A stretch of 64,000 nt of DNA from contig FN649738.1 of NCBI GenBank assembly GCA_000310025.1, forward strand, positions 1,126,350 through 1,190,349, given 5' to 3'. Position numbers and translations under genes: made by a program. How positions within the stretch are numbered: the stretch's first letter is position 1; every line of letters begins with the position of its first letter. Below the pieces are notes generated by a model. The model did not search any database. It saw only the letters and a list, made by a program, of their open reading frames with translations, and was not told the origin of the DNA. The stretch comes from Ectocarpus siliculosus (taxonomy: Eukaryota; Sar; Phaeophyceae; Ectocarpales; Ectocarpaceae). Positions 1 to 64,000 of this stretch are shown piece by piece.

Positions 1-470
1 GAGTTACGAAAAATAAAAAATTTTCTTCGGGGAAAGGGGGTTATGAAACAAAACGGACAGCGGTTGGCTTTTTTCCAACCCACCGGGGTCTTTTTTGTTG
101 TGTCCCGGGAAATAGAAAACCCGGTTTGAAGATAAGATGCTTATGTTGGGGGGGGAAGGATGTTGTTGAAATGGTTGCCCAGTTAGTGGAAAAAAAAAAT
201 AACCCTTTGTTAAATGGTTGTTGTTTGGGGGAAAGGGAATTTTGAAACATGGATTCGGGGGGTTTAAAAAGTTTTCCTGCAAAGCCTTTTAATGGCACCC
301 CTTCCGCTTCCCAAAATTTTTCCAAAATATTGCCACAAAAATTGGTGGTTTTACAGTTTTTTAAACGGGTTGCCCGGGTATTTCCGGTTCGCATTATTAA
401 ATAAAATTGGGGGAACGTTATTAAATGCCCCGGGGGTAACCCCCCCCCCCCCCCCCCCTGGGACTAGGGA
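1..470. other. Low-quality homopolymer-rich sequence, no gene
   Basis: This stretch is dominated by inflated runs of A, T, G and C, ending in a run of about 17 C near position 440-458. It has the same texture as the corrupted flanks of the N-gaps at 33.2 and 56.9 kb. Open frames here are not believable because frame is lost at each run. Positions 470-500 look like a degraded copy of the poly-C-ended dispersed repeat found at 26.4 kb. Confidence 0.6.
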
Positions 471-540
471 TTAGGGCATATGGGTTTACAGGAGTGCCCC
501 CCCCCCCCCACCAAAAACTGAGGAGAACGATTTTCCGGGG

Positions 541-780
541 GGGGCGCGCGTTTCACGGCTGCCGCCGCCGTGTTCACAGTCCTTTCACCGCATTTATCGC
601 CGGGGCCTCCCAGGGGGGGATTTTTTGGACCCTTGACCTGCTCGCCTTTTGCTGGAAGTCCTCCCGCAGGTATTGGAGGAGGAGCTTGGGGCCCCCCTCT
701 GTTTAGGAGGTAGACGTCCCGGATGTTGCCGTTGCCGATCAGGGTTTTTTCCCCCTCCATCATTTCCGGGGCGGGCATAC
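541..780 (-). CDS. Possible kinase-like exon in poor sequence
   Basis: The minus strand carries a stretch reading EMMEGEKTLIGNGNIRDVYL. The GNGNIRDVYL part resembles a protein-kinase glycine-rich loop. The frame breaks just after it at a run of six G; in the neighbouring frame the text continues as LLLQYLREDFQQKASRSR, so one base of homopolymer error is the likely cause. If real, it would be a downstream exon of the type II membrane protein starting at 4010 on the same strand, which would suggest a secretory-pathway kinase-like protein. That link is inference; no clean splice acceptor is visible. Confidence 0.25.
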
Positions 781-1315
781 GCGCGAGAGTTAGGGGGGGG
801 GGGGGGGGTTAAGACAGTTGCTCACGCAGGTTTCTAAAATTCTGCGCGGCGTTGCTGCTGCACAGAAACGCGAGAAACAAAAACTGCTGTCCAACTTGGG
901 CATGCCTACGTGTCATGCAATGAGCAAGAGAAGCACGTTGATCTGCAGGCTACGTCGTGTGCTCTGTTGTTTACGTCATGAATACACCGGTGGCACTGCT
1001 GTTTTGTGCCTTTGAGACGGAACACCTTCCGCTCTGCAGGGTCCGAAACGTTTTGTTATACCCGGGGAACACGACCTGATGTTACATACAGGAAAATACG
1101 CTGTTGAACGTCGCGTGGTAGTACGCTCGCTCAGCGAAGTAAGGGCGCGGTGGGAGGATTTTGGTTTACTGCTGTGCAGGACGCATGTACCGTGAAGGAT
1201 GCATTTAACGGGTGGCGAGGAGCTATGCGTATGGACTACTACTGCTGTATCGGGATAATTGTAGCGAGGATATTGTATCGCGCAGAGACGGGGACGAGGG
1301 TAAAGACATCTTTCA

Positions 1316-1910
1316 CTTACTCCCCAACTTTCCACGTCCTCAGACCTCTCAACACTCAACTATTACAGGCTCCAGAGCTACCGGCAGGCCTAAATGAGCA
1401 CAACAGCGTAAGCTCATGTACTGCCGTAGGATGCATTATAAGAAAAAATAAGAAGAACAACACCGAGAGATGAGCATGTGACGAGGAAGACGCCCATGTG
1501 TCGGTTGGTGCAAGTGATCCCTCCGGAGAGGGAGAGGGCTCATGAGAGCACAGCAGAGCCATCGAGGGGTGATGCAAATTAACAACATGCTGAAAAGCAG
1601 AGAGTAAATATAAATAACCCAAAGCGTCCCAAGCTGCGGTGTGCCGTTTCCCCAAGCTCAACAGATCACACAACAAGCGGACGCATTTTGACTCGAAGAG
1701 CCTCGACGACCCAAACAAGAAAAAAATAGGAGTACCACTTAGCACGAACCTGTATGCAGTCCATTTGTACATGGGCAGGAGACGAGACTGCTGCACCGCA
1801 TAGAGAGACGTTGAGCAAACGGCTCACTCCCCAACTTCCACTTCCTCAGGGCTCTAAAGCTGAGGTGTTACAGGCTCCTGAGCTACCGGCAGGCATTAAC
1901 GAATGTCCCA
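1316..1910. repeat. Diverged direct repeat pair, about 85 bp
   Basis: Positions 1316-1400 and 1824-1910 share a segment that begins CTCCCCAACTT, passes TTACAGGCTC and ends GAGCTACCGGCAGGC. The copies lie about 505 bp apart with substitutions and small indels. No coding role is apparent. Confidence 0.6.
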
Positions 1911-2731
1911 ACGAGGTAGCAATACAGCTCCACCCTTTTGCACGGCGGTCGACAGGCATATCAACATCAATATGCATATGCATACTACTTGTAGTATACT
2001 TTCGTCGCGACAAAGGACGCGCAGATGGAAAAATGGATACGAACAAGTGATTCCCAGCCCACCCCATCGATCACAACCTCTCCAATTCTTCCAAGTTGAT
2101 GTACTTCAGCAGGTGAGACAAAATACTCCTGTAGCCGAGACAGAATGGTCACTGGAAGAACAAGAACAAGAACACTTACTGCGCGGTGGCAACGCCCCAC
2201 CTTGCCTATTTGTAGCCACGTCCCCATCTTGTACAGAGTTGAAATGGGATGACAAATTACACTTCAGTTGCTCTATACTGCTGTAGGCATGAAACATGAA
2301 ACGCTCTGTCCGCGCAGCAGGTGGTCGCAGTGATGTGTTTGTAGACTACTGTACGTCATTTCAGAGGACACCCCAATGGGTGGACGGAAACAAGGCCATC
2401 GGGAAAGTATCTTACCAAAAAGATGGGAGTGAGCGACGACTTGATTCAGAAGAGCGCAGGAATGCATACAGCAGTCACATGTGGGCATGGAGTGCTGCTT
2501 GTACATGGTAGTTGCAAGGTAGGATCAGCCCGCAGCGGAAAAATCTAGCACAAAAAGCGGCTGTTCCTACCAAAGCAGTGTATGTAGCAGAGTAGTATTT
2601 TTTTTTTTTCTTTTATCATTGGACTCTGCCGTCTGCCCCTCTGGCCCCCGTCCTCCCCTTCAACTAGCTGGACGACCCAACCGGGGTCACATAGGAGGGG
2701 GGAGTTGGACTTCCTCCTGCGGTTCCTGCCT

Positions 2732-2911
2732 GAGATATTTTTATCGCGAGAAGGGTACAGCAATCCCTTCTCTCGCGACTTATGTAGTCGATCCATTAAT
2801 AGTATACAAACAACGGAGATATTTTTATCGCGAGAAGGGTTCATACAGCAATCCCTTCCCTCGCGACTTGTGAAGTCGATCCATTAAAAGTTATACAAAC
2901 AACGACCTTTG
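2732..2911. repeat. Tandem pair of about 84-bp hairpin-forming units
   Basis: Two adjacent units begin at 2732 and 2816. Each contains an imperfect inverted repeat, TCGCGAGAAGGG facing CCCTTCTCTCGCGA (CCCTTCCCTCGCGA in the second), then a shared tail GTCGATCCATTAA. The arms are separated by roughly 9-13 nt, so each unit can fold into one hairpin. Confidence 0.8.
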
Positions 2912-2967
2912 CAGCGCGTCGCTTCCAACTTATACCAGGATTTATTTGGAGGGAAAAATAACCCACT

Positions 2968-3040
2968 TTGCCGGGGCTCGAACCCACGACCTGGCCCATA
3001 GTCGGCTGCGTGGGTACCGACTGGACCACCGGGGGTAACC
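2968..3040 (-). repeat. tRNA-like sequence, probable SINE head or tRNA pseudogene
   Basis: On the minus strand an A-box-like TGGTCCAGTCGG is followed about 35 nt later by GGTTCGAGCCC, an exact match to the Pol III B-box consensus. The T-arm pairs at four of five positions, but the acceptor ends do not pair and the anticodon loop lacks T33. I therefore call it a tRNA-derived remnant rather than a working tRNA gene. Confidence 0.45.
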
Positions 3041-3149
3041 GGTCGTGCGGGCTCCAGCTATTCTCGGGGTATGCTGCTGTACATACGTACATACACTACA
3101 TCACATTGGAGTATCAGACTGTACCAGATATGTATCATTCCGCACCCAC

Positions 3150-4010
3150 CTCTATCTCCTCGCACCCAAACTCGTAGTTCGACTCGTCCACCACCTTCTC
3201 CCAGAGCGGGTTCCGCAAGCACTCCTCCGGCGGCACGTCCCTCACCACCTCCACCGGTAAAACCGGAGGCTTCCAGGGCGAAACCGGGTCAGGCTTCTGC
3301 CGCGGCCGCTCTTGTCGGTCCCTTCCATCATCGCCCGTTCCCCCACCCGCTACAATTGCTGAAGTTATTTTCGGTACTTCTTCGACTCCGCCGCCGGGCT
3401 CGCGATGCGGGAGCTCCTTGACGGGAGTGGGTGGGGGGCGAGGAGGGGGGAGGACTACCGGCAGCGGCGGTATCGTTGGCGGTGCTTTCCCTGCCGCCGC
3501 CGCCGCCGCCGCCGCCGCCGCTGCTGCTGCTGCTGCTGCTGCTGCCGCAGCTGCACCTGCTGTCGTTGCTTCTGCCGCTGCTTCCGCCGGTGGCTGCTGC
3601 TGTTGTTGCAGTATTCGCGTGAAGAACCAAAGAGATGGGGCCACCAGCAGACAGATGGCCGTGAGCACGAAAGTGCTCGGCCTCCTGAGCCATCGCAGGA
3701 GGAGGATCAGGGAGCTCTGCCCCCCGAAGCGCCCCCTCTTCCTGCTGCCGGTGCCGGAGATGAAGCTGCTTTGGTGGTGGTGTCGAACTCGGTTCAACGA
3801 AGAATATTGCCTGCTGCTAGCAGCCTCCCCATTGTTGTAGAGCGGAGAGGAGCGCAGCGTTGGCAGCGCTGTTCTACTCTTCGCGGTGGAAAAATTTAGG
3901 TCCATGGCCTCCTCCTCCTCCTCCTCCTCCTCCTCCTCCTCCTCCTCCCTGCCGTTGGTCTTGGCGGACGCCGGGTGATTGTCTGGGAAGCAACGAGCGA
4001 GGGGATGCAA
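3150..4010 (-). CDS. N-terminal exon of a type II membrane protein
   Basis: A 287-codon exon opens with ATG at 4010. It encodes a Glu run from a GAG microsatellite, then a basic Ser-rich cytosolic stretch, one strong membrane segment at about residues 113-130 (FVLTAICLLVAPSLWFF), a Gln run, a long Ala run, a Pro-rich stalk, and a compact end containing ECLRNPLWEKVVDESNYEFG. The exon stops at GAG followed by GTGGGT, a good donor, in phase 0. The architecture (short cytosolic tail, signal anchor, flexible stalk, then a luminal domain) is typical of Golgi glycosyltransferases and secretory kinases. The luminal domain should lie to the left. Met36, after the Glu run, is an equally plausible start, which would place the microsatellite in the 5' UTR. 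Function is not assigned. Confidence 0.6.
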
Positions 4011-4195
4011 CAGCGCTCGGAAATGTGACCCTGTTCGGTCGACTTGACCCGCACCTCATACGCTGTCAAAACCATCACAAGTCGACATGAATATTTCTAC
4101 AGGAAAAAAAATCTTCATCACAAACGAGCGTAAAGAGCCACACCTCATCATCATCCTCACATTTTTAGAAAGCACGCAGCCGCTGTATACGGTTT

Positions 4196-4372
4196 GGGCC
4201 TCATCAGGCTGCTCTGCCGATGCTGCGTGACCTTGAGCGACACGTTCCACCACACGCAATGACCCGAGAGGGTTCCAACACTTCGCAGCAGGCGGAACAA
4301 ACAATCTCTTCTTTAATTAAAAGGAAAAATAAATACACGCACAGAGAGAACGGACCGGTTTTTAATGTGAAG

Positions 4373-4415
<43 letters not shown>

Positions 4416-4549
4416 ATAAACTAACAGGGCCTCATTAGGCTGCTCTGCCGATGCTGCGTTACCTTGAGCTACACTTTCCACCACACGCAATGACCCAAGA
4501 GGGTTCCAACACTTCGAAGCAGCAGGCAGAACAAACAATCTCTTCTTTG
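4196..4549. repeat. Direct repeat of about 120 bp flanking a (CAA)n element
   Basis: Copies at 4196-4315 and 4427-4549 begin GGGCCTCAT, share CCACACGCAATGACCC and end CAAACAATCTCTTCTTT, about 92% alike by eye. The 110 bp between them includes the (CAA)n-tailed element at 4345-4416. Confidence 0.75.
4345..4416 (+). repeat. (CAA)n-tailed dispersed element, truncated copy
   Basis: The conserved 3' end GGTTTTTAATGTGAAGAC is followed by about 14 CAA units. The same junction occurs at 6.8, 18.0 (inverted) and 52.6 kb. Only the last part of the element is present here. Confidence 0.7.
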
Positions 4550-4966
4550 TTTTGTTGGAGGAAAAAAAAGAACTCGGGGAGAGGACGGGCGACATATATA
4601 TATATATATGTAGTCTACATGATGAACAACGCTTGTTGATCTATCTGCTGTGTACCTCGACCTGCGGCTTTTATAGCGCACGGAGACCCTTGTGTGCATC
4701 AGCACCACGCCTTGTGTACCCCATTCCTCATTTATTTTCGTGACGTTCCAGTGGCGTCCCTCCCTCCTTCTTCTCTCGGCAAGAAGGTGAGTGAGAGACC
4801 TTCTGTCGAATCCAAGAGAGAACAAGGGCGAACTAACTGCTTAGTTAGGCAGCAAACTGCATTATATGCTGCTTGTTGCGTAGTCAAGGACGCATATGGC
4901 ACATATATATGCAGTAAAAAACTCTAAGAAATCCACAAATAGCCCGTGTTGTGACTGGCGATGATG

Positions 4967-5125
4967 ATTGGCTGACACCAGCAGTCACGGATGACGTCAT
5001 GAGCTAGCGATCTCCCGCTCTCTCCTGCTGCCAGCAAGCACCCTGCTGCAGGTCTCTGGCTGCTGCTGCGCGTCGGTCTGCGCACGCACTCACACTTTTT
5101 CTCACTCGCAACTTCCCTATTTAAG
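4967..5125 (+). promoter_or_regulatory. Putative promoter of gene B
   Basis: ATTGG (an inverted CCAAT box) lies at 4967-4971, a perfect palindrome ATGACGTCAT (the CRE/ATF bZIP site) at 4991-5000, and a TATA-like TATTTAAG at 5118-5125. The first ATG of gene B follows at 5265, leaving a leader of about 110 nt if transcription starts 25-30 nt past the TATA-like box. The order and spacing are promoter-like, but the assignment rests on motifs only. Confidence 0.45.
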
Positions 5126-5264
5126 ACGTGTGCCCTCCGAGATACCCCACCATCTCAGGGAGTTGGCTGTCGGGCTGTGAACGTGTTCCCCCCAAGACGC
5201 CCACCAGGTAGGGACGGTAACGCATCGCGCGTGGTTTGTGAGAAGAAGCGGAACAACAACGGCA

Positions 5265-8200
5265 ATGCCAAGTCATTGTGACCAACAGGGCGGCCGTGGA
5301 CGAGACCGGCACCGCGGCGCGCACCGTGATGATGTGAGTGTTTGTTTTTAGCGGCAGAGGAAAGGTGCTGGCTGCTGCGTCGACGTTTGCCCTCCGCCCC
5401 CATGCACTGCGCATTTTTAGAAGTCGATGACGATGAATCGCTGCGAGTGAAGCCTTGCGTGGCATTGCTCCCAAACTGACCGGTTCTGGAGGGAGTGCAA
5501 GCAAGGGGTTATCTCTTGAGAGCAAACAAACGCCCCACGGCGTGCTTTGGGCAGGCACAGGGTTCGGCACACAAAACTACATTCGTATTCTCCCCATGCG
5601 AAGAGCAACCGACAATACCGAATTTGCACCGCGTCTTCTGCATGCATCATCAGAAGAGTATCCAGGCTTAACCCTTAAAACAGACTCGGAATAAGCCCAG
5701 TACCCAGCTGTTTTCGCTGCAAAGTCTTCAAGACACCCCGGACTGTAGGTTGTAATCTCGAACGGGGAGTACTCTGTGTTCTATGTTATGTTTGTACGTG
5801 TTTTTCCTGTTCAATGCAAGGCATTGGTGGACTTTCATCACAAACGAGTCCAATCAGAATATTCCGAAAGAGGAAACCCGGTGACTCGACCAAGTGAACT
5901 GTGCACATGGTCGGAGACACAACATCACCATTTCATTGAACAGAGCCGGCCTCGACGCACGAGTACTCGCCGTTTCTTGCCTAGAAAGGGAGTACCTGCT
6001 GTATGCTGTGTGGTATGCATAACTCTCGTCGTATTGACTACGCAAGCCCATGGCACGCTGAGTCCAAATTCAACCCATCAGTTGAGTCCCGCCTTCCGGG
6101 CCCCCTCTGCTGCGTGGGAACTGCTGTAGTGCTACCCAGCGCGTATCGTGGCATCAACATTAGTACAACAACTAAGGATATGCCCGCTTAGGCTGGAGTG
6201 TTCTGCCTATTGGCTAGTACATAAAAAGTTTCGAGGACAAACAAACACCGTCGGCCCACGCGAGGTGGGAATAAATGTCTTGGTCGGATGGTGGTGTGGT
6301 GGTTATTAAGCCCTACTCGCGAAACAGCAAGCCGAATCCGAACAGCAATCTAAGTTGTACAAGTAATTAGCATCTGGTAATTGCAGCGGCAGGCCAGACG
6401 GTTGGTAGGCAGGCGGTGTAAACAAGGGTTCCAGTCTGTTGGGACCTCCCCCCGCCCACCTGCGCGCCACCGCTGCAACCAGGGTCGCCTCAGAACTTCG
6501 GGGATTTTCGGAATGTGTTTTGGGGATACAGGGGGCTGCTCGCCTGTCCTCTTCATCAGCCTTTGTCAGAATAGTCCTCTGTCATGTTTGTTCGTGTTTT
6601 TTGTTTTCATCACATCTGTCGTTGATTTCTATTGACTTGCCGATCTTCGGGTCCATTTTTTTCCATCTGCCTGTTTTGGGCAAGTTAGCCTGTGACCACG
6701 GGGGGAATCGACGTCGTCAAGTGTTAAGACTATAATAGTACGGCCAGAAGAAGGTACTGGGTAGAGAGAACGGAACGGTTTTTAATGTGAAGACAACAAC
6801 AACAACATCAATATACCGCTCACACAAACACAGCACTTTCAGCCGAGGACGAGCTCCAATCCGTGGGAAATTTTTATTGTAGATTTTCGTAACATACAAC
6901 GCCGGACGCAAACAGCGCCGCTCGATGCTAATTTATGCAACCCACACTCACGGAGTCCCAGATCATGAACTCTTCGAAGCGGTTTCTGTTTTTCAGCCGC
7001 ACTGAGACCGCCAGCTAGCTCGGCGGTCGATGCTAATGATCAAGAGACACGCCCTCTCTGCTGTGCTGTTTGTGTGCGCTCCCCCTTCCTTGGCTCGGTT
7101 CGCTTTTTTTGGCGTCATTTGTGCTGGAGGGTTGGTGGCAGCGCCACCGTACTGCTGTAGCCAACAACAACAAGTGACAGCGATCCGCTGTAGTTGTTCC
7201 GGCCTTTTCCATGGGAGTCCACGAGGTTTTGGACTGGCCTCACGTTCTGCGTGCCAGCCACACCCCTCCACACGAATCAGATTTCGCACCCACAAACGTT
7301 GTGACACGATTTGCATGCATGTTCCCGAGCACGTCGATGGACGCAGTCCGAGTGAAGCCTCCGGTGTATATCTCTGGTCTCGATGTTGTTGTCAACGTCC
7401 CAGCTTGGACCCAAGCTGTTCCTATCCTTTCAAAAACCGTTGCCCAATGGCGGGAAGAAAATACATGCGCAAAAGGAAGGCGGGGGTAGCACCACAGTAA
7501 CGAAGGCGGAGAATACAACTCCTTATGTCTTTGTTCTGTGTGCCCCCGGCTGGTGCGTCCAGAATTGTACCGAAAAGGTGTAACGACCGACGTCCAGAAT
7601 TAAGGGGTGACTAACAAGATTAGGGCGGGGGGTAGCCTAGTACACTTTCCAATATCTTGCAGGCGCGGGAGAAAAAATGTGGAGGGGAGATTAAAAGTGG
7701 CAAGATGACCAACGACGAGCGAACGGTGTCTATCGGCGCCGCGCGCCGACCCTCGTCAATACACATACGTGCAAAGCTTGTGTCTTGTGCAGACACCGAA
7801 GGGTTTCATCCACCGTGCGCGTGTTTCTGTTCTTCTCCTTCGCATGCGTTGGAATGAACGGTGTGCAGGAACGCCGCCCACGCGGGCACGGCGGGCGTGG
7901 CGCGGGCCGTGGCGGCGGTGGGGGGGGGCGGGTCAGGCGCGGCCGCAGGGGCAGCGGCAGCAGCAGCAGCGACCGCAGCCGCGGCAGCAGCACCAGCGAC
8001 TACAGCAGCTGCAGCGAATCTGTAAGTCGGGGGCATGATGCTTGTCTGTCCACTGTTGCACATACATAGGTGGCGGTAGCACCCCTCATGCGGGGCCGTA
8101 AGCGAACGGCCCAAAGGGAGGTATGAAGACGAAGAACTCTTTCGGTTCAGACCGCGTCTTGCAGTTGGAATGTGGCACGGCCGGCGTTTCGGAGCTGCGC

Positions 8201-11200
8201 GTAAGACAGCTAGTTGTAACACCAGCCTGCCGCATACCAAACGTAGTGACCGCGGCAGAGAGATCTTCGAGTTCGTGTACAAACCTCGGCGACGGAGTGG
8301 AAGACTCACCAGTCGAACAAGCGACAAGCCTTGCTTTCCGCCTCGTTTTACTTCAACAAGTGCCAAGCAAGCACGAATGGCAAAAGCTCAAGACATGCCA
8401 CCATCTTCGTCTGCAGATCAATAGTGTGGTCCGCTGCGGAGCACGTGCAAGCGTTGCCCCCCACCGCCGGCATTAGGCAGAACAGTTTTTTTTACACCGT
8501 CGGCTAAGTTGGAAGGAACGATTAGCCATCGCGACCTGTCCTGTCGGAACAACGCTCCGTTCTCTCGAGGATGCGTGGTCAGTAAGGAGGAAATGCACCA
8601 ACTATGTTCCCCTGCATAGGTATTGCCGTCGCCATTCATCATTGTATGGTCTGCTACTGCTGTATCACACCTTACACGCAGAGCAGCGCAGGGTCGAACT
8701 GCATGCGACTCGCCAGTAGACTGCGGCTGTCGTTTACGGACCGTTAGCTGTTTTCCCAACTGCTGCACAATCATCCTGTTCCAATTTCAATACGATGCGC
8801 TTCCGTTGAGTACATACATACCGACAACATAGCAACTAGCATCAGGATCATGGTCAACACCAACAAACGCACAACACACAGGACGGGGCAGGTGGCAGGC
8901 GCCGGCGACAGCGACGCGGCGGGAGCAAGACGGGGGCCCGCCGCCGCAGCAACAGCAAGACTCGAGGTGGCCCACGCAACCGCAGCAACAGCAGGACTCG
9001 AGGTGGTGCACGCAGCAACAGCAGGACTCGAGCGGCCGCGTGCAGTCGCAGCAACAGCAGGACTCGACCTGCCCCGCGCAGTCGTAGCAACAGCAAGACC
9101 CCGGGCGGCCCGCGCAGCCGCAGCAACAGCAAGACCCCGGGCGGGGGGCGCCGTGGGGGGAAGCATGGCGGTGGGCACAGGAAGAAGGGCAAGAGCGGGA
9201 GCGGGAGCGACAGCGATTCGGTGAGACTCTGAGTTCCATTCACTTGGCGTTTTCTAGCAGGTCCCCTCGTTGAGTCTTCGTTTCCGCGGCGGTTTCACCC
9301 CCACGGTAACCTCCGAAATTTTTACCGACGTGATTCACACGCCTTGTAGCTGTTGTACCCCCCCCCCCCCCAACCACCAAGCTTCCTCGAGGCAGTTACA
9401 CAGTGCTTACAACTGTCTCTGGAAGTGAAAGCACCAGAAAATAAATTAAGTCATACGTAGCTGTCATCCGTACGCAAGGAAGTAAGCACAAGATGCCGAA
9501 CACCCTTAGCAGGATGCAGCTCACCCTTCATGCGACTCGCCAAATACCTCACGGCGCTTCGCGCTTGGTGATGTGAGAGCCTGGTCCGGTGAGAACCCGG
9601 CGTGCTCCGTCCCGGCTTTGTAGGGGTGCGAGGTCAATGGTCATACGACTACGGCATGCACGACTATGAGTACACCCCCCCCCACTCGGTGTTTGCCATC
9701 GAGATTGGGTTTTCGTCGCTTGGCAACGACGTTGTAAAACAAGCCAATTCACTTCGTGAACTCGGCAACCAGGTTACCGTTTTTTTTTTTTTTACCTCGG
9801 TTTTTGTTTTTGGCGGTAACCATAATGGTGGTCGAGTAGATCATGTTGTGCGGGGTGGAGAAACCTCACTCCGCGCAACGGGGGATGATCGCACCACGTT
9901 GTGTTAAAATGGTCAAGCTTCCTCGAGGCAGTTACACAGTGCTTACAACTGTCTCTGGAAGTGAAAGCACCAGAAAATAAATTAAGTCATACGTAGCTGT
10001 CATCCGTACGCAAGGAAGTAAGCACAAGATGCCGAACACCCTTAGCAGGATGGCAGCTCACCCTTCATGCGACTCGCCAAATACCTCACGGCGCTTCGCG
10101 CTTGGTGATGTGAGAGCCTGGTCCGGTGAGAACCCGGCGTGCTCCGTCCCGGCTTTGTAGGGATGCGAGGTCAATGGTCAAACGACTACGGCATGCACGA
10201 CTATGAGTACACCCCCCCCCCCCAACCACCCGCCACCCCCCGGTGTTTACCATCGGGGTTGGGTTTTCGTCGCTTGTCAACGACGTTGTAAAACAAGCCC
10301 CCCCCTCGGTGTTTGCCATCGGGGTTGGGTTTCGTCGCTTGGCAATAACGTTGTAAAACAAGCCAATTCACTTCGTGAACTCGGCAACCAGGTTACCGTT
10401 TTTGTTTTTTTACCTCTGTTTTTTTTTTTGCGGTAACCATACTGGTGGTCGGAGTAGATCATGTTGTGCGGGGTGGAGAACCCTCACTCCGCGCAAGGGG
10501 CATGATCGCACCACGTTGTGTTAAAATGGTCAAGCTTCCTCGAGGCAGTTACACAGTGCTTACAACTGTCTCTGGAAGTGAAAGCACCAGAAAATAAATT
10601 AAGTCATACGTAGCTGTCATCCATACGCAAGGAAGTAAGCACAAGATGCCGAACACCCTTAGCAGGATGCAGCTCACCCTTCATGCGACTCGCCAAATAC
10701 CTCATGGCGCTTCGCGCTTGGTGATGTGAGAGCCTGGTCCGGTGAGAACCCGGCGTGCTCCGTCCCGGCTTTGTAGGGATGCGAGGTCAATGGTCAAACG
10801 ACTACGGCATGCACGACTATGAGTACACCCCGGATGATCGCACCACGTTGTGTTAAAATGGTCAAGGTTCCTCCGAGGCAGTTACACAGTGCTTACAACT
10901 GTCTCTAGAAGTGAAAGCACCAGAAAATAATTTAAGTCATACGTAGCTGTCATCCGTACGCAAGGAAGTAAGCACAAGGTGCCGAACACCCTTAGCAGGA
11001 TGCAGCTCACCCTTCATGCGACTCGCCAAATACCTCACGGCGCTTCGCGCTTGGTGATGTGAGAGCCTGGTCCGGTGAGAACCCGGCGTGCTCCGTCCCG
11101 GCTTTGTAGGGATGCGAGGTCAATGATCAAACGACTGCGGCATGCACGACTANNNNNNNNNNNNNNNNNNNNNNNNNNNNNNNNNNNNNNNNNNNNNNNN

Positions 11201-12861
11201 NNNNNNNNNNNNNNNNNNNNNNNNNNNNNNNNNNNNNNNNNNNNNNNNNNNNACACCAACGGCAGGGGACCCGACCGCCCAAGGTTACCCCCCCCCCCCC
11301 CCCCCCCCAACCACCCGTGAGAAACAAGGACCCCCCCCCCCTTTTTTTTTGTCAGTCGTCGTCATCGTCGTCGTCTTCTTCTTCCTCGGATGGAAGCCGG
11401 GCCGCCATGAGGCGGGCTGTGAAGGACTGGAAGGTCCAGAACAACATCAAGGGTTCCGTCGGCAAGGGGGACAAGCACCTCAGGGTACGACCGAAGTTGG
11501 TCTCTCGAGTTTCGTGAACGAATGCCCAGTAGCCTGCGCAGAGGCTTTCGACGTGTTGAAACGGCTACGTTGGGGGTTAGGGGGTCACTTTCTGCGTCCC
11601 CCCTACCTGGTCGTTTTTCGCAACAAAGTTCGCTTTCGTTGCGTAGGCAGAGCCCCGAATGCCGGCCGCCGCGTTTTGGGGCTGTTTAATTGTTGTTTTT
11701 GCAGCGGCTTCCGAAATGCTGGCTGTTTTCTGCTGTCGTGGACGGCCAGGAGAGAGGCTCCTTGATGGGAAGGGGCGTCAAGAAACCACGTTATTTTTCT
11801 TCTTTCTCAAAAGTGTTTTTTCTGCAGTCCGTGTTCGAAACTCCTGGTATTGGCACGAGTAATGTTGTGTTGCGATCAACGCTGCACTCGACGTTGTAGG
11901 TACTTGTTTGGAACGTCGCAAATTTTTGTGGTGATTATTGAAACTTTCAAACACACCTGTGCTTCCGGTAAACAGCGCCCCAACGCACAGGAACTCGTCT
12001 ATTTGCGCTCGCGTACATATCCTCCTGTTGTTCAGATTTCTGAGGTGCTTGTTTTACTGCTGTCGCAGACCAACAACAGAGGCCCCGCAGAGGGGCTGAG
12101 TAGGGGTCATGACAAACCCTAATTGACGCAATCTCCTCGGTGTATGGCTACTGAGATGTGAATTTACGTCGTATACCCCGGGCTGGAATGTCAGATACAG
12201 ACGCCGATAGGCCTGTAAACCGGCGCCAGAATAGATGGGACGAACATACACGCACACGCACTTCATTGCGATGCTGCCAATGAAAACATTTTTTGACGTT
12301 CTCCCGTTCCACCTAGCTTGGGGAGGAGTGTCCCAGCAAGAAAATGACACAGAGATGCAGTGTTGTGTGTGCATGCTACCGTTTGGGGGTGTTGCCCAAG
12401 GTCGCGGCCATTTCGCGACACCAGCATGGCAATAGTGTACAGCCTTGTCCTCGAGAACCGAGCGCAACGATAGGGCGACCCCGAGGGCCACCAGCGCGCA
12501 CGCACAACACGATGTCGCCGCTTCGCATCCCTTGTTGCTGTCTGTTGTTGGAATGCTTGCTTTTTGTTTGTATTGCGCTGATCACTTTGCATCCCTTTCT
12601 CTGAAAAGATGTATTCTATATTTTCCTCTCTCTTGCGCTGCTGACGGTTTCGTAGACCCTTGTTGATCCCTATCCATTTTCACTTGACGATCACATCGTA
12701 GCCACTCCCCTTGTCCCCCACCGTTTCGTTGCTGTCGTTTTCCGTCGTTTACTTTCGTGTCCATGTTGTTGTTCGTGTCTTTCTTGCAGGAGGAGATGAA
12801 GCGCGTCCGCCAGCAGGCCAAGCGTGCCCATCGAGGTTTGCTCGGCGCCCCCAAGAAGTGA
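5265..12861 (+). CDS. Gene B: Arg/Gly/Ser-rich modular protein, family of unknown function
   Basis: Five exons join in phase 0: 5265-5333, 7869-8021, 8882-9220, 11356-11484 and 12790-12861, giving about 253 residues. Exon 1 starts MPSHCDQQGGRGRDRHRG. Exon 2 is Gly/Arg-rich and ends in a Ser/Asp stretch. Exon 3 holds about six imperfect 13-residue repeats of the type SNSRTRGG, then HRKKGKSGSGSDSDS. Exon 4 has ten Ser followed by RAAMRRAVKDWK. Exon 5 is EEMKRVRQQAKRAHRGLL and ends with TGA. Exons 1, 2, 4 and 5 correspond in order and phase to the exons of genes C and D on the other arm of the window; where those have Asp/Glu runs, B has Ser and Ser-Asp runs that could be acidic if phosphorylated. 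Such composition suits a nuclear or nucleolar nucleic-acid-binding protein, but that is inference. The last intron but one contains a tandem repeat array and an N-gap. An extra exon between 5.3 and 7.9 kb cannot be excluded. Confidence 0.7.
6675..6815 (+). repeat. (CAA)n-tailed dispersed element, nearly full copy
   Basis: The copy runs from GTTAGCCTGTGACCACG through GGTACTGGGTAGAGAG and GGTTTTTAATGTGAAGAC into a short (CAA)n. It lies in the first intron of gene B and matches the copies at 18.0 kb (inverted) and 52.5 kb. Confidence 0.75.
8521..8590 (-). repeat. tRNA-like dispersed repeat, partial copy
   Basis: Read on the minus strand this gives TGACCACGCATCC, an ACGGAGC block and TTGTTCCGACAGGAC, the core of a family also found at 26.7, 34.0, 57.1 and 61.3 kb. 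Confidence 0.6.
9378..11152 (-). repeat. Tandem array of a composite repeat, four copies
   Basis: Head-to-tail units begin (plus-strand reading) with CAAGCTTCCTCGAGGCAG at 9378, 9914 and 10531 and a variant at 10863. Unit lengths are 536, 617 and 332 bp, and the fourth is cut by the N-gap. Each has a conserved segment of about 290 bp ending in a tRNA-like head and CGACTATGAGTACACC plus poly-C. The longer units add about 240 bp with an inverted pair GGTTACCG/CGGTAACC around a T-rich loop. The third unit lacks that part. A single inverted copy lies at 55.7-56.3 kb in the paralogous gene C. The array sits inside an intron of gene B. Confidence 0.85.
11153..11252. other. Assembly gap of exactly 100 N
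   Basis: The gap interrupts the fourth repeat unit right where other units enter the poly-C tract. The sequence resuming at 11253 is homopolymer-rich and could be a degraded version of the unit's end. The 100-N size is a placeholder, so the true copy number of the array is unknown. Confidence 0.9.
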
Positions 12862-12929
12862 AAAGGGAGACAGAGAACAGTGACGAAAACAACGCACGAA
12901 GGGGTCCGTCTGGTTGTAGAACTTCGATG

Positions 12930-12952
12930 GGACGATGACAGGGAGGGAGAAG

Positions 12953-13000
<48 letters not shown>

Positions 13001-13141
13001 GGAGATGGAGAAAGAGTTTAGCTTGAGAAAGCGGTGGCCTTCACGAACTTCCAGGTGATGTTGGTCTTCTTTTTTTTCGTGGATGAGGAGGGCTTCTGAT
13101 TCTTGCGTACATGCTTAAAAAATTGGTCGGGACGATGAGAG

Positions 13142-13172
<31 letters not shown>

Positions 13173-13420
13173 ACACTGAGTTGAGAAAGTGGTGGCCTTG
13201 CAGAACTTGCAGGCTTTTTTCGCCTTATTGAGTTGTTTTGTTATTGGCATGGAACAAGAGGTCTTCTGATGCTTGCTTGCAGGAGAAACGCGTCCTGATA
13301 ATGGCTGCTTGTAAAAACTGGGTGGGAAAGATGAGAGGAAAACGGAGAGAAAGAAAGAGAGAGTCTTGAATGTTTTGACAAATGTGATACCTACTCGACG
13401 AATATCGTCGACGCTGCCTG
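12930..13420 (+). repeat. About 200-bp tandem repeat with (GA)n at the 3' end of gene B
   Basis: Three diverged units begin near 12930, 13132 and 13325. Each has a (GA)n tract; the first two share TTGAGAAAG(C/T)GGTGGCCTT, and units end GCTTCTGATTCTTGC or similar. Starting 70 nt after the stop codon, they probably cover the 3' UTR. The second unit ends with TTGCAGGAGAAACGCGTCC, which resembles the acceptor and start of the last exon of gene B. Confidence 0.65.
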
Positions 13421-16414
13421 CCCGAAGCGTTTCTCAACTATTATAGTAGAAATAACTCGAGAGTGCGGACAGCAACACGCTCTGTGATAGCCAGGGCAAG
13501 AAAGGGTAGGTTTGTTGAAGGCTTCGAATGGTCATGGCGTTTTCTTGTTTGATTGGGGTATGTGGTAAAGTATAATGGAATTTCGGCGGGACCGAACGAG
13601 ATAGGGAGTTCCCGGCCGAGTTCCACCTCTCTATCGAAGTTTTTGTTTTTGCAGAGTCCCGCCTTATTTTACCAGACAGAGTAGCGCAGAGACAAGGAGC
13701 AAGGTGGACACGTAGAAATGGTTTGCCAGCCTCTGGAGCTGCCAACAATTGAGTATATTTTGCCACCTACCCTCCTGTTTTTTCTTATTCGAAGGTGGGG
13801 GGGAAAGGAGAGGACCGACTTCAGGACCCGGTACATAGTTGCATAGACGGCGAATAACATGGTAAAGAGGAAAGAAAGATGGTACCGTTGTGGGGACGTG
13901 GTCATCTGAGAATACTGCGTGCAGTAAGGTTAGATCCCTTCACCGCGGGAAGCTATTTGGAGGGAAGAGATCCCCCCATTGCGAAATTGGGGCCTCTGCG
14001 GCGGCTATCCAGAACCTTCGCGTGCTCCCCGGTGGCAATCTCGTTTATGATCTGGGACCACTGCTTTGGTCATCACCGGGGTGATAGTAGGCGCTCCGTG
14101 ATTACATGCGACCTAGCCTCAGGGGAGGGTGTCATCTCAGGTAACCCAGGTGGGGGTGATAATTCGGCTCCTCGTTCGGGATCAATGACATGTTTTGTAT
14201 GCATAGCACTGAGAATAGCCTTCACTCTGATACGAGTAAAGGTCCCTTAAGTGGTGAATAACCGTTCACCAGCGGAGGTAATTTCGCTCTTGTTGCAATG
14301 TGGCGAGGGATTGCTCAATTCTTCTGTGGGGGGTGCCTTACATTGTGTGTGTGGGGTGATACCCGGTGTCACATGCGGTACACCGATCACCCAGGTCCTT
14401 CAGATCACCTGTCGAACATACATACCTCGATCACCTGTATTCTTCAGATCATCTCGGGCAAACACATCCCGATCACCATTGCCCTTCACATCACCTCGGG
14501 CAAACATATATACCCCGATCACCGGTATCTTTCAGATAATCTCGAACAAACATACCCGATCACCCATATCCTTCAGATCATCTCGAGCAAACATATCCCG
14601 ATCACCCATGTCCTCAGATCAGATATGGAGCAAACGTACCCCGATCACCCATGCCCTTAGGATCATCTCGAGAAAATTATACCCCGATCAACTATTATGT
14701 CCTTCAGATCACCACGGAGCAAAAAACATGCCCCTATCACCTTCGTGCTTTAGGTCAATCATCATGGAGCGAACATACCCCGATCACTTATGTCCTTCGG
14801 ATCACCTCGGTTAAACATACCCCGATCACCTTCGTCCTTCAGATCACCATGGAGCGAACACACCCCGATCACCAATGTCGTTCAGATTACCTCAGTCAAA
14901 TATACTCCGTTCACCATGGAGTAAGCATACCACAACCCGATCACCTATGTCCTTCAGATCGTCTCTCGCACAAACTTGCCCCGATCACCTGTATTGTTCA
15001 GATCGCCTGGGGCAAACGTACCCCGATCACTCATGTCTTGGAGATGACCTCAAGCAAACATACCCAGATCACACATGTTCCACCGATCACAACGGACATC
15101 AATACCGTTAGAATGAGCTAGCTGTAGAGAATATGTGTGGAACTATCCCGAGGAGAACCATTGAGTCACCGCCACTGACCCGCACAGACACGTCTTATAT
15201 GGTGCACTTCGCAGGCCCTTCGATGTGAAAACTTAAAAGCGAAGGCAACGTCGAAAACCCTTCAACCACCGCGACGACACACGCCTCCACATACGAAGAC
15301 GTTCGAAGAACGACGATTGTGCAAGGCCTAGGAAGCAGTATCTCCTCCAAGGCAAGCTGCCCGTCGAACCTCTCAATCGAGTGCTGCGTTGTGGCACTTC
15401 TTTACGAAGGGGCAATAGCCTTGAAAGCACAGAGGAGCCTACCACCTAGTATTGCTTTTTACCACACGAGCCCACACAACGCAAATGGCACACAAGAGTC
15501 ACGGGCAAATGAAACACCTCTGGGCACGAAAGCTTACGATCGTGGCAGAGGCCGCGAAGCGGTCATGGTTGTCGACCCGCATTTCACGTGCAGAAAAATA
15601 GAAAAAGAATCATCACTACTCTGCCCGCACAGATCTACATACATAACCGAGGGTGCCTTCAATGACACACTGATATGGACATCTTCTCTTCAAAACACTC
15701 ATGCCAAGATCAAAATGTCACTCCGCCAAACGGATTCAGAACTCAAACACACACGGAGACGGAACTTTCCGTGCAGCTCACACATGTGAAGTATTTTTTC
15801 TTTTGCTACGGTTTCGGCCGTTAATACGGAGACGAGCTTAGCCTTCCTTCCCCATGACGGGCACCAGATCATGGAATTCACAGGCGTTTTCTGTTTTTCA
15901 GCCGGCTTGAGGCTGATGTGTTTTCATTCGTCAGTCGGATAGCGCGGCCGAGGCCATGCACACACACACACAGGCAAGCGCTGAATCCGGGGGGGCGGGG
16001 CCACTTGGCTCAGTACCCTCCGCGGGCTCCCGGTGGGGGACCGCAACAGACTGCAACACATTCGTTTCTTCGCATTCTTCGCCCCACGAAGAACGAAGTT
16101 CTTATGTCGTCAATGACGGCAGGCGGTTTACCGCGCAATCGATGGACAAAATACTGTGATTGTGTACAGAAGTGTCTAAAAATAAGACATCATCAACAAC
16201 AAAAAATAAATCATGCGCACGCGCAGAGGAAAACAAAAAAAAAACGACAAAAAAAACGACAACAAAAAAAAACGACAAAAAAAACGACACAACAACAAGG
16301 GTTTAAAAAACTGTGGTACTATCATACTACGTTCGAATGTGCACAGGTGGTTGCCAGCGACTCCGCGTAGCACCTGCGGTGAAGCGGGGGGGGGGGCGGC
16401 AGCGGCAGCGGCAC
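13421..16414. other. Intergenic spacer between gene B and the HAD gene
   Basis: I found no supported exon. The region contains the 42-bp minisatellite (14385-15090), an A-rich CGAC-punctuated tract near 16230-16300, and unstructured sequence elsewhere. Gene B and the HAD gene are transcribed toward each other, so this spacer should hold both 3' ends. Confidence 0.5.
14385..15090. repeat. Minisatellite, about 42-bp unit, 16-17 copies
   Basis: GATCAC recurs at 14385, 14429, 14471, 14517, 14558, 14600, 14643 and 14686 and continues to about 15090, with spacings of 41-46 bp. A typical unit has ACCCCGATCACC, then TGTCCTTCAGATCA, then CTCGAGCAAACAT. Since 42 is a multiple of 3, several frames stay open, which creates spurious ORFs. 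Confidence 0.9.
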
Positions 16415-19400
16415 CTAGATGCCGCAGAATGTCTCCAGTGCGACGGCGACTCCGTGCAACTCGTTGGTGGGGGCGGTGAACCTCGCCGCCCGCCGCACCT
16501 CTAGGGAGGCCTGTCCCATCGCGATCCCGTGTCCCACGCTCCGCAGCATCTCCACGTCGTTCTCCATGTCGCCCACGGCGATCACCTATTCGTGTTTTGT
16601 GTCATGGAGTTGCGACAAGAAGGGAGCGACAACAGGGTTGCTTCATTGGTGCATGGCATGGTGCGGCACGAGCCGGAGACGGGGGTTGCGGTCCTGCCTT
16701 GCCCAAGGTTTACCGCGCCTGGCTGCTGTGCTGTTGATACAGTTCTATGAACTTGAAAAGCCCAAACCGTATGTCGAGAAACCTGACGCCCGGAATACGT
16801 GGGACGACAATATACACAATAATTGCCTCGGTTGTGAAAAGTGTACGGAAAAGTGCCTCAAGTCATCGCTAGCATCTCATATTTCTGTCTCCGTCTCTGC
16901 ATGTCCTTGTTTATGACTGTCTCTGGCTCTCTCACTCTCATTTTGTCTCCTGCTTCTCTCTTTGCGTGTGTCTCTCTCTCTGTCTCTCTCTGCCTCTCGC
17001 CGCACATGCACCCCCCGCCACCCTCCTCCCACTCCCACGCCAAAACGACATCAATTCACTGTCTCCCTCACTCCACGTACCTCTTCGGGGGAAACGCCTA
17101 GCGTCTTCAGGAGGGCCTCCAGACCTACTGCTTTGGAGGCCCCGTGTGGCAAGACTTCAATCATCTCAGGCACCCCTCTCGTCAACTCTGCCGGGTGGTC
17201 CTGGAGATGCTCTTTAAGGTCCTCCTCAAAGGCATCGACGGCCGCCCTACATAGCGGTGACGTGTAAGGGAGAGCAGGGTTGGGCGGGAAAAAAGGGATA
17301 AGTAAGTGAATCAGATGCGACGATGGTTTCCATCTTCAACATCAAAATTGCTTGCAATCAAGCATAACCCAGCGCTTGAAAGAGAGCAGGTGTCTGAGAA
17401 CACCAACCCTTAACAAATACCAGAGCACATCGAAACAGATCGGCATGACGTGTTGACTGCAGCAGAGGCCACATCACAACAACAAAGGCTTTGATATTGT
17501 CGTTGCCTCCACCTTGAAAACAAATCCACCCTCTGTGCAGCACCCCACAATCCCGGCTCTTCAAGGCCAAAATACGATTTTTCGCAGCAGCGATAAGCCC
17601 AAAACAAGGTTTAAATAACAAATAATTTACAACCCATAACACTACGAATTCATCGATAATTTTTCCTGGGCTGTTGCCTATGGATAGAGACGGTTTTTCG
17701 CAGTGTCTGAAAAGAAAAAAACAACAGAATTTTCGACCTCTCAATGGGGTTGGTCCAAAATCTTAACGTCGAACACGTGAAGAAAGACGTACGGATGGAT
17801 GCCGGCAGGCCGAACCAAATCGCGCCGCGGCATCGATCACTCTTGCTATACCGCCTTCTCATCCACAAGAAAACCGCGCCAAACACGTCAGCACGTACCA
17901 GAGTACTCGAGACGGGAATATGTGCTAGAGGGGGGTCGTGTGTTGTTGTTGTTGTTGTTGTTGTCTTCACATTAAAAACCGTTCCGATCTCTCTCTACCC
18001 AGTACCTTCGTATGTCCGTACTGATCCAACACTCGACGCGGTCGATTCCCGTGGTCACAGGTTAACTTACCCTCAAAAAGGTACACTCAAATAAACGTGT
18101 GTAGACGATTAGGATAGAATGACCAGGTGAATCCAATTGTATTGCGTCATACATGTAGGTTAGGTGCAGACAGCCATGCACATGATAAACGTCATAGACG
18201 TGGACATGTAGATCAGGTAGACAGCCTTAAGCCCAGCTGAGATCAGAAAGGAGAGGGTGCACTTGGACCACAAAACACAAACCAGGATCGGATTGTATCG
18301 ATGGTCCGTTCTCAACACCGTTCTGTCTGTCCTCTGAACGCACCCCCAGTCTTTCTGGCTCTCACAAGCCTGAAGTATCGACTGAGAACGAGTAATTTTG
18401 TTTTGTTCTTGAGACGCAAAGCTAACACGAAAGCCAGATGCACGCACAAAAAGGAAAACGACCGCCCGGCTACCAACCACCAGCGAAGCTAACTCTCGTT
18501 ACTGTTGGATTCGTGAGAGCAGGAAAAGATTCAAGGTACCGGGCAGAGATGACAGAACGGTGCAGCAATAAAACTGCCGCAAATTCGTGTAGATAATGAG
18601 GCGTTCGTGTCGCACCGAGTTGGCCCCCAGAAGTAGAGGCGGTTAAGCCCCATGCCGCCGGCGATCGCTTCCTGCCAGCTGCCCACCTTTCTCGGACAAT
18701 TGCGGAAAGACGGCCATCCACACGCGGGTAAGCGGGGAGGGGGTTATCGTGCGTACTCAATGTAAATGCATGCCGTTGTCGTTTTAGACCAGTGACCTCG
18801 CCGCCGGGACGGAGCGATTTGCCGGGTTTTCGCCGGCCCAGGCTACTATCTAGGCGACCGGGGTCCTCATAGTCGTGCATGCCGTAGTCGTAAACCATTG
18901 GCGACGGGGGGGGGGAGTATTGCGTGGCATGAAAAAACGCTTCGCTCCTGGTGTGACACCGCAGGACACCGGAGTAGGCGTAACGGCCGTTTTCACGTGA
19001 CAATCCCGTTCAATACATTTTCAATCCAAAACCACCCAGTTACTGGTGAAACGCCATACTGCCAAGAGGAGAAAAGGCGGGAAGGAAGGCACGGAGGTTA
19101 ACGTGCTTTGGCGGCGATACTGTGGCGCTACACGTCTGCTTAGACAACCGTTTTTGAGTCTCAGTCTAACCACCACCGTTGTCCTTCTGAAAACCGCATG
19201 CCCCCAAGACGAGACGAGACGGAAAAACTCTGGAGGGGCTGGGACAAGCAAACATTACGTTCTCGTGGCACACGTTCTTGCGCCCGGCTCTTAAACTTTG
19301 ATCGGTGGCGGAAAGGGATGCCGGCAACAACTAGCGACCAACACGGCTTGCTGTAAGCAGCGCTATTGTACTGCCAGAGGAAGGAGGCCAGTTCACACGC

Positions 19401-22131
19401 TACAGCGGCGGCGGTTCCTCGAGCAATCCTCGCGGTTGTTCCCATCCATAGGATGATGGAGTCAAAGCTATCTACCCTGAGTCAAAACCATCTGGGTTGT
19501 CCCTGCACCCCCAGCCACCCTGGATGCCGTGTCGCCGTCTTCACACATGAACAATCAACAGGCCTCACCTCCTTCGGCAACGGCTCCCCCCAGTCAGGAA
19601 AGCTGGCAGACAACCGCCGAACCGAGAGCGCCCGTGCATGACACCATCAAGTCGTAGAGCGAGGGGCGGTGGTGGGTTGGGCGACGGAGCGGTGTCAGAT
19701 CCTGCTTGCTCACTGTTTTGAGTCTGTCATTGGGACGTTCGCCACGGAACGCGCGTGTCCATCGGGACGCAGGGGTACCGATGTGTCCTTCTCACCCGTT
19801 TCTGGGAGAGTCGCTTCGCCAAAATCCGAACTATCCGAACCCGAGCGCTCTTCTACTTAGCACGTGGTTGACATGTGCTACCACAGTCGACTACTTCTGT
19901 CTACTTTACAACATATGCTTCGTCAGTCACTGAGTCTTTTCACAAACCAGAGAGCTAGCTTCCCGCTGGAGTAGTCTTGCTCCAAGCAACCCTTGTAGCG
20001 GCTGGAACATGTTTCAGGATTGAGTGTGTGTATTCCTAAGTGTTTCATTCGCACCGTCGCCTGCCTGGTGCCTTTTACCCCCAACCACGTAACGTGTACC
20101 GCGTGGGTACCTGGCACCCGAGTTCGGCTGGATCATTGTCCAGCTTGCCTTCGTCAGCGCATTTTTCTCTTATGTATTCATTTGCCTTCGTCCTTTATTT
20201 GGAGATAGAAATTCTGAACTTCTCATCTTCACTTGTCCGTTTTCTAGTTAGCAAATATATTAATATTATGCCGAAAACATCAGCTTTTATATATTTTGGG
20301 CTAGTTCGCGAACTGTTTTATACATTTTGGGTTAGTTCGCAAACTGTTTTGTATAGATTTTTTGTTGAAGTGTTTCCGTTTTGGACGAAATCTCTCACCT
20401 GCTCGTCCGAGGATCAAGGGTCTCTACGACAATGGTCTCCCCCTCGCTCCCGCACAAGGAGACGCCCGCCGCCTCCGCCAAGGGGTGAGCCTTCCAGAAC
20501 GCTACAACCCTGGCCGCTAGCTCCGGGCACATGAGCTCGCTGTGAATGATCTCGCCCAGATCACCGTTGCCGTCTCCCTGCCCGTACACCTTGCGCGTTG
20601 GTTATTTCGGGAAGGGCGCGCGCCGTTCATGATGGAAGGAGGATACAGGCAGGTAGCTGATAATCACGTTATCGCATGTGGGTGTCGTCGGTGGAATAAG
20701 CTGCTGTTTGTTGTTTTTGTTGCCGTTGTTGCGAATTGTTCTTAGCAGCCCCTCACCGTCAGGCCGTTCATGCACACGATCGGGGAGCCGTCTCTCTGAA
20801 GCTCCTGCCCCAACTCCCCCATGACGGATATCATGCCCAACTTGGAGCGGCCGCTCGCGGGCACGAAGATGATGCCCTTGGCCCTGGTGGAAAAAAATTT
20901 AAAAAACGCCACCAAAACCGCTTTGTGTCGAACTCCTTCGGGTGAGGATGATCGGAAGCACACAATGCGAGCAGCAAAGGACATCGCTCGGTACTGGTGG
21001 TCTCAGGTCTATCCTTGGTATCAGCAGAAAAAGAAAATCACGTTCCTTGTAGATAGGGACAAGCATCGAAACCATATGCGCCGCCACCAGCGCCTCAAAC
21101 CAAAACAGCGACAACAGCAACGAGAGGAAAACACGACATAGACCGCCCGCACCACGACCTCGGCAACCTCCAAAACACACACCAACAATGCTCATGTAAG
21201 GAGCACTACATCCATCCATGTTGAAACCTTCAAATGTACATCGGGTGCGTGCATGAGCGTCTTTCTTTCGCTGTCGAGGAGTGCCAAACATCCCACCGCC
21301 TCACCTAGCCTTTCGAACAGCCTCCAGAGTGGTGGGGGACACAAGCTTGTCCGGCCCCAGCAGAGTCCCGTCCAGGTCCGACACCACCGCTCTTATCCGC
21401 GTCGCCCCCCCCGTCTCCACGTCGTGCTCGTACCGCTGCCCGCACCTCGCCTTGGCGACGTAGGCCTGGGAGGGGTGTGGAGCCGGCCACCCTTTGTCGT
21501 CGTCTTTGATGCTGCTGCTGCTGACGTTGTTGTTGCCATCGGCCGGCGATGTCGGAGACGAGGAAGCGGACGAGGAGAGAGCCGATGAGGAGGAGGGTGA
21601 GGAGATCGGGACAATTGCTGCTGCTGCTGCTGAAGGAGGCGTTCGTGTTGGCGGGCGGCGAGGGGACGGGGAACGCGACAGGGCCCAGGTGGAACTAGCG
21701 CGAGAGGGAGAGAGGTGGCTCGCCGACGACGACGACGACGACGCCGGCATACCCCCTCCTCCTCGTCCTCCTGCTGCCGAAGATTCTCCTGATGCCGGGC
21801 CGGGAGCCACGCAAGCGAGAGAAATCGAACGGCGAACACCGACGCTGCTGCTACGCCGCACGCCGCACGGGCCCCCGACGTTCCCGTCCGACTCGCTCCA
21901 CCTTCGGGGATGCACGTTCACGGCCGAAAACACTCCGTCGGCGCCGCCGCCACTCTCCCCGCTGCGAGCCCTAACCCTTCTGCCTCCTACGTTGTCGCCG
22001 CGGCTTCGCGACGCCACCGATGAGCTCCTGCAAGCTCGCGATATGGCACCGCCGATAGCGCCGCCTGATGGACGGGACGTAAAAAAAGGCCGGCGGGCGG
22101 GTCGCGGGGAGACAGACGAGCGGGTGCACAT
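16415..22131 (-). CDS. Cof-type HAD-superfamily hydrolase
   Basis: Five exons join with matching phases: 22131-21305, 20883-20757, 20589-20399, 17246-17081 and 16585-16415, giving 493 residues and a TAG stop. All HAD motifs are visible: motif I VSDLDGTLLG (nucleophile Asp about 252, acid/base Asp 254), motif II PASGR (Ser about 286), Lys about 420 in PHGASKAVGL, and motif III/IV IAVGDMENDVEML (Asp 443 and 447). The cap module between motif II and the Lys and the ending TNELHGVAVAL are typical of the Cof/YidA subclass, which dephosphorylates sugar phosphates and related small metabolites; the substrate cannot be read from sequence. The first about 240 residues are Ser/Ala/Arg-rich low complexity and may be a targeting peptide or disordered extension. 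Intron 3 is about 3.1 kb and holds a (CAA)n element and tRNA-like repeats. Confidence 0.9.
17939..18085 (-). repeat. (CAA)n-tailed dispersed element, inverted copy
   Basis: On the minus strand the copy reads from a TTTTTGAGGGTAAGTTAACC start, through TGTGACCACGGGAATCGACC, CAGTACGGACATACGAAGG and GGTTTTTAATGTGAAGAC, into (CAA)n. It is the most complete copy and lies in intron 3 of the HAD gene. Confidence 0.8.
18734..18912 (+). repeat. tRNA-like dispersed repeat, two adjacent copies
   Basis: The first copy follows a G-rich start and reads GCGTACTCAATGTAAATGC, then GTGACCTCGCCGCCGG and GGACGGAGC. Its GCCGG-GTTTTCG-CCGGC forms a perfect 5-bp stem with a 7-nt loop, like a tRNA T-arm. A second partial copy starts with TCCTCATAGTCGTGCATGCC at 18867 and runs into poly-G. 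Confidence 0.65.
20285..20347. repeat. Tandem pair of 31-bp units
   Basis: Two adjacent units share TTTTATA(T/C)ATTTTGGG and AGTTCGC(G/A)AACTG; the first contains the palindrome TTCGCGAA. They lie in an intron just after HAD exon 3 in plus-strand order. Confidence 0.7.
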
Positions 22132-24111
22132 CGTTGGAAGAGGGGGCGCAATTTCGACAGCAAGGATAGAAAATTTGTGCCTCGGGCAGTTGCAGCATAG
22201 GTATGTAGGACGCAGCTAGAACTACCATCCTTGCGGCAACGGACGTACTTGTTGTAGCAATGAGAGTGTGTGCGTTCGGTGTCTAACGGAGGAGACTGCC
22301 AAGCGCCGAACCCAAAGGATCCATCTCCCTTTTTGCTGCATTTCTTGGCGCGTCACATGTGTTCATGGGGTGTTACCCCTCCCACGGGATATTTTTCTGC
22401 TGACTCCCACGAAAGCCAAACCACCAGCGCGTCTCACCGTGTGCACACTAACAATACTCCCCCCCGGCGAAGACGGTCACATCCCAAAATCCGGCCGTTT
22501 TGTGTGAACCGTTGGCACACGTGTTCGTTCAGTAGATCATAGCCACCCGTGGCGTGGCAATACCTTGACACCTTTCTGTCTGGAATGATGTTGGGCCCCG
22601 AACCATGCACCACAGGCTGTACGACAGACCATGTATACCAGCATGTGTTACGCGGGATAAGGTAACGGCATCTTAGGCACTATTGTACCATACAGTTCTC
22701 CGTCTCTGTTTGACCGATGTCAAGAGGCCCTCCCAGCGGAAACGAAGGAGCACCCCCAGGCTACGCGGCAATCTGGGTCTGTTGGCAGGATTTAGTGTGG
22801 ATATATTCTGACCTCACATCCGGGAAATACAGCAGTGTGACAATAAAGCCTACAGGATACGGTATGCCCACGTAATATATTTTTAGAATGCGATACTAAC
22901 GCCTGTAGTATATCGTATCGCCATACTTTAATCTATATATTCACGTATTACGTAGGTTTTTAAACGCTATAGTAAGCACTATGAAAAAAAGAGTATATAT
23001 GGGGGAAGGAGCGATATGCCGTGTTTTCGCCCGCTCACAACGATGAAGGATGAAGCAAACGCTGGTAGTGTCATCATCCCTTGCGTTTGCTGCACCAAAT
23101 CAGATATGACATTGGTACGTTGGACGTTCCGGCTAACCAAACGTTGCACATTCAGCCAGCAGGTACGACTGTACTTAAAGTACTGTATCACACGTGAATT
23201 CGATCTTTGCGCGCTTGTACACAACAGGCGCGCCACACACTGCGAACACGCCGGTGGCTTGGCGCGTGATGCACTCGAGTAGAATCTACTTTTACAAGTA
23301 TACTTCAGGCGGAAAAGTTCCAAGACGGTGTAGTTCATACGCGATTCTTTCTCTAGGGCGCTCGCCGCTACTTTGAAGTACTTCGGAGTACTTCAAAGTA
23401 TTACTTTGTTCGATTGCGAGAATCCAGCATTTCTGTTGCTAAGAATTCAATATCATGTACAATGTATAAGGCCACCAACACCCCTAGAATAACGTTACAG
23501 ACTAGACCAATGGCTTAATGTTCGCCATATACGTTTCCCCGAGTGCCGAATCCTTTCCATCGTGTCTTCTTGTGCCACTCTCCAATTTAATATATTTCCA
23601 CCCCGATTTTTTCCCCATCGTCGACCAAAACATTCGCCGTGCTCAACAAGGTGACTGAATCAACTCCAATGACAACAAATAATACAGGACGTCATTCCAA
23701 GGGCGGCGATTATTTTAGAGACGACAGCAGTGGTGTGGATAGATTCGCCCTGGTGCACGGGCGCAAAAAAGGTCATCATGCAGACTAAACGCCACTGCCG
23801 ACCGGCATACCGCGCGAAAAATATCTTGCTTTGAGAGTGCAATGATGGCTTCACGTCTCAGAGCTCAGACACGTATAATAGTTGGGTGTTTAAGTTTATT
23901 CTCGAGTAGCAAATGCTGCTAAAGAACGAGCTCTTGGCGCAGGAGGGTGGCTGAGTGTGTGTGCATGTGTGCGTTCGTCCCATCCATTCTGGCGCCGGTT
24001 ACAGGCCTTTCGGTGTATTTACATTTGTATACACAATGCAATAGTAGCTGACGTGCCCCCTGCTCCAGCTGTACTCGAGCGGGCTAAATGTATCTCTCTT
24101 TTGATGTTCAG
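22132..24111. other. Spacer upstream of the HAD gene
   Basis: No supported exon. Minus-strand frames at 22979-23338 and 23660-23854 have no recognisable domain or splice support. The region includes a perfect 13-bp hairpin at 23370-23399. Confidence 0.45.
23370..23399. other. Perfect 13-bp hairpin with 4-nt loop
   Basis: ACTTTGAAGTACT faces AGTACTTCAAAGT around the loop TCGG. The stem has no mismatch. No gene edge that it would clearly terminate is visible, so its role is unknown. Confidence 0.75.
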
Positions 24112-25199
24112 GATATCATATGAACCAAATACCGAGGAGTCACGAGAGATTCCTTTCGAGCGGGGTCGGCACAGGATAAAGGGTGTCAGGTACAGAAGGT
24201 GGGTGGTGGAGAGACAACAAGTAGCGATAGCTCACCAACTCTGCTGACGGCGAAGCTCCTGCTGCCGCAGTACATGTAGACAAACCCATACCCAGAAGGT
24301 GTCATGTTTGCTCCCTCTGCTGTTGCTACTCCTCCCAGAAAGGCACCGTCGCCAGCAATGAAAATGCCCACTAGGAAGGCTGCTGACGTTCTCATGAACC
24401 GTGCGAGTGTACCGCGTTGACAACGCGCAACGGGTAGGGAAGAAGTGGTTCAAAATGGCAACCTGCCGCAACCGCTGTGCCAACAAATGCGGCGGAACCT
24501 CGGGTGTTGGCCCATGATGATTCACTGAGCCGCCTACCTCATCCGCTGGTCCTGTTGAGCAACAGACAAGGCCAGGCGCACACCTTCCAAACTCCTCCCT
24601 GCCACAGCAACTTCACCGCGCTCGGTGAGAAGAAATCCAAGATTCGCATCCAACGGGAGGCAGCAGCATCGGTTGCCGCTCTTCTGGCGAGGCACCCCGC
24701 TGAGAGGCACCAGATGGCGTACATGTCGGGGAAAGGCAATAACCGTCAGACCGCCTTCCTCGCGGCGGTGAGTTTCTTGCTTCTCTCGTCGCCTGCCGCG
24801 GCGAGCGCACGCGCTCTCCGCAGGACCATCGTGATAGGACGACTACTCCGCCGTATGCATTGCCTCTTGGTGAATCGGCGTTCAGATCGAGTTGCCCCCC
24901 ATAACCTGTGATTTGCAACCGTAAAAAATGCTGCCCAAACGAATATCTGAGAACACACCGGCAACAGCAGACTGCCGTAGCAGCAGTGGACCATTGGGGG
25001 CACCAGAAACTTGAATCGGCGGGAGGTTGGCTTTGTCCTCTCGCAGGTCACAAATGAATTCGCGCGGACGACACAGTCTGTCCTGTTGGTCTTGCTGTCT
25101 ACCTCTCAGAGCCAAGCGTTTCTCCCGTATCTACTACACACATATCTGTGCGCAAAGGTGTCGCGCAATGCGGGGAAACACCATGCCATGCCACGCTAG
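24112..25199 (+). CDS. Three-exon gene model, unknown function
   Basis: Exons 24112-24198, 24608-24767 and 25047-25199 fit together in phase: the first ends with AG that pairs with C to make Ser, the second ends in phase 0 before GTGAGT, and the third ends with TAG. The product contains EESREIPFERGRHRIKGVR, then EKKSKIRIQREAAASVAALL, MAYMSGKGNNRQTAFLAA and a hydrophobic stretch SVLLVLLSTSQSQAFLPYLL. The first exon starts with one base completing a codon, so at least one upstream exon is missing. I recognise no family. The support is splice-phase agreement only; a donor GTGTCG at 25158 could extend the gene. Confidence 0.35.
24236..24395 (-). CDS. Possible first exon of a secreted protein
   Basis: The minus strand has ATG at 24395 followed by MRTSAAFLVGIFIAGDG, a good signal-peptide shape, with Ala-Glu-Gly near residue 25, and the exon ends before GTGAGC at 24235. 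No second exon was found, and the frame lies inside an intron of the opposite-strand model, so this is weak. Confidence 0.22.
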
Positions 25200-26464
25200 A
25201 GCACCTGTGCATACCCACAAGATATGCACAGCATCATACATAGTAGTCGATGCTTGTGGCTCCCTCACAGGGCAGACAGCACAGGTTTCAAGTAAGATGA
25301 GGCCGCTGACCTTCTGTTTGTGTTCACTGCCGATGCCTTTTCGAGACCGGTAAGTTGGAAGTACTACGGATATATTCTCGATGGGAGGATAGGTGGTGGC
25401 TCCTCCGAGAACAAATCCCGACACACAAACGAATCCTCACCACAATGATTTCTTGTCGGAGCCCGCAGGGGAGACATCGCTGTATGCTTCTCTGGGAATC
25501 GTAGGAGTACAGATCGCGTGTTCGCTAATAACGCTATGGATTCATTGCTCAGAAAATATTTATATCAGTTGATAGAGGTGAAGTCGTTGTGTGTTTTCGT
25601 ATCAAGAAATGAACAAACTCGTGTAGCAGTTTTAACCCAAAACCGTCGAGGAGTCTTGCAGACCGTGCGGCTGACACCGACAAGGGAAGCAGCGTATCTT
25701 GTACACTAGTCGGGGAGCCGCAATCTATTGCAAGAGAGGGCGAGGGCTTCGATTTTGATCAGCTGTGTTGCCATGTACCGTATGCCTCGACTTATATCCG
25801 GAGTTTCGCCCCAAGGCGGCACAAGGGTGCAGACCGGCAAATGCATAGCTGTGATCTCCTTAAACGATAAAGGTGAATAGTGCCGCCGCCAAGATCGCAA
25901 AAGGACTCCTCCAAACAAGGAAAAAGTAGCAAGTGCACATGTCTGACGTCCTGTTTTGGGGTTAGCCGGCGGACACTGAAATCTAGAAGAGAATATCAGT
26001 TGCAGGTTGGAAGGGGAGGGATTGCTATTTTGTCCTGACAACTGTGGATACTGTCGACGACGGCGATAACAACGGACGTCTAAAGGCAGACGCGTGGCAC
26101 GAGCAGCACAGCCGTCGGAGGCATGCTGCTGCTGAGGCTACTCCATTTCGGATGCCACACTCCGCTTCCGGGTTGCCTTGGTCTTCCCCTCGTCCTCCAA
26201 ACAACGAGGCAGACAGACCGATCGACAAAACAATAGGTGGTTGATGACGTGGACAATAACTCCACTTGATCCCCGGCTAACGGTCTAACGACAACGGCAT
26301 GCACGGCTATGAGTACCTCCCATCCCTACTCTCCTTGTGAAGCGTAGCGTGGGCCAGCGAAAACTCGTCATATCGCCGGCTGCGAGATCAATGGCCTACC
26401 GACTACGGCATGCGTTTACATGAGTACACCCCCCCCCCCCCCAAAAAAAAACAACATTTTTCAG
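25200..26464. other. Spacer between the 24-25 kb model and prolyl oligopeptidase
   Basis: The missing first exon of the oligopeptidase should lie here or farther left, but I could not identify it. An open stretch at 25469-25706 contains FSGNRRSTDRVFANN and LLRKYLYQLIE, yet no phase joins it to its neighbours. Partial tRNA-like repeats occupy 26285-26440. Confidence 0.4.
26285..26440 (-). repeat. tRNA-like dispersed repeat, two partial copies
   Basis: Plus-strand text GACAACGGCATGCACGGC with TATGAGTACC (26290-26318), and later GACTACGGCATGCG with CATGAGTACACC followed by 12 C (26400-26443), are the reverse complement of the family's 5' head. The second abuts the acceptor of the first visible oligopeptidase exon. 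Confidence 0.65.
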
Positions 26465-29400
26465 GCCGGGGGCACCGCGTTGGTGGGAGGCCTCCTTCTC
26501 GCTCGCTCGATCCACAACAGCCGCGCGAGGAAGAAGGTGCTGCAGATACCGTCGGCGCGGCGATCCGACCATACCGACGAGTACTTCGGCCACGTCGTGC
26601 GGGATCCCTACCGATGGTTGGAACGTGAGGGTGATGACTTGACTTGACCCGCCCCCGCCCCCCGGTAGGATAGGGGGAAAACGTTCTTGAGCCACCTTTA
26701 ATAAATGTAGGAAGGCATCGGTGATCGGTCCTGTGGGAGCACTGGTCCGTCCTCTCGAGGACGCGTGGTAATATGGTCAAACTACCAAGGAACGTAAGCA
26801 TGCGAGTACGCCCATCCCCGGATGTCTTGTGGACGACCGGCCAGGCCTCGCCCCGCATAGCGTTTCGCAGCGTCGTGATGTCGAACGGTACCAGCAGTGC
26901 TGCCCGGGAGTGTTCGGGGCCAACCGATGGGAGCCGACTTGTTTTTGCCGCCGCTTCTGCTCCAAGTTGTTTGGGGCTGGGGGAGGGGCTAGCGTCCGGG
27001 CTGTAGTTGTCTGGTTTGGTGGTTTGTGTGAGGGAAAGGATTAACGTAACGTTTGTCGTCCTGCGTCCCGCTTGTCGTCGTCTCCTTTGCTACGTTGAAC
27101 TTTTCCACTCGCTTGAACACTTTCGTATGAGTGCGTGGTGGTGGTGTGGCCGTTCCTAATTCGTCCCTCCATTTACGTTCTGAAAGCAGCATGCCGTTGC
27201 CGCTGCTCCAAAAGGTGGTGTTTTTTCTCCGTTTGTCGTCGCTGCTATTTCAGACGGACATTTGGTCTGCGTTGATGTATGAGACCCAATCTGTCTGCAG
27301 TGTAACCCCAACCATGTGTTGCGGTTTTTTATTTTCCGCCATTCGCGTTCGACGGTTTGTGATGATCATCTGTTGGCGTGTGCCTGATTTTTTCTCCCGT
27401 TGCGGCAGAGGAAGACAGCATGGAGACCAAAGCGTGGGTGGAAGAACAAACCAAGGTAAACCCACGGCACAGAGCTGCATGCAACGGTACATGTAGCACC
27501 ACCGTACCACATCGCATACCGTACCGCACCGTTTTTCGTGCCGTACCTCACCGTATATTGTCGCCGGATTTCGGCACCATCAAGAATCGGTCCCGGCGGA
27601 TTCAGGGTGGTGTAGAGAGATGGGAGGCATGCTTGGGTGGAAGGGGGACACTACCAAGGGAGCTTGTGCGCAGGTCTCGAATTGGAGCGTCGTACCGCTG
27701 GCACAAAATACCCCATCCTTTTACAGTCGGATGGATGGGTTTTTGTCCAATGCCGTGCTTCCCACGGCAGCACAAAGTGAGATTTGTTTCGTCGAGGCAG
27801 CAAGGTTTTCGCAAGGTCTCGACTAAATGTACGCCGGCACGCTTCCCTTCTATTAGTTGTGGCTGCTCCACGTCATGCCTTCCGCTGTATTTTCCACTTC
27901 TCTTGCTCTCGGTGGTACTGGATGGCGATGACATGATGCCACGTGCACTCGCAGCACACGGATGCGTACCTCCAAACGGAACTAGAACCGGGTCGAGGAA
28001 AGTTCCTGTCCAGGCTCGAAGAGGTAAGTTCACGGACGAGCGGCAGCGGCAGCAGCAGCACAGAGTTAAGCAGGCCCCCTCGATGTCAATCTAGACCTCG
28101 TTATCTCTCTCTCTCTCTCCCTCCCTCCCTCTCTTTCTCTCTGTCTCTCTGTCTCTCTCCACCACTATTCCTGCAATACTGAAACCGCCTCCATATCGAC
28201 AACCAACAACAACGAACAGCTGGTGCGATCCATGAGCTACTGTAGCTTACCTCTCTTTCCCTGCGTCCCTCGATTGTTCGATGCGTTAATACCGCCTTCC
28301 ATTATCGTCTGTATTTGTCAGGTTTTCAACTACGACAAGCACAGCTCCCCCTGGAGGGTGGGCGAGTACTGGTTCTCCTACCTGCAGAAGGGCCTCAGCC
28401 CTCAGGCGGTCATGTACAAGCAGGTGCGGGCTGTGCTGAATAGCCATTTCCTGTTTGTTTGTCGTCGTTTGTTGGTGCTGCCGTGGTAGCTGTTGCTGGC
28501 GGTGGTGTCGCTTCAAAGTGGCTGTGTCTCGACTCAATGGTTGTGTGTACAACTTCCGTGTTACAACAGTATTTTTTCTAAATAGGTGTTTGTTTTGCGC
28601 CTTTTCGTGTCCACGTCTATTTCTTATTCTGTTTGGGGGTTTGGGTGTCGGTCTATTGTTTCTGCCCTTGCCTACGGGATAGATGGGTTCCATTGGCCAG
28701 AAGACGGAGAGACGGCACCTATCATCGCGTTGAAGACACCCCAACCACAACACCTCATCACGTCATTTTTTGTTTTTGAAAACAAAATTCGGGCTGCCCA
28801 TTGCGTAAATTCAGAAGACAACGAAACCACAGTAACTCATTCTGACTTTTTTTTTTTTCGGTCAGCAAAGTTTGGGCTAGATGGCACACCTTTCAGTGCG
28901 TAAACTTAGAAGACAGCAACCGCAATAATACCTCTTCATGTTTTTTCTTTTTCTACATCAAAGCCTGGGGTGGATGGCACACGTTTCTCAGCGGGTAAAT
29001 TTAGGAGACAACTGCTAAGTCACCGCAACTCATATTTTCTTTTTCTGCAACAAAGGTTGGGCTGGATGGCACGCCGGAGGTGCTTCTGGACCCGAACACG
29101 CTTAGCAAGGACGGCACTAGCGCTCTGTCGGGGGTGGACTTCTCAAAGGACGGGGACAAGTTGGCCTACGGCATCAGCGAGAAGGGTTCTGATTGGTGGG
29201 TTCAAACGCCGAGGCCGCTCGCTGATTGGCTGGCCGGCGGTCGTGACTCTTGTGATTGCAGCGGTAGCGGTTGCTTTTGCGGCATGTTTTGGCTATGAAG
29301 CTGCTGTGCAACCAAGCGTTCGTGTGTCCTGGTGGGGCTGGTGGCGTGGTTCCGTGATTCGGTACGGTTTTTTCTTGCGAGGAAAAGACGAAAGCACGGG

Positions 29401-32400
29401 TGCCACGGTAGCCGAGGACGGCAAAACAACAAGCGTTCACCCACGAACGCCTTTGTCTTTTTTCCATCCATGCGTTGGGCGGTCTTCTTTCTCGTAAATG
29501 TTTTTTTTGTAATTTTTTCGTGTTTCAGGTCGGAAAGTTTTTCTTTCAGACATGTGTTTGGACGTGTTCTGTTTCCGTGAAGATACAGGTGGCCCGATAT
29601 ACAGTGGCAACTTGATCAGTGGAACTGCCGACATGGTGACATCAAAATCTCTTGTCACAATCTCAACATGTATGATACATGAACCCGATATGTCGAATAG
29701 TGGCACTGCCCTGAGTAGTTACATATTCTCCTCTTGCCCCTACATGCGAATATATTGGGCCACCTGTATATATTTTTCGTTTTTACTTGGCCGGCAAAAC
29801 AACTGGCGTTTACCCGCGGACGATGTTGTCTTTTTGCCATCCATTTGTTTGGCGGTGTTCTTTCTCGTGAATGTTTTTTTCGTGTTTCTTTCGTGTGTTT
29901 TTTTCGTCGGAAGGTTTTCCGTTCACGTGAAGGACGTGGTTACCGGCAAGGACCTCCCCGACGTGGTGGATTGGTGCAAGTTCGGAGGTATCACGTGGGA
30001 GGAGGGGGCAAGGGGCTTCTTCTACTCGGCGTTTCCCCGACCCAAGTCATTGGAGGTGCGTGGTGGAAAGGATCGGGGGTGCCCCCTGCATCCCTTGCCC
30101 TCGTTGGTGCGACGATTTATCACGCGTGATCCCGGGGTCAAGCAGTCGCTTCGCCTGTGAAAGGCAGCGACAACACCCGGGCTCTCGATATCTATGTACG
30201 CCGTTTGGACGGTTTTTGCCTGGGAAAGCTCTGCTGATGTGTACTCGCGTACGCCTTTCCTGCTTAAGCGTTTTGTGACCGAGTTTTGTGTCACTGCAGT
30301 GTGATTATTGTCGGGGCGACTGGCTGTAAAAGGTGGCGTCGTGACCACCGTGTACCTCGAGTTCAAAGAAACAACTCTGTTCTGTTCGGAAATATAAGGG
30401 CGATTCAGATATAATTTGATGTCCCAATGGTAAATATATCTCCGAACAGAGGTGGCATAACGGTTGAATGGTTGAATTGCCACATTCCCCGGCCTTTCCA
30501 TTGTGCCGGAAAGGCGCAGTCAACCTCACACGTCTCGCGTCTCCCCCCCCCCCTACATTCTCCCCGCTTTTCTGTGTGTTCCTCTTCGAAGGCCGCCGGC
30601 AAGAGCGCCGGCACCGAGGTAGAGGTCGCCACCGGGCACCGCATCATGTACCACAAGCTAGGAACCAAGAGCTCAGAAGACCAGGTACAATTAGGGGGGC
30701 AATTGTATTGGCAGGGGGGCAACGACACACAACCCAGGGTTGCACAGCCGCCGCCCATCGCCACTGCCGTATACCTTTGTTGCACCCTTTCCGTTGCCGG
30801 CGCATGGATGGGTGTGCACAGCTACCAGAGGACGCCTTGTCAACTGAATTTACTTTTCTACTTTTTTGGTATTTTTTAGCAAAGTCTTGATGAACTGTTA
30901 CGATTGTTGCGTGTGTGTGTGTGTTTTTTTTTTGTATCGTTTGGTCACTTTTTTTCTCGCTTGTTTTGCATTACCTGTTGGCTCGGTGTGTTACGTTCAG
31001 CCACCATTTGATCTTTTCAGCTTACCGACCGCCGAGAGAAGTTTTACTTTTTCCCACCTATAGTGTGAGTACGTCCCGTCCCACCAATGGACGGTGTCAA
31101 ATGAGCATGTCCCACCTCTAGGCCGTGGGGTTCCGTGAATCACCTTGAAGGCACCCATGGCTGATGTACGGCAAACAACATCGTTTGCATTCTTCTTGCG
31201 TCTTGGCATTTCCCACCAACATGTGGGGTTGATCTTCAACTTGCGGAGGTAATCCTCGAAACGGGTCCCGTCTCCACTCTCCCTCCGCTTGACAACCTTC
31301 CATATCATTGATTGATTGATCGACGGATTGGTGACTCTATCCTGCAAGTTATGCTGGTAAATGTCTTCATGGTCTGCGTTCTTCACTATTTTTCTTCGGT
31401 TTCTAGGAGACACGTTGGGGAGTGAGACACACGGAACGCCGGTCATCTCGCCAGCCACATTTTTTTTTTTTTTTGTGCGTGTGTGTGTTTTTTGTGTTGG
31501 CAGCTGGTGTACCAGTCTCCCCTGGACGAGAAGTGGCTCGCCTCCAGCATCATGTCCGACGACTGGAAGACCCTAATCATCAGCATCGGAGACAGCTGCG
31601 ACCCGGTCAACAGGTAGGGAGGGGAAGGCGGCGGCCCTCGTAGGTTGTTGCTGTTCAAGTGAACACGTTGGATGCAGCACGCTATCGGGGAAGTTGTTGT
31701 GTTGTTGTTGCTTTTTTTTTTTTTTGTCTTCACTTCAAATCAGCGCTCACAGCACTAGTGCCGTTTACTCCAACCCGTGGTCACACAGAAGAGCCCCTCT
31801 GTAACCTCCCCTCCTGCGGTACTTTGCCTTCGATTTTTAATGCGTTAGGGTTTGGAATAGCGTCTGTGTGCCCCCTCCACGTTCTATTTCCTCGTAAACT
31901 AATATTTCTTGCGAAGGGGGCCCCGGGAGGGGCGCCGGGCTAACTAGTAGAAGTGTAGTGCTTCCGTACGCGTTCACGCACGAGGGAGTAAACGCATTCA
32001 TGAGTGAGTGAGTACGGGTCATAGTTGAGGATGCGCGGAGAGGGCATTTCCCGATGGTATTAAGTAGTGCGAGATGGAGTAATATGAAGATGAGCGGGAA
32101 GTGCAAATTGTCCGATGGTGCTATTAGTAGGACATGAATGCCGCCGTTCTATAACCCAACCCTACCGTTACTTTCGAACGTGTAAATTGTTGGTCTGTGG
32201 CCACGGAAGGCGTCCACGACCGGTGCCGATGGTAGAAGGTACCGAGCGGAGACCGGAACGATTTTTTAACAGCGTCAAGACAACACTAACAACAACGCAG
32301 CAGCAGCAGCAGCAGCAACAACAACAGCTACAACAGCTACAACAACAACCCTTGAAGCTAGCTTCGTACGGAGCCCGAAACGTACCTAACAAACAGCTCC

Positions 32401-35400
32401 TCGTCGCTGGTCTCCCGTTGTTTTGTTCCGGTGCGTCGCACACACGGGGAAGGCTCTTCTACCGCGACCTGTCTGCGTTCGACGGGCATGACGTGGGCAC
32501 CATGGGCAAGGTAGTGAAACTGGTGGACAACTTCGACTCCCTCTACGACTATGTCACCAACGAGGGGAGGACCTTCTGGTTCAGGAGCAACATGGACGCT
32601 CCCAAGTACAAGGTGGGTCAATGCAGCCAGCCAGCCAGGGGGAGAGATGTAATACTCATGTTTCGCATGCCTTGGTTCTTAGACCGTTGACCACGTGCCA
32701 TCGAGAGGCGCACGCGGGGGGGGTGCTCATAGCCGTGGACGCCGTAGTCGTTAGGCCGTTGACCTCGCATCACTACATTGCCGGGGCGGAGCGGTTTTGG
32801 CCGGCCCAGGCTACTTTTCACAAGGGTGAGCCAGAAGCTGTTAGTGTCATCATCCTTGCGTTTGCTGTGCCCAAACAAGCGGGGGGGAGCGTACTCATGT
32901 TTTGCTTGTCTTCGTTGTTACACCGTTGACCCCGAGCCATCGAGAGGCGGGGGGGGGGGGGGGGGGGGGGGAAATCCCCCCGGGGTTTGACCCTTTGGGG
33001 GACGGGAAAAGGGCCCTCCAGCCCTTTTTTTTGGCCCCTTTTTTCCGGGCCCGATTTTTTTTTTTGGGCCAAAAATTTTTTTCCCCCCGGGGGAAATTTT
33101 TTTTCCCGGGGCCTTTTTTTTTTTTTTTTTTTGGGGCCCCCGTTTTTTCCCCCCCGGGAATTTTTTTTTTTGGCCCCTCCCTTTTTTTTTGGNNNNNNNN
33201 NNNNNNNNNNNNNNNNNNNNNNNNNNNNNNNNNNNNNNNNNNNNNNNNNNNNNNNNNNNNNNNNNNNNNNNNNNNNNNNNNNNNNNNNNNNNTGCCCTCG
33301 CCCCCCTCCTTGCCGGGGGGGGGGGGGTTTTGGCCGCCCCGGGCTCCTTTTACAAAGGGGGGCCCGGAGGCGGTTGGGGTACCCCCCCTGGGGTTGGGGG
33401 GCCCCAACAAGGGGGGGGGGGGGGTACCCATTTTTGGTTTTTTTTGGTGGTCCCCCCGTGGCCCCCCACCCATAAAGGGGGGGGGGGGGGGGGGGGGGGG
33501 GGAGATGCACCCCGGGGTTGACGCTTAGGGGTACGGCAAGAGTGCCAATCGAGCCTTTTTTCTGGCCCGTTTGTTCCGGTCCGTAGTTTATTTTTTGGTC
33601 TGAAAGTTTTGTTCGCCCGTGCGGTATATTTTGTACCTGGGTCTTCTGTTGTTCTTTTGTTGTTGGTCCGCCGTTTTGTTCGTCCGTGGCATTTTTTTTT
33701 TCTGCCTCTTCCTTTTTCGTTGCTGTTCGTCCATCCGTGTCACGGCCTCTCGTGTGTGTCTGTGTGTCTGTGTGTGTGTGTTTTTTTTTTTTTTTTTCGT
33801 TGTTCTCGTTGTTGGTCCGTCCTATCGCCCGTCCGTTTGTCTAGATGTCATGCGATCGCCTCGATCGACTGTTTCATGTTCATGTGCACACCACAGGTGA
33901 TATCGATGCAGCTGCCGCCTGCCGGGAGCCCGATGGAGGAGGACGAGGCTGCTCTCGCACAGATCCCCAAGGTCAGAGGCTGTCACCGTCTCAATGTAAC
34001 TGGAGGGGGGGGGGGTCGTACTCGTGTTTTGCATACCTCAGCGGTTAGACCGTTGCCCTCGTGTCCTCCAGAGGACGGAGCATTGTTCCCACAGGACCTA
34101 TCACCGATGGCCAATCGTCCCTTCCTACTCTGCCAAAGGTGGCTCAACAATGTTTCCCCTAGCCTGTTAAGCGGGCGGGGAGGGTCTCCTCTACGTGCTT
34201 GGTATCGTCGCGGGGACGGTTTTCGCCCCGATAATGTACACCACCGGTTACCTCTCATGGGAGGTCTGTTTCCAGGACTACGTCCGCTTTGTTCCCATTC
34301 CGTGTATCCGTCCATCGTCACGCCGTTTCCGGCCTTCCGATCTACTAATATACCTGAGTATCTGTCTAATCGACTCCTTCACTTCTCCGTAGTAGCGTGT
34401 GTCGTCACATCCTTTCCGACTTCCCACCTACACCTATCTGTCTAATCGACTCCTTCTCTTCTCCGTAGTAGCGTTCGTCTTCACATCGTTGCCTGCCTCC
34501 CCTGCTGTACCCTCTTTTCGACGCCCTTTCTTCTCCTTCCTTATTGTTGTCGTTAAGACCACCGTGGTGCCGGAGGACGCGAGCGGGGTTCTCAAGGACG
34601 CCGCGGTCGTGGCGGGAGACTTGGTCGTGCTCACCTTCGAGAGGGATGCTTTCATCCAACTCGAGCTCTTCGGGCTCACCACCCTGGAGAAGAAGGCGGT
34701 GCCCGTCCCCGGCATCGGGACCATCGGAGGCGTTTCCTCGGACAAAAAATACGTGAGTAGTGTTTTTGTTGTTTTTTGTCTTGTTTTTTTTCTTCCCTGT
34801 AATGGGTAAAGTATGTGAGCTTTGTTTGTTTCTTGTGTTCCTTTTCTTTGTTGCGATGGATCCCTTTCTGCGGTTTACAGACCATCGGAGGCGTTTTCTC
34901 AGACAGAAAATACGTGAGTAGCTTTTTGTTATTTTTATTTATTTTTTGCTTCCCTGGGATGTAGAGCATATGTGATTTTTGTTTGTTTCTCGTGGCCCTT
35001 TTTTTTTGTCGCGATGGGTCCCTTTCTCCGGTGTACGGATCATCGGAGGTGTTTCCACGGACAGCAATTCTGCTGTAGGTGCTTCTTTTTTGTGTCGGGT
35101 CCCGTTTTTTGTGCTTGCATCCCTTTGATAATAATGCACATCACATGTGTGTTGAAGGCGGCCTTCTGCTTGCAATCGGCGTTCTGTCCCACTCGCCCTC
35201 TTTTGGACACCACCACCAAAGCGCACCGGACAAGTACGTGTGCGTGTTAATGCAGGGAAACGTCATTTGTTGTTGGCTGATTTGGCACAAGGCATCACAT
35301 CGTATTGGGGAGAAATGTTAGGTGTGTTTACTGCTGTTTATGTTCTTTGTTCAAGTTGTTATTTTGCGGAAGAAAACTGTCTGTGTGAGGAAATGTCAGG

Positions 35401-38400
35401 CGGGAGTTTATCGTCGACCACGAAAGTGGCAGCAATACAGAAGAGCAGAGGTGAAGCGTCGGCGGTGTAGTGGTATTTGCAACGAACGCTCTTCCTCCAC
35501 CTAGCGAGGGATGATAGTTGAGGTTGAATGGTAGACTGGCCTAACAGAAGGTGCATCGTAGCGCACAGGACGTTGTCGAGGCTTTGGTGAGGCACTAGCC
35601 TCCAGCGAGAAGCGACAATACAGCAGTACCAAAACAAAACAAAACAAAAAAAACTTTGAAAAATGCGCGCAGCTGCCATGTGCAAAAACGTTGTTTTCGA
35701 AACAAGCGCACGGGAGCACTGAGTTTTTGTAAACGACCCCGCCCCCTTCATCCGCGCTCGCTTGACCCTCGTGCAGGACCACATAATGTTCAAGTTCACG
35801 AACTTTGTCACACCGGGCACGATCTACCACGGGACTGTCAGCAAGGGGGAGGGGGGCGGCGGCACCGCGGACGTGTCTCTGAAGGTGTACCGCGAGACCA
35901 AGGTGCCGGGTATCACGTCCACCGACTTCGAAACGAAGCAGGTTCGTCGCTGGCGTGTCGTTGTTGGTGGTTTGTTCGTCGTCGCTGTCGTTATCAGTAG
36001 CTGTTGTGAGATTAGGTTTTCTTGGGTGTATGGTTGATGTTGGCGTCTTCGTCTTTTCCGTTAGTATATGGAGGTATGTAGTAGAAGTTATTGTTACTGT
36101 CGTTGGGAATCACATGATCTTGCAACACTTTACCCTGATTCTAGGCCTTGTTTTGTTTTGTTCTCAAGTATTACCGCGTTCTTCATCACGACTTTCGATG
36201 TGATATCGTTTTTTTTATATATTGGAGATTGTTCGTCACTTCGGGACAAGTATTGCGGCGCAAGATGCATGGGTGATTCAAAAGCAAGGGCGGCACGTGA
36301 TGCCCAAGCTCGTCATTCAAGGGCGTCGCCGTGGTGCCCGTGTTTGCCAGGGTAATTTTATTGTTCGTCACAACTATTGCGACGAAATAATCGAACAAAT
36401 CAGGTTCGATGTAAGACCCATCTTTATGGGGAGCAAATCTTCCTTTGGGCAAATCTTGCCTTTTTCGACCTTTTGGGCGGCCTGCGTCGCGAACGAATGC
36501 AAATCACCTGTTCGACCCTCGAGAAAAGTCACAGCTAGCTTTGGTTGAGATGTCTACAGGTCACCTATCTGCCACGTTTGATTTTTTTCCCGCAGAGCAA
36601 GATTTGCAAATTCGTCCAAGATTGGGCCGAATAGCCAACTCCGAGCAAATCTTGGGTCAAGATTTGCCAAGATTTGAAAAAATGCTGGTTTTGGAAGGAT
36701 CTTGCGTGAAAATTGCACATTTTGAAAAAATCAAACGGGGACCCTTGCGAAACAAATAGACATTCTGTAGACATCTCAGCCAAAGCTATGACTCTTCTCG
36801 AAGGTGGAACAGCTGATTCGCATTCGTTCGGGAAGCAGACTGCCCAAAAGGCCGAAAAGACAAGATTTGCCCAAAACAAGATTTTGTTCCCATAAATCGG
36901 GATCTAAGAGCAAGGACAACACCGTGGTGCCCGTGGTCGTCATCTTGATATCGGAGTAGTACTATTCATCACTTCGGGACAACTCTTGCGGCGTAATAAT
37001 CGAAAAAGCAGGTTCGATACAAGAGCAAGGACGGCACCGTGGTGCCCATGTTCGTCGTGGGGCGCAGGGGGGCCGAGGGTGCTTCGCCGTGCCTGCTCTA
37101 CGGGTACGGCGGCTTCAACATCTCGCTCAACCCCAGCTTCTCTGCGGCGAGGCTGCTCTTCATCAAGCACTACGGGGCAAGGTTTTGCTTGGCGAACATC
37201 CGGTGCGTGGCTGGGGTATGTGTGATGGGTACGCGCCGTCTTTTTGAAGTCGGTCGGTCGTTTCGTGAACAAGTATGTCCGTCAAGCCATCTCTCTTTTC
37301 GGTGGTTACTGGTAACCTTTTGCGGAGGCCTCCCTGGTCCACAAAATTTTTGTCGTATTTACATGGTCGTTACGATGGTCACACCTCGTTCTGTCTGTCT
37401 CTTTCCTTGTCTCCCTGTATGTCTCTCTGCTTGTCTCTCTGTGTGTCTGTCTCTCTGTCTCTCTGTCTCTCTGTCTCTCGATCTCTCTCTCCCTCCCTGT
37501 CTCTCTCTTTCTCCGTCTGTCCGTCCCTCTCTACCTCTACCTACCTACCTATGTACCTGTCTGTCTGTCTGTCAGGGGTGGGGGCGAGTACGGCGAGGAG
37601 TGGCACTCTGGCGGAACACTCAACCAAAAGCAGAACGTGTTCGACGATTTCATGTACGCCGCCAAGTACCTTCCAGCCAAAGGGTACACCACCAAGGACC
37701 AGCTGGCCATCATGGGGGGCTCCAACGGAGGACTGGTGGGTACTGTACTGTTTTTTTTTTGTTGGGGGGGGGGTAGTCGACAAGTTTTCATCATCCGGGG
37801 GGGGTGAAAGGCGTCAATTGTGTGTGTATGGGTGGGGGTTCGAACCAAGGGCTGGTGCATGTTTGCATCGAGTGTTGGAGAGAGAGGGGGGAGCGTTTCA
37901 GATGCCCGATTCGGGGAAGCTGGTTTTGATCCTGTTTTACACTTGCCCGATCTTGACGCTCGCCCTGTTGTTCGCCCCCTCTATTTGTTCGTTTTTTTGC
38001 CTTGCGTTCGCGTGGCGTCTCAAACCGTCGCCGTCCTGCTGTTGCTGTATGTTTTTCGTCCTCTCAAGCTGGTGGGGGCGTGCGTGAACCAACACCCGGA
38101 GTTGTTCGGCGCAGCAGTCGCCCAGGTGAGTTTTTTTTTTATCTCCCCGTATGATCTTGTTGTGGTAATTTGGTATGAGCTGGCTGTGTGTATGTGACCA
38201 CGATGGATTGAATTGACTTTTTTTATACAACCATACCATGCCAGGCGCCAGGCACAAACAAGATCTCCACGTCACTGGACGATTTTTTTTTTTTTTGCAT
38301 GCGAGAGGCTGCTTGTTTTCTTGAGGGCAGGTTTCGTCGCTTTTGAATGTACCTCCTGTGTGTTGTGTGTTTTCGCGCAGTGGATGCCTTCAGAGCGAGT

Positions 38401-41316
38401 CCCTGCCTGTGTCTGACCCCCCTTTGGCTGCTGAAGAACCGATTGACGCACCACCCATCACGCGATTGGCTCAACGTGGCACGCTGGATGCCAGTTGCGT
38501 CGCCGTCGTTGTCGGTGTTTGCTGCTGCTATTTCTTGATGTTGCCTACTTTCCGTTGATGTTGTCGCGGCCGTTATAGTTGGTGGTAGTGATGGTGGAGG
38601 AGGTGCGATGTTACGATGTGATGCCTTCATCGCACGGCGAACGGCTCGATCCATGGGTCCTTCTGATGTGGTCGTAACGGCTTCTTGTGCGGGTCCCATC
38701 CGGCAGGTGGTACCGGGACAGAATGCTTGCTTTCTTCGGTGGGTCACATGCTACAACTACTGCACCGCAATAAAATACCTCACGAAAATCGACACATCCG
38801 TTGAAAGATCCGTTGATTCTTCCAAAACCGCCAAGTCCGCCGCTGCATCCACCATTTTTAGCGTCGTGCCATGCAGACGTTGTGCCTGGTAGGCAGCCAA
38901 GCGTCGCTCTGGATTTGTTTCGCACTACTACTGTTGTAGAAAGATTACAAGGGTTTCTTTGAAAATGATGACGTTAGGTGGGCGTGATGGACATGCTGCG
39001 TTTCGACGAGTTCACGATCGGCTACGCGTGGCGAAGCGACTTCGGCAGCTCCAAGGCAACCGAGGAACAGTTCAAGACGCTTCGGGCATACTCGCCGGTG
39101 AGATGCATGTACAGGTGTACAGTAGATGCCACTGTTGGTGTTGGTGTTGGTTGTATATGTCCGTTTGTAGTGATACGCATGTCTCCTGAGGAGGGTCCAA
39201 TTCCAATTCTTTCACCGTTATTTTCTGAACAACAAAAAAAAGTAATTTGTTCTTGTCGAACTTGTGACTTTGGGGGAAGACAAGCAGTACTGACGTAGTC
39301 GCTTGGTTCGGTATCATACGAACAACTGCTGACGGGAGCAATGCTTGCGTCAGACAGCTACCTCCTCGGGTACTTGACGAAACACGTGCAACGTTCTCGA
39401 ACCCTTTTTATCTTGACAAAGCAACAACAGCATAGTTCTAGTATTATAGCGCTTTGTAGTCCTGCCTTGTTTGACAGTTTCTTGCTCTTTCGCCCTGCCC
39501 TTCCCCCCCCATCCCCGACTCCCCGCTGCCTATTTGGGACGTTGGCATATGGCAGGTGCACAACGTGGACCCGAAATCACCGCCCTACCCGGCAGTTCTG
39601 TTAACTACAGGTCAGTACACGCACTATAATAGCACGGCAGGCAGCGTTGACGTTCTCTCGTGTGCTTCACGCCAGCGCTAACGACAACTTCAATTTTTGC
39701 GTGATAATTTCAGTGTTTTTCTTCTCAAGAGGCGGTTCACTGCAAATGACAAACTCTCGTGTTTTCTCGTTTTCTCGGTAGCAATATTCGCAAAATCAGT
39801 ATCCTACCTGATTCACGGTCAACAGGCAGTAAACTGCAATGTATGGGTCTTGTTTGGACCCAATAATGTAGGTATACCATGGCGAATATTCATTCTCAGG
39901 TCGTGTTCCTTCTTGTCAAGAAATATATAGACTTACGACACCGGGGCGTTGAGATTTGTTTTTCGTTCCAGTTTTTTTCGACGAGGCGTTTTGTCTTCGT
40001 TCAGACCACGCACACGCCTGCTCGGGGTTTCGTTGCTGAAGCCAGGCCACACTTGCGCGAAACGGTTCAGATATGGATGGAGTCTACCTTGGGGCTGTTG
40101 TTGTTGTTGTTGTTGTTGTTGTTGTCTCAACATCAAAAAGGAACGGAGATAACCCTGCATCACAATCGCGCCGACAGAAGATGTTTGCAGTTCATGCATG
40201 ATCCCACCAAGGGAAGAAACATTCCGTTTAGGACGGCTTTCGTCGGACTGCTTACTACCCAGACGAAGATCCTGCGACAATCGACGCCGCGCAGGGACAG
40301 CGTCAGGGCCAGGGCATTCCGAGATACGGGCACGACGATGACATCGCATGCCTGCTGCACAACCAAACCACCATTATTCAGTACAGCCCAGCACCTGGGT
40401 CGGCAATTTAGCGTTGCTTGTTCTTTGGGGCATGAGACCAACGTGGCAGGAGAGTGCATGTCCCTGATGAGAGACCAACACGTTTTCGGCACCTCGTATC
40501 TACCTCCTTGCTGCACAACCACAATGCACTGCACCTGAGTCTCGCAACCCGCTGCAAAACTACCGCGTGTTTTTGTCTGGTGCAGGAGACCACGACGACA
40601 GGGTGTGCCCGTTGCACAGCTACAAGTACATCGCGGAGCTGCAGCACACGATCGGCTCTAGGCCCGGGGAGAAGAAGCCCCTCCTGATCCGGATAGACAG
40701 AGACAGCGGCCACGGCGGGGGCAAGCCGACCGCAAAGGTACACGGGCCGACGACATCATCTTCCAATACCGGAGTCTTATTTTTCGCTATTGCAAACAGT
40801 TGGCTGTTTCTCTGTTCGAGAATGTTGGCCCCTTCTTGTTGTCCATAATCTCATGCACCTCACACCTCTGCCGCGTCTGTCCCTCGCACCCTTGGTGCCA
40901 TGCCCGACCCCAGGGTCTGCTGCGCCATTCCGGAATTGTTAAAAGCAAGCCGACAATATCGTCGGCGTTGCTAGTCCCAAGCTGGCCTTTTTTTTGCTCA
41001 TTGCTCATTGTTTCAGGGTTGAGAACGGAAGCAGGGACGGACTCCTTATGTACGCATGCTTCAGGCAGTGGCATTGTGATAATCTTGTTTTGGTCTCACC
41101 GTCACCTTTTTCGTTTGTGCCTGTCCCTACCCCTTTCTCGTTTGTGCCTGTCCCTACCCCTTTTTCGTTTGTGCCTGTCCCTACCCGCCCCCGTCTGCGC
41201 GCGGTGCACTCATGCACGTTATTTTTATTTGCGCGATACATGCGCAGGTGCTGGCGGAGGCTGCGGACACGTACGCGTTCATCGCCAAGCACACGGGGGC
41301 ATCATGGACACCGTGA
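26465..41316 (+). CDS. Prolyl oligopeptidase (S9A serine peptidase), 19 exons
   Basis: Exons: 26465-26624, 27409-27455, 27955-28023, 28322-28423, 29056-29195, 29914-30055, 30592-30684, 31504-31613, 32453-32612, 33897-33971, 34558-34752, 35777-35941, 37012-37202, 37576-37735, 38069-38125, 38978-39097, 39556-39610, 40586-40737, 41248-41316. Every phase matches, giving 753 residues and a TGA stop; only the exon with the start codon is missing. The enzyme cleaves short peptides after proline. Visible signatures: DPYRWLE and [11 protein letters not shown] near the N-terminus, beta-propeller segments such as VALSG-type [11 protein letters not shown] and [14 protein letters not shown], the fold core [12 protein letters not shown], the nucleophile in GGSNGGL (Ser about 599), DHDDRV (Asp about 685) and SGHGGGK (His about 723). 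The Ser-Asp and Asp-His spacings of 86 and 38 fit the family. The visible N-terminus has a short hydrophobic stretch ALVGGLLLA that may belong to a targeting or anchor segment. Acceptors AAG and AG variants and donors GTTCGT and GTCAGA are unusual but phase-supported. Confidence 0.95.
26718..26818 (-). repeat. tRNA-like dispersed repeat copy in oligopeptidase intron 1
   Basis: The plus strand reads GGTCCTGTGGGAGCACTGG, the inverted repeat GTCCTCTCGAGGAC, GCGTGGTAATATGGTC and CATGCGAGTACGCCC, the reverse complement of the family consensus. Confidence 0.7.
28785..29080 (+). repeat. About 92-bp tandem copies of an acceptor and exon start
   Basis: Upstream of exon 29056-29195, units starting near 28785, 28871 and 28964 repeat the exon's start (GTTGGGCTGGATGGCAC) as TTTGGGCTAGATGGCAC and CCTGGGGTGGATGGCAC, each preceded by a T-rich tract and CAAAG, like the real acceptor. 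Spacings are about 86, 93 and 92 bp. Confidence 0.8.
29418..29930 (+). repeat. Duplicated acceptor region of oligopeptidase exon 6
   Basis: The 140 bp before exon 29914 (GGCAAAACAACTGGCGTT, CCATCCATTTGTTTGGCGG, GTCGGAAGGTTTTCC) has a diverged copy at 29418-29560 (GGCAAAACAACAAGCGTT, CCATCCATGCGTTGGGCGG, GTCGGAAAGTTTTTC). The copies are about 373 bp apart. Confidence 0.75.
30997..31458 (-). CDS. Antisense nested ORF of 153 codons, unknown
   Basis: Within the intron between oligopeptidase exons 7 and 8 an uninterrupted minus-strand frame starts at 31458. It has balanced protein-like composition, with [34 protein letters not shown] and [18 protein letters not shown]. It is neither repetitive nor a shadow of an exon. 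It could be a nested gene or a fragment of a transposable-element protein; no domain was recognised and there is no splice evidence. Confidence 0.35.
   Translation of the reverse strand: MAGEMTGVPCVSLPNVSPRNRRKIVKNADHEDIYQHNLQDRVTNPSINQSMIWKVVKRRESGDGTRFEDYLRKLKINPTCWWEMPRRKKNANDVVCRTSAMGAFKVIHGTPRPRGGTCSFDTVHWWDGTYSHYRWEKVKLLSAVGKLKRSNGG
32230..32352 (+). repeat. Diverged (CAA)n/(CAG)n-tailed element
   Basis: GGTACCGAGCGGAGACCGG, then AACGATTTTTTAACAGCGTC and AAGACAACACTAACAACAAC run into CAG and CAA triplets. It is an eroded relative of the elements at 6.7 and 52.5 kb. Confidence 0.5.
32640..32960 (+). repeat. Three adjacent tRNA-like repeat copies in an oligopeptidase intron
   Basis: Heads occur at 32650 (ATACTCATGTTTCGCATGCC), 32723 (GTGCTCATAGCCGTGGACGCC) and 32889 (CGTACTCATGTTTTGCTTG). 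The middle copy has GACCTCGCATCACTAC, GGGCGGAGCGG and GGCCGGCCCAGGCTAC. Each head is preceded by a G run, and the last ends in a long G run where the assembly breaks down. Confidence 0.7.
32961..33502. other. Assembly artefact around a 100-N gap
   Basis: The right flank, 33293-33502, is a corrupted copy of about 32762-32960, and the left flank, 32961-33192, is a corrupted copy of about 33503-33740; matches include TTTGACCCTTTGGGGGACGG against GTTGACGCTTAGGGGTACGG. Runs of identical bases are inflated throughout. The real sequence probably joins 32960 directly to 33503 across a poly-G tract. No gene should be called here. Confidence 0.85.
34005..34115 (+). repeat. tRNA-like dispersed repeat, best A-box copy
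   Basis: After a run of ten G the copy reads CGTACTCGTGTTTTGC and TACCTCAGCGGTTAGACCG, where TACCTCAGCGG fits the Pol III A-box pattern, then GTCCTCCAGAGGACGGAGC and TTGTTCCCACAGGACC. It lies in the intron after oligopeptidase exon 10. Confidence 0.7.
34719..35075 (+). repeat. About 160-bp tandem copies of an exon end and donor
   Basis: The last 33 nt of oligopeptidase exon 34558-34752 with its GTGAGT donor recur at 34880 and, diverged, at 35038 (spacings 161 and 158 bp). The second copy is flanked by TTTACAG and GTGAGT and stays in frame, encoding [11 protein letters not shown] beside the original [11 protein letters not shown]. Confidence 0.85.
36228..37050 (+). repeat. Copies of the acceptor and start of oligopeptidase exon 13
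   Basis: The exon start GTTCGATACAAGAGCAAGG with its upstream ATCACTTCGGGACAACTCTT occurs as diverged upstream copies near 36228-36350 and 36363-36960. The middle copy is interrupted by the MITE at 36415-36904. Confidence 0.75.
36415..36904. mobile_element. PIF/Harbinger-like MITE, 490 bp, TAA target duplication
   Basis: The ends are imperfect inverted repeats of more than 130 bp: left GACCCATCTTTATGGGGAGC, right end reversed GATCCCGATTTATGGGAACA, continuing through GGGCAAATCTTG and GAGATGTCTACAG. TAA flanks both sides (36412-36414 and 36905-36907). Removing the element and one TAA restores GTTCGATG-TAA-GAGCAAGG, which aligns with the neighbouring exon start GTTCGATACAAGAGCAAGG. A 3-bp TAA/TTA duplication is the hallmark of PIF/Harbinger elements. 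No transposase is encoded, so the element is non-autonomous. Confidence 0.8.
37385..37575 (+). repeat. Long CT/CTGT pyrimidine tract before the active-site exon
   Basis: About 190 nt of CTGTCTCTCTGT-type repeats end directly at the CAG acceptor of the exon that carries the catalytic serine. It serves as an extended polypyrimidine tract and may be length-variable. Confidence 0.7.
40090..40150 (-). repeat. Truncated (CAA)n-tailed element
   Basis: Ten TTG units (plus strand) are followed by TCTCAACATCAAAAAGGAACG, a diverged version of the element's GTTTTTAATGTGAAGAC end in inverse orientation. The run gives a false poly-Leu ORF on the plus strand. Confidence 0.5.
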
Positions 41317-42336
41317 GGGGCCATCCCAATTTTCCTCTTCTTCCCATCGTGACATTCGCGCTTGAAAGCGGGGTAGAGGGTAGAAGTCGGTGCGCTTTGC
41401 TCGGCTTTTGAGCGTCCTCGATAGAGCAAGAGTGTGACCTATTTTGTGTGCCGCTGCCGTCACGTTTCGGAATCCGGCTTGGGTGTGAGGTTGGGAATCG
41501 GGTTGTTGTAAAGTGCATCCGGGATATTTTACCTGGTTTAGGGGGTCCTGGAATGCACTGCCGTGTCACCAGCAGCAGCAGCAGCAGCTGCGTAGAACAG
41601 CCGTCCGTAGACAGGGAGGCACGAAGGTACAGGGGGGGTTGTGCTTTTACCGCACTTCCGGCTGCGTGTGCTGACGCTTTCAGCGAGATCTCGTGCTCAC
41701 GTGCTTGTACACGGGTGGGGAGGGATCGAGCGTTTTGTCACGTACGGACGGAAATTACAGCATGATAGCCGCACCGTGTTGTTGTTGTTGTTGTTGCCGA
41801 GGAGAGTAGAGAGAGGCGAGGCTCGCTTGCGTTGCACGCGCGAACGTACTGGCGGTCGGGCGTGAAACGAGTCTAGGTTTAGAACAGCTGCTGGCGTCGA
41901 ACAATCTACGAGAACGAAGTGAAGAACAAAAGAAAAGGATGGAAAAGTACGTATAGAACGGGGCATCCAAGCTTTCCTCCACGGCTTTCGACTCGACGGA
42001 ATTGTTCTCGTGTACCATATGGGGCAGGGTCCCAAAGGGTGAGTGCCAGGTACCTCGTGTTGTGCTTTGGCGTTACCCCCCAAATGCCGACGATTGCGTG
42101 TCAGGAGGGTGGCGCCCGTACTTCCTGTCTGCTCTTCCTCCTACCCCGTTCGGGGTTTCGCAACGCTTCCATTGCTCGTTCTCCGAACACGCCTGTGCTG
42201 CATCTCGAGCTTTCCGTCCACCTCATCTCGACAATCGCTTTGTTTGGTTCTTCTCGTATCTGGTCACATGAAGGCATATTTCCTTCCCCCTTTCCCCGCT
42301 GTCCATAACTCCTCTATAGAAGACTTCTCAGACTAA
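41317..42336. other. Spacer between convergent oligopeptidase and SAP-protein genes
   Basis: About 1 kb holding the 3' ends of both genes. A short (TTG)n tract lies at 41779-41797. I see no other feature. Confidence 0.5.
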
Positions 42337-45300
42337 CTATTTTTTTCCCTTCTTCTGGCGAGACTGTCTCCACATCTTCTCGAGCTCGGCCTCTGTTGCC
42401 TTCTCGTAAACCTGCCAAAAAAAAAAGAAAGTCATGCGTGTGCGTGGGAGCGGGGCTCAGATTTAATCCTTGCCGTTTCAAGACTATGCCATCGGCACAT
42501 CTGACTCGAGACAGAAACCAACGTCCGCCCCCCATTCACCGGTACATCCTCCTGAACGAAATGACATGGTAGCTAAGAAGCGTGTGTACAAGGTGCCATG
42601 CCACCTTGGCAGTTGGGGCTGCGTTCGCAAGCGTGCCGGAATTTTCAGAATATCGGCTGCGCCGAGCACCGATTCATACTGGGGAATAACGGACAACTCA
42701 GCCGACTCCGAGCCCCCTTCAATCTACCTTGCAGAACAACCATCGTTTGCTACTTCGCCGAGAAAGGTCAGGGATTGGGCATCGCCAAGAAGAAAAAAAA
42801 TAAAACGCACAACACTCGATACATCACTTCGCAAAATCGACAAGCTCCTTGCATCATACGCAAAACACAAACGAGGAGGGTTCGGAACAAAACGGACTCA
42901 GGATAACAAATATACTAAAGTTTGCCCGTGGTGGTGACAGAAGGCTTTGGGGGGGGGTCAACCAAGACGCAGTGTTGGAATGAAAGAAAAAAGAAAATGC
43001 GGCCTAACCTCGGGGAAGCAGTTGGGGAGATCTTCGTCGTTAGCCGAAACGTCCGTGACTTGGGCGTGCTGGAAGTTGTCGTCCGACAGAGAACACCTGA
43101 ATCACACCAACGAACACAAACACGGCAAAGCAAGGAAGCAGAACCTCATCGATCGTGCGTCCAGAGCCGGCCGCCTAAACTCACATGCAAGCGTGTGTAG
43201 GGCACGCTTTGTGTGTTTCTGTGAATAAGCATTGACCGCGCTAAAATCATAGCACATCAGCCTGTAGTTGTAGTGTGTGTGTGTTTGACGCGTTACCTCG
43301 AGTGTCCCAAAAAAAGGTCACGTGGCAAGAGGCTGCCCGTGCACCGAGCTGACAGGCTACACACGGATGGCACATAAAAAACGAAACTTCATAAAACAAA
43401 TGTGTTTCGAGCTATCGAATCGAAGTGAGCCAGCCGGGACACACCCAGAACCCCCGCCGCCCACAATAGCTGAGGCTTGAGGCGCTGCTTCTAAATCCCT
43501 CACAGCGAGCCGAGTCCGGCTGGGGAATGTACATAGTTTAGTTGCCCACATGAATCGCGTCGATGTTCTCTTGTTCACCTTAGGTACGCCGCCGAAAGTC
43601 TTTCCGCTAGGTCTGCCTTGAGCCCCGTCGTCGGAAGATCCATCCGCGAGAGCTGGGCCTTCAGCTCAGTGACCTGTTGAGACATGTATTCATTTCCTTT
43701 TTTGTTCAGTGCACGGTTTCATGGTACCAAGGGCCAACCATAACCCGACGTCACTTTGGAACCACCGTTGAGGTCGACGTGGGGCGGGGTGAACGCTTCA
43801 GTTCACACAACGGGGAATGGACCTAGAACGGAATGCACAAACCGGAACGAACCGTTGCTTGAAAAGCAATCCGAACCAACATCTACTCGGAAACACTACA
43901 GCAATAGTAGTCGAACCACGTCGCCAAGGCAGAAAGGAAAGCGGGCTTCACACTTACGCACAGAGTACCGCGACATTTCCGGAGCGGAAAACACCACCCG
44001 GAAATATCGCATTGTAGTTTGCACATGTTGGACCTAGTAACAAATCAGCTGAATGAGGCAAGATTGGAGGGCAGGACACGGGCGGAGGAAGTACTACAGA
44101 AAACAGAAAGGGAAAACCGCATTATACAATCCACGTCTAGGGACCTTCCTTCCCTTGGGCGAGAAGAGTGAATAAAAAATTTGATCAATCTACCCTGATT
44201 TTGCTCGTGCAACTGGAACTCCTACACACACTTGGCGTTCGAAAATAATTAAACATCGGTCATTGGAAACGGCAGTCCAACCGGTAACGTCCCACGGTAT
44301 GATCTCGGTACAGACGAAGACTGCTCCCGGTTCGCTAAATCAAACACATGCCATGTAGAGAAGATTGGAGCAAAAATTCTTCTTCGCACAGAAAAACAAA
44401 ATGCCATCATCAATCACCCGGAGGTCTCGGAGATGAAACCAAAACAACAAAACGGAATATGGGATACATCGTACGGGGCATCTTTTGCGCGGGACCCCTC
44501 GAAAGCCGGGATAAGAGCGCGGCGTCACCTGGTAAGCTTGATCATAGGCTCACTCAAGCAACCGTTGCTTCGGTGTGTGGGATAGAATAGGCAGGCGTCG
44601 ACGTCCAACGGACGAGAATGCCTCTAGGCAGGCGGCACCCGCAAAAATAAGTGCGATATCAGCAATCTCACCAACGACACCGAAGCCACAACCGTACCGA
44701 ACAATGACAACCAACAACCGGCGGCTCTACAGACGCCCGCGATGCACCACCACCACCACTACCTCATGTCCACGGGCCCCCCTTCGACAACAGCATCCCC
44801 TTCCCCGCCGCCCCGGGGGCCAGAAGGCACACACACCTTCATACCCTTGACGGAAGCCGCGTTGGCCTCGGGGTCTAGATTGCTCTGCCACCACCTAGAA
44901 AACTCTCCCTGAGTGTCCAGCCCCTTGTCCTGTGGTTGAATCAAACAGAAAACATGCGGGGGGGTTGCGCGGAGGTTTGTGCCGTTTCCGAACAAAAACT
45001 GATAGATGGAACCCTTGGCCGTATTTGATTCCCGATATGTCCTCTAATCTGAATTCCATTAAGGGTGGCAGGAGGTCTGCGACGCGAGTTAGAAACGCAG
45101 ACCAACAGAAGCCCATGGGCAATTAAACCTTCGAGGCCATGTGCGGTGAGCTAGCTTCTCGGGGCCAAATTTGGGAGCTAGCCTGGATATGTGTGCCGAG
45201 CAGTTGTAACCTCGGAGATGATGCCCTACATACCAGCCCTAAATCGAAAATTCTGATCGAACCTGGTTGGAATTCAACAGGAACTCCAACGAACGGCGTT

Positions 45301-46921
45301 TCCAACGGGGTAGCTTAAAAAATCCGAACTGGAAGTTAGTTCCCAATGAACCACGACCGGCGGGCAGCCTCCACCCTATGTAGCTCCCACAAGCTACAGC
45401 AGCTTTCAGCAATTGTGGGAGAAACTCTTAGATTTGATCAAAAACGGGCTTCTGCGAGGCGAGCACCTACAGTAGTGACGAAGAAACTGCGTCTGCTTTA
45501 TGCAACCATTCTTGCAGAACTCCTGCCGCCCGTTGTGTGTTTTCTACCGTGACTGGCATGGGATTGGAGTTTCGAATCGGAAAAGGCATCCATACCGACG
45601 GCCTACCGTGCACAATATGCAAACGGGAAAAACCTGTACATATGTCAACAAAACGCATGTCCCTGCAAGTGGTCTTGTGCTGGTAAGCAACACTGCACCT
45701 TTTGGGGGCGCCTTGGAGAGGCTCGAACAAAACGTCCAGATAATAGGGAGGCGTTGCCAAACTCTCGAGCAGTTACGTAACCATCTCAACACACCCCCTC
45801 CAAGGTTGAGGGGTTTGTCTCGGGGTGAGTATGCACGTAAAGAGTTCCTCCCTGTTGTGCATGTTTTCAAAAATAACACCACGGAGCCCTCCGGGGTGCA
45901 CGTGCAGTGCGGCCCCACGTCGCAGCTTTGTAATGCCTTTATGGTTTGTCTCTCTCTGGTTCTTAACGCTTAACAACACCCCCCCTTCATGTCGCCACAA
46001 GACTCTCACCTGAACCTCCTTGATGTACCACGGCACTGTGTCACTGCCGACGTACATCCCCACGGGCGTCTTGTTGTACCCTCTCCCCCTCCCTCTCCCT
46101 CTCCCCCTTCCCCTGCCCCTGCCACCTCTACCCGCCGAATCCTGCACGTATCTTCTCTCCCCCCGCCCGGCCCCCCCACGCCCACCACTACCCTCCCCCC
46201 CCAACACCTTGGCCGAATTCCAATCTCTCACGAGAGGGTCGCTCTGGTCTATGCCCCGCCCTCTACCCCCAGCCCCCCTACCGGCTGATGCCGTAGGAGA
46301 CGACTCGCCCCCGTTGTTCCTACCGCCAACGCCGCGGCCCGCCCCCGACCCGGGGCGCCCTCGCCCTCTGCTCGCTGGCGCGTTGCCGCGGACCGGCGGT
46401 CGACCGGACGCCATGGTGGGCGGGTCGGTGCGGCCGCGGTCATCGTAGTAGTCGTCGTCATCGTCGGGGTTCACGCGGCGGGCGGCGTAGAGCCGCCAGG
46501 ATGGGGATGGCGGCAGCGGTAGCAGGCGCGAGCGGGGAGTGCCCGCCGCCGCCGCTGCCGCCGCGGAAGCGGGCTGCCGTCGCCGTCGCTGTTGCATGTT
46601 GTTGCTGCGGCTGCCGCTGCGGCTGCACTGCTGCTGTCTCGTCGCTACCAGTCCCGTCAAGGTCGCGTCCGTCGTACCGGGAGAGCAAAGCCTGCCGCTC
46701 CTTTGGCATCGTGCCAGGAGTCGTGGTGGTTGTGGTGCGGCAGCGAAGGCCATGGCGGCGGCGGTTGCTGTTGCTGTTGTTGTTGATCGCCTGCGGCTGT
46801 CGATGCCCACCCCGTTCTCTCCACTGCACCCACCATCTCCACCGCCAAGGAGGGACAGCCCCGGGTGAAGAAGACAGGAACCCGCGAGGGAAGCCCAGAG
46901 GTAGAGATGCATCGCAGCCAC
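42337..46921 (-). CDS. RGG-rich SAP-domain protein
   Basis: Five exons join in phase: 46921-46010, 44929-44837, 43673-43579, 43096-43009 and 42411-42337, giving 420 residues and a TAG stop. The N-terminus MAAMHLYLWASLAGSCLLHP is hydrophobic, so a signal peptide or bipartite plastid-type leader is possible. Residues 40-290 are low complexity with Gln/Arg and Arg-Gly repeats (GRGRGRGRG), then TPVGMYVGSDTVPWYIKEVQ. Exon 2 has EFSRWWQSNLDPEANAASVK. Exon 3 reads TELKAQLSRMDLPTTGLKAD, then LAERL, a good SAP motif (a DNA/RNA-binding helix-turn-helix). The end VYEKATEAELEKMWRQSRQK is basic and helical. RGG plus SAP suggests nucleic-acid binding; with the leader, an organelle nucleoid or transcript role is possible but only inferred. 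Start Met1 or Met4. Confidence 0.85.
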
Positions 46922-48330
46922 ACAGCAATGGAGAGCGAGCGAAGCTGCTGGTTGCGGTGACCTTTCAAGCTGTAGTTGTGTTGCGATGCATCACAACATG
47001 GACAAGGGGCCCCGTGTTGAAGACGTGGGTATGTGCCCATTACCCCTGCTACTTGTTGTGCCCCCCGCCCCGCAGCAGTCACGCTCTACCATCGTGCACT
47101 TCTTCTCTCTCTCCCACTCTCTCTCTCTCCCTCCCTCGATCAAAGCTGACCAGCAGAACTTGTTGAGCCATGAATGCGGCACGTGCTGGAAGGGGTGTGG
47201 CTGGGTTTGCTGCCCGTCGATCAGGTGCGTTGGATGTTTTTTTGCTCTCTCGTGATGAGAGAATTTCGACACGTCCTTCTCGAAACACAGAGCCCTCCGA
47301 GACAATCCGCACCTGCAGCTGCTGTTACCACGCCTGCTTGCCAGGGGGGCCTGTCGTGTTGTACGTCACCGTCCTGTATAGCCCTGTAATCCCGAGGTAG
47401 GCGTAGCGCTGGCTGCACTTTCTAAACCCTCAGCTGAGCTGTGACACATGGGCGTACTTGCTTCCTTGCCGAAAGAAAGTGTCCGCCACCATCTGTGCGG
47501 GCGAAACACACGTCATACCGGGCATGCGTGATATGTCAAGACATGTATGTTCGTTTTTTTCCTTGTACGGGCGAGGCAGGTGATATCGTACATGAGTGTA
47601 GATTCCCAGCGCCCTTTCACCGTGACAAGGGCTGCCGTAGAGCAGCGGGCTACAACTCGACTATCACCAGTGTTACTGGGCGTAGAATCACGATGTGAAA
47701 TCAAATAGAGGACTGGCTTTCAAACGTCCACATCATGAATGCGTACGTTTGCGATTTGCGCCGCGTGTGATGACATGGATACGACGAAAGATCGTGTGTA
47801 GCAGCCATATTAGTAGATCGTTCGCACGGCATTACCTCAGCAAATACCAACGACACCGGAACACAAGAGCCAGCCTCTATACCCTGTTCCGTCCGAGCTC
47901 TTGGCGTGTTCGTGTACGGCGATCAATATTAGATCTAGAATTGACATATACGAATCTGTTCGTGAAAAGAAAAACTGCCCGCCGATCGTGCGCGTACATA
48001 CGCAAACGCACCCACAGGCATGAACGAACACACGATGCGCCACTAGAGACATGATAGTGATAGTGCTCAACCAAAAACGTGGGACGTCTATTCAACAACA
48101 ACAGCCCGTGTGAGATTCTTATCTTCGTTTTGTCTATCTCCCACGCCCCCCACGACACGGGGACTACTTGTTGTTATCATCCATACATCGGCATGACATC
48201 ATGTTATGTGTCCGATCGGACGTGGCGGGGCGTTGTTTCGCCTCCTACTTAAGTCAAGTTAAATACGATGAAGTATGTACATAAGACACCCGCGTTTCGG
48301 GCTGTTTTGGCCGCGCTCATGAAGAACACT

Positions 48331-48507
48331 CGTCCCCCCAGACAGGGGGGACTGGGTTCGCCGCTGCTAGGGGCGGCTGTCCGCTGTGTACGGGCTTCGA
48401 CGCGAGTGTTGGTGCCTGGAAGAGCCGGTCCGAGGTCTGGCCGTTCGGCACAGAGTCGACAGCGCCTCCGCCCCTAGCATCGCAGTCCCCCCGGTGTGGG
48501 GGGACGT
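48331..48507. repeat. Fold-back element with a hairpin inside each arm
   Basis: Arms 48331-48381 and 48458-48507 are inverted repeats (left CGTCCCCCCAGACAGGGGGG, right end reversed CGTCCCCCCACACCGGGGGG, both followed by ACTG and GCTAGGGGCGG). Each arm also contains its own CCCCCC-N5-GGGGGG hairpin, so the whole can form a cruciform. Confidence 0.75.
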
Positions 48508-48927
48508 CGAGGAGAAAGCACACGTTTTCGGGGTTGGAACATACAAGTATTCGAAGGCGTCGGTAGATATTTGGATTTCGCACTGCTGTTCCGAAGAGTG
48601 TAAACAAACTGTACCATGTAGGGTCACCTTCCTAAATACTACCCGTACTTCGTATTGCGTCCCCAAACGTGAAAAATAAGAATAATGTACCCAAAACATA
48701 AACAAGCAACACCACAAACCCAATACCAAAATCTTTTTGTCCCAAAGCTACAATAATGTATACCGTTCGACGATTGGATGTTTGGACCCCAGAACATACG
48801 CACACGAAAAGGGGCCAACACGTGTTTCCCATGATCACTGGCTGTCTTTACCTTTTACCCCTCGGACCCTCCTCACGGCGAGAAAGGGTCAAGGGTTGTG
48901 CTGTGTAAAATGTACCGTAAATGACAC

Positions 48928-49113
48928 AAGATAACACACCCCCCGGACCGATTTTTTCAAATCTCGATTTCTCATCAACAGAAAGAGTCACAGCGCCGAA
49001 AACAGTGGCGTTGAAGCTGTCTAGCTTTCCGAAAATGTATTGTTTCATTTACACATCCTGTTCGTCGCGGCGTAATCGAGCTTTGAAAACTGGTCCAGGG
49101 GGTGTGTTATCTT
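48928..49113. mobile_element. Short MITE-like inverted-repeat element, 186 bp
   Basis: The left end AAGATAACACACCCCCCGGA and the reversed right end AAGATAACACACCCCCTGGA match over about 35 bp, ending near TTTTCAAA. A clear target duplication is not visible, so the superfamily is open. Confidence 0.65.
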
Positions 49114-49434
49114 AAGTCACACGCGGTAGTCACTCTTGGGAGGTTGGCGTTTGGGTTCGCTTACAGCGGATGTGGAAGTTAGTACCGTCTGTTGGTACAC
49201 AAAACTTGAGTGAAAAAGCACAACCGTCATTTTTGTAGCAAATAATGTCCGCCAGGCAAAAAGTTCTCGTTCTGGTGTTGGGAATGGAAACACCTCATGA
49301 CGAGCTTGAGCCATCGTCGCCCCCCACCACAGCAGTATATGTATAGCACTCAAGGCCCGGAGAGAAAGAAAGAACCTGATCGAGGCTCAATTTGGTACTG
49401 AATTCGGTCACCTACGTACAGCAGTGCCACATGA

Positions 49435-49680
49435 CTACATGGGGAGTTTAATGTAGCGTAGGCTCCGCGGCTGAGTTGTGTACCGTAGCCCAATTCTCTC
49501 ATTTCTCGTGAACGCGTAAGCCTTATTTTTTTCCATTAAGGCATGTTTCTCAGCTGCTTGGCGCGCTCTGCTGTACTCTTCCACGAGGGTCGAACCTAAC
49601 ACCGACCGCCCCCTCCCCTCTCCGACCCCATCCTTGTCCCCGAATACCTCCGTGTCTTGTGTGTCCCGGTCTTGTCTCCT
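49435..49680 (-). CDS. Possible C-terminal exon, unknown
   Basis: A minus-strand frame ending at 49435 reads STLVEEYSRARQAAEKHALM, then EKNKAYAFTRNERIGLRYTT and ends RSLRYIKLPM. It is amphipathic and protein-like, but no acceptor or upstream exon could be matched. Confidence 0.25.
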   Translation of the reverse strand, partial: RRQDRDTQDTEVFGDKDGVGEGRGRSVLGSTLVEEYSRARQAAEKHALMEKNKAYAFTRNERIGLRYTTQPRSLRYIKLPM

Positions 49681-50342
49681 CGGCTCGCAGGGATTTCCGC
49701 ACCAAGCCAGACCGTGCACCGACAGGTACGTCGACGTTCGGCGCGGGACAGTCAGCAGCAAGCAGCTTGGATGCACACGAGTAGCCTGCTTGCCCTCTCG
49801 CTGCTGGTGTTGTGATTGTGTTGATTCGTATCGCTTCCTGCTGCTGCGGTGCTCGTGCTGTCTGTTGCCGCGCGCTCTGTACCCATGGTGAACCCCACCT
49901 TGTCGTCCACCTCATCCCACTGTTCGCGTACATGCGTGAGCACATGCGTCGCATAAATGGACGCTGCCGTTTATTGGTAGTCTCCTTGTGGAGATTTGTT
50001 GTCAACCACGCGAAGAAGGACATGGCCCTCACGAAAAATATTTTACTGTTTCACTCTTGCGTTTTCGTTCTGGCCTTTCGGCAACATGCGTACCTTGGCT
50101 CGAAAGAAAACAGAAACGAGGAAGCGTGATGGCTGTCCCGACGCCCCTGAATGTCACGCCAAGTGCATGCGTATCTAGGCGCCCCTTCAGACCGGAATGT
50201 AGATAAGGCGTTGCTTCACAGCGTCTCATGTATATCTACCCGCGGACGATATATCACCCGGTCGCACGGAGACGGTGATGATGGGCTAGCCAGCCGCTCG
50301 CAAAGCACAGACGACGAACACGCGCACACACACCTTCCACAG

Positions 50343-52617
50343 GTGGCAAACAAGACCACATCTTCGAAAAAGGGCAAGGGGGTCGTCGGCAAAGTGAAGA
50401 AGCCAGCCGCTGCTGCCGCCGCGCCGACCCCCCCCCCCCCGCCGCCGCCGCCGCAGGTGTCGCAGACGACGGTGACCCCGCTCCCTCCCAAGAAGCCCGC
50501 CCCGCCTGCGGGGGGGGGGGGTGCTGCGCCTGCGGGCCAGCGTGCCCCCCAAGACAAAGTCGAACAACTTGCTCATCGGTACGGTGCTGGTGGGAGCGGC
50601 GGCCGCCTCGTACTAACGTGACGATACACAAGATGAAGGACCAGGTGTGTGCTGTGGTTGGTGTGTCGTGGGTCTGCGAGGAGCGTTTCGTGGACAACAC
50701 GCCGCTTTTGTCCTTGTTGAGTGTCGTTAGATGGCCCCTATCTTGGTGATGTCGTGCCTCTTTTGGGAGCGGAAGCGAAACTATCGGACCAGTCATGCTG
50801 ACGAGTCTAATGGTTTGATTTTCGACTTTTTAACCCCTTACGGACGGCCAAGGCGCCGAAGCCGGTGTGTCGGCTTGGTCGTCTTGTCTTTCGCCAGAAA
50901 TGCCTAGTTTCTTCGGCCCCAACATACCCGGCGTTGAACCTGACTTGTTTTTCCCAGCTTGCTGGTTCAGCTGCTATTCACCGCTGCCGCTGCTGCGCCC
51001 TGCCTCTGTGTCTATTTTTGTGTTGCACGCTGCACCCGAATGTGATTGCACGCTGCCGCAACGCAACAACCCCCGCCCATCACCAACGACAACGACAACT
51101 ATACCTGCAGGATTTCCTTGGCGCCGCAGAAAAGGAGGCCGAAGAGGAGGCGCAGGTGTGTTGCAGGGATGCCAAGCCCTAAATAATTTTTGTTTTTTGT
51201 GAGCGGGACGACGGACACTACATGCATGCATGAAGGCTTCCCCCCAAAAATGAAACATGCCTGTCGGAGTGGTTTGTGGAACTTCTGTTTGTTGAAGGCT
51301 GTTTGTCAGCTCTTTCGTTTTTCTTCATGCCCCCATGGTGTTTGTCCCGTGTGCAGCAGCTAAGCAGGCAGAGCATGGGACGCTCGGTACAGCACAAGTT
51401 GGATTGGACCACGACCGAGAGCGGGTCGCATGACTTGAAAACACTCAACGCGTCGTAGTGAAAAGTAGAGCAGGCGCGGGTCTGATTTTCTGAATTTCGC
51501 TTCTTGATGGTGGGACGTGTTTTGGCTAAACTTAACAAGAAAACAAAAGGCAAGGTTGCGTCTATTGTTTTAGCTTTATTCGGTTTCGGGGAGGACGTAC
51601 CATTTGGTTTCTGTTGTGGTTTGGCGCAGGGAATAATTTGAATGGTGTCCGTCAAGGTGTGTCGAGTGTCTGGCGATTGGTTGAGCAGGAATTTGCAAGC
51701 AGGCGTCGGTCTGACGCGACCGAACGTACGGGACAGAGTGACCAACACTCCACGGAGTTGACGACTCGTTTCCGGTGCATGTCATGCACGTCACGGCAAG
51801 ATCGTGGCAAGATCGTGGCAGGACGATGGCGCGTCGCCTTCTGCAGGGGTAACACGAAGTACCAAACAAGCCAGGCATACACCCGCCCACCAGCTCTCAT
51901 GTATACGGCGTCAAGTTGTGAACCGATCGAGTTCGCACCCCACGGCGCCCCCCCCCCCTCCCCCTCCCAGGTGAACCTCCACAAGAGCGGGCTTAAGGTT
52001 TCCTCCAAGGTGGTGCCGGAGAAGGTGGAGAAGGTTTTCAACAGGGCCGCGGACGCGGTAGCGAAGGCCACCGGCAAGGCCGAGGACAAGGTGCGGCGAG
52101 ATTGCTGGCAGGTGTTCGCCGCGGTGGGGACCGGGGGTGGTGGCGTGGTCTGATGTCGTAGTAGTAGCGAAGGCTCGTTCGTGAACGGGAGAATGATGGT
52201 CTTGGAATCCTCAGAGGGATTGATTTGCTTATCCCGACGGATAGGGCCATGGTTGAAACAACGCTGCGTGTGCCTGTTCCGTATTGCGTGGTTGCTTTCG
52301 GTTGATGTGTGTTGTTACTCAAATCACCACCTGATTGGTCGAGAAGTATGCACACGTACGCGACTGTCGGAGTGCGCCGTGGCTTGATCATTTTTGGTTC
52401 TCATCATATGGCAAAGGCGTTTCGGGACTTTGATGAGCGCCAACTAACGGCGGTGATATATGGGGCCACTTTATTTGATTGTACCTTTTTAGGGTAAGTT
52501 AGCCTGTGACCGCGGGAATCGACCGCGTCAAGTATTGGACCAGTACGGACATATGAAGGTACTGGGTAGAGAGAGAGATCGTAGAGAGAGAGATCGGAAC
52601 GGTTTTTAAATGTGAAG

Positions 52618-52650
<33 letters not shown>

Positions 52651-52704
52651 ACAACAACAACAGTAACAGTAACAGTAACAACAACAACAACAACAATAAT
52701 AACG

Positions 52705-52739
<35 letters not shown>

Positions 52740-53412
52740 AATAACGGCTGTGTAGTCGAAACCGCGGCCGCGCGATTGTGGTTGTTGTTGATGTCGTCGC
52801 ACAACAGCAGTTTCCGGATACACATCTAGTCGGATATGCCTGTTCACATCCAATCCAACGGAATGTGCATGTCCCAACCTCCAGTTGTTTTTGCGCGTGT
52901 CATCGTTGAAAACGAAAAGCACGTGGAAGGGGTGTCCGCAGATGTCAAGGGTGCATGTCCCAAGCTTACCCATCCTCAAGAAATATTGCGTGGTTCATTT
53001 TTTAAAATCCAGGCGGATGTGTACGCAGATCAAGGGTGTGCGTCTCAAGCTGACCCATACTCAAACGTGTTTCTTTGTCGGGAGCGAAAACCAGGTGGAC
53101 GCAGATGTCAAGGACGTACGTTCCAAGCTGACGCATCCGCCATATCCCGCGTGTTTCTTTGTGTCTCCTCCAAAATCTTGGGGCATTTCTCTTACTGTTG
53201 GAAACGCGAAAAAACAGGTGGAAGAGGTGTCGGAAGGCGTGAAAGACGCTGCTAGCGAGGTTTCGAGCAAGGCCTCGGACGCCGTGAAGGAGATCAAGGA
53301 CGAGGCAAAGAGCGCGGCGGCGGCGGTAGAGGCCGCAGTTACGGGAGAAGAAGTCCCTAAGAAGAAGGGCTGGAGGAAGTACATCATCTTCGGCCCACGC
53401 AGGGAGGGATGA
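50343..53412 (+). CDS. Ala/Lys-rich amphipathic-helix protein, unknown function
   Basis: Exons with phase-0 joins: 50343 to about 50590, 51111-51155, 51971-52090 and 53218-53412, ending TGA. Exon 1 is KKGKGVVGKVKKPAAAAAA followed by Pro runs; a poly-C and a poly-G run make its frame uncertain, and the shifted frame gives TKSNNLLIGTVLVGAAAA, a membrane-like segment. Exon 2 is DFLGAAEKEAEEEAQ. Exon 3 is SSKVVPEKVEKVFNRAADAV and KATGKAEDK. Exon 4 is VEEVSEGVKDAASEVSSKAS, DAVKEIKDEAKSAAAAVEAA, then KKKGWRKYIIFGPRREG. The 11-residue periodicity of V, K, A and E resembles LEA or apolipoprotein-like helices that lie on membranes; no family is claimed. The N-terminal exon is missing. The intron before exon 4 contains copies of that exon's start. 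Confidence 0.6.
52490..52745 (+). repeat. (CAA)n-tailed dispersed element with long tail
   Basis: From GGGTAAGTTAGCCTGTGACC, through CAGTACGGACATATGAAGG and a duplicated AGAGAGAGATCG, to GGTTTTTAAATGTGAAGAC and about 120 bp of CAA, CAG-T and AAT triplets. It lies in the last intron of the helical-protein gene. Confidence 0.8.
52908..53217 (+). repeat. Diverged copies of the acceptor and start of the last helical-protein exon
   Basis: Before the real exon (ACAG-GTGGAAGAGGTGTCGG) lie AAAACCAGGTGGACGCAGATG (53086), AAATCCAGGCGGATGTGTACG (53003) and GCACGTGGAAGGGGTGTCCG (52918), each followed by TCAAGG and a CCAAGCTGAC-type tail. Each could act as a mini-exon; the one at 53093 is followed by GTACGT. 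Confidence 0.7.
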
Positions 53413-55614
53413 CAAGAGGAAAAATGATGACGACGACCACGACAAAGAGCACGGATTTTTTTTTTTTTGTGTTGTTCATATTGGGCGCGGGGATTCTGGT
53501 GCGAGAAGGAACTGACACTCCGTACTGGTGCGTTGTTCCCTTCTCTTTTTCTGTGTTTAATTGCCGGCTGACTTGTGCCGGCGAAACCAATTAGTGCTAC
53601 GCGGGTTGGCTCTAGGAACAAGTAGTTCACCGTCCCCGTTTTTCCTCGATTTTTTTTATTCTTTTTAGGTTCGGAGTTCTTTTTGTTCTTGATTTGTTTG
53701 TCGTCTGTGTTATCTTGTCCCGGGTGGACAAAAAGAAAAAGCTTGATTGCGCTTTCGCTCGCTGCCTGCGCACGCGGGGGTATCTGTATCCCCAAGTGGC
53801 AAGCACCTGTTATTTGGTGACGAGCTAAATTTAGCACCGAAGCTGGCTGGGTAGCAGACAAGTACAACACGATGCGTGTGTGTCATACCCCGTTACCTCT
53901 ATGCCCCCCGTTTTGTCACCCCCCCCCCCCTCCAGTTTCCCGTGGAAATCAGCACGACTGCTTGGTAGGGAGATTTCGAGGGGTTTTTCTTTGAGGATAG
54001 AGAGGAGCTTTGGTTGCGCACCAATTTTTAGAGCATAATATTGTGTATACCACGTTTTAAGCAAGCTACAAGAAATGTTGCTCATCGCCGAAAAAGATGG
54101 GGGCGGCGGCAGCGTTTGTTTGAGTTCTCTCGCCGCCTTCTGCCCCCAGCCATGCGTACGAAATTTTCCGTCTCCGCTTAGAAGCACACCCACCAAACCC
54201 TTTCTCCCAGCGACAAATATAACGGGCATTTTTCGGTTGTTTCAAGCGCGCGCGTGCAGCCACCGGTCGTCGTTCGGATCGATCACTCTTGGAAGCGCTG
54301 CACGCATAGATGGGAGGGTCTGCGTAGGACAGGAGCGGAGTAGGTGGGGTCCGGTGGCAGCATGCTATGTTTCTGTTTCGTGTAGTTTCGTGTACAACGT
54401 TTTTGACGCGAAAGCGGACAGCATGGAAGGAACGAATCTTGCAGCTTGGAAACGGGTGGACCTTTATCTATCGTGCGGAAAGTCTGGCGAATTTGTAAAT
54501 GAAGTTCTCTCATTTCCCCTGAATATTATGTCCTGTCATTTTTGGTGAAATCGTTTCAGAAATACTGGTTTCCACCAAAAAGTTAATGGTTCCATTCCCA
54601 ATTCTGTCCGGAATTCCGATCGGGCATTTGTTTTGTGTAGGTTCTCTCCCAGGCGACACGACACCGTCATTGCTGGAGAGACATTCATCACGTGGGTGAC
54701 TGGTGCGTCAATGTACACGACACACGACGCCGAAAGGCATACATATATCATGTAGCCCCGCCGGTGAACCAGAACCGGTTACCGAAGCCCCGAAGGGTTG
54801 TTTCCGTGAGACGGCTGGCGCAATGTAAAAAATAACTGATTGGAAGCGTATTCTTTTCGTTTGCAGGTTTTACACGATACCCCCAGGGCGATAGTGGGGG
54901 TCCACGAGGCAAAACGCTTCGGAAACTGAAGCAACAACGCTGAAATCCGTCTCTACACAAAACAACTCCAGGAGATTACCTCAACGCAAAAGAGAAATTT
55001 ATTGTGGCTCGTCGCCCAACGCCGATGCATGCACGCATAATCCTTCGTGTTCACCCACCCTTCCGCCCCTTCCTCCCTCTACGATATGCACACATGAATC
55101 CATAGGAATATCTAGAGCTATCAACTGGGCTATCAACTGGGTTGGTGTTATATCACTACGGGGGTTTGGTCCCAAGGACAACCCAGCGCACGAGCATTTA
55201 GCACCAACAAACCAGCTAGTCTCGAAGAAAAATACTGTAGTACAGTATCGCATGCATCGATTGCCAACCAAGAGATCGAAACACATGATCAAGATGTCAA
55301 CCGCTCTCGGAGCACTCTTTCTTTGCTCTTTCCTTCCCACTTCGTACTTCGACGAAGGATATGTGCATTTATGTATATGTATCTACACCAAACACAAAAC
55401 GCTCACTCCTTCAATACGCAATATAAAGAAAGCAAGAGCCCGTGGCGGACAAACAGTGGTGGCCTTCCGAACACCACATTGACCCGACAATTCACGGCTG
55501 ATGACCGTTGTTGACCGTTGTTTCCCAGCTGATGACCGTTGTTTCCCACCACAGGATGCGCCGTGTCTTCGCCTCGAGGCGATCTGGTTTTTGCAGTCAT
55601 GCTTGCATGTTGGT
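53413..55614. other. Spacer between convergent helical-protein gene and gene C
   Basis: About 2.2 kb with no supported exon. Poly-T tracts near 53460 and 53650 are in the probable 3' UTR of the helical-protein gene. Confidence 0.5.
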
Positions 55615-58600
55615 TCACTTGCGGGCCTCCTGGCGGGCGTTCTTCCTGAAGGCCATCCTAGCCTCCCTCTTGGCAGTCCGGATGTCTTTCTGCGATTCCA
55701 TGGTTTAAATTGGTAGGGAGGGGGGGGGTGTACTCATACTCATAGTCGTGCATGCCGTAGTCGTTTGACCATTGACCTCGCATCCCTACAAAGCCGGGAC
55801 GGAGCACGCCGGGTTCTCACCGGACCAGGCTCTCACATCACCAAGCGCGAAGCGCCGTGAGGTATTTGGCGAGTCGCATGAAGGGTGAGCTGCATCCTGC
55901 TAAGGGTGTTCGGCATCTTGTGCTTACTTCCTTGCGTACGGATGACAGCTACGTATGACTTAATTTATTTTCTGGTGCTTTCACTTCCAGAGACAGTTGT
56001 AAGCACTGTGTAACTGCCTCGAGGAAGCTTGACCATTTTAACACAACGTGGTGCGATCATCCCCCGTTGCGCGGAGTGAGGTTTCTCGACCCCGCACAAC
56101 ATGATCTACTCGACCACCATTATGGTTACCGCCAAAAAAAAAACCAGAGGTAAAAAAAAAAAGACGGTAACCTGGTTGCCGAGTTCACGAAGTGAATTGG
56201 CTTGTTTTACAACGTCGTTGCCAAGCGACGAAAACCCAATCCCGATGGCAAACACCGAGTGGGGGAGGTAGGGAGGGGGGGGGGGAGATTAATTTAGCCA
56301 AACAAGGTCGACCCCACCGCCAGCAATAAACGTCAGCGAAGTGTTGAATTGGCGGGGTAATAAAACAAAAGGACCACACTTTCTAGTAAATGCCCGCCGG
56401 GGGAGGCGAGACGGTAGCAACAGAAGAAAACTGATTCGGTGATGGCAAGCGCGCGATAGTCGGAAACACATCTTGTGGCTCTCCATCTAGAGCTAGCATT
56501 GAAATGGATCTTTTGCGTGCGTGCAAAGAGTGTAAGCCGGGGGTTGAGAAATGTTTTGTTTGGAGGTGGCGGGGCCTTGTAAACGGGCCAGCTAGCTGCT
56601 GCGGTTCTGCTGACCTTCTGTTGGGGGTTCAGGTCCTTGATCTTCCCGAGGATGCCGTGCTCCTTCTTCCAGGCCTTGCCGGCGACGCGGCCAGCCCTCC
56701 GCACGCCGGGGAACTTCTCCTCCTCCTCGTCGTCACACTGAAGGAAAAAAAAAAAGGGGGCGGGGGGGGGGGGGGGTTAAAAAATTTAAACCCCCTCCCC
56801 CAAAAGAACGAACCCTGTTTCCCCCAAAACNNNNNNNNNNNNNNNNNNNNNNNNNNNNNNNNNNNNNNNNNNNNNNNNNNNNNNNNNNNNNNNNNNNNNN
56901 NNNNNNNNNNNNNNNNNNNNNNNNNNNNNNGTGTTCTTTTTTCCAGCCTTTGCGGGGGAGGGGCCCACCCTTCCGCAGGCGGGGAAATTTTTCTTCTTCT
57001 TGGTGGTCACAGGGAAGAAAAGAGAAAAGGGGGGGGGGGGGGGGGGGGGTTAAGACAATTGAACCACCGTCCTCGAGAGGACGGATCACTGTTCCCACAG
57101 AACCATCACTGGAGACGCTTGTGTGACGATGTTTGCAGTGTGGAGCGGATCCGACCTCTCAGTCGCGGGCCTTGCACTCACCGCCCGTCACGTCCTCAGG
57201 ACGTTGACTTGGGCAGAAGGTTTTGGAATAAACTTAACAGTTTTTCTGTTGTAGAAAAATAGCGGTATATTTCCGATATATTTTTCTGGCTTGAGATAAG
57301 AAAGAAAGTCCTCACAGGCCACACGCATAAACACCGCCAGTTGCTGCTATCAACCAATCAATGCACACCATTTAGTTGCTACAACCAATGCACACCATTT
57401 AGTTGCTGTGCATATTTGCCTGCTGTCGGAATACGGAATACCGGGAATCTGGGCATGTGGTCGGTGTATTTCTGAAATACGAACACTTTTGCTGCTGCTG
57501 CTGTGCGAGTTTACTCACGCAGTCGTCGTCGTCGTCCTCCTCCTCGCTGTCCTCGTCGTCAGTGTCGTCCTCGTCGTCGGGGCGCCTCTTTCCCTTGTGT
57601 CCACGCCTGCCGCCCCTGCGGCCGGGCCTTCCGCCAGGGGGAGGTCCACCCTCCTGAAAAGGCAGGAAAAGTACAAAAGGTTGGAAATAAAAAATACTCC
57701 GAGTAGGTCGTTAAAAAGATTGAGTACTCCGAGTAGGTAGTTAAAAAGATTGAGTAAAAAAATAAAATAATTGATGAGAGACAAGGTTGAGAGCGAGGCT
57801 GCCGAAGATTAGTCACGTATCGAGGTCTCGAGGAACGTGCACTACTCTTGAACGAAGCAGACGAGTCCTTTCGGGAACCGTACTGATGTTTAGCTGTGCT
57901 CGATGGTCCCTGCCGGTTGAGACACACGAGGTGAATCCCACAGCGGCGGGCAATGGTGCGGCAGCTGGCACGGCGCAACATTTAATACGCCTCTGCTCAA
58001 CGTATATCGGCAGCGACAACAAAAAACGCGTGGCAGCGCTGGAAGCGGTAAGTGAGGTAGCTTGTTGGAGTGGCCTTTTGGGCAGCTGGCACGGGGTAAC
58101 ATTAACATTTAGACACTTGGGCTAGGCGCGCACCGATGGGAACTAACAGACTTTTCAGTGCTGCCGGGTACAGGCGGGAAGAACGCGCGAACATGGAACA
58201 AGCAACTGTAGTGTATTTGCAGCAGTCGTATCTAGTGCACCGAGGTCGATCTGTGGCGTCCATGCGGAAAATTCTTTGGTGGGGAGGGAGGGTACATGTA
58301 GTCTCTACATCCGTATACCCGCCCGGGTGGAATTCTAAGCCGGATTCAGTTGTGGGCAAGCGGCATGGATGGGAGGAGCGACGTCTCACCGGCGCAGGGG
58401 TAGCGCAGAACGGTGATTGATCTTCGAAAAACCAAGTGCGGAGTCAAGCCAGATTCTCGAAAGCTAAACAGAATTACTAGAGCTACCCTTCTGACGGCTC
58501 CACCATAAGGGCATTGCTGCTTGAGGGAACCGTACAAGAGACATCCGCTCTGTGGCAGTGCCGCCAAGTGCAGTTGGAGAAATGCGGGCGCGGACAAATT

Positions 58601-59199
58601 GCGAAACAAAGACAGAACCGAACTTCAACATGACAACAGAAATGGTAAACTGCGTACAGATGTGAGTGTAAGCAAGCACTGCGAGCAAGGCAAACATCAG
58701 CAGTTAGCTCACGAGACGGTGCGCATAGCGCCTGGCGTGCCTAGGTTCAAGACGCGGCCTAGAAGGCGCACAGGGTTTAGACTAGTGCAGCCCAACGGCA
58801 AACCCTGAACGGACGAAAAGGTGCATGTGTGAGTATGTAGGCGGGCCAACAAATAGAATGTTCTTGTTCGACGTAGCTGTAACACAGCATTATGAGGTGG
58901 TACTGCTGATGAGTTGGACGCTTTGAATCGAAAGGGTTACGCTTGCGGGTATATCGTTGTTCGTGCGTACGTTCGTGGAAGGGCTCGGACGCTCCAAAAC
59001 ACCGCCGTGTACCCTCTCTCGGAAACGAACATGATGAATACTCCAAAACATCCCTCTACCCTGCTGTATCTTCCAATCTCAGCACAAGGTCTAGACTACT
59101 CACGTGCTTGTGTCCCGGCCTTCCGTGTTCTTCTTCTCCCTTACCACCGTGCTCGTGCCTACCCGCACCACCCTTGTGCTCCTCGTCGTGTCCCGGCAT
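55615..59199 (-). CDS. Gene C: acidic/Gly-Arg modular protein, paralogue of B and D
   Basis: Four exons, all phase 0: 59199-59104, 57653-57519, 56737-56615 and 55689-55615, giving 142 residues and TGA. Exon 1 starts MPGHDEEHKGGAGRHEHGG. Exon 2 is GRPGRRGGRRGHKGKRRP followed by a run of about 20 Asp/Glu. Exon 3 is CDDEEEEKFPGVRRAGRVAG then KAWKKEHGILGKIKDLNPQQ. Exon 4 is KDIRTAKREARMAFRKNARQ then EARK. It shares exon order, phases and key residues with gene D to its right on the same strand and gene B on the other. Basic-acidic-basic blocks would suit a histone chaperone-like or nucleolar factor, but that is speculation. A corrupted duplicate of exon 3 at 56931-57016 is an assembly artefact. 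The donor after exon 3 is GTCAGC. Confidence 0.75.
55716..56279 (+). repeat. Single inverted copy of the 9.4-11.2 kb composite repeat
   Basis: Starting with a G run and TGTACTCATACTCATAGTCG, it passes the tRNA-like head (GACCTCGCATCC, GGACGGAGCACGCCGG), the conserved body ending CTGCCTCGAGGAAGCTTG, the GGTTACCG/CGGTAACC hairpin, and ends CAAACACCGAGTGGGGG. It lies in the last intron of gene C. Confidence 0.9.
56745..57035. other. Assembly artefact around a 100-N gap
   Basis: The left flank after the G run, TTAAAAAATTTAAACCCCC, is a corrupted copy of 57050 onward (TTAAGACAATTGAACCACC); a 54-nt stretch aligns without gaps. The right flank 56931-57016 is a corrupted copy of 56675-56740, gene C exon 3. 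The true sequence probably joins about 56744 to 57020. Confidence 0.85.
57050..57115 (+). repeat. tRNA-like dispersed repeat core
   Basis: GAACCACCGTCCTCGAGAGG, ACGGATCACTGTTCCCACAG and AACC match the family core after a long G run, in intron 2 of gene C. Confidence 0.6.
57695..57754. repeat. Two exact-spaced 30-bp units
   Basis: TACTCCGAGTAGGT(C/A)G and TTAAAAAGATTGAG occur twice in tandem, differing at one position, just before gene C exon 2. Confidence 0.85.
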
Positions 59200-60372
59200 C
59201 TTGTTTTGGTTGCTGGGTGTCCTGAGAGATTTTTGGTTGCGAGGGTGTCAAGGGGGAAGATTCGAGAGTGATCAGGGTGGGGCAGGTGGAGTGGGCGCGT
59301 GGATGTTCTCGTTTTTGGTGGTGGTTCCATGATTACAACGAAAGTTCCGAGAACGCTGATTGAACACCGTATGACAGTCCCGTCGGCAAGGGGGTTTGAG
59401 AAAGTTCTAGGGCGCGTTCCAAGAAGACAGAACACGGCCGTAGTGTAGTGTGTGGTGTGGAGAGTAGATCGCATAGTCTAAGCTACGGCAGTACAAGAAA
59501 GCATGAAAGTGCTGCCGGTCGCCCCGCCCGGTGCGGTGGTTGGGGACAACATGTTGTAATCCCCTACGCAAACCTCAGAACGTTCTGACTCTACTTAGAT
59601 TGGGCTTCGAACTCCCTGGACTGAAAATATTGTCGCAGCAGACTGTACAGTAGACTACTGCTGCTGTGTCGAGTAAGTATGCATTGTGATTGATGGAGAA
59701 AATGAGGGCGGATGGTCGGGAGTAAACGCAAGAAAAGAGAGAACTCGTACTGAATCAACCCTACCTTCTCATCCTTCCCGCGCCACCAAATGCGCAGGAT
59801 TGGCCAAACACCGCGAGGAAACGTGGAGTGGGAATGAAAAATCATCCGCGTTATCACAAACCTTTCCCTATCTTCCCGTGTGACCCCAATCGCAAGAATA
59901 CAGTATAGTAGACGATGCCGAAAGGTGTCTGTGGTAGGTTTCCCTCCCCTCACTGAAAATACTTCAGCATACCCCTTCCAACTGCTGTGGGTATATCTCG
60001 AATGGGGAGTCTTTCTTCGCGTGTTTTATGTACTACAGACAGACGCACGACACACAAGGTAGTACACACAAGGTCACACAAGGTAGTACACACAAGGTAG
60101 CTTCATGACCACAGACGCGTACACACAAGGTAGTAGTTCTCCGCTGACGCCATGAATTCATTGATTACTAATCTATCGTGGACTTTTTTCTGGGATAGAG
60201 AGAGATGGAATCGCTGTGTACTAAAAAAACGACTGAATGAATGAATCACCGCAAGATACATGGTACGAAACCACGCACACACACACTTCATCGGTTAAAC
60301 GCTAAGTTCAACTTCCTTCATGAACGGAGTAATTGTACAAAGTTCTCGTTTTTTTTTTTTCTCATAACCTCT

Positions 60373-61161
60373 TCATTCACCGAAGAAAGTAGCACTCTTC
60401 CTTACTTTCGCAGCCCTCGCTCCTTTTATCTTGTTATGTTGTCTGTCGGAGAAATCATCAACAACATGGATGATACTCTCCCTTTTCTTGGCTGCTGTAC
60501 TCTCTCTCACTTGTTCCTCCTCCTGGTACCAGAGCTCCTTACTGACTGAGCTGCCCTTTTTTTCAGCCACAGCCGGCAGGCCTCCATTAATATCTCGTTT
60601 CATCGAGTTTAACATGCGTACTGCATGTCGTAGGGTTCTATAAGAAGCGTTTTGGGGGATAGGATTGAGCGGCTGACCGCGATCGTTGTAGGTTTGGATT
60701 GCTGGTTGCATACTGTGAATCAGTAATAGTAGCTGCTGACGAAGGCAACATGGGGTAACGTCCATCGTGCAGACCATCGATGAAAGAATCTCCTCAAACT
60801 TGGGCAGCGGACCCATATGCGGGCAATTATTGTAAGACACGGAAGAACTTCCAACAATTCGCCTAGTTTGTAATGAAGAGAGGTAGAGCCGGGTAGATAC
60901 CCGTTTCCCACCAATCACATGTCGTCTAAGACAGATGATTGGGCGATGGGCACGACGTTCGGTGAGAATCCCGGTTGGCACAGAAATGTGCCATGTTATG
61001 TTTTCTGGACACAAGAGTTTGGGGGCGTCATACTTCGTGCGGTTCCACTCTACATAAGAGTAGGAGTACGTTAACGACGCAACGCTTACTCCATCTGGTT
61101 TCTCCAGAGGCCGGAAAAAGAATAGTAAAAGGAGGTTACGGAGAGAAGATGTTTGAGGCAT
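60373..61161 (-). CDS. Intronless 262-codon ORF, unknown
   Basis: A continuous minus-strand frame starts at 61161 and ends at a stop at 60373. Composition is balanced and non-repetitive: VEWNRTKYDAPKLLCPENIT, HRPIICLRRHVIGGKR, QLLLLIHSMQPAIQTYNDRG, then a charged end with KKRESIIHVVDDFSDRQHNK. Chance is unlikely at this length in sequence of this composition. All better-supported genes in the window are split by introns, so an intronless frame suggests a recent retrocopy, a transposable-element or viral remnant, or a lineage-specific gene. No domain was recognised. ATG position is uncertain. Confidence 0.5.
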   Translation of the reverse strand: MPQTSSLRNLLLLFFFRPLEKPDGVSVASLTYSYSYVEWNRTKYDAPKLLCPENITWHISVPTGILTERRAHRPIICLRRHVIGGKRVSTRLYLSSLQTRRIVGSSSVSYNNCPHMGPLPKFEEILSSMVCTMDVTPCCLRQQLLLLIHSMQPAIQTYNDRGQPLNPIPQNASYRTLRHAVRMLNSMKRDINGGLPAVAEKKGSSVSKELWYQEEEQVRESTAAKKRESIIHVVDDFSDRQHNKIKGARAAKVRKSATFFGE

Positions 61162-61279
61162 AGACTAGCCAGGAGAAGGCGGCAGCTATAGTAGGGCATA
61201 GGAAGTGGGCTGAAGAGGCGGAAATAGGTACCGACAGGATAGATAGGTAGATGTGAAAAACGTTGTGGCGTCACCTTCG

Positions 61280-61405
61280 GCAACGCGAGAAGGAATGATC
61301 GGTCATCGGTCCTTCTGTGGGAACGAAGCTCCGTCCTCTCGAGGATGCGAGGTCAATAGCGGTCTAACCGCCGAGGGATGCACAACATGAGCACGCTCCA
61401 GAGAC
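61280..61405 (-). repeat. tRNA-like dispersed repeat, good copy
   Basis: On the minus strand it reads GTGCTCATGTTGTGCATCCC, TCGGCGGTTAGACCGCTATT, GACCTCGCATCC, TCGAGAGGACGGAGC and CTTCGTTCCCACAGAAGG, where CTTC/GAAG closes a T-arm-like hairpin. Confidence 0.75.
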
Positions 61406-61886
61406 TGGAAGTCCCATGTTTCGACTTTCCATAACCTACAACCTTTGGAGCGGCGGGCGGCGAGCCACTCTTGGTTCCGCAGCTGGTGCCGCCCCGAACG
61501 TAGACCTTGCAGCATACATACGTTTTCCGCTCTTCTTGCTTACAAAAAAACTTGCTACGATGCGCGTATCGTCCTCCTACAGTATTCAGTGCTCCTCCGC
61601 GGGCAAGTCTGCCAATTTTGAAGGTCCCCTCTATTTTGGGTCAGGCGCCAGCCATCGCGCCGACACCCAACGAAACGCCGTGAACAAAAAAACGCCCACA
61701 GTTCGTTTCCACTTGAAAAGCAAGAACTCATCCTGCTGGCGGAAAACTTGATCGGTCGCCTTTCAAAAACTCTCTTGACCGACAAATTCGACCGCTCCGG
61801 TTTCGTTCTACGACTGGCCGTTCGGTCTGTTGGCAGCGGGCGCGCCCTCTTTGGGTCCGACCAGGGAGCGTTTCGATCATGCGCGT

Positions 61887-63071
61887 TTACGCATGGGCCA
61901 GCCCGTGAGCATCCCTGAAGGCCACCCTAGCCTTTTTCACCACCTCCCGTACTTCTTTCTGCAAGTGGGGCGCAGCAATAATGTATAACGAGGGAGAGGA
62001 GGGGGGTAGGGGGTCAGACGCCCCTCGTGTGTATATGTGTGTTACAATCATACAGTCGACCGCGGTAATGTCCTGACCAATGAAAGTACGTCAAGCTCAG
62101 AGCGGCCAATATAAGGGGGAGAAACGCTTCTACAGTACCGTAAACACCATGATCCTAGACCCCCGACGGGGGGCCATGGGGGGAGGCTAGACTGCCCTCC
62201 CATTTGTGTGCGTGTGCGAGTTTGGCAATATACTCAGATGACGTGAGTGTTCTCCGCCCAGTGGGGTCTTGTTAACCGTGCGTGTGTTCGTCGCGCACGC
62301 AGGTCTTTCGGACATCTTCAGCGCGCGCACCTAGCAACAACAATGGTTTTGGGTCTGGAGGAGCTTGCTTGGTGGTGGGGTGGTCAGGACACGGCGAGGG
62401 GTTGATTTTCGTCACCTTCTGGGCCGGAGTCATGTCCCGGATCCTTCCCTGGGCGCCTGTCCTCTTCTTCCAGGCCTTGGCGGCGACGCGGCCCGCCCTC
62501 TGCAAGCCGGGGCACTTCTCCTCCTCCTCGTCGCCAGCCTGAATTCATTGATGCGGCGTCGGGGGAGGGTTCCGCGGAGGGAAGGGGATTATCCGTTAGT
62601 CACAAGCTAGAGGGGTGGAGGACCACAGGAAGGAACTCGCTCGAAAAGAATGTACTACACGTAGCGACATTACCCATTAACCACCATGCAGACCAGCAGT
62701 ACCACGAAAGATCACCGGCATCCTAGGGTACCAATAAAGGCCGCAATCAAACCAGTGGACGAGTCAGCGCTGACTGGAGTCTAACTGCTTGATTTTGGCT
62801 TCTAGAAACGTTGCGCTGACTAGTCTACTGATGGTTTGACTTTGATTACTGAACACCTTGGCCTGAAACAAGATCGTCCCCTATCAAAGAACAGAGGCAA
62901 AACCATCAAAATGATAATTAACAACAGCTACAGTAGCATACTTACGTCATCATCCTCGTCCTCAGAGTCCTCGTCGTCAGTGTCTTCGTCGTCGTCGGGG
63001 CGCCTCTTTGCCTTGTGTCCCCGCCTACCGCCCGTGCGGCCGGGCCCCTTACCACCGGGGGCCTCTCCCTC
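61887..63071 (-). CDS. Gene D: acidic/Gly-Arg modular protein, paralogue of gene C
   Basis: Three exons, all phase 0: 63071-62946, 62538-62416 and 61958-61887, ending TAA; at least one upstream exon (the MPGH-type start) is missing and probably lies beyond the window. The first visible exon reads GGRRGHKAKRRP followed by an Asp/Glu run; the next is DEEEEKCPGLQRAGRVAAKA then WKKRTGAQGRIRDMTPAQ, with exactly the 41-codon length of the matching exon in gene C; the last is KEVREVVKKARVAFRDAHGL. D is a tandem paralogue of C in the same orientation, so local duplication is likely. Function unknown. Confidence 0.7.
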
Positions 63072-64000
63072 CTGCTATGGCAGGGAACAGAAGAATATCA
63101 AGGGACACGGGTGGGGGGGATATAATGCACGCGCGCAGCACATGTAGTAAGTCGCGTGCGCCGTTGGAGAGATGCTGTGCGTATGCGAAGATCGACGTAG
63201 AGGCCTCCTTTTCGAGAAGCCCTACGAAGAGCAATCTCTCTCGCACATTCTTCTAATGCACGTGTGTGAGTACGAGAGACACACCGCTATACTCTCAAGT
63301 AGGCAACCTTTTTTGCGGCAAATGTTACAACAACAACAACAACGGCTATCCTTTTCAAGGGCGGGGCTTAGCCCGAACACGTACGTACATTCATACAATA
63401 TATAGTAATTTGTGGCGTAGTACGTGTTCAGAAGCGCAGTGGTCACTGGGCTACCAGTCAGCGTGGTCATCGTGCTCCTCAACCCACTTTGATGGCGTCA
63501 AAGGCCGAGTAGGGCGAGTGGGGGCGGGGACGGGGTAGTTGTCGTGGATCGTGGGCGACGTCGGTAGGTTCGAGTAGGCCGTACGATAAGGCTTCTACAG
63601 TTCTACCGGAATACTTCTCTTCGTTAGCACCTTTTGCTATGACTCGCCGGCACGTGAGTTGATAATATAGCACGACGGGCGTTGGGAAAACTCATACTTC
63701 AACCACAACTTTGTCCATGGATTATTTGGGGAAAAAACGGCCAACAGGGATGGTGTGAACAGAGACGCTCGTGCACGACACGCGTGTTTACACACACATG
63801 TCTTTCATCACGCCGTCGGCGATGCGCAACGTGAGTAGAGCCTCACAGCAGTAGCAGCTACTACTCCTGTAGTTCGAGCGACAGTGCGCACAGCACCTCG
63901 TGGCTAAGGATAAGAAGGTGCGACCATTTGATACGCGCCGGAGTCAGACGCAACACCCGTCCGTCAACTCTCCCACGACAACGTGCCTGCCCGTAGGCGG
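63072..64000. other. Region upstream of gene D's visible exons
   Basis: Probably the first intron of gene D. A minus-strand frame ending near 63479 reads GANEEKYSGRTVEALSYGLL but has no matched splice partners. A short (CAA)n lies at 63329-63343. No start exon of the MPGH type was found. Confidence 0.4.

What the first reader, a model, noticed from the sequence alone, without database searches (positions are those of the whole stretch)
26465..53412. Recurrent tandem duplication of splice sites together with the adjoining exon edge
Next to oligopeptidase exons 5, 6, 11 and 13 and the last exon of the helical-protein gene, the intron contains two to four diverged tandem copies of the splice site plus 15-40 nt of exon. 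Unit lengths differ (about 92, 373, 160, 600, 90 bp), so these are independent events. Tandem duplication across AG/GT boundaries is a proposed route to new introns and exons; seeing five in one 27-kb region suggests an active local process of intron growth.
Basis: partly seen in the sequence, partly recalled or inferred. Interest (0 to 1): 0.85.

Follow-up and report, generated by a model that had tools for sequence, protein, structure and literature searches.

The report
Exon edges copied into neighbouring introns
In one alga-like gene and a neighbour, short stretches spanning an intron-exon border were duplicated in tandem five times, leaving decaying extra copies of the exon edge inside the intron; this lengthens introns but has not visibly made new exons or introns.

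Summary
All five local duplications exist, each with a splice site plus roughly 12-45 nt of exon, and they exceed chance: 6 of 342 exon edges match their own intron at score 24 or more, five of them these, against 0 of 2,736 edge/foreign-intron controls. Two unit lengths need correcting: the 373- and 600-bp spacings contain dispersed inverted-repeat transposons; the duplicated units were nearer 190 and 120 bp. Four of the five arrays were searched in the genome and none matched outside the locus, so they are local tandem duplications, not introners. The clustering is real in my sample, 5 of 39 edges in these two genes against 1 of 351 elsewhere, but the region was picked because of it. Over the duplicated introns sampled, edges are hit about as often as random placement predicts (5 of 14, expected 4.3). 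No new intron or exon is evident and the exon copies show no conservation. Most likely: ordinary short tandem duplications, tolerated because one intact edge remains, then decay and transposon insertion. Unexplained: the local excess, and that all four acceptor cases lie at AG|GT acceptors.

The parts
28799..29075 (+). Three tandem copies (~95 bp) of 3' intron end plus ~20 nt of exon 5; the last copy carries the real acceptor (exon starts 29056)
   Evidence: only itself found in the genome
29416..29548 (+). Intronic copy of the 3' end of intron 5 plus 12-13 nt of exon 6
   Evidence: 79% identical to 29789-29925; genome search finds only itself and that partner
29586..29766 (+). Dispersed TIR element (CAGGTGGCCC...GGGCCACCTG, TA on both sides) inserted between the two copies
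   Evidence: 39 other matches from 40 scored of 135 candidates, 23 of the 39 near full length; ends read
29789..29925 (+). Real 3' end of intron 5 and start of exon 6 (exon starts 29914)
   Evidence: PF02897 match of the exon
34359..34536 (+).
34719..34880 (+). First copy: real end of exon 11 (to 34752), donor and intron start
   Evidence: only itself found in the genome
34881..35040 (+). Second copy in the intron; 34881-34913 is a potential in-frame 33-nt mini-exon ([11 protein letters not shown]) with AG before and GTGAGT after
   Evidence: alignment and splice scores; translation
35041..35067 (+). Partial third copy (exon part only)
36232..36320 (+). First intronic copy of the exon 13 edge
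   Evidence: 36232-36314 is 75% identical to 36965-37056; extended by hand-set alignment
36364..36416 (+). Second copy, 5' half, with AG|GT acceptor copy at 36404
   Evidence: 83% to 36973-37024
36417..36900 (+). Dispersed TIR element splitting the second copy; flanks GATGTAAGA / GATCTAAGA
   Evidence: 92 match rows, many the two strands of one copy, from 40 scored of 49 candidates, best relatives 93%; flanks
36906..36941 (+). Second copy, 3' half (exon part)
   Evidence: 89% to 37021-37056
36965..37062 (+). Real 3' end of intron 12 and start of exon 13 (exon starts 37012)
52899..53160 (+). Three irregular intronic copies of the last-exon edge of the helical-protein gene
   Evidence: only itself found in the genome
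53198..53262 (+). Real acceptor region and start of the last exon (exon starts 53218)

Best explanation
These are ordinary short tandem duplications (units about 76-190 bp) that happened to straddle an intron-exon border. Because the copy next to the exon stays intact, the mRNA can still be made correctly, so the extra copy becomes intron sequence. It then decays neutrally and can collect transposon insertions. The intron grows by one unit per event and no exon or intron is created. Shown: the tandem copies, no match outside the locus for four of five arrays, transposons inside two of them, no conservation of the exon copies, and no clear general preference for edges. Inferred: the mutational step (slippage or templated break repair) and tolerance by selection.
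For: Five edge-spanning local duplications above controls (four of them also in the stricter). Genome searches with four of the five arrays: only themselves or themselves and the tandem partner. Similar duplications lie inside introns elsewhere: 7 of the 14 introns with duplications are outside the window. Edge spanning 5 of 14, expected 4.3. Exon-part divergence 49 of 277 (17.7%), intron-part 95 of 484 (19.6%), pairs not independent. Transposons inside two arrays. One intact exon per array in the gene model.
Against: The local excess (5 of 39 against 1 of 351) and the edge bias within these two genes (5 of 6, expected 2.1; expected 1.0 if the exon part is capped at 50 nt, P 0.0006) are not explained by uniform random placement. 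All four acceptor cases are AG|GT acceptors. If the copies decay neutrally while the exon is constrained, exon-part divergence should be about half of the intron part; the pooled value is about 0.9 of it, and the exon-11 array alone fits well.
Confidence: 0.7

Rival explanations
1. Recursive-splicing tolerance: duplications survive preferentially where the acceptor reads AG|GT, because an upstream copy used by mistake regenerates a donor and is spliced again to the true acceptor, leaving the mRNA unchanged. Introns at such edges would ratchet longer.
For: 4 of 53 AG|GT acceptors carry an edge duplication against 1 of 143 others (Fisher 0.02, post hoc). Regenerated donors at the exon-exon junctions lie at the 21st, 26th and 14th percentile of donors for exons 5, 13 and the helical gene, near the median (20th) of the 60 AG|GT junctions (the helical junction depends on a predicted, unverified upstream exon).
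Against: n = 4. The exon-6 junction makes a hopeless donor (0.5th percentile). Of eight upstream acceptor copies that I read by eye in the alignments, only two keep AG|GT (36404 and 53095).
Confidence: 0.12
2. Birth of new exons or introns by tandem genomic duplication, with the exon-11 copy as an incipient in-frame 33-nt exon.
For: 34881-34913 keeps the reading frame (33 nt), an AG acceptor at the 40th percentile and a donor scoring the same as the real one.
Against: Its 3 changes in 33 nt are what neutral decay at half the intron-part divergence (20 of 122) predicts (own arithmetic); the gene finder does not call it an exon. No other copy was seen with both sites and an open frame, though this was not searched systematically.
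Confidence: 0.08
3. A true mutational hotspot for tandem duplication at this locus.
For: Introns with duplications 6 of 20 against 8 of 210; the last oligopeptidase intron also has a 27-bp array, 41105-41186, 96%.
Against: Region chosen because of the cluster; background rate uncertain. Right flank L033 has one weak array; left flank L032 has none, but no gene was predicted there.
Confidence: 0.2
4. Sequencing or assembly artefact.
For: The assembly seems to hold such artefacts: window 32760-33717 beside a 100-N gap and L023:3165-3740 are homopolymer-rich diverged copies of adjacent sequence.
Against: The five arrays are not beside the three N gaps, differ by ordinary transitions and transversions, and two contain transposons.
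Confidence: 0.03

Closest known systems
[quoted passage not shown] potato RdRp case, PMC4974935)
   Same: [quoted passage not shown] the model also in passages of the review PMC3443670).
   Different: In potato a new intron and exon arose. Here the copies remain inside the old intron and decay. The same paper mentions an 83-bp intronic tandem duplication that did not change the structure, which is closer.
Drosophila novel intron positions from tandem duplication (PMC2891723)
   Same: Tandem duplications at AG/GY sites (abstract and passages).
   Different: Those lie in coding sequence and create introns.
Whole-exon tandem arrays in brown algal ROCO genes (PMC11378527)
   Same: Tandem duplication involving exons in brown algae (abstract and passages); my sample has arrays of 126-nt exons plus intron in L013 and L016.
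   Different: There whole symmetric exons are duplicated and expressed; here only exon edges, with no transcript evidence either way.
[D] stwintrons in Lipomyces (PMC7138796)
   Same: Suggested duplication of a donor element inside an existing intron (passages).
   Different: 4-7 nt donor duplications giving nested introns; here a 161-bp unit and no evidence of nested splicing.
Introners (PMC9860276)
   Same: Repeated sequence tied to introns.
   Different: Introners are dispersed copies; the four arrays searched have no match outside the locus. One passage of that paper and the start of its abstract were seen.

Membership tests
[quoted passage not shown]
[quoted passage not shown]
   Real acceptors AG|GT in the 4 acceptor cases, not in the donor case; two of eight upstream copies keep it (by eye)
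[quoted passage not shown]
   One intact exon per array in gene models; no transcripts available
Introners | Many near-identical copies at dispersed intron positions | tested here: not met
   for four of five arrays; the exon-13 array was not searched; the tool skips simple repeats and very common words
Whole-exon tandem duplication / exon shuffling | Entire exon in the unit | tested here: not met
   Homology stops 12-51 nt into exons of 140-195 nt
Recursive splicing sites | AG|GT in the intron used in stepwise splicing | not testable with these tools
   needs RNA reads; sequence only partly compatible
Minisatellite | Many near-identical head-to-tail units | tested here: not met
   2-4 diverged copies

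The most novel reading that the evidence does not exclude
Exon edges reading AG|GT are a ratchet for intron growth: tandem duplications across them are tolerated because misused upstream copies are corrected by recursive splicing, so such introns accumulate edge copies, and some genes (this oligopeptidase) are hotspots. A donor-side copy (34881-34913) is an incipient in-frame mini-exon.
Probability: 0.1. Interest if true: 0.75.

Novelty: new member of a known kind. Interest (0 to 1): 0.38.

Why it matters
If general, fossil exon edges inside introns record how often border-spanning duplications occur without making a new intron. That denominator is needed to judge tandem duplication as a source of introns and exons. 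The AG|GT association would give a simple reason why some such duplications are harmless, and it can be tested directly in any annotated intron-rich genome.

Tried and rejected
Dispersed introner-like origin: rejected for the four arrays searched. Artefact: rejected for the five; thought likely for window 32760-33717 and L023:2446-3740. Conserved alternative exons: no support. General edge preference: no support over the 14 duplicated introns (5 against 4.3; 4 if the helical case, whose BLAST array does not itself reach the exon, is not counted); with the exon part capped at 50 nt the expectation is 1.8 (P 0.024), so the answer depends on the null. Weak outside hits: L024 scores 29, but a local alignment lies inside the exon and does not include the splice site, so even the one outside hit is doubtful; L027 scores 23; L028 scores 20, 25, and below 18 after the models were re-run. 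A first look for a 9-nt repeat directly beside 36898 found none; the flanks match when the element end is set at 36900. Related species: the search tool states that this genome has no relatives there, so the orthologous-intron test was not run. Literature: the listings shown by searches (capped lists, titles and abstract starts; one returned none) named no paper on edge copies in introns of brown algae; the library is open-access only and other words were not tried. Organism name: not established. GC 53%, 189 Mb, 87 light-harvesting matches and long introns fit a brown alga (table in passages of PMC6418280); an inference.

Full report
What was checked. The window lies in a 189.5-Mb genome of 492 contigs at C13:1126350-1190349. 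It holds a prolyl-oligopeptidase-type gene at 26465-41316 on the + strand, 18 exons set by hand and a nineteenth (33897-33971) only predicted. Of 7 oligopeptidase exons given to Pfam, 4 match PF02897 and 2 match PF00326 (exons 11 and 12 below the curated cut-off); exon 13 alone has no match. The last exon of the helical-protein gene has only sub-threshold apolipoprotein-like matches. A small gene finder was trained on these same exons and on kinase exons; it returned 14 of my 18 hand-set exons exactly and moved four by 1-3 bases, to boundaries I accept because my settings there lacked a GT or AG or included the stop codon. That is not an independent test. All other gene models are its predictions, without transcripts.

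The observation. Self-BLAST and pairwise alignments show all five duplications. Four involve the 3' splice site and the start of the next exon; one (exon 11) involves the exon end and the donor. Copies per array: 3, 2, 2 full plus 1 partial, 3, and about 4. In alignments found by search, the shared exon part is about 20, 12, 34, 45 and 14 nt; hand-set alignments reach 51 nt for exon 13 and 45 nt for the helical gene. For the helical gene the BLAST array stays in the intron, and the edge link rests and on hand-set alignments.

Control against chance. For each predicted intron of at least 160 nt (178 of 217 usable) I aligned the exon edge (40 nt of exon, 60 nt of intron) to the rest of its own intron and to pieces of introns from other loci. 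Score 24 or more spanning the junction: 6 of 342 edges against 0 of 2,736 controls, control maximum 22. A stricter junction-anchored score keeps exon 5, exon 11, exon 13 and, exactly at the threshold, the helical gene, plus L028 at 25: 5 of 342 against 0 of 2,052; it loses exon 6. In that call intron-interior anchors scored 24 or more in 10 of 444, a rate no lower than that of the edges; at 32 or more, 8 of 140 in the window and 1 of 304 outside.

Two unit lengths are wrong. Between the exon-6 copies lies a 181-bp element, CAGGTGGCCC...GGGCCACCTG with TA on both sides; a genome search gives 39 further matches from the 40 candidates scored (135 in all), 23 of the 39 near full length. Inside the second exon-13 copy lies a ~484-bp inverted-repeat element with relatives at 93% identity and below, flanked by GATGTAAGA and GATCTAAGA. 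Subtracting these lengths leaves units of about 190 and 115-124 bp. The exon-13 element sits in one of three copies only, so it came after the duplication that made that copy; the array copies differ at 11-28% of aligned sites, the element from its nearest relatives at 7%.

Origin of the units. Genome searches with four of the arrays found nothing outside the locus; the exon-13 array was not searched, and the tool skips simple repeats and very common words. Dispersed, introner-like origin is therefore not supported for those four.

Is the locus special? With 30 regions (338 kb) the edge test gives oligopeptidase 4 of 34 edges, helical gene 1 of 5, rest of window 0 of 38, outside 1 of 313; Fisher 4e-5, or 4e-4 without the helical case. 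Introns with any local duplication: 14 of 230, 0 of 230 after one shuffle each; 6 of 20 in the two genes and 8 of 210 elsewhere, Fisher 4e-4. The region was chosen because of the cluster, so these P values are too small. The background rate, 1 of 351, has a 95% interval of 0.007-1.6%; taking about 7,000 gene-equivalents (from roughly 17,000 genes, close to the Ectocarpus figure in the table seen), 0.02 such genes would be expected at the point estimate and 14 at the upper bound. Both chance and a hotspot remain open.

Are edges preferred? For each of the 14 duplicated introns I computed the chance that a randomly placed array spans an edge by at least 12 nt: expected 4.3, observed 5 (4 if the helical case is not counted). 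In the two genes: expected 2.1, observed 5 of 6 (P 0.018). Elsewhere: expected 2.2, observed 0 of 8 (P 0.058). If the exon part is capped at 50 nt the expectation falls to 1.8 of 14 (P 0.024), and to 1.0 in the two genes (P 0.0006). The unit lengths for the arrays with inserts are my estimates, and L021 was counted once although it has three arrays. Long whole-exon arrays (L013, L014, L016), the artefact-like L023 and exon-exon repeats were not in this count.

Do the copies do anything? Pooled over ten comparisons, which are not independent, exon parts differ at 49 of 277 sites and intron parts at 95 of 484. Copies kept as exons should be clearly more alike; they are not. Neutral decay against a constrained exon would predict about half the intron-part divergence; the pooled value is higher, which I cannot fully explain (hand-set alignments of the most diverged copies may contribute). 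The best candidate for function is the second exon-11 copy, 34881-34913: 33 nt, in frame, [11 protein letters not shown] beside the real [11 protein letters not shown], donor score equal to the real one, acceptor at the 40th percentile. Its 3 changes in 33 are what half of the intron-part divergence (20 of 122) predicts, so neutrality is sufficient.

A lead. All four duplicated acceptors in the two genes read AG|GT, a class that makes up 53 of 196 tested acceptors; duplications lie at 4 of 53 of these and 1 of 143 others (Fisher 0.02, post hoc). An upstream copy of such an acceptor, if used, recreates a donor that can splice on to the true one. Three of the four junctions give donors of moderate strength (14th-26th percentile), the exon-6 junction does not, and by eye only two of eight upstream copies still read AG|GT. 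I treat this as a hypothesis.

Conclusion. The duplications are real, apparently independent and locally enriched. The anatomy matches known border-spanning tandem duplications such as the potato RdRp case (PMC4974935, abstract and passages), but the outcome here is a longer intron with decaying exon edges, not a new intron or exon. Mechanism of duplication (slippage or break repair) is inferred from established knowledge and was not tested.

Noticed in passing
window 32760-33717: Apparent 533-bp duplication flanking a 100-N gap (33193-33292); in the two stretches measured on either side 88% and 68% of bases lie in homopolymer runs of 3 or more (window mean 20%), so this is probably low-quality sequence beside the gap.
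   Followed up: partly
L023:2446-3740: A 72% 'duplication' whose second copy is homopolymer-rich (43% of bases, locus mean 19%) next to a poly-G run; probably the same kind of assembly artefact.
   Followed up: partly
L013:6431-8740 and L016:81-3243: Tandem arrays of whole 126-nt exons with their introns (offsets ~330 and ~480), reminiscent of the repeat-exon genes described in brown algae.
   Followed up: no
window 36417-36900: Inverted-repeat transposon with apparent 9-nt target duplication (Mutator-like by that feature, recalled), many relatives in the genome.
   Followed up: partly
window 9378-11152: Repeat of ~300-540-bp units at 93-99% identity, also found inverted at 55711-56285, ending at a 100-N gap; looks like a young repeat family.
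   Followed up: no
window 41105-41186: 27-bp x3 array (96%) inside the last oligopeptidase intron.
   Followed up: no
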